A DNA stretch of 27,446 nucleotides from Boothiomyces macroporosus. Taxonomy: Eukaryota > Chytridiomycota > Chytridiomycetes > Rhizophydiales > Terramycetaceae. Below the pieces are notes generated by a model. It was not told the DNA's origin. It ran no database searches and saw only the letters and a program-made list of their open reading frames with translations. How positions within the stretch are numbered: position 1 is the stretch's first letter; every line of letters begins with the position of its first letter. The stretch covers positions 1-27,446 of the forward strand of contig JADGKB010000150.1 of the NCBI GenBank assembly GCA_027604185.1, read 5' to 3'. Made by a program: the position numbers and the translations under genes. Shown piece after piece: positions 1 through 27,446 of the stretch.

Positions 1-266
1 ATGACAGTGATGTGAGCTTCACCTCTGGTTTTCAATCCACCAACAGTTGCATTGACAAAGTCGAAAACCGGTTTGACAAGTGTAAAGTCCAAATTTTGGA
101 TTACATAGGAGCCAAATGGAACTGGGACGGAATGGTTGGAGAATGGAACATTGGAACTGTCCAACAGGGCTGCGTCAACCTTAGGCTTTGCAGTAAACTT
201 TGGGTTGGTTTGGGTTAATTGTGCAGATGCTACGGCAGCCAAGGCAGTTGCGATTGTAAACTTCAT
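1..266 (-). CDS. Secreted 2H-phosphoesterase-like protein, copy A (partial, runs off left edge)
   Basis: On the minus strand an ATG at 264-266 opens a frame of 88 codons that is still open at base 1. It begins with a hydrophobic signal peptide (MKFTIATALAAVASA) and reaches the first catalytic motif HIT of a 2H-phosphoesterase fold just before the edge. It aligns with the N-terminus of the downstream neighbour (632-2101) with no net insertion or deletion: base 1 matches 1836 and base 266 matches 2101. The two are therefore tandem paralogues in the same orientation. Most differences lie between the signal peptide and the DSSNVPFSNHS segment. No intron is seen. The rest of the protein lies outside the window, so whether it carries one or two 2H domains is unknown. 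Confidence 0.85.
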   Translation of the reverse strand, partial: MKFTIATALAAVASAQLTQTNPKFTAKPKVDAALLDSSNVPFSNHSVPVPFGSYVIQNLDFTLVKPVFDFVNATVGGLKTRGEAHITV

Positions 267-631
267 CTATGTCTTTTGGAATCTGGTGCTTTGTGGAAAC
301 TTTTATAGCCCGTCAGTACCCTGAATTCCTTCATATGGAAACCACGCTGTGATTGGTACAAACAAGATAAATTGCAAAAATCTAACGTCTATAACTGTTG
401 TTCCGAGCACTATTCGGATAACAAGGCGAATGATAATTCAAGTTTATTAGATTTTCTTTTCGTATTTCAGTAGCACAAATGGTTGCGTTTTGGTTTGTAC
501 AGTGCCGGTGGTCACAGCTGCACATCGATTGAGCCTCGACCCCAAAATAGAAAGCACAGTTCTCTCAATCATGTTTGTAATTAAAGCTCAAGTTTGAACA
601 AAGATAATTCAATAAACCAATGTTAATTTAT
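267..631. other. Intergenic spacer between tandem 2H genes
   Basis: This 365-bp spacer holds the upstream region of copy A and the 3' end of copy B. No ORF, RNA gene or repeat could be supported. It should contain the promoter of copy A. Upstream of the start codon it has no obvious similarity to the region upstream of copy B, so only the coding part is visibly duplicated. Confidence 0.5.
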
Positions 632-632
632 T
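627..632 (-). terminator. Poly(A) signal AATAAA overlapping the stop of 2H copy B
   Basis: The last base of the TAA stop is the first base of AATAAA on the minus strand. Confidence 0.7.
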
Positions 633-2101
633 TAAAGAGCAAATACCATTGCCATTGCTGCAAGGACAGAAACAGAAGAGGAAACTGCTGAAGCGTAGAC
701 TGGTTTTGATCCATATGGAGTAGTAGTTGGAGCAGGATACCCATTTGCGTAACCAGTGGCTTTTGGTTGTGGAACTAAAGTGGTGGTACATGGAACTGTA
801 GATACAGCGCCAGATGGTTGAGGAACAGAATCATCGACTAACTCTACTGGAGCAATGCAAGTCTTGTAGTGCTTGAACACTAAATCTCTTTCCAACAAAT
901 CTCCAAGGTCAGAGTCGAAAGCAACGTTAATGAATGGCAAAAAGTCATCTGGGTTAAAGTTGGAAGGTGGACCACCAGCAGCCAAGTAAGCATCATAAAC
1001 AGCCTTTCTAATGTTGTGCAAATCATCGGATTTAACCAAAATATCATAAACAGAGTGTCTTGGAGTGCCGAATGGAGCTTTTCCAGTATTGGTGGATCCG
1101 GATTGTTTAGCAACACAGGCAATTTCAAATTTGGCAGATTGAATGTTCATTTTCTTTGCGATTTCATTGATTTTATCAATGGACAAGACATAGTTTAACC
1201 CATGGATGAATTCGAAAGATGAGAAGATTGGAATGACGGCACTAGATACTGGTTTCAAGCCACTAACAGATGCGCTTAACTGAGCAAATACTGGAGCAAG
1301 AAGAGATTTGTCAAGTGTTTGAACCAAGGTGTCATTGTAAGCAGTGAATGGGACGTTGGAAGCATCCAGTACCTTTTTGCTGATTTTGAATGGAGTACCA
1401 GCGACTTTGGTAGGGAAAGCTTCAACATATTCATCCAAAGGAGTCAATGAAGGGTTCTTTCCTCCAATAATATCAATGTCTTTGATACAAGTGTGTTTGG
1501 TCTTGTAGACATTGTCAGCCTCGAACCAGTCCCTTTCGTCATACCCGACAGTGATGTGAGGAAGGAAATCATCAGGGTTAAAGTTGGATGGATCACCACC
1601 AGCAGCAACAAAGGCATCGTAAACCTTTCTACGGATTTGTACTAATCCTGTGGATTCTACAATCAAGTTGTAGACGTTGTGGCGGACACCAACAGCCAAA
1701 TCGTCAATTTGGGATGAATGACCAAGGCAAACGATTTTGAATGGAGTTGATTGCAAGTTGTTATCCAAAACAATCTTGTTGACCTGGTCCATGGTCAAAA
1801 ACCCTTTAAGAGTATCGTCAAATTCAGGTGGTTGGATGACAGTGATGTGAGCTTCACCTCTGGTTTTCAATCCACCAATAGTTGCATTGAGATAGTCGAA
1901 AACTGGCTTGACAAGAGTAAAGTTCAAGTTTTGGATTACATAGGAGCCAAATGGAAATGAAGCGGAATGGTTGGAGAATGGAACATTGGAACTGTCCAAA
2001 ATTGCAGCATCGATTTGCGGATTGGTCTTGAAATTGTAATCGGTTTGAGTCAATTGTGCTGATACTACAGCTGCTAATGCGGTTGCAAGAGTGTACTTCA
2101 T
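632..2101 (-). CDS. Secreted, probably GPI-anchored tandem 2H-phosphoesterase-like protein, copy B
   Basis: An intronless gene of 489 aa. The start at 2101 is preferred over an in-frame ATG five codons upstream because it matches the paralogue's start and puts the signal peptide (residues 1-15, MKYTLATALAAVVSA) first. Two homologous domains follow. Domain 1 (about 35-215) has both 2H signatures, H85-I-T87 and H182-I-T184, expected to act on cyclic or 2'-5' phosphodiester bonds. Domain 2 (about 245-425) repeats the fold, with DASNVPF echoing DSSNVPF and SNFNPDDFLP occurring in both, but its signatures read V-I-P and F-I-N, so both catalytic histidines are lost. A Ser/Thr/Pro-rich stalk and a terminal hydrophobic tail (SVLAAMAMVFAL) suggest a GPI anchor. 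The family call rests on motifs; the substrate is unknown. Confidence 0.85.
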   Translation of the reverse strand: MKYTLATALAAVVSAQLTQTDYNFKTNPQIDAAILDSSNVPFSNHSASFPFGSYVIQNLNFTLVKPVFDYLNATIGGLKTRGEAHITVIQPPEFDDTLKGFLTMDQVNKIVLDNNLQSTPFKIVCLGHSSQIDDLAVGVRHNVYNLIVESTGLVQIRRKVYDAFVAAGGDPSNFNPDDFLPHITVGYDERDWFEADNVYKTKHTCIKDIDIIGGKNPSLTPLDEYVEAFPTKVAGTPFKISKKVLDASNVPFTAYNDTLVQTLDKSLLAPVFAQLSASVSGLKPVSSAVIPIFSSFEFIHGLNYVLSIDKINEIAKKMNIQSAKFEIACVAKQSGSTNTGKAPFGTPRHSVYDILVKSDDLHNIRKAVYDAYLAAGGPPSNFNPDDFLPFINVAFDSDLGDLLERDLVFKHYKTCIAPVELVDDSVPQPSGAVSTVPCTTTLVPQPKATGYANGYPAPTTTPYGSKPVYASAVSSSVSVLAAMAMVFAL

Positions 2102-2696
2102 TCTATTGTAACGCAAGATTTTTGTCGCTTTCCTTCTTTATATGTCAACGTGGTCACACCGTATTCTGGGACCTTCCAATTTGGAACCAACGTTTTAATA
2201 AGATATGTAGCAGAATTTAAAGACAAGTGAATCAGTAGCCAATTTTAATTAGACCATAAATCTTTTCTTAAAAATGTCCATTGTCGAGTGTGGGATTAAA
2301 GCACTGGCATTCTCTTGGTACGTTTTTAAGGACTCTTGAGTTGCCAAAAACGTTGGTCCTCGGTCTCCGCTACTTCGCCATCAGAATGTACCTCCTAATC
2401 TTTGACAGTACATTGCAGCATGGAAAGAAAGGTAGCTGTCGAATGGAAATGACAGGCTGGCCATGAGCAGATATCGAAAGAAATAAAAGGAGTCTAACAC
2501 TCAAATGAAATGAGTCTAACACCCAAATGAGTTCATTTATCCATTCTATTACATAGTAGTATGGATTATAGTGAGTCAAATTCCTGGAGAGAATGGAGGA
2601 ACAAAGATGTGGGAAATCAACCCTCCAATCCACGTTAAAAATTGATCCACCCCGGGATTTGGTACTTTAAAAGAACAGTAAACAAATCATACTACA
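2102..2696. other. Divergent intergenic region between 2H copy B and the 7TM gene
   Basis: About 595 bp between two divergent start codons, the longest gene-free stretch here. It should contain both promoters. The only structure seen is a short direct repeat near 2490-2535, gagtctaacac followed by (t/c)caaatga, present twice. Small ORFs in it have no recognisable content. Confidence 0.5.
2490..2535. repeat. Two-copy short direct repeat
   Basis: The string gagtctaacac-(t/c)-caaatga occurs twice with a few bases between, about 165-205 bp upstream of the 7TM gene. It could be a promoter element or a slippage product; nothing decides between these. Confidence 0.5.
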
Positions 2697-4265
2697 ATGG
2701 CTAGACAAACGCTTTTATATCTGGTTATTAATCAAGTCGCGGCAATTAACCTTATCACTGCTGAATACCGTACAGGTAACTGTGGTGGACAACCAGAAGC
2801 CATTTATGGGCAGACAATCCCGGACAGCTACAACTACACTCAGATAGGTTCCGTTACCTTGTCTACTTTTACTCAATATTTGTATGCTACTTATACCATG
2901 GCTGATTGTGGTAATGCAGGTAACCAAGCCACTGGTAATTGCTGCACAACTGTATTAACAAAAGATGCTTCACCATACTACAGTGGCTTTGCATATCCTT
3001 ATCAAGGCAACTTTCAAGACAACATCCCTGCAAGTGCCAATAATCTCAACTTTTGTCAACTGTATGCAGCCGATAATTCCTCTCTCTTGGGGTACAATTC
3101 CGCATACCTTGCACCAAATGGTAACTGCATAGATGGTATATTTACCTGCTCTAGTGCCGGATTGTCAGTCTATAGTTCCCTAAATTGCCAGGGCACGCCT
3201 GAAGTCATTTCTCTGACACCAACCACTTCAAATTATACCAGTGTAGCATTAGGCAACATTTATGGTCAATTTGGACCTCTCAATGGAAACATGAGCTTTA
3301 TCTGGCAAACTTATGTCCCTCCAGTGGCAATCGTTCCTTATTTCAACCGCCCATCTGATTTCGTTGCCTTGATTTGTTTCATTTTATCTATCGGTTTGGC
3401 AGTATACCTCCCTGTCAATTACATTATTGAATTGAAGGGAAAGAATATCAGCATTTGGGCCATCTTGACCTTTGCTGGGCAGCTTTGCTGGTTGGTTTGG
3501 ATTGTCCTTGAAGTATGCTATTGGTGTATTATTTTTAATGATAACCAGCAGCTTGCTATTTTCGACGAATTCACGGCAATTTCTCTTGGTTTGGCCACGC
3601 TAATGTCAACCATTGTTTCATCTGCTGTGCTTTTCATCGTATTCCCGGAAAAATGGCTCAAGATTGTGGTTCCAGCTGTTTTAATCTCTTTGCATCTTGC
3701 TTTATTTGGAGGCAAATACTCTTCTTCGTATCTGTTTTCTGGTGGCTCATCTCCTATTGTTCTCAATGCCAATTCCTACGTTGCGCTTCAGAACTGGAAC
3801 TCATTGAACGTTTATTGGATACTAGTGGTCTTGATTTGGAATTGCACAATCCCAATATTTGTTGCTTTCAAAATCTTGGCTATGCACTCAAAGTCTTCCA
3901 CTTATTGGAAAACTCTTGTCAAGATGCACAAGGTGGATCCACGTTTGATTTGGTTCATTGTGATCCAGTTCATTATTTTCGCTTCCTACTACACAATTTC
4001 TTACCTTAGATACAACACCAACGTGGTCTATAGTGACTTGGACTACAATAATACATCTGCCTATTTGTGGTTGTGCCTCATTACTCACGCAGTGTTGTGC
4101 GACAGAGTATCAAACGTGCTTAAAACTGTATCACAAAACAAGTACAGTTCTCAGAATAGCATGATGTCTGGAAATGGTTCAAGTACACTAAATGATGCAT
4201 CAGAAGTAGGATCAGCAAACCACTTGGCTCCAAAAGGAGACAAAAATTCAATGTTATACTTTTAA
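2697..4265 (+). CDS. Orphan seven-transmembrane protein with cysteine-rich ectodomain
   Basis: An intronless gene of 522 aa. Residues 1-17 form a signal-like hydrophobic start. Residues 20-210 are a lumenal or extracellular domain rich in Cys (including C29, C71, C82, C83, C120, C144, C151, C164) with several N-x-S/T sites. Seven hydrophobic segments follow at about 220-244, 252-280, 290-316, 320-338, 370-395, 416-438 and 454-475. A polar Ser/Asn-rich tail of about 45 residues ends in SMLYF. The layout (signal, folded ectodomain, 7TM, short cytosolic tail) resembles a receptor, but I recognise no G-protein-coupled receptor family motif. Unlike most neighbours, no AATAAA lies close to its stop. 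Sensing a ligand at the surface is inference only. Confidence 0.85.
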   Translation: MARQTLLYLVINQVAAINLITAEYRTGNCGGQPEAIYGQTIPDSYNYTQIGSVTLSTFTQYLYATYTMADCGNAGNQATGNCCTTVLTKDASPYYSGFAYPYQGNFQDNIPASANNLNFCQLYAADNSSLLGYNSAYLAPNGNCIDGIFTCSSAGLSVYSSLNCQGTPEVISLTPTTSNYTSVALGNIYGQFGPLNGNMSFIWQTYVPPVAIVPYFNRPSDFVALICFILSIGLAVYLPVNYIIELKGKNISIWAILTFAGQLCWLVWIVLEVCYWCIIFNDNQQLAIFDEFTAISLGLATLMSTIVSSAVLFIVFPEKWLKIVVPAVLISLHLALFGGKYSSSYLFSGGSSPIVLNANSYVALQNWNSLNVYWILVVLIWNCTIPIFVAFKILAMHSKSSTYWKTLVKMHKVDPRLIWFIVIQFIIFASYYTISYLRYNTNVVYSDLDYNNTSAYLWLCLITHAVLCDRVSNVLKTVSQNKYSSQNSMMSGNGSSTLNDASEVGSANHLAPKGDKNSMLYF

Positions 4266-4642
4266 TATAGGATTTGGTAATTCATTCTGCTTTGTAATAA
4301 TGAGAGTTGAATCATAGGAGATGAAACTAGTGAAAGGAAATCGTAATCCATCCCTTGTAGTCGTCATGCTCAAGCTGACCCTCAATGAGTTTACAGGTAC
4401 TTTTGCCGCCCACCCCACTGTACAGACTGTTAGGAAAACACCAACACTCATACTAAACACAGGAACCTAGATGAAAATGGCTTTAATAAATGCAACAAAA
4501 TTACTCTGCCAATACTTTCCTTTCAATTCCTCCTTTGATTGTACATTCAATTCGGAGTTTTCTTGTTGGGCTGATACATGGCGCCATTGGCTCAACATTC
4601 AAATAAAACTAAAACACCAACAAATTTCTCCCTGTAAATCCA
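4266..4642. other. Intergenic spacer upstream of the surface protein gene
   Basis: These 377 bp between two plus-strand genes contain only short uninformative ORFs. No RNA gene or repeat was seen. The region should hold the terminator of the 7TM gene and the promoter of the next gene. Confidence 0.5.
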
Positions 4643-5605
4643 ATGCGATTGTCTGTATTATTATTTGTACAATTAGCATTTGCTGCTGCCTTACATAAAC
4701 GTCAGCTTGACCCACTTGGAATTCTTGGCAATACCAATTCTCAGACTTCCAATTCTCAAACTTCCAATTCTCAGACTTCCAATTCTCAAACTTCAAATGG
4801 TGGTTCAAACTCTAACGGCGGTGCTGGAACTGATTCCACTTCTAATGGAATCGATAACACTATTTCCAACACGATTGGAACCATAGGAAACACAGTAACT
4901 GGAAAAGGAACCTCAAACGGTTCAGGCAATGCCGGTGGAAACGCTGGTTCCAACACTATTGATTCAGGAAACTCTACCGTTGACCAGCCTCCAGCAACTC
5001 AAGCCCAACCAACCAAAGCGCCAACTAAGCAGACATCCGTGCCTATTGCTGTTCAAAGTTCAGTTGACCAGAAACCAGCTACATCGCAGGCTATCCAAAG
5101 CCCTACCGCACCTACTCAATCCCCCACTCCAGATGCAGCAAAAGTTCAAACTTCTTCATCTTCAACTTCCTCTGCTGCGAAAACCGCCACGATAAGCACC
5201 TTGGCAGTTGTTGGTGGTGCAATCATTGTATCTGTTATTGGAATTTATATCTTTAGGAAAACTTCATTAAAAAAGTCGGATAATTTCAGAGATCGTATGA
5301 ATCCAAACAAGGGAAAGCCAGAGGCAGCTGTCGCCCCAAACACAAATGTTCCTAAATTAGAGGATTACATGAACGAACAGCAGCCGCAGTATTATGAAGC
5401 TCCAAATTATCCTCAGCAACAGTACTATACACAAGGTTATGCCCCATCTGCTGGCTATGCACCATCTGCTGGATATGCCCCATCTGGATATGCACCAAGT
5501 GCTATTGGCACAATAAAAACTGAGCGGTCAGCTAGAACAGACTATTCCAGACAAAATTCTGACTATTCCAGACAAAGACCTGCATATAACTATCAAGGCT
5601 ACTAA
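4643..5605 (+). CDS. Ser/Thr/Asn-rich single-pass surface protein (wall-sensor-like layout)
   Basis: An intronless gene of 320 aa. The signal peptide (1-17) is followed by HKR, a likely Kex2-type processing site, at 18-20. Residues 32-52 are four NSQTS repeats, then a low-complexity stalk rich in S, T, N, G and later P/Q runs to about 180. One transmembrane helix (about 184-204) ends in a basic stop-transfer segment (FRKTSLKK). The cytosolic tail is Tyr/Pro/Gln-rich, with YAPSAG repeats (266-286) and a doubled DYSRQ. This order matches fungal wall-stress sensors of the Wsc/Mid2 type in architecture, but no WSC cysteine domain is present and no homology is claimed. Repeat number probably varies between strains. 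Confidence 0.85.
   Translation: MRLSVLLFVQLAFAAALHKRQLDPLGILGNTNSQTSNSQTSNSQTSNSQTSNGGSNSNGGAGTDSTSNGIDNTISNTIGTIGNTVTGKGTSNGSGNAGGNAGSNTIDSGNSTVDQPPATQAQPTKAPTKQTSVPIAVQSSVDQKPATSQAIQSPTAPTQSPTPDAAKVQTSSSSTSSAAKTATISTLAVVGGAIIVSVIGIYIFRKTSLKKSDNFRDRMNPNKGKPEAAVAPNTNVPKLEDYMNEQQPQYYEAPNYPQQQYYTQGYAPSAGYAPSAGYAPSGYAPSAIGTIKTERSARTDYSRQNSDYSRQRPAYNYQGY
4736..4795 (+). repeat. 15-bp minisatellite, four units, in coding sequence
   Basis: Four perfect-length copies of aattctca(g/a)acttcc encode NSQTS. Units 1 and 3 carry g and units 2 and 4 carry a, so the array looks like a doubled 30-bp dimer. The length is a multiple of three, so copy changes keep the reading frame. Confidence 0.95.
5437..5505 (+). 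repeat. YAPSAG-encoding tandem repeat
   Basis: About four degenerate 15-18 bp units of the type ggntatgcnccatct(gct) encode GYAPSA or GYAPS in the cytosolic tail of the surface protein. Third-position differences show the units are not freshly copied. Confidence 0.85.
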
Positions 5606-5610
5606 ATAAA
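5605..5610 (+). terminator. Poly(A) signal AATAAA overlapping the stop of the surface protein gene
   Basis: The third base of the TAA stop is the first base of AATAAA. Only 14 bp separate this stop from the stop of the convergent gene. Confidence 0.7.
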
Positions 5611-5618
5611 TTGTATTT

Positions 5619-5624
5619 TTTATT
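5619..5624 (-). terminator. Poly(A) signal AATAAA containing the stop of the BTB gene
   Basis: On the minus strand the last codon and stop, CAA TAA, followed by A give AATAAA, so the whole stop codon lies inside the hexamer. Confidence 0.7.
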
Positions 5625-7044
5625 GACTTGCTTGTATTTCAATCAACTCTTTTGTCCATTCGGCCATCTTGAAGTTATCTAATTAACGCAAACTTACCGT
5701 CGTCGCGTAGTTGATACGCTTTCTTGTTTACATCTATTTTGACTGGTGAGACACTCCTAGTAGACCCAACTCCCCACATTTTAAAATAGTCTTGATCAGC
5801 AATGCTATCCGTATTCTCAATATGAGTGCATTGATAAGGTGTTTTCATGGGTGCAACTATAAAATTCTTGTACTTTTCAAACAGCTGCAGAATATCTTGA
5901 TGAAACGTAAAGGACGGATTATGTGCTTCATGTATACAGCCCTTTTTAGCAAATACTTACAAAAGCTAATTCAAAAGGAGAAAACGGAGCAATCAGCCTC
6001 TCGCATTGTCTACATATTCCATTATCAGATGCTGTAGTTGGAAGTGGATGCTTGCAGCAGTTGTAGTAGTCGCTACACGCAAATTGCTGCTTGCACTCGA
6101 TACATTCCAGGTAATGCAAGTGTCCCCACACCCTCCAAAAGCAAGTTTCCCAGTCGCTACAAGATTGGAATGTGGCGACAATCCACTCGTTGATGTCAAA
6201 CGTTTCGTCTACAGTATGATGTCTAGATATATTACCAAATTTGTCTATAGTAGGTGTCTGACGTTCGCAAGCCATTTTCTTGTTGCTGAATACTTTATTA
6301 CACTTTTGGCAGCCGAATATCTTTGGTTTCTCACCATCCTGCACAATTTCTAAAAGTTTGTTAAAGTACAGCTGGCTCTTTATCTTGTCCTTTGGATCTA
6401 CTATTTCCGCGATATCATTTGGAGTAAAATAATGAACCAACTTTGCCAGTATTTGTGAATTTATACAACTAAAATCTATTGGGACTAGGTCAAGAAAATG
6501 TACCAGTAATGATGGAGTTGATATTCTCATAAGCATATCGTAAACACATCTCCTCCAGCTGTGCCATCTGCAAAAAGTTTGAACTGATGAGAATACTTAT
6601 CACTGTATGGTTTTCTAGTTTGATTTCCTGTTTCAAACAAAAATCCATCAACCATTCAAATACTTGAATATCTGAATGAACATCAATGTCATAAAACAAT
6701 GAATTTGAATCTTCATGCAGCACGGTATCAAAATACCTCATTTGGGATATCAGCATCTGCTTCTTGCAATAGAAATCACGTTTCACATTCCGTTGTTCGT
6801 CAAATACGTGTATCACTACGTCTTGCGGTGATATTGGAGTTGGATTAGGTCTGGGTTTGGAATCAACTCTCGCTGTTGCTGGTCGGATTGGTTTCCTTTC
6901 CTTTTTAGTTTGTTCTTCCTTTCTCCTTTCTTGCTCAACTACTTTTTCCAAGTACGAGAATCCCAGCACTGAAGCGAAAGGAAATGTGTCATTTGATGGC
7001 TGTTTATATGTAGGTTTTGATGTTTGAGGACGCGGTCTTTGCAT
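5620..7044 (-). CDS. SANBR (KIAA1841)-like BTB-domain protein with C-terminal Cys-rich domain
   Basis: Four exons (6504-7044, 5961-6484, 5698-5941, 5620-5678) separated by three 19-nt introns (6485-6503, 5942-5960, 5679-5697) give 455 aa. Residues 1-70 are polar and basic. A BTB-like domain follows at about 74-180, with DVVIHVFDEQRN, the pair MRYF, DIQVFEWLMDF and VISILISSNFLQM. These match the vertebrate protein SANBR as I remember it. After the first intron comes the family's Cys/His-rich part: CQKC at 239-242, CIEC at 308-311, CC-x-H at 323-326 and CRQC at 338-341, plausible zinc ligands. The SANT domain of the animal protein is absent. In animals SANBR restrains class-switch recombination, which cannot be its role here. 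It is probably a nuclear adaptor, by inference. Confidence 0.85.
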
Positions 7045-7183
7045 TTCAAGTTAGAAATTTTTCGAGACGCTCACGTCGACATTCCCAAATACAAACAAGC
7101 AAGATACTAATACTTACCTATACGATATGAATTTCAGTGGTGTAAATAACTACCTGTGGCTTTGAATTTTTTGCCTTGAAAAA

Positions 7184-8420
7184 ATGAAGTGGGAGGATTG
7201 CCTAGATAGAAAACTGAATTTAAATTTTGGATTGGACAACGTCTCGCAGTTAAAAGGGATTCCAAAATTACCGGAAACATCTCTACAAATCACAGAGGAA
7301 GAGGATTTTGGCTTGAACAATCTCTCGCTAAACCAAGATTTCAAAGCAAAGATTGTCGGAAAGAAAGAGTTGAATTCAAAGATTCTGGAAATTAAACTTG
7401 ATCTGACTGATTTGGAATGGAAACCGAAATCCGGAGATTCATTCGCAATCAAATGTCCAAATCCAAAAGTGTTGGTGGAAAGAATAATGCAAAGATTGGA
7501 CTACAATGACCGCAAAATTTCAACCAATTCAAAAGAAGGCCACTTGAATGGAACCAAGTTAGTTTCAGAGTTCCTACTGGGAGTGGACTTTTTTGATTTC
7601 CCAAAGAAAGCCTTCTTCAGAGTCTTGGCAGAGTACACCAACAACCAAACAGAAAAGAAGCAGCTGTATTATTTATCTAGTGCCATGGGTACCTTTAGCT
7701 AATTTAGGGTCTGCTCTTTATAAGGAATTCCGGACACTGTTCCCTAGCCTGTTGGATATTCTCAATCTAGTTCCTGAATGCAAGCCTCCGTTGAATGTAA
7801 TCTTGCAGCACTTGCCTGCATTGAAACCTCGCTTCTATTCCATTTCTGAATCGCCATTTAAGACTGGTAAAGGCGAAATCACGTTTGCGTTCAACTTGGT
7901 AGAAAATGAAGAAAAGAAATATTTGGGTATCTGCACTAGCTACCTGAATAGTAAAGAAATTGGAGACTATGTAGCAGTCTTTCCAAGGGCAGCACCAATT
8001 CCATTCAACCTAGTTCCGTTAAATGAAAAGAGACTCGTTTTAATTGCAAACGGAACTGGTATAGCACCATTTGTTGGGTTCCTGCAGGATTTAGAAAATT
8101 ATAATAATGTGGTAGTGGTTTATGGCCATAGAAATCACAAAGATGGAATATATGATCTGCCACAATTATGTGCAAACAAGACTCTGATTGAATGTTTTTC
8201 AAGAATAGAGAGTGAGTTCAAGTATGTCCAGGATGCTATGCCATCTCTAGACCTTTTGGATTCAATCATCTATGTGTGCGGCTCTGCACCAATGGGTAAG
8301 GGGGTCCATGATGCACTAGTAAAATACTACATGGACAAGAATTCATGTTCAATGATGGAAGCAATTGAATTTGTAAACAATTTGGTAAAGGAAGGAAAAT
8401 ATCACCGGGAACTGTGGTGA
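7184..8420 (+). CDS. Methionine synthase reductase-like FAD/NADPH oxidoreductase lacking the FMN domain
   Basis: Two exons (7184-7688, 7708-8420) around a 19-nt intron (7689-7707) encode 405 aa. It is the C-terminal reductase half of a diflavin enzyme. Visible motifs are the FAD site R210-F-Y-S213 and the pyrophosphate loop GICTSYL (242-248), the NADPH motif GTGIAPFVGFLQ (284-295), YGHRN (307-311), YVCGSAPMGKGVHDAL (357-372), and a terminal W405 of the kind that stacks on flavin. Sequence resembles MTRR (GDSF, NLVE, GTGIAPFxGF, the end KEGK...W) more than Tah18/NDOR1 or cytochrome P450 reductase. The protein starts where the FMN-FAD linker would be. Only 139 bp lie upstream before a divergent gene, so no flavodoxin exon is hidden there. 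It must take an FMN partner in trans or use another acceptor. Confidence 0.88.
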
Positions 8421-8425
8421 GGATC

Positions 8426-8431
8426 AATAAA
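8426..8431 (+). terminator. Poly(A) signal AATAAA, 5 nt after the reductase stop
   Basis: The TGA at 8418-8420 is followed by ggatc and then AATAAA. The convergent gene's stop is only 19 bp away. Confidence 0.65.
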
Positions 8432-8438
8432 AATGTAC

Positions 8439-8444
8439 TTTATT
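8439..8444 (-). terminator. Poly(A) signal AATAAA containing the stop of the RRM gene
   Basis: On the minus strand GAA TAA A gives AATAAA with the complete stop codon inside it. Confidence 0.7.
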
Positions 8445-10011
8445 CGCACATGTCCAATATTCCTTGTAGCATCCCCAGCCGATCATGTTCCATATCCCTG
8501 CGAATCATTTCCGCTCTCAAATCGTCATTTTCTTTCTTTAGTAGTTCATAAGAGTGCTTGTACTCATTGAACATTGGTTCTGTTTGGCATGCAATGTCCC
8601 TTGTGCTTTTATCAACTTTTAAAAGTAGCTTATCCAGCAAATCTTTGGCAGATTGTACTTGGCTGGCAATATCCTCTTGTTCATTCATGGGGGTCTCTGG
8701 CATTTCAAGTTTCGACGGTGAGCCAGGTATTGATTCATTAAAAAATGGAAACTTTTCCACACTGTCGCTGTAGAATGGAAACAGATTCTCTGCTGCTGGA
8801 GCCGCAAAGAAATTTGGCTCTTTTAGTTTTGGATAAAATGGCGATGACTGTACTGGGTAAGGAATGCTATCAAAAGCATTTTCGGTCCCTGTGGTTAACA
8901 TTGAGTACTTGATTCAGCAACTTTCTCTATCTCTGGCTCTTCGTAATCTAAATTTAACGCAAAGTTACTCTCAAGCGCAAACACCAAGTTCAAATTGGTT
9001 TTAGCATTGATGGTTTCAAGGGCCTCAGTCGCTAGTGTAGCATCTTGGTAATAGGCATAGCAGATTGCAGGTGAATATAATACCTTCTCGCATCCCGGAA
9101 AGCAGTTGAAAATTTCGCAAAAATCTTGGTAATTCAAACTTGGCGGAAATTCCGACACTGAAATTATGCAACTTGTAGGGCCATTAGATGGCGTGATGGT
9201 GCTATTGAATGGTCCAAATTCGGCTTTTGCAAAGCTGGCTTTCATCTGAGTCGTCTGATGTATAGTGTCAATGGCAAGCTTGGCGTTTTCTATAGTGTCA
9301 AAACAAATGAAGGAATAATCCGGATAAAACGCAATCTTTTGAAAGCCCGAATAAGTCATGAAAATTTTAAGCAGCGCGCCTTTGGGTTTGTCTGAAAATT
9401 TGGTCAGATAGATGGTTCTCTTTGGTTGCAGGTTGACAAAATCTGGGTTTCCTTCCCTAAATCCCGTATATTTATTTGGTTTTCCTTTGTTGGAGTAGTT
9501 TGAATGCAAGTTGGTGGTGTTGTTCAAGTCTTCAAGCGCAAATGTAGCATTTTCTGTTGTTTTGAAGCAGACCAAGGCGTGGTTTGTAAAGAATCTGCAA
9601 CTACTGTTATTTAGGCTTACTATTCGTATCCTGGATATTCTTTAATCAAATTAATGAATTCTTGGTCCGTGAATTGTGGTAACAAAGCGACATACAATGT
9701 AGGGTTTGGGGGAATTTGGATTGGTGGGTACTGATGAGTCACTGCCAAGTTCTTTGCATACGCTGCCAGCATTTCAGTCTACATTAGTTGCTCCTTACTT
9801 TCGTATGTATATAGTCAATTGCATTAGTGGCATCTTGTAAGCTCTTGAACGAGATGAAAACATACTCTGAATAGAAAGATATGCGTTCAAACCCAAGAAA
9901 CGCTTTAGCCATATTCTTTAATGATACTTTATCTCTATTTAGGTTTGTTACGTGAATGGTTGCTTTTGTATTTGCTTGAGCTGTGTTATGTTTGGCTATT
10001 GGCACCGACAT
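8440..10011 (-). CDS. Four-RRM RNA-binding protein with C-terminal coiled coil
   Basis: Four exons (9799-10011, 9621-9778, 8909-9600, 8440-8888) with three 20-nt introns (9779-9798, 9601-9620, 8889-8908) give 503 aa. Four RRM-like units follow one another: TIHVTNL...YVFISF in the first, TLYVALL...HALVCF in the second (split by intron 2), TIYLTKF...YSFICF in the third, and CIISVSEF...ICYAYY in the fourth. Each has a GF/GY/GC-x(2-4)-(F/L)-(Y/F) step after the first helix. RNP1 lacks the usual Gly-Phe aromatic pair, so RNA contacts may be unusual. The last exon is disordered (Phe/Pro-rich) and ends in a coiled coil (about 440-500) preceded by ACQTE. Without the last intron it would look like two genes. 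Target RNA is unknown. Confidence 0.85.
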
Positions 10012-10190
10012 TGTTCTATAAGAGTGTTGAATTTGGACAAACCCGCAAACGCGTCTGTCTTGCTTAAAACACAGATAAAATCAATGACACATCAATTATA
10101 CACTATAAAATGTGATGATGACTATAAATATTCCAAACATCACCTTTTATTTCGCGATTTGTTAAACTACAAAGAACGACCATTATTTAT
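10012..10190. other. Spacer between the 1558-aa orphan and the RRM gene
   Basis: 179 bp between two minus-strand genes, AT-rich with several TATAAA/TAAATA-like strings. It should carry the promoter of the RRM gene. Confidence 0.4.
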
Positions 10191-10191
10191 T
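10186..10191 (-). terminator. Poly(A) signal AATAAA overlapping the stop of the 1558-aa gene
   Basis: The third base of the TAA stop starts AATAAA on the minus strand. Confidence 0.7.
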
Positions 10192-13100
10192 TAAACGGGT
10201 GTTACTAATACTTTCATCCAATTCTTTAAAGAGTCCTCAAAAGGTGCTATAGAGTTGTATACGCGGTTCATTGATCCAAAAGTGTTATTCAAATCAAAGG
10301 TTGACTGAACGCGAATCATATCTGTTTCAGTTAATTTGGATTGCGATGTCAGTTTTATGACTGATATCTTGTCTCGAATTAGCACCAAAGCTTGACCTAG
10401 CGCAATGGGTTTTTTCAGCTGCTTCTCCAATTGCCGAAACGACATTGAAAGTGGTAAAAGGTGTTTGTGGACAGATACTAACCCTTGAATCCAACTAAAT
10501 AGCCTTTCATCAGGGTCTTTGGTATTAGGACGATAATCCAAGCAAAGTTCTGTGAGAACTTCTCCGAATAAAGAAGTATCAAGTAGAAATGCTTCCTTTA
10601 GAGCGGGATGTAGGGTTTCGACCACTATTGAAGGTATAGGCACTGTAATCTTCGCTCGAGATAAGATGCCGTCATTTAAACCATCAGCATAGACACTGTA
10701 GTAATTTACTTTTTCAATTTCTCTTGCAAATTTCAGATGTCTTACTGATAATTCCACAGCTTTCATCAATGCTTTTTTCATGATTGGGATGGATACTGGA
10801 GCGACTGTCTGTATGATCATTGATTCCCCTGGAGCCAAACTCTTTGAAATGTCTACAGTTAGGACCAAGTACCATAGATGGACTCATCCCTGAAGGACAA
10901 CATTTCAGATTTGTGTTCATTTCTTTTGGATAGGGTGTTCATTGATTTGGAAAGAATGCTGGCTTTTGGTCTTTTCACCACTTTCTCTGGTTCAGCAAGT
11001 TTTTCAACTTTCTGCTCCTTAGTGCTGCTTTCATCTGTTACTATTTTCAAGGACTGCAACGGGGTCGTTGGAGTTGAGATTGGTGCGCTTTCTTTTTCAT
11101 CTTGCTTCTTTTTCTCCATCAATTCATCAATTGCTTCTTTGATCGCCATTGGGTTGAATGACTTTCCTAGATTTAGCTCAACTTCTTCCTGGGAGGCAGC
11201 TTTGGGTATATTCTGCTTTATATCTACCTGAAATTCAGTATTGCTCGGAACTTTGACAATAGTAGCCGGCTTGATGCTTTCTCTTCTTGATTCAAATCTA
11301 TTCGGATTTCCAATATTCTGAGAGGATTCTCTATTGGGACTTGTAAAACTTTCAAAAGTATCGTTGATACTGTGTTCAAGAATTGGGGAACTTGCTCCAA
11401 GTTTCCTCCACACTGCATCCAAGTTCATTCCAAGAGGCTTTACAGGTGAGCTTTGTAATTCATCCAACTCTAACGCATCGCTTAACTCTTCTTGAATAGT
11501 TTGAGATATAACGCTTCCTCTTTGCGGTGTTACAAATATTTGTTCGTTTTTTCTTTTTGGAGTTGAATAGAAATCTTCTATTGAATTCAAATTAATGATC
11601 TTTGGCTCTTGCTCTGAAATTTCAGTTTCTTTGGTAACAGTAAGTCCTTCTGTAGGAGAACGTGGTTGCGGTACTTTAATAACTCCAGTGCTCGCATTAG
11701 ATTCTGGTTGATAATCCTTTTCAATCAATGGCTCAGGATTCTTTCCATTTTCAGCTGTAGATTGTTCATTCTGATCAAAGGGTATAAAAGTTTTAGATAA
11801 TGTATTGGTATAATCGCTATTAGGAAGCGAGATTGCAGTTACGATTTCTGGTTCCCCATTGTTGTTAATATCTGCAGTGCTAAATCCAATTGGGGTTTCA
11901 TCCGATTTCTCCATTTCAAAGTCGAGAATTTCTTTCTTTATGCGAACAGGACTGGATACAGGTGTTTTGATTATTGGCAAGTTAATCTTCTGTAGGCTTT
12001 GATTGAGGCTTTCTAAATATACTTTTTCAATATGTTCGATTTTCGATTTATGCTCAATCGGCATTGCTTGAGTTTTAGGAACAGTATCTTTAAAGTGCTC
12101 TTCCATTGGAGTCTGTAATATGGGAGAATCCAATGAATTGTTTTGCTCACCCATAATCTTTTCCTTGTTCTTTCTGAATTTTGATTCTTTCTTTCTTGCT
12201 TTTGAGTTCTCTTGATCAGCTTTAATCTTTTCAATGAGCTGTTCACTTGTATTTTGTTCGCCCAAAGTAATTTTTTGAAATTCAAGATTAAATAAATCAT
12301 CTAGTTGATTATTGAAATCCTTCTCTACTTGAGTTTGTACTTTTTCTTTTAGAATTTCGTTATCCAAATGTATCTCAAACAAGCTTTTCTCCTGCTCTAT
12401 TTGCATTTCTTGTGATTCCCTTGCCAGGCTTTTCCAGCTGTTTGGACTTTTAATTGGAGATGAAGGTCTTTTTGGAAGTGTAAGCGGTTCATTTACTTGA
12501 TTTTTAATTGAAGATCCCTTTGGTTGTTTCACTACCTCCTCTGCTTGACCTTCAGGATAACTATCTCCTTCAGTATCCAAATCTGATGGACGAGTTTCAA
12601 CTTTGGTATTTTTATACTTTGGAGAATACGATGAACTCGAATTCGGTCTGGATTGTGAATCAGATTTAACACTTTCTTGATTTGCTCTTGTTCCTTGGTC
12701 TAAAGATACAGAATTGAAACTATCTTGATTTACTCTTCCGTCTTTATCCACTCTCTTTCTTTTCGAACTATACTCTATATTTTCTTGGGAAACAGAATTC
12801 AAATGATCTAAATAAACAGAATCCACATTTCCTAGAGAATTTGAATGTTCTTGGGAAACAAAATTCCTTTTAGATTGATGTATTTTTTTCCCTTGATCTC
12901 CCATCAATGATTTTGATTTCGTTCTGGTTAACAGATCAGAGTCTTTAATCTTATAATCCAAGCATATATAATGATACTTTAATCCATATTCAAGTATATC
13001 TTGACATATTTTAACAATCCGATTGTCAAGATCATATTCATCCAAGGGCATAAAAAATTTGTTTTTTAAATCCAATTCATTTCCGAATATAATTCTATAA

Positions 13101-14906
13101 ATTTGCCTGTTCAAGTAGTAATCTCTTTTCAATAGCTGTTTTAAATATAATAATAGTGTAATTCTGGTATTGATTGTCTTTTTTCTCAGAATTGAAATGA
13201 TTTTCTTGTCAAACGGTAGTCCAGATATACAATACAGGACCGCTTTTTCTTGCAATTCAGTACTATTCAACAGAATTTTTTCATAGTACAGAGACAAGTA
13301 AGAGCACAAATAAGTCTTTTTAGTAGAGTGAGTGATGATGTAATGTATAAAGAGAGAGTATCCAACCATTTCATTTTCACTCTTGATATCTTGAATATAG
13401 TTACTGAAATGATATAAATACAAGCTGATTTCTCTTGTTGTTGATCCTTTAAAGTATAGCGAATACATTGCTAATTGCTTTGCTGCTTGTATTTGAATAT
13501 CTAATTCTTTATCCAATAGTGAAACCATTAATAACTGAATTTGATAATTATCCATAAACATCCCTAATATAGTAATACTAAAAGGTGTTATATTTTGAAT
13601 CAAGTAATTCTGAAGTTTAGTGTCGTAATTCTTGATGATTAATTGTTTCAATAATTTCCAATACTCCCTATGAATTGATAATAATCCAATCAATGGGATT
13701 ATATATTCACTCCCTATTGGTTTATATTTCCCTCGTATAATATCCATTAGTGCATCTATATTTTCTAGTTTTGAATGAATTACTGTTGAATTTAAGGATC
13801 GTTTGATGAGTGAAGAGTAGTAATTGCGAATTTCTTTCAAGATATCAATGCATACTGTTTTAAAACTGAATCCAAGTTCTACTATTTTAATTATTAGTAA
13901 GTGATCTTTTGCTAGTATAGATTCACGTGGCATCTTGTAGTCGTGGCCAAACAATAACAGTAATTGCTTTAATATGTGCATCAATTCTATTCTTCCCAGC
14001 TCTGATTTACTACTCTTGATGGCAGTTGTATTTTTATTGTATTGAGATGAACTGTCTGCCATGCTAGGATTGTAATGGCTGTCTACTATGCTGGGGTTGG
14101 ATGGAAGGTAATCAATAGAACAATCTGGTATCTCTGGTAGTTCATTAAAAGATAAATCTGAATAAATAAAATCGCTTTCTTCTACTGTATCTTGCAGAAT
14201 AATTGATAGCTTCTGCAACATTAGGTTCATGAAATTTTCTGAATAATGTTTTTGTTGCTTAATTTTCAAACAAAACAAATCCAGATATTTCCTTGTTTTA
14301 ATGAATCCGTCAATAATAATCTTGGTTTGTAGTTCATCCAACACTAATTCGTTGGTATAGAGACTCGTTAGTAAGTAATTACTACACAAAACAGTACACC
14401 AACTTTTCCATTTCCTTTTGGTAAATATTGCAGTAGTTTATTCCATTGATGAGGAGCAACAAGCAGTCGATTTTACTGGAATTTGTTTTCTTTGGTTTAA
14501 ATCGTGATTTGAGAGGTGGAATAACTTGTCGAAGAATTTGAATTATATCCTTGTTTATATCTTGAATATTCAACGTTTTAACTTTGCCATGTGATTCTTT
14601 AATCTCTTGATTGGACTCTTCTGTAGCCTCTTTAATAGTAGGATCGTGTTTCCCTTTGTGGCTATTATCGCTTCTGGTTTCTTTGTGGCTGGTATTGTGA
14701 TTCTCTTTATTGGCAGTATCTCCACTCTGTCTAGTCTCACTTGCATCTCCACTCTGTCTGGTCTCACTTGCATCTCCATTTTGTCTAATAGAGCCAGTAG
14801 TGTCTTTATCTGTCTTTAGTTCTACTATTTCTTTCTCTAGTTTGTGTTTGATTATTTCATTTCTTAATCTGTAAATATCCTTCAACTGTGATTCAAATTT
14901 TTCCAT
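10191..14906 (-). CDS. Large unrecognised protein: helical N-part, disordered middle, conserved-looking C-domain
   Basis: Three exons (14383-14906, 10873-14363, 10191-10852) joined by 19-nt (14364-14382) and 20-nt (10853-10872) introns encode 1558 aa. Residues 1-40 look like a coiled coil. A polar insert with a nine-residue repeat (RQSGDASET) comes next. From about 110 to 680 the chain is rich in Leu/Ile helices and could be an ARM/HEAT-like scaffold. About 680-1330 is a long disordered Ser/Pro/Glu/Lys region with many SP/TP sites (SSPVK, TPKRK, TPQRG), possible kinase targets. The C-terminal 220 residues are compact and globular (KKALMKAVELSVRHLKFARE, YADGLNDGILSRAK). I do not recognise any domain. 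It might be a nuclear or cytoskeletal scaffold, but that is a guess. Codon use looks more AT-rich than in neighbours such as Arp3. Confidence 0.82.
14718..14797 (-). repeat. 27-bp tandem repeat, about three units, in coding sequence
   Basis: Two near-identical 27-bp units (14718-14744 and 14745-14771) and a third diverged partial unit encode GDASETRQS-type repeats in the N-terminal insert of the 1558-aa protein. The unit keeps frame, so copy number may vary. Confidence 0.85.
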
Positions 14907-14927
14907 TTCTTTTTCAAAATCGCGAAT
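14907..14927. promoter_or_regulatory. 21-bp bidirectional start region
   Basis: Only 21 bp (ttctttttcaaaat, then cgcgaat) separate the divergent start codons of the 1558-aa gene and the PH-protein gene. Each promoter or 5' UTR must extend into the other gene's coding sequence. Confidence 0.65.
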
Positions 14928-17900
14928 ATGAGTGGTAAGTAGAAATTAAAAAAAAGAAACTGAATCAACTGAATCCTCTCATTCAGACTTGAGTGGAGAT
15001 GAAACACCAAAGCGGTTATCACAAGTAAAGAGGCAAACGAACCAAGAGAGGAAGCCCTTGATTCAAGTAGATCCACCAGCAGACACTACGGAACAGAAGG
15101 AGGAGAAAAAGAACTTGAAGCAGGACGCACTACTAGCATTGCAGGGATTACAAGGACAGGGAAATTCCCAACAACAGGGAGATTTTCAATCCGAAAGACA
15201 AGAAAAACCAACCCCAGTAGCAAAGGAAAAGAAAGATATTGCAGCAAAAGAAAAGAGAGATACTGCAGCAAAAGAGCCTTTGGAACAGCAAAACTTTAAA
15301 TCACCTGATTTCCAGGAATTAGAATCTCTCTTCAAGACAATGAATAGTAAATTCTATTACTGCGGATTCGTTTATAAATTGAATTTATTGGGTGCAAGTG
15401 GGAAAACTCTATTTGCGGATAATTTAACTGGACAAGTAGGAGATAAGAATGCATTCTGGAGCAAGTGGTGGATGGAACTATGGGGTCCTGTATTAAATCT
15501 GTGGAAAGTACCAGACGAGCTAGGTAAGGATATCCATATTTGGATTAAAAAAAAGAATTGCTAATCGCCAGCTTCATTTTGTTATACTGCCAGCTTACCC
15601 ATTCAGCAAGCACTGAAAAATGAACTGGATCCACCTTTTGAACTGATGGCTGCTATAAAGCAGAATCAAAATGTCCCTGTTTGCATTAATGTATCTGCTT
15701 GTGTTACTGAAATATTCCCCAATAGCGTCTCTGTTGCTTTCCCTGGAGTACCAAGCCCGCCTATTCCCTACACATGTAATTTCGCTCTTTCAAATGCTGG
15801 ATCAAACATGTATCTATTTTCAAGCGGATCTGTTATTCAATCAAATCATTGGATTGCTGCTATTAGACTTGCAATGTTTGAATTGCAAAAATTAAATACT
15901 TTGTTTACTTACAAGCTACTCAAAAGACCTACTATGATTGGCGTATGGAAAGAACTTGGAGTGGATCCATTCAAATCCCAAGTATTTAGAGGTGAAATTA
16001 GACACGAAGGTGCGCTGCAGTTAAGACTGCCTTATTCTAATACTTGGAAACAATATCATGTGGTAGTCACTTCAAAAATTGGGCCTGAAGCGTATGAAAC
16101 TCAAGGCGGAATCAAACTATTTGGGAAAAAGAAGCATATGCCTACTGATTTGTCTAAAAGAGGATCACTCTTGTTTTATGATAAAGCCAGTAGTGCGAAA
16201 AAGGGAAAACCACCTGTCTTTCAAATTGAAGATATTAGATCGATTTGTACCATTTGGCCGGAACAAGCCAATCAAACGAATGCTGAAAATGTATCCATGG
16301 CAAAGATTGATGGTATATTTGAATTACCTTCTAATGTTGATCACGTTACTCATGCAAGATCTCGTACTTTTACCACCAATTTCGGGCGTGGATATTCTGA
16401 AATTACTGGAATTGAAAAGTTGGGTGAATATATATCTGGTTTAGATAATAGACCTGTTCAAGATGTACTTATTCTTACACCTAGCACTCACGAACTATCA
16501 AAGTGGATTGCAGCTATTTTGTCTGCTTTTGGAATTGATTGTCACGGACCTACAATCGAAGAAGAATTAAAGGAAATTAGCAGAGTGCCAGAGAAAAATA
16601 AGAGTAGAAAGGATGTACCTTGGCCTACACAATTGTTTTTATCTCTTGGAGAAGTAGGTGGAATTACCATGCCTATATGCTCCCTCTCTGATACACACGC
16701 ATCATTTACTCATTATCTGCATCAAAAGGTCTCTTTTTCAAAAGATAGAAAATTGTTAAATTGGTGTGAAGCAATTGCAAAGGGGGAATGGGAGCGTAGT
16801 GTAAACGACCGGAAAGAGATGGATTTCAAAATATTGCAATTGTACGTTTGGGCTGAACAGATTTGCCAAGAGTTACAAGCATACAACATTCCAGTTGGTA
16901 AACCGCATCCGACCGTATTGGTAGGCGCTATGAGCAGCTTCATTCCATGGATTGGACCAGTTCTTACCAGCATGTTGGGCGATATATATAATGTACCTGA
17001 ACCACAACCTGAACCTGAAAAAGAGCAATTATCAGAAGCTGAGCAATCTGAAAAAGAGAGTAGTCAAGATGGAAACGGCAGTGAATCTGAAGTAGAGCGT
17101 TCGTCAGAAGGAAGTCAGAGCGAAGACGAGGTGCCTCTAGTTCAAGAAATTGATGGAGTTAATCCTGAAATGGATCTCCATACTTTTAAAGAAAACCAAG
17201 CACTGTTAGAAGTTGAAAGGAAAAAAGACGACTTTGCTGTCTATGGAAAGAACTCTCTTTTGGCCAGAGTAGCAGAAAAAGAACAGTTCAAAAAGCCTGC
17301 TGGACCACTGCTTGGAAACATTCTCCCTCCTTCAAAAGAAATTGAAAAGAAAGAAAAACACACTACATTGAACTTTGAAGATCAGAAACCACCGGCTCAA
17401 TTTGGTGAAAATTCGTTACTTGCACAACAGAGACCATCACAGGTGAGAAGTAGCGTCGGCGGCCCACTGTTTAGTGTATCGAATACAAAGGAAAATGATG
17501 TTATTGCGGTATTTTTTTACTAAACTAGCAAAACTCGCTTTTAGGACAACAGCAGACCCCTGCCATTCAACTGGGAGGAAATTTGTTGGATGGTTCGAAA
17601 CAAGAATCTATTATTCAAGAGAATTCACTATTAGCCCAAGTATTGGAGCCGTTATCGAAAACTAGTGCTGGTCCATTGTTGGACAACTTGAATCTTACTG
17701 ACCCAAAAGCTGGTATCAATGTAATGATTTGTTTATTTAGCAATCTTCGCTCTTGGGGCAGGATAAAGGAAACAGAAACACTATAAGTGGTTCAGGGCCA
17801 TTTTTGAATAATGTACTGCCTTCCAAAACCGACACACCTATTGCAGTAAATATTTGTAATTGTAGGGAAATTCCTTGTTGGGTCTTAATCATGGAAATAA

Positions 17901-20099
17901 CCAACGAGCAAGTACTTTTGGGCCGTTGGTGGGAGCACTACCTCCTGGGAAAAATGAAATTGCTCAGAATTCTTTGCTATCAGCTCAACAGACAAGAGCA
18001 CAGAAGGCTGTAAGTGCAGGTCCGTTGTTTGACAGTGTTACAAATGCAAAGAGCGATATTATACCAGTAACATTAATTAATTTAGCAAAACTCTCTTTTA
18101 GCGCAAGCGCAAGTCATGCAACCAAAACATGTGGGAGGCCCATTAATTGGCGGACTTCCGAAAACTGCCACTAATATTGCCGAAAACTCATTGCTGGCCC
18201 AATCAAATCAACCTGGAACAAAAATGCCCTCTTCAGGCCCACTGTTTGATATTGGAAATAACTCAAAGTCTACAAATATCACTCAAAACTCGTTATTAGC
18301 ACGGCCTGCCCATAATAACAAGCAGTCGCTCGGATCTGGGCCTTTCGTAACTGCAGGGACCAAATCATCGAATATTCAAAGCAATTCGCTTTTAGCCCAA
18401 ACGAATGCTCCTGTACCAAAAACAGTTCAATCTGGGCCGTTTATCAGTGGTGTATCGAATGCAAAGCAGGATGTGAATCTAATGGTAAAATTTTTTAATA
18501 CTAGTTGAGCGCAAGAGGTAGACAGCCGGAACCTGAACGGGTTGAAGAATTGTTCAATGAAAACTCTCTTGTCCAACGTATTAACCAAGCGCCAGGAAAA
18601 AAAGAGTTCTTGGCTGGTCCATTGCTAGGAACTGTGCAAGACCCGCATGATAAAAGGCATCACGACATTGGATTGCTTGGGCAAGTAGATAGACGTCAAA
18701 GAGAAAAGGAGTTGAAGAAACAAATGGGTGGTGCCCCACTTGGTATCCAAAATATGCAAATCAGCTCTGCCAATTTACAGGACCATACCATTGTACAAAA
18801 GAAGCCTGAATTACATGGAGGGCTCATGGCTGAAATGAACAGGATCAAGCAAGAAAAGGAAATGTATAAAAAGCGTAACAATGCTGGTGAAATTCTAGTG
18901 GACTATAATTTCACAGATGAAAAGCCAAAGCTACATGATGGATTGTTTGCTGAAATGGACAGGCGCCAACAAGAACGAGAGCTATTCCGTAAACACGGCG
19001 CGAACCCTACTGGGCAATTGCTTACTGGTTTGGGTCCTGCTCCTGGGATGGTTGCTGGTGGTGCGATGCCAGGATTTGTTGGATATGTACAACCTCCTCC
19101 GTAAGTCTTTTCTAACGTAGAACACAAACCCAAACAGATATCAATGTATTTGTTGGAAAAGTAAATCCAATCCTTGAGCAAATGACTCTGCTGTTGCAAG
19201 GGTCGGTCAGACAGCCTAACCCGATGTTGATCCAAACTATGCTAAATTACATTTCGCAAATGAGTACACTTGTCGACCAGCTGCATCAGCCTGCACAAAA
19301 TCTCTCAGTGCCAGCGATTTACGCCGAAAATAGAAGATCAGTGTCTCCAGCTCCGAATGCAAATCCATTCTCTCTTCCAAATATTAATTGGAAAACTGGT
19401 GGATCTTCTACTGCTTCGTCGACCTACCTTAGTTCTGCTGAATCTGACATTCACAGTTCCGAAGAGAGATCAAAAGCTAGCAGTGGAACGGAGAGTAACC
19501 ATGAAGATGATGGTTCAGATAGTGGTACAGAAGAGACGCGGTCCAGTCTTGGAAGCGTTTCGGAATCTGGATCGGAAGAAAGTGAAGATGAACAGCCTCG
19601 TTTCCCAAAACCAAAGTCTGTTTCAACTGATTACACTAGCAATTCTGGGTCTGAATCAATTACAGACTCTTCTGCTGCTACAGATTCTAAAGGTGACACC
19701 AGCTCTGAGGGATCTGTTTCGGATGAATCGGCTGACGAACCATTAGGCTTAAAAGACCAGCGTGCACCGACACCAGCATTTGAATCGATAAATCCAACAT
19801 CAAGACCTTATCTTGGAATGATGCCTTCGCAGCCCACTTATCCACAAAAGAACGTGAAGGCTACTAAAAAAAAGTCTAAAAAGGCTACAGATAGTGATGA
19901 AGGAAGTGTAAGTGAAGAGTCCGACAGCAGTGAAGGAAGTGTCAGCGAAGAGTCAGAGACGGGTGAAGAATCTGAAAGTGTAGGTAGTAAAAGTGAAGAA
20001 AGCCAGTCTGAAATCAGTCGCAACCGTGTCACTAGTGATGAAGGGAGTGTAAGCGAATCTGGAACTGAAGACGGAAGCCAAAGTGAAGTTTCCAAATAA
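14928..20099 (+). CDS. Caf120/Skg3-like split-PH-domain protein with NSLLxQ...GPL repeat array
   Basis: Nine exons (14928-14934, 14957-15523, 15572-17508, 17529-17720, 17741-17845, 17866-18066, 18086-18484, 18505-19100, 19121-20099) give 1660 aa. Introns are 22, 48, 20, 20, 20, 19, 20 and 20 nt. After a charged N-terminus, the PH domain (about 134-290) has FYYCGFVYKL, WWMELWGPVLNLWKV and NHWIAAIRLAMFE. A second domain follows (about 295-600), including WKQYHVVVTSK, as in the CCR4-NOT-associated yeast proteins Caf120 and Skg3. From about 752 to 1136 roughly a dozen repeats of NSLLxQ-x(n)-GPL/GPF occur. Three related HxGLxAEMxRxxQE units come after them, then a stalk and an acidic Ser-rich tail with EGSVSEES repeats. 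The family call is from memory; cortical or mRNA-decay function is inferred. Confidence 0.85.
14935..14956 (+). other. 22-nt intron after a 7-nt first coding exon
   Basis: The coding part of exon 1 is just ATG AGT G. Removing gtaagtag...aaaaaaag (22 nt) puts it in frame with exon 2. Exon 2 has no ATG of its own before the PH domain, so an upstream start is needed. A longer acceptor ending at 14986 (52 nt) is also in frame and cannot be excluded. Confidence 0.7.
15524..15571 (+). other. 48-nt intron containing an in-frame TAA, within the PH domain
   Basis: The frame before and after is the same, and a single in-frame TAA at 15562-15564 interrupts it. A GTAAG donor at 15524 and gctaatcgccag at the 3' end define a 48-nt intron. 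Its branch motif is that TAA. This rejoins the PH domain, giving PDEL-ASFC. Confidence 0.72.
17250..18700 (+). repeat. Diverged coding repeat array (NSLLxQ ... GPL), about 12 copies
   Basis: Repeats of roughly 30-40 codons share a core NSLLAQ or NSLLGQ and a second core (A/S)GPL(L/F) or GPF about 10-18 residues later. First cores begin near 17251, 17410, 17532, 17625, 17744, 17869, 17965, 18089, 18184, 18289, 18382 and 18562. DNA identity between units is low, so the protein motif, not the DNA, has been kept. Four of the units have an intron directly before QNSLL. Confidence 0.88.
19890..20065 (+). repeat. Acidic EGSVSEES coding repeats
   Basis: Three copies of gaaggaagtgt(a/c)ag(t/c)ga or gaagggagtgtaagcga encode EGSVSE within an acidic Ser/Glu tail. 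They are likely casein-kinase-type phosphorylation substrate by composition. Confidence 0.8.
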
Positions 20100-20100
20100 A
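20095..20100 (+). terminator. Poly(A) signal AATAAA overlapping the stop of the PH-protein gene
   Basis: AAA TAA A: the hexamer includes the full stop codon at 20097-20099. Confidence 0.7.
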
Positions 20101-20111
20101 ATTGCATGTTT

Positions 20112-20117
20112 TTTATT
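20112..20117 (-). terminator. Poly(A) signal AATAAA overlapping the stop of the quinone oxidoreductase gene
   Basis: On the minus strand TGA followed by ATAAA gives AATAAA starting at the last base of the stop. It sits 11 bp from the opposing gene's signal. Confidence 0.7.
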
Positions 20118-21130
20118 CAATATTTAGATCCAGTGTTCATCTTGATTACAACTTTCCCCCAAGTTTCTCTGTTTCCCAAGGCTGCCAGTGCTGAGGGTAC
20201 TGAATCAACGCCGTGATACACTTTATCAAACACTGTTGCCTTCAACTTTTTTTCCGTTAAAAGATTCAATATTCCGCCCCAGACCTTAGGCACAGTTGCA
20301 GGATCATTGATGGTGGTGCCGCCCCAGAAAACTCCAACAACAGAGCATTGCTTAAGCAAAAGTTTGTTCATTGCAATCTTTTCTATTGCCCCGCCTGCAA
20401 ATCCTACGATGAGAATTCTGCCATTGAATGCGACAATCTTTAAAGACTGATCCACCAAACCAACTGGGTCATAGATGACATCGCATCCTTTCCCTTTAGT
20501 AACTGCTTTAATTTGCTGAATCCAATCCTTATCTTTGTAGTTTATTCCAACATCAGCTCCAAACTTTTTACAGATATCCAGCTTGTCTTCAGTTGACGCA
20601 GTCGCAATGACAAATGCCCCAGCAGCTTTGGCCATTTGGACAGCCATCAGTCTATATTAATAGCAGGCTTACCCAACTCCACCTGCTCCTGCGTGAATGA
20701 GGACAGTTTCTCCCTTGCGTACTTTACCACGTTCAAATATTGCCAAATAACTGGTTGGAGCAGTAATGTAAAGAGTTGAAGCTTCCTCGAACGACAATCC
20801 GTCCGGGATGTGTAAAACAGGGTTTGATTTAACATTCACTTTGATGTACTCGCTGTAAGCCCCTTGCGATCCACCAAATACACGATCGCCAACTTTGAAC
20901 CCAGAAGAAGTCGATTCAGCAACAACTCCCGCAAATTCATATCCAGCAATCCAAGGGAATGGAGGTTGAGTCTGGTACTTGCCTTGAACTTGCAAGATAT
21001 CAAAAAAGTTGGCTGCCGATGCTACTACTTTAATAACCAGTTGATCCTTTTTCCCATCCAGCGTTGGAATTGGCAAATCAACGATTTTCAACTCATCTAC
21101 GGACTGAATTAGCTTACAGTACCTTGACAT
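20117..21130 (-). CDS. NADPH:quinone oxidoreductase-like protein (zinc-independent MDR family)
   Basis: Two exons (20673-21130, 20117-20651) around a 21-nt intron (20652-20672) encode 330 aa, the usual family length. The intron falls inside the Rossmann NADPH-binding loop, and splicing restores HAGAGGVGLMAVQMAK near residues 146-161. Other family features are NFFDILQVQGKY, the entry GYEFAGVV, GDRVFG, GCDVIYDPVG, GRILIVGFAGG and VVGVFWGG. Zinc-binding cysteines of classical alcohol dehydrogenases are absent, so it is a quinone reductase/zeta-crystallin-type enzyme that probably reduces quinones or enones with NADPH in the cytosol or mitochondrion. It resembles the QORL2 and bacterial NADPH:quinone reductase branch. 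It shares a 372-bp divergent promoter region with QPRT. Confidence 0.92.
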
Positions 21131-21502
21131 ACGATGAAATTTGTATCCCTTTCATTAGGAAAGAATTTTACAGTCTATTTTCGCATGATCAACACCGGCC
21201 GATATTCACATGAAACCGCACAATTGGCCGATCTTAAAATTAGTCTTAGTTTACGGAATGCTAATCCTTCTGTAAAACTACTGTTCAAACACGACTGAAA
21301 CTAGAATCAAAATAAAAGCGAAATTGCAAGTAGATTCTCGGATGAGGCACTAATGGCGAATCTAGCAATGGAAATTGTCTAGAGATTAAGAGATTCTGCT
21401 TTTGAGTATCAGATTGCACTCTGAAATGTATTGTGCATGTGAGGCTTGACTGTGGCGGATGGCAGTTTCAAAGTGGGGTTTTCTGGTTTGAATTTTTCAA
21501 AA
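21131..21502. promoter_or_regulatory. Divergent promoter region, quinone oxidoreductase / QPRT
   Basis: 372 bp between two divergent start codons, unusually long for the right part of the window. The heptamer ggccgat occurs twice near 21197 and 21226, a possible shared element. No ORF or RNA gene was seen. Confidence 0.5.
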
Positions 21503-22399
21503 ATGTCGTCTTTGGAACATTTGCTACCTACGAATTGGAAGAAACAAGTCGCATCTTGGCTGGATGAAGATACTCCGACCTTTGACTACGGCGGTTTCGT
21601 GGTTGGTGATGAGGAAAAGGTAGCTTATTTATTTGGTAAAGCAAATGGAGTGTTGGCTGGTGTACCATTTTTCAATGAAGTCTTTAATCAAATCGGATGC
21701 AAGTAATTTCAGTCTAATGATAGAGTAGAATGGTATTTGAAGGAAGGAGACGAGTTTGAACCAGGGCCAACTGGAAGGCTAAAAGTTGCAAAAGTAACTG
21801 GGCCAGCTAGAAAACTGTTGTTGGGAGAAAGACCTGCTCTCAACATGCTTGCTAGAGCTTCCGGTATCGCAACTAGAGCCCGTGCATTGTTAAAACTCAA
21901 GCAAGAGCATAAATGGGATGGATTAATTGCTGCTACGCGCAAAACTACTCCGGGCTTTAGAATAGTCGAAAAGTATGCAAGTTTGGTTGGAGGTGTTGAT
22001 CCGCATCGTATGGATTTATCTTCAATGATTATGTTGAAAGACAATCATATTTGGGCAACCGGCTCGATTACAAATGCAGTTAAACAAGCACGTTCTGTTG
22101 GTGGTTTTGCATTGAAAATTGAAGTAGAATGCAGATCGGAGGCAGAAGCTGATGAAGCCATTCTAGCTGGTGCCGATATTATCATGTTGGACAACTTTGA
22201 CGGTCCTGGTATTCATGCTTGCGCTGCTAATTTGAAATCAAAATGGGCTGGGAAACACAGATTCCTGATTGAAGGATCAGGCGGATTGACTTTGGAAAAT
22301 GCTGCTCCATTCATGTCTCGTGAAGTGGATATTTTAAGCTTTGGCTGCATTACTCAGGGTGTCCCTCATATTGATTTCTCTCTAAAAGTGGATCATTAA
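21503..22399 (+). CDS. QPRT: Quinolinate phosphoribosyltransferase (NAD synthesis)
   Basis: Two exons (21503-21702, 21724-22399) around a 21-nt intron (21703-21723) give 291 aa, close to the human enzyme. The ATG at 21503 is the first Met that matches the family start. The enzyme converts quinolinate and PRPP to nicotinate mononucleotide, CO2 and pyrophosphate, the step that joins de novo NAD synthesis to the common pathway. Active-site residues are visible: R139-K140-TTPGFR, H161-R162, K172 in MLKDNH, E202 in VEC, D223 in MLDNF, and the phosphate loop EGSGG (250-254). The intron splits codon 67, restoring IGCKVEWYL. Its presence argues that the organism can make NAD from tryptophan or aspartate or scavenge quinolinate, which is informative if it is a parasite. 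Confidence 0.97.
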
Positions 22400-22403
22400 T
22401 AAA
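22398..22403 (+). terminator. Poly(A) signal AATAAA overlapping the QPRT stop
   Basis: The last two bases of the TAA stop are the first two of AATAAA. Confidence 0.7.
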
Positions 22404-22439
22404 CCATCTCTTTCCCAGAGAATAATTTCAAAGGATTGC

Positions 22440-22445
22440 TTTATT
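22440..22445 (-). terminator. Poly(A) signal AATAAA, 3 nt after the Arp3 stop
   Basis: On the minus strand TAG is followed by ccg and then AATAAA. Confidence 0.68.
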
Positions 22446-22448
22446 CGG

Positions 22449-23851
22449 CTACAAGATTGAACCAAAGACTTTGTTGTAACGTGCAATACTTGGGCCATAT
22501 TCTTCATATTGCGCTTTGGTGTGGCAATAGCTATAAAAGTCAGGCTAGTATTAACAACAATTACAGTATCTGCCAATAATGATCCACCAAACCAGACTGC
22601 GTATCTTTGTTTGCGGTGTGATACGACGTTAACCTCGATTTGCCTGGCTTTGATTTGAGCCTCAGACGACAAGTTGGCTTGCGAAACTTGCTGTGAATGA
22701 GCAAGTCTAGCATCCACCATCTTTTTAATGTCCCTGTTCAAACGACGAGCAAAGTCCTTAAACATAGTAGATCCACCAGAGAGCACAATATGCTGGCATT
22801 AAAACTAAAGTACTTTATAGAGGCCACGTCTAGTATCAATAGGGCAACTTTGGATAACTTGATCAACAACATCTGGTAGAGGAGTCAAGAAGTCGGAGCT
22901 GGCAATTTCAGGATTGAAAAAGATTTCAGGTCCCAAAAATCTTTCAAACCCTACATCAACATGATATGGCTAGTTTTAAATGCAAATTACCTTCTTGGTT
23001 AATGCGTTAATGAATTCATGTCTCTTGATCCACTTGTCGCCCTCAGTCTCATACTTTCTGAATTCTTTGACAATATCTGGGCAAACATAGGAGTAGGTTT
23101 CCTTGATTCTTTTTGCTACTTCAAGAGATTCTTCTGGAGGAATAGAATTTTCTCGTTCACGCAACAATTGCTGTACAAAGTAAGTGATATCTCTTCCGGC
23201 GATCGGAATGTGTTTAATTGAAGATCCGATTACATAGCCATCCGCCTATATTAAGAGTGCACTTACGACCGGGATAACATGGGTTACGCCATCACCAGAA
23301 TCAATAACGGTTCCAGTCAAGGTTTGCTCGCCTTTTCCCGAAGTCCAAGATGCGGCCAATGCCAACACAGCCTGCACTGCAATATACAACCCTTTCACAC
23401 CAAAAGATTCAAAAAAGATCTCTGCAGTGTATTCTCTATTCTCTGGTGCATTTAAAGGCGCTTCAGTCTACGTAAGATTAAAGTACCAATAAGAAACAAT
23501 GATCTTCTGGCTCACATCTTAGATATTCGAAAATACACGCTTGATGAAACTTTTCCATCAAGTCCCAGTTCTCAACTTGGGCGTGACGCACTGGGTAGCT
23601 GACAGCGTACGTTTTAGAGTTCGCTAATGCTTCGTCTCCGATAAAATAATCCAAATCTTCAATTCCTTTTTTAGAACTGCCTCCAGCTTGATTTCCGGTC
23701 CTGTTTGAAGCTGCTTCTTTGGTTGCGATCGCCGTAGGAATGATGTATTGGGGATCATTGTTCCCAGCATATCCCATCTTTGTATATCTGATTAATCACC
23801 GCCTTACCCTGTTCCGTTATCGATAACCACAGTTGGAAGTCCCAGAGTCAT
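22449..23851 (-). CDS. ARP3: Actin-related protein 3 (Arp2/3 complex)
   Basis: Seven exons (23808-23851, 23487-23787, 23267-23467, 22991-23245, 22814-22969, 22565-22792, 22449-22544) with introns of 20, 19, 21, 21, 21 and 20 nt give 426 aa, near the usual 418. Removing the introns restores family landmarks exactly: [17 protein letters not shown] at the N-terminal phosphate loop, [36 protein letters not shown] (phosphate loop 2), [20 protein letters not shown], and [14 protein letters not shown] followed by a Tyr/Pro-rich end. Arp3 pairs with Arp2 to nucleate branched actin in endocytosis or crawling. Introns 1 and 3 lie at the nucleotide loops. Because the family is so conserved, this gene is the strongest proof of the tiny introns. 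The clathrin light chain gene lies 59 bp upstream on the same strand. Confidence 0.98.
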
Positions 23852-23906
23852 TTAGATTGCAAAGTTGAAGCCACCTCAAAATTTCGAATAAGCACAGATA
23901 AAACGG

Positions 23907-23912
23907 TTTATT
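23907..23912 (-). terminator. Poly(A) signal AATAAA overlapping the clathrin light chain stop
   Basis: The last two bases of the TAA stop start AATAAA on the minus strand. Confidence 0.7.
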
Positions 23913-24662
23913 AGACTTTAATTCCAGGAGCGTCCTTGTCGTTCTTTAGCGAAACTAGGACTTGCTTGAATCTGGAGGTATCCGCCTTGACCACTTTCTC
24001 TTTCTTCTTGTCGTCCTTCTTGTCTTGCTTCTTTTGGCTTCCTTCTACTTGCTTCAACACACGTTCCTATATCAGTCAGTAATTACCCAGACGGTGCCAG
24101 AAGTGTTATCATCCCGTTGAGCAATCAGATTCTTTTCCAACTCCTTGTTTCTTGCAATGGCTTTTTGCTTCTTTTCATTGTACTCGGCATAGAACCTGTC
24201 AAGCGCTTCTTTGGCTTCATTCAAGATGCGGCCATGTTTGTCTTTGGCCATTTCATCCCTTTCCACAACTTTTCTGTCAAATTCTACTTGCCAATCTAGC
24301 CGAGCTTGCGATTGTACTTCTTGCACTGGTTCAGGGATGGATTGAAATACGCTTTGCTGGACCGCATCTTGTTGGAAATCGTTTTGCGCGGTAAAATCCA
24401 CTGGTTGTTGTACCGTTCCGAAATCTACTGGAGCTTGAGCAGTTTGCACAAGAGACGGAGCAGGCTCAAACACTGGTTGTTGCGCAGGTGTATCGCCAAA
24501 CAGTAAATCATCCGTTGGTGTTTCCCACTGCTTATTAGCAGGGGAAGTTTCGAGAGGGTTTCCAAATAATGCTGCGTCTGCTCCCAATATTGCCTGTTCC
24601 CTTGCCAAGAAATCCGCAGTTGGATCTGAATCTGCATTTGTAAAGTCTCCGAAATCTGCCAT
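23911..24662 (-). CDS. CLC1: Clathrin light chain
   Basis: Two exons (24087-24662, 23911-24066) around a 20-nt intron (24067-24086) encode 243 aa. The N-terminus is acidic and has DPTADFLAREQAIL, the light-chain signature. A Gln/Pro/Phe-rich disordered stretch runs to about 115, followed by the long heavy-chain-binding helix (about 118-190: LDWQVEFDRKVVERDEM, EALDRFYAEYNEKK). The intron falls in the conserved TSGTVW/ERVLKQV block, and splicing restores it. A Lys/Asp-rich segment and a short C-terminal helix (DTSRFKQVLVSLKND) complete the family layout. It regulates clathrin lattice assembly on coated vesicles. It is adjacent to Arp3, its functional partner in endocytosis, and 73 bp from the divergent Sip5 gene. 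Confidence 0.95.
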
Positions 24663-24735
24663 GTTGATTTAAAAAGGGAAAGCCACTCCAAATTTTATCG
24701 CATTCATTTTAAGCCACCAGTTTCCAAACCTTCAA

Positions 24736-25859
24736 ATGGGACATGGGAACAGCAAAGATGAGAAGGAGGTGATTGTAGATTTCGGAAAGCTAAATCCCTA
24801 CGGAATTTTATATCCCTTGAAGAACGACTATGATAAGGATGCGCTACACAAGTTCATTCTCAGCAGACGGCTTTGTCCATTTTACCCTGGAGTAGATTCA
24901 ATTGACGACTTTACAATCAAAGAGACGCAGCCGATATCTCAGAAATCTACTTCGTTATCGAGCTTGAAGCACAAGAAACAGTCGGTGGAAAATAACAGTA
25001 ATACCAGTTTGGATGAGTTGAAGAGAGATCCGATAGAATGTCCAATCTGCTTTTTGGTAGGAATAGTCCTAATGTAGTATTACCCGAAAAATATCAACTA
25101 CACTAGGTGCTGTGATCAACCAATATGTACAGATTGTTTTCTCCAAATTAAACGCCCAGAAACAACATTTGATCCCGCAGAGTGTCCTTACTGCTGCCAA
25201 CCACATTTTGGAGTGGTTTATAACGCATTTCATTCGTCCGGGTTTAAGCAGAGATATTCAAACGATGGGAGCACAAGAAGAAAGAGCATTAGTCATCAAC
25301 ATCCGACTGTAGTAACATCTGGTAAGTCATATATTTGTATTTGATTATTGGCGAATAATCTTTTGATTTTATTACTTATGCTAGATGATTTGCGTCCAGA
25401 TTGGCAGCAAAGGAAACAAGAAATGGAAAGAAAACGTCAATTAGAAGAACAAAGAGCTGCTCTTAATCATGCCAGGCGCAGACAAATCCAAGTGTTGACG
25501 TAATTCCATCTTAACTTAGTGAAGCTCAATTAGCAAATGCAGCAATGTAATAATATCTCTGATTATTAGTTTGGCAGCAAATTTGTATGAAAGACATGGT
25601 GAAAATGATAATAGAATAGCAAGAGAATTAGCGAGAAATGCAAGAGCTTCTTCAGACCCTTCAGCCGCCTATCTCCAAGGTTATTTTGATACTAACAGCA
25701 GCGTATAGATATCTTGGTGCGGATATTGAAGAGTTGATGATAATGGAAGCTATGAGAAGATCTATGCAAGAAACTACTAATAACGAAGATTCTCAGCAGG
25801 AAGATTTAGATCGTGTTCTTCAAGAATCAGCTCAAGTAAATTCATCAGAAGAAAACTGA
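24736..25859 (+). CDS. SIP5: Sip5-like zinc-binding (RING-like) protein
   Basis: Six exons (24736-25056, 25078-25321, 25385-25499, 25520-25546, 25570-25679, 25699-25859) with introns of 21, 63, 20, 23 and 19 nt give 325 aa. The zinc motif is [21 protein letters not shown]124-x2-C127, C143-x2-C146, split by intron 1 directly after ECPICFL. A basic coiled segment (about 190-230), and near the C-terminus [15 protein letters not shown], follow as in fungal Sip5 proteins. The N-terminus MGHGNSK fits N-myristoylation (Gly2, Ser6). Yeast Sip5 links the Snf1 kinase to the phosphatase Reg1/Glc7. That role here is inference. Intron 5 has a GTTATT donor, the only one in the window not starting GTA, but it is required for frame. 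Confidence 0.93.
25322..25384 (+). other. 63-nt intron with an internal perfect hairpin (Sip5 intron 2)
   Basis: A GTAAG donor and ATGCTAG acceptor, with no other AG in between after the donor. A perfect 7-bp stem (gattatt / aataatc) with loop ggcg lies at 25343-25360. It is the longest intron of the window and shows an in-frame TGA. Confidence 0.85.
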
Positions 25860-25873
25860 ATCATGCATGTTAA

Positions 25874-25879
25874 AATAAA
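25874..25879 (+). terminator. Poly(A) signal AATAAA, 14 nt after the Sip5 stop
   Basis: The TGA at 25857-25859 is followed 14 nt later by AATAAA, the largest such gap among genes here with a clear signal. Confidence 0.6.
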
Positions 25880-25905
25880 GTGTTTTTAGATAAAAATTAT
25901 ATGTA

Positions 25906-27446
25906 TTATTGTGCATTCGTATACTTTAGTCTATTATACTCTTGGGTAAGCTTGAAACAATCCTTTTTCAATCTATACAGTCAACATTGGAAACTTACTC
26001 TGATATTTCAACGTTTCTATCTGTTTGAAGATAGAAGCTACTTCCAATAGTATTACAAAGCAATTTTTGTATTACCAAGACCAATTCATGATTAAGCAAT
26101 GTAAGCTCTAATACTTTAAGTCTCTCTTGGAGCTTATATGGAGGGCTTTTTGTACATGCGGGAATATCATTCAAATTCTTTCCTAGATATTCAAATAGAA
26201 CCTCAACGACTGACGTAATTTTCTCGAGGAGCGAATCTAGTGTATCTATAGATTGAATGTTGATTTGTTCTAATTTAACAATTACATCCTGTCTACCAAA
26301 CTGGGACAGGTGTGCTAACTGTATTATTTTTGAACGCAATAATTTCAAAGCTTCTTTGCGACTGGATGATTTTGGATATACGACTTCTGATATCACAGAA
26401 TTTTTTACAATACTTTCTGGGGATTCAGACAATACGACACCTGTGGAAAGGATTTTTGGTGCTGGTCCATCAGTGATTGTTTGCGATCCCACGGATGTAC
26501 TCTGGACAAACCACTTATCTTTCAAGTAAACTAATTCATCTGTCTGGCAATATTGATGATACTTATCAGCTTGCCTATGATGAAACTCATCAGCAAAAAC
26601 AAATGGGCTTGAACTTGCATAAGGAAGAAATGAATAAGAACTTTGACGACTGGTTTGGGTATAACTCGATTGCGATCTATTCTTGTTAATAGATTTTGTG
26701 TCCTTCTCTCCCAGTTGATTGTTGAAACTGGATATTAACTTGTTTTCCATAATAACCTTTTCATGGACACATTCATGGGATATCAACTTTGGCATTTCGC
26801 TTTCTGATTCTAACGAAAGAATTGGATTATAGCTTTCTCCTAGTGAAACACTATTTTGCTCATGTCTAATATAACTAGTATTATGCAAATTTGAAATTTC
26901 TTTGCTTTCAAGTGTTATCGAATATTGATGTTCAAAATCGTTTTTCAAATTGTGATCACCGACTAAACTTTCTAAGCTCTTTAAACTGTTGAAATTTCCT
27001 CGTTGAATAGAAGTAGCTTTGACCTGATTGGATTTAATTGAGTTGTTTAAGGAAAACATATTTCCTTCACTTTTACACCAATTGGATTCCTTTTTCTGCA
27101 ATTCGTTTATCCTCTCTAGTAGAACTTCACCATATTCTTTTGGTGATGTGGTAATATTTGAATTAAATGATCCGGAAAATGGAGTTCCTTTTTGAATAAA
27201 CTCAAAAGACTCCTCCGAGATTTCGTTAACTCCACTATCTACTTTCGACAATTCTTCAGTATTGACATTCTGGAAGATATGATCATTTTCTGAGTTGGTA
27301 TTATTTTCTCCACAAACTTGGTCCTTTACTGATACCTGTATGCCCAAACTATTAATAGAAACAGTGCACTGTGTTGCACTATCTATTCCAATATAATTGA
27401 AATATGTGGTTCTAACAAGTCTTCTCAGCCACATATGATTGACCTG
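25906..27446 (-). CDS. Ser/Asn-rich protein with C-terminal coiled coil (5' end uncertain, reaches right edge)
   Basis: The main exon (25999 to the edge) is open to base 27446. A Met at 27432-27434 could be the start, but the frame continues upstream, so the gene may be partial. A 26-nt intron (25973-25998) is proposed because it replaces the stop at 25995 with 22 further codons that extend a coiled coil (ELKKDCFKLTQEYNRLKY). Without it the protein is 479 aa from that Met. The first 300 residues are polar and disordered; a motif YCQTDE and later SVGSQTITD occur around residues 295-325. The C-terminal 150 residues form helices (RSKIIQLAHLSQFG, LLEKITSVVEVLFEYL). I do not recognise the family. 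A spindle-pole or cytoskeletal coiled-coil protein would fit, as a guess. Confidence 0.65.
25973..25998 (-). other. Candidate 26-nt intron extending the coiled coil
   Basis: GTAAGT donor, a TTGAC branch-like motif and TATAG acceptor. It overlaps the ORF stop and joins in frame to a helical 22-codon tail ending at 25906. It is longer than the typical 19-21 nt and less certain. Confidence 0.6.

Follow-up and report, generated by a model that had tools for sequence, protein, structure and literature searches.

Introns of 19 to 22 nucleotides appear to be the rule in the chytrid fungus Boothiomyces macroporosus

Genes and introns of the window

The window is a stretch of 27,446 nt from the soil chytrid fungus Boothiomyces macroporosus, in which 31 introns have been resolved across 10 genes, 29 of them checked by hand and 2 less sure. 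Twenty-seven of the 31 are 19 to 21 nt long, and the other four measure 22, 23, 48, and 63 nt. An earlier note on this DNA had given 27 of 32 at 19 to 21 nt; its 27 holds on recounting, and the total is now 31. The hand-checked introns, which were selected as GT..AG segments, come from all 10 genes and comprise 27 of 19 to 21 nt, one of 23 nt, and one of 63 nt. The same note had held that reading frames break at tiny GT...AG segments and are healed by their removal, in Arp3 and also in the QPRT, clathrin light chain, Sip5, reductase, quinone oxidoreductase, and BTB genes. This is borne out: removal gives an open frame for 29 of 29, and after splicing all 10 genes read as open frames (counting the repeat-protein gene from 15646 onward). 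Retention of a single intron shifts the frame in 22 of the 29 cases, introduces a stop in 22, and is neutral in none. At nine of the 29 junctions, a solved relative aligns across the join without a gap (six in Arp3 and one each in QPRT, the quinone oxidoreductase, and the reductase); for the other 20, the basis is the frame together with splice motifs.

The Arp3 gene (22449-23851, minus strand) has exactly the six segments that had been listed for it, of 20, 19, 21, 21, 21, and 20 nt. Introns 1 to 6 lie at 23788..23807, 23468..23486, 23246..23266, 22970..22990, 22793..22813, and 22545..22564. The spliced protein of 426 residues aligns to chain 1k8k_A with 646.7 bits, and the alignment runs ungapped through all six junctions. 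The Arp3 protein match also assigns the contig to B. macroporosus, rather than to Neolecta or an aphelid; a short 18S pattern gave no hit. In Terramyces, the Arp3 model gives a hint of introns at the positions of introns 4 and 6.

The introns of five other minus-strand genes are supported by frame and motif or by a solved relative. A gene of SANBR-type BTB proteins (5620-7044) contains three 19-nt introns (5679..5697, 5942..5960, and 6485..6503; frame and motif), the last of which lies downstream of the Pfam BTB_SANBR match at residues 76-168 of the product. The RRM gene (8440-10011) contains three of 20 nt (8889..8908, 9601..9620, and 9779..9798), and a large gene at 10191-14906 contains one of 20 nt (10853..10872) and one of 19 nt (14364..14382), all by frame and motif. 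The quinone oxidoreductase-like gene (20117-21130) has a 21-nt intron at 20652..20672, and on the plus strand the methionine synthase reductase-like gene (7184-8420) has a 19-nt intron at 7689..7707; their junctions are gap-free against 4eye and 2qtl, respectively. Also on the minus strand, the clathrin light chain gene (23911-24662) has a 20-nt intron at 24067..24086 (frame and motif), and Pfam Clathrin_lg_ch covers residues 8-240 of its spliced product.

On the plus strand, the repeat-protein gene (start 14928) holds both of the less certain introns, which stand outside the hand-checked set. The first, a gene-finder call at the 5' end of the gene, is a probable 22-nt intron at 14935..14956, with a 52-nt intron as the alternative; the second, called by the gene finder and seen by eye, is a probable 48-nt intron at 15524..15571, removal of which eliminates one in-frame TAA. 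Further along, frame and motif identify five introns of 20 nt (17509..17528, 17721..17740, 17846..17865, 18485..18504, and 19101..19120) and one of 19 nt (18067..18085). The QPRT gene (21503-22399, plus) has a 21-nt intron at 21703..21723 whose junction is gap-free against 3c2r. The Sip5-like gene (24736-25859, plus) has four introns by frame and motif, of 21 nt (25057..25077), 20 nt (25500..25519), 23 nt (25547..25569), and 19 nt (25680..25698, with a 5' end of GTTA), and one by frame, the 63-nt intron at 25322..25384, which begins with GTAAGT and whose sole internal AG is that of GTAAG. The 48- and 63-nt introns look real, and the size limit is therefore not absolute. That the window segments have the form of introns is confirmed as an observation; their removal would presumably be by splicing.

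Length distribution across the assembly

A gene finder was applied to a 227-kb sample of the 15.2-Mb B. macroporosus assembly. The seed for its splice model was a set of 12 introns from the window, every one of 19 to 21 nt. An initial window run that scored only GT..AG and penalised introns heavily had returned just 7 introns (3 of them 19 to 21 nt) and missed Arp3; motif scores were added thereafter. When the length prior is flat, 106 of the 148 introns called fall at 19 to 22 nt, compared with 2 of 78 for a reversed decoy and 1 of 51 for a reverse-complement decoy, so the length histogram proposed in the earlier note as a check does have a narrow peak below 30 nt. In these flat runs length is unscored, but a correction to the branch score handicaps longer introns by as much as about 1.4 nats, in the decoys too. 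Permitting lengths up to 400 nt gives 98 of 162 at 19 to 22 nt (decoys, 1 of 112 and 1 of 80), and with GT..AG only, 43 of 207 fall in this range, versus 3-10 (of 159-190) with seven decoy dinucleotide pairs.

Training on length raises the calls of 19 to 22 nt from 106 to 232. In the trained run 236 of 252 calls are 17 to 25 nt long, all 236 distinct in sequence, and the length peak in the sampled sequence is at 20 nt. These tiny introns are present in all 20 sampled stretches as well as in the window, at a density of about 1,038 per Mb of sampled sequence. Among the window calls of 17 to 25 nt, 1 of 26 was judged false (21097-21117) because it lies inside the open N-terminus of the quinone oxidoreductase-like gene; the finder overlooked 4 of the 29 tiny window introns, all four belonging to the Sip5-like gene.

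Counts made without gene models agree with the calls. In a motif-only count there are 108 sites of 19 to 21 nt versus 8 in reversed sequence, and a whole-genome pattern finds 359 matches versus 88 for the reversed pattern, with 84 of 100 among the matches listed being 19 to 22 nt long. Two strict patterns of the form GTAAG..TTAATNAG are not enriched, GTAAGN7TTAATNAG (8 versus 14 reversed) and a 23-nt version (0 versus 10 reversed); both require a +5 G and a branch spacing that are rare in these introns. It appears, from the genomic sequence, that B. macroporosus genes are interrupted by thousands of introns of 19 to 22 nt, near the shortest known.

Splice signals and splicing genes

The tiny introns begin with GT, in a GTAATT-like consensus 5' site, and end with AG. 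Between these ends, at a nearly fixed place, is a branch-like motif of the YTAAY type, complementary to U2, whose commonest words are TTAAT, CTAAT, CTAAC, and TTAAC. Judged by this motif, the branch A would be nucleotide 14 or 15 from the 5' end in 193 of 236 introns; 4 to 7 nt then remain to the 3' end, 5 or 6 in 192 of the 236. The +5 G is weak, with a frequency of 0.19. Introns of the U12 type have a 5' site of ATATCC or GTATCC and the branch sequence TCCTTAAC; judged on the consensus rather than intron by intron, the GTAATT-like site and the YTAAY branch words are not of this type.

The search for splicing genes took in U1, U2, U6, U2AF65, SF1, Slu7, and SNRNP27K. U1 scores 68.8 bits, slightly below the 69.5 cut-off; U2 is present in two copies, with the branch-recognition sequence GUAGUA; and U6 is also found. 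The recognition sequences of these snRNAs are canonical. Protein matches identify genes for U2AF65, SF1, Slu7, and SNRNP27K, ruling out loss of any of the four, and each of these genes itself contains tiny introns. A U1 altered to fit the lost +5 G is likewise ruled out by its canonical 5' end, AUACUUACCUG. SNRNP27K retains a methionine at the position that corresponds to residue 141 in the solved chain; this protein has been tied to position +4, not +5 (PMC10581693, in part). An SPF45 route for short introns has been described (PMC8363638, in part).

Together, GT..AG segments at frame breaks, a narrow length peak, a branch motif at a set distance, and snRNA and protein genes in the same genome are features of the U2 type. 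The earlier reading of these segments as spliceosomal introns is accordingly supported by their GT...AG ends, YTAAY motif, and sharp length peak, and by their setting in a fungal nuclear genome with U1, U2, U6, U2AF65, SF1, Slu7, and SNRNP27K.

Weighing and interpretation of the tiny introns

If the tiny introns were a minority, many ordinary longer introns would have to be invisible to the gene finder. Credible introns of 48 and 63 nt do occur in the window (2 of 31), and with a flat prior the finder recovers fewer than half as many tiny introns as it does once trained on length. In addition, some longer classes top one decoy, such as calls of 41-80 nt (19 versus 28 and 12, flat prior) and GTAAG motif sites at 41-60 nt (7 versus 5). 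The totals go the other way: introns above 25 nt number 37 versus 72 and 48 in the decoys with the flat prior, and 61 versus 108 and 76 with lengths up to 400 nt permitted, and motif sites of 23-100 nt number 162 versus 193 reversed. There is no clear excess of longer introns over decoys. One longer call, a 56-nt intron in Slu7, is wrong, and by eye is a 23-nt intron, a reading that brings back 11 residues absent relative to solved SLU7. A large hidden class of longer introns is thus highly unlikely.

Two other explanations do without introns of this kind. Frames could be broken by assembly or sequencing indels, with chance GT...AG segments serving as patches, and indels do occur in draft assemblies; this one, moreover, holds identical stretches repeated within contigs. 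Errors of this sort, however, would not yield GT, AG, and YTAAY at fixed spacing, would not be expected to produce the motif excess that is independent of gene models, and are opposed by the nine gap-free junctions, so that we give them almost no credence. Alternatively, the segments could be real but kept in the mRNA and bypassed in translation, or handled by some other non-spliceosomal process. Some yeast mitochondria do bypass short segments during translation, but the segments here have GT..AG ends and a U2-complementary branch motif and belong to nuclear genes in a genome that encodes the tested splicing RNAs and factors. This explanation, too, is very improbable.

The preferred reading, to which we give a probability of roughly 0.94 from the genomic sequence, is that these are ordinary U2-type spliceosomal introns held genome-wide to a nearly fixed 19 to 22 nt. 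They would have shrunk from longer introns. U1 would recognise GUA(A) and U2 the YUAAY motif, and intron definition would act on a single small unit. The lariat loop would comprise just about 14-15 nt, and neither a pyrimidine tract nor scanning would be involved in the use of the AG adjoining the branch. The lower length bound might be set by the distance that must separate the U6-bound 5' end from the U2-bound branch, and the upper bound by the shedding of spare sequence. Taken with a U1 5' end that has not changed, the weak +5 G points to relaxed pairing beyond +4, perhaps freeing the intron for a very sharp turn. A tentative extension, which we would sooner doubt than accept, is that Boothiomyces, and perhaps the family Terramycetaceae, splices by measured distance, with a 5' hold of about 4 bases, the branch A at 14-15 nt, and the AG directly behind it without a pyrimidine tract; the +5 G would have been abandoned while its partner sequences in U1 and U6 remain canonical.

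Ultra-short introns have been named from relic nuclei, ciliates, and reduced parasites, in the portion of PMC10245619 used here. Introns of the chlorarachniophyte nucleomorph, 18-21 bp long and numbering over 800 across about 300 genes (PMC10245619), have nearly the Boothiomyces length range and are numerous for a reduced genome. A nucleomorph, however, is a relic endosymbiont nucleus, whereas the window belongs to a chytrid whose 15.2-Mb nuclear assembly encodes the tested standard factors. The heterotrich ciliate Stentor coeruleus has introns of 15-16 nt with a near-fixed branch, and all of its snRNAs and most of the proteins are conserved; its commonest intron, GUAAUUUUUAUAUAG, has U at +5 (excerpts of PMC9505925). 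The Stentor study connects such tiny introns with the absence of a plug motif from Cwc25 and with an Isy1 N-terminus that is not conserved. Stentor and Boothiomyces are thus alike in tiny introns, near-fixed branch position, and +5 U, and if splicing were indeed measured by distance, two distant lineages would have come to the same tight-lariat solution. The Stentor branch A, however, lies at nucleotide 10-11, and a strong branch consensus is lacking there (PMC9505925), whereas in the fungus the length peak is 20 nt, the A is mostly at 14-15, and YTAAY is clear. Mikrocytids, parasites in which 17-19 spliceosomal proteins have been identified, also have very uniform introns, of 16-17 nt, but those of M. 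mackini number 224 (PMC10245619), in contrast to the density in sampled Boothiomyces sequence. The many short GT..AG introns of Paramecium (median 24-25 nt; 15-100 nt in P. bursaria; PMC12862383, in part) are longer and more widely distributed. Microsporidia, which are fungal relatives, have relatively short introns and a reduced spliceosome, but few introns where Boothiomyces has many (PMC10245619). The earlier description of such introns as close to the physical limit of splicing is right in that 19-22 nt is near the shortest known; it needs qualifying because the literature gives introns of 15-17 nt in heterotrich ciliates and mikrocytids (PMC10245619).

In the parts of the open-licence literature consulted, no report was found of tiny introns in Boothiomyces, another chytrid, or any fungus. 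Fungal introns are described as not attaining the length extremes of other groups, the example being long introns (PMC8476143, in part); the available portion of PMC5364385 gives intron counts without lengths, and that of PMC13391722 mentions introns once, without lengths. Tiny introns seem to be the norm in this fungus, where the factors tested are conventional, so that small size need not accompany a reduced spliceosome. If borne out by RNA, this would offer a fungal system for the minimum intron size and lower limit of splicing, and one in which to test how U2AF is used when a pyrimidine tract is absent and what +5 pairing contributes. The Arp3 gene also carries a warning that exons go missing from gene models in genomes with such introns: its public model in Boothiomyces omits intron 1 together with exon 1, and exon loss is seen in the public Arp3 models of both Boothiomyces and Terramyces.

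Tiny introns in the genes of the window

Removal of six segments of 20, 19, 21, 21, 21, and 20 nt from the Arp3 gene leaves one open frame of 426 aa. The spliced protein aligns with the bovine Arp3 chain 1k8k_A at 646.7 bits, and all six junctions are free of gaps, bearing out the six tiny introns as first read from sequence alone. In a protein search, the public Arp3 protein of Boothiomyces macroporosus, a chytrid (Rhizophydiales, Terramycetaceae), is 100% identical to it over 96% of the query. Because this public model (408 aa, P0001), which lacks exon 1, skips the other five tiny introns, such introns are already implicit in the public annotation. The next relative, Arp3 of Terramyces sp. 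JEL0728, is 92% identical with 93% of the query covered; its model ends with TVIQH, just past the start point of Boothiomyces intron 6, and picks up again exactly at the end point of intron 4. These breaks in the protein model suggest that the two species may have Arp3 intron sites in common.

Hand-checking yielded 29 introns in ten genes: eight of 19 nt, 13 of 20 nt, six of 21 nt, and one each of 23 and 63 nt. If kept, 22 of the 29 would shift the frame, 22 would bring in a stop, and none would be neutral. Nine are backed by solved relatives, since the six Arp3 junctions and single junctions in QPRT (versus 3c2r), the quinone oxidoreductase (versus 4eye), and the reductase (versus 2qtl, a methionine synthase reductase) are free of gaps; the remaining 20 were placed by frame and motif alone. 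After splicing, the clathrin light chain and the BTB protein each match their own Pfam family. The spliced Sip5-like protein matches no Pfam family at E 0.001, so its name is that of the earlier note. The repeat-protein gene probably has two more introns near its 5' end, one of 22 nt and one of 48 nt, though these are less sure than the 29. The earlier note had counted 27 of 32 introns at 19-21 nt between 5679 and 25998; the observation is confirmed, with 27 of 31 in that length range.

A length peak across the genome

The assembly, in which the window is contig C150, comprises 15,203,306 bases in 216 contigs. The sample drawn from it, 227,446 bases in all, joined the window to 20 stretches of 10 kb each. 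When motifs were left out and introns heavily penalised, an initial gene-finder run on the window missed Arp3 and called 7 introns, 3 of them at 19-21 nt. With coding sequence and splice motifs both scored (12 introns of the window served as seed for the motif scores) and a flat prior over lengths of 12-150 nt, the finder called 148 introns in the sample. Of these, 20, 50, 21, and 15 were at 19, 20, 21, and 22 nt, with at most 2 at any other length. When decoy motifs were used instead, 2 of 78 calls (motifs read backwards) and 1 of 51 (reverse-complemented) were at 19-22 nt. Because the branch score allows for how many positions were tried, longer introns are penalised by up to about 1.4 nats, a cost that applies to both motif decoys as well. 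With GT and AG alone and a milder penalty, 43 of 207 calls fell at 19-22 nt; seven decoy dinucleotide pairs put 3-10 of their 159-190 calls there. In the 227-kb sample, the called introns have a sharp peak at 19-22 nt that the decoys lack.

A finder trained on these lengths called 252 introns in 109 genes. The 236 of 17-25 nt (52, 105, 49, 26, 3, and 1 at 19 through 24 nt) are all distinct in sequence, and their density extrapolates to some 15,800 genome-wide. In the window, one of its 26 tiny calls was judged false; of the 29 tiny introns there, 4 escaped it, every one in the Sip5-like gene.

The peak is also seen without gene models. When sites of the form GTA(A/C)...YTAAYN(1-3)YAG in the 227-kb sample are binned by their full length, there are 36, 50, and 22 at 19, 20, and 21 nt, whereas reversing the sequence leaves 5, 1, and 2; the counts are 7 versus 7 at 22 nt and 162 versus 193 at 23-100 nt. 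Genome-wide, GTAATTN(2-32)CTAAYN(1-4)TAG has 359 matches versus 88 for the reversed pattern, and among 100 of the 359 listed, 84 lie at 19-22 nt and 88 at 18-23 nt. Two earlier, stricter patterns gave no excess (0 versus 10 and 8 versus 14 reversed); both called for GTAAG and for spacings since seen to be rare. Four of the 100 listed matches repeat another, 42.6 kb off in contig C2 or 53.7 kb off in contig C10, and are not independent, since the surrounding 2 kb is identical in the two of four pairs compared (C2 293001-295000 and 335597-337596; C10 141001-143000 and 194657-196656; each 100%). On contig C20, two equal-score matches hint at another pair of this kind. The identical pairs are either recent duplications or an assembly artefact.

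Longer introns show no clear excess, because their total is below both decoys and single bins exceed one only. Calls above 25 nt numbered 37 versus 72 and 48 with the flat prior, and 61 versus 108 and 76 when introns as long as 400 nt were allowed; the 41-80 nt bin held 19 versus 28 and 12. A small class is possible, the window having probable cases of 48 nt (15524-15571, +; GTAAGG) and 63 nt (25322-25384, +; GTAAGT). Both have G at +5, versus 0.19 of the tiny introns, though these are two cases only.

Intron anatomy and the splicing machinery

The 5' site of the 236 tiny introns reads GT A(0.95) A(0.65) T(0.45) T(0.56); G at +5 reaches only 0.19, and AATT is the commonest +3 to +6 word (43/236). 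The leading branch words are TTAAT (66), CTAAT (39), CTAAC (22), and TTAAC (22), and T (0.65) and C (0.25) prevail at position -3. The putative branch A is nucleotide 14, 15, or 16 in 94, 99, and 25 introns, and lies 4-7 nt from the intron end in 223 of the 236; no pyrimidine tract would fit downstream of it.

The genome encodes U6 with a normal ACAGAGA box (contig C59) and two U2 genes (C80 and C178), both with a normal GUAGUA branch-binding region. The two U2 genes (L030 1501-1693 and L031 1501-1691) are near-identical in the 5' part and clearly different in the middle and 3' end. U1 (C34) scores 68.8 bits, just below the cut-off of 69.5. A change in U1 to fit the weak +5 G was considered and rejected, because U1 starts with a normal AUACUUACCUG.

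U2AF65 is present (230.7 bits in a six-frame search, below the 310.3 whole-protein cut-off); after splicing it matches solved RRM1-RRM2 at 212 bits, and the UHM separately. SF1, Slu7, and SNRNP27K genes are also present, and the length-trained finder placed tiny introns in all four genes alike. Its first call in Slu7 was a 56-nt intron, where the alignment to solved SLU7 fell short by 11 residues; a 23-nt intron, read by eye, brings these back, and the 56-nt intron was rejected. The methionine that aligns with residue 141 of the solved SNRNP27K chain is conserved here; PMC10581693 links it to +4 A preference, in agreement with +4 A at 0.65 in the tiny introns.

Together, sites, spacing, encoded RNAs, and tested factors support, at the level of sequence, the spliceosomal interpretation. 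We think that the segments are most likely U2-type introns recognised as one small unit. From these features we infer the pairing, lariat loop, and AG choice: U1 would span GUA(A), U2 would pair at the branch, the loop would be 14-15 nt, and the AG adjoining the branch would be taken. How short such an intron can be would depend on the room needed from the U6-bound 5' end to the U2-bound branch, and a relaxed +5 may free the chain for a sharp turn.

Introns of the same kind measure 18-21 bp in nucleomorphs, 16-17 in mikrocytids, and 15-16 in heterotrich ciliates (PMC10245619); the median is 24 nt in Paramecium bursaria (PMC12862383). Boothiomyces differs in place, a fungal nucleus whose tested factors are conventional, and the presence of such introns genome-wide in a fungus alongside these factors gives the case its interest. 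The commonest Stentor intron is GUAAUUUUUAUAUAG, and 15-nt introns there have the branch A at 10 (PMC9505925); its U at +5, as in Boothiomyces, is a lead and not a test. Fungal intron lengths are diverse (PMC8476143); two Chytridiomycota are counted there, its excerpts name no tiny-intron case, and the words Boothiomyces, Rhizophydi..., and Batrachochytrium are absent from its main text. An earlier report of tiny introns in fungi is possible because our search was confined to open-licence literature.

Other features of the window

In the repeat-protein gene, four tiny introns (17509-18085, +) share one position within a tandem protein repeat, directly before a (Q/G)(N/S)SLL word, a position at which further copies of the repeat lack an intron. 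Either the introns were copied along as the repeat duplicated, or some copies lost them. The methionine synthase reductase-like protein (7184-8420, +) has FAD and NAD domains, and no flavodoxin domain was matched in it at E 0.001. By eye, the 632-2116 (-) product, a secreted-looking protein, has a likely tandem paralogue whose start lies in the contig end (1-266, -).
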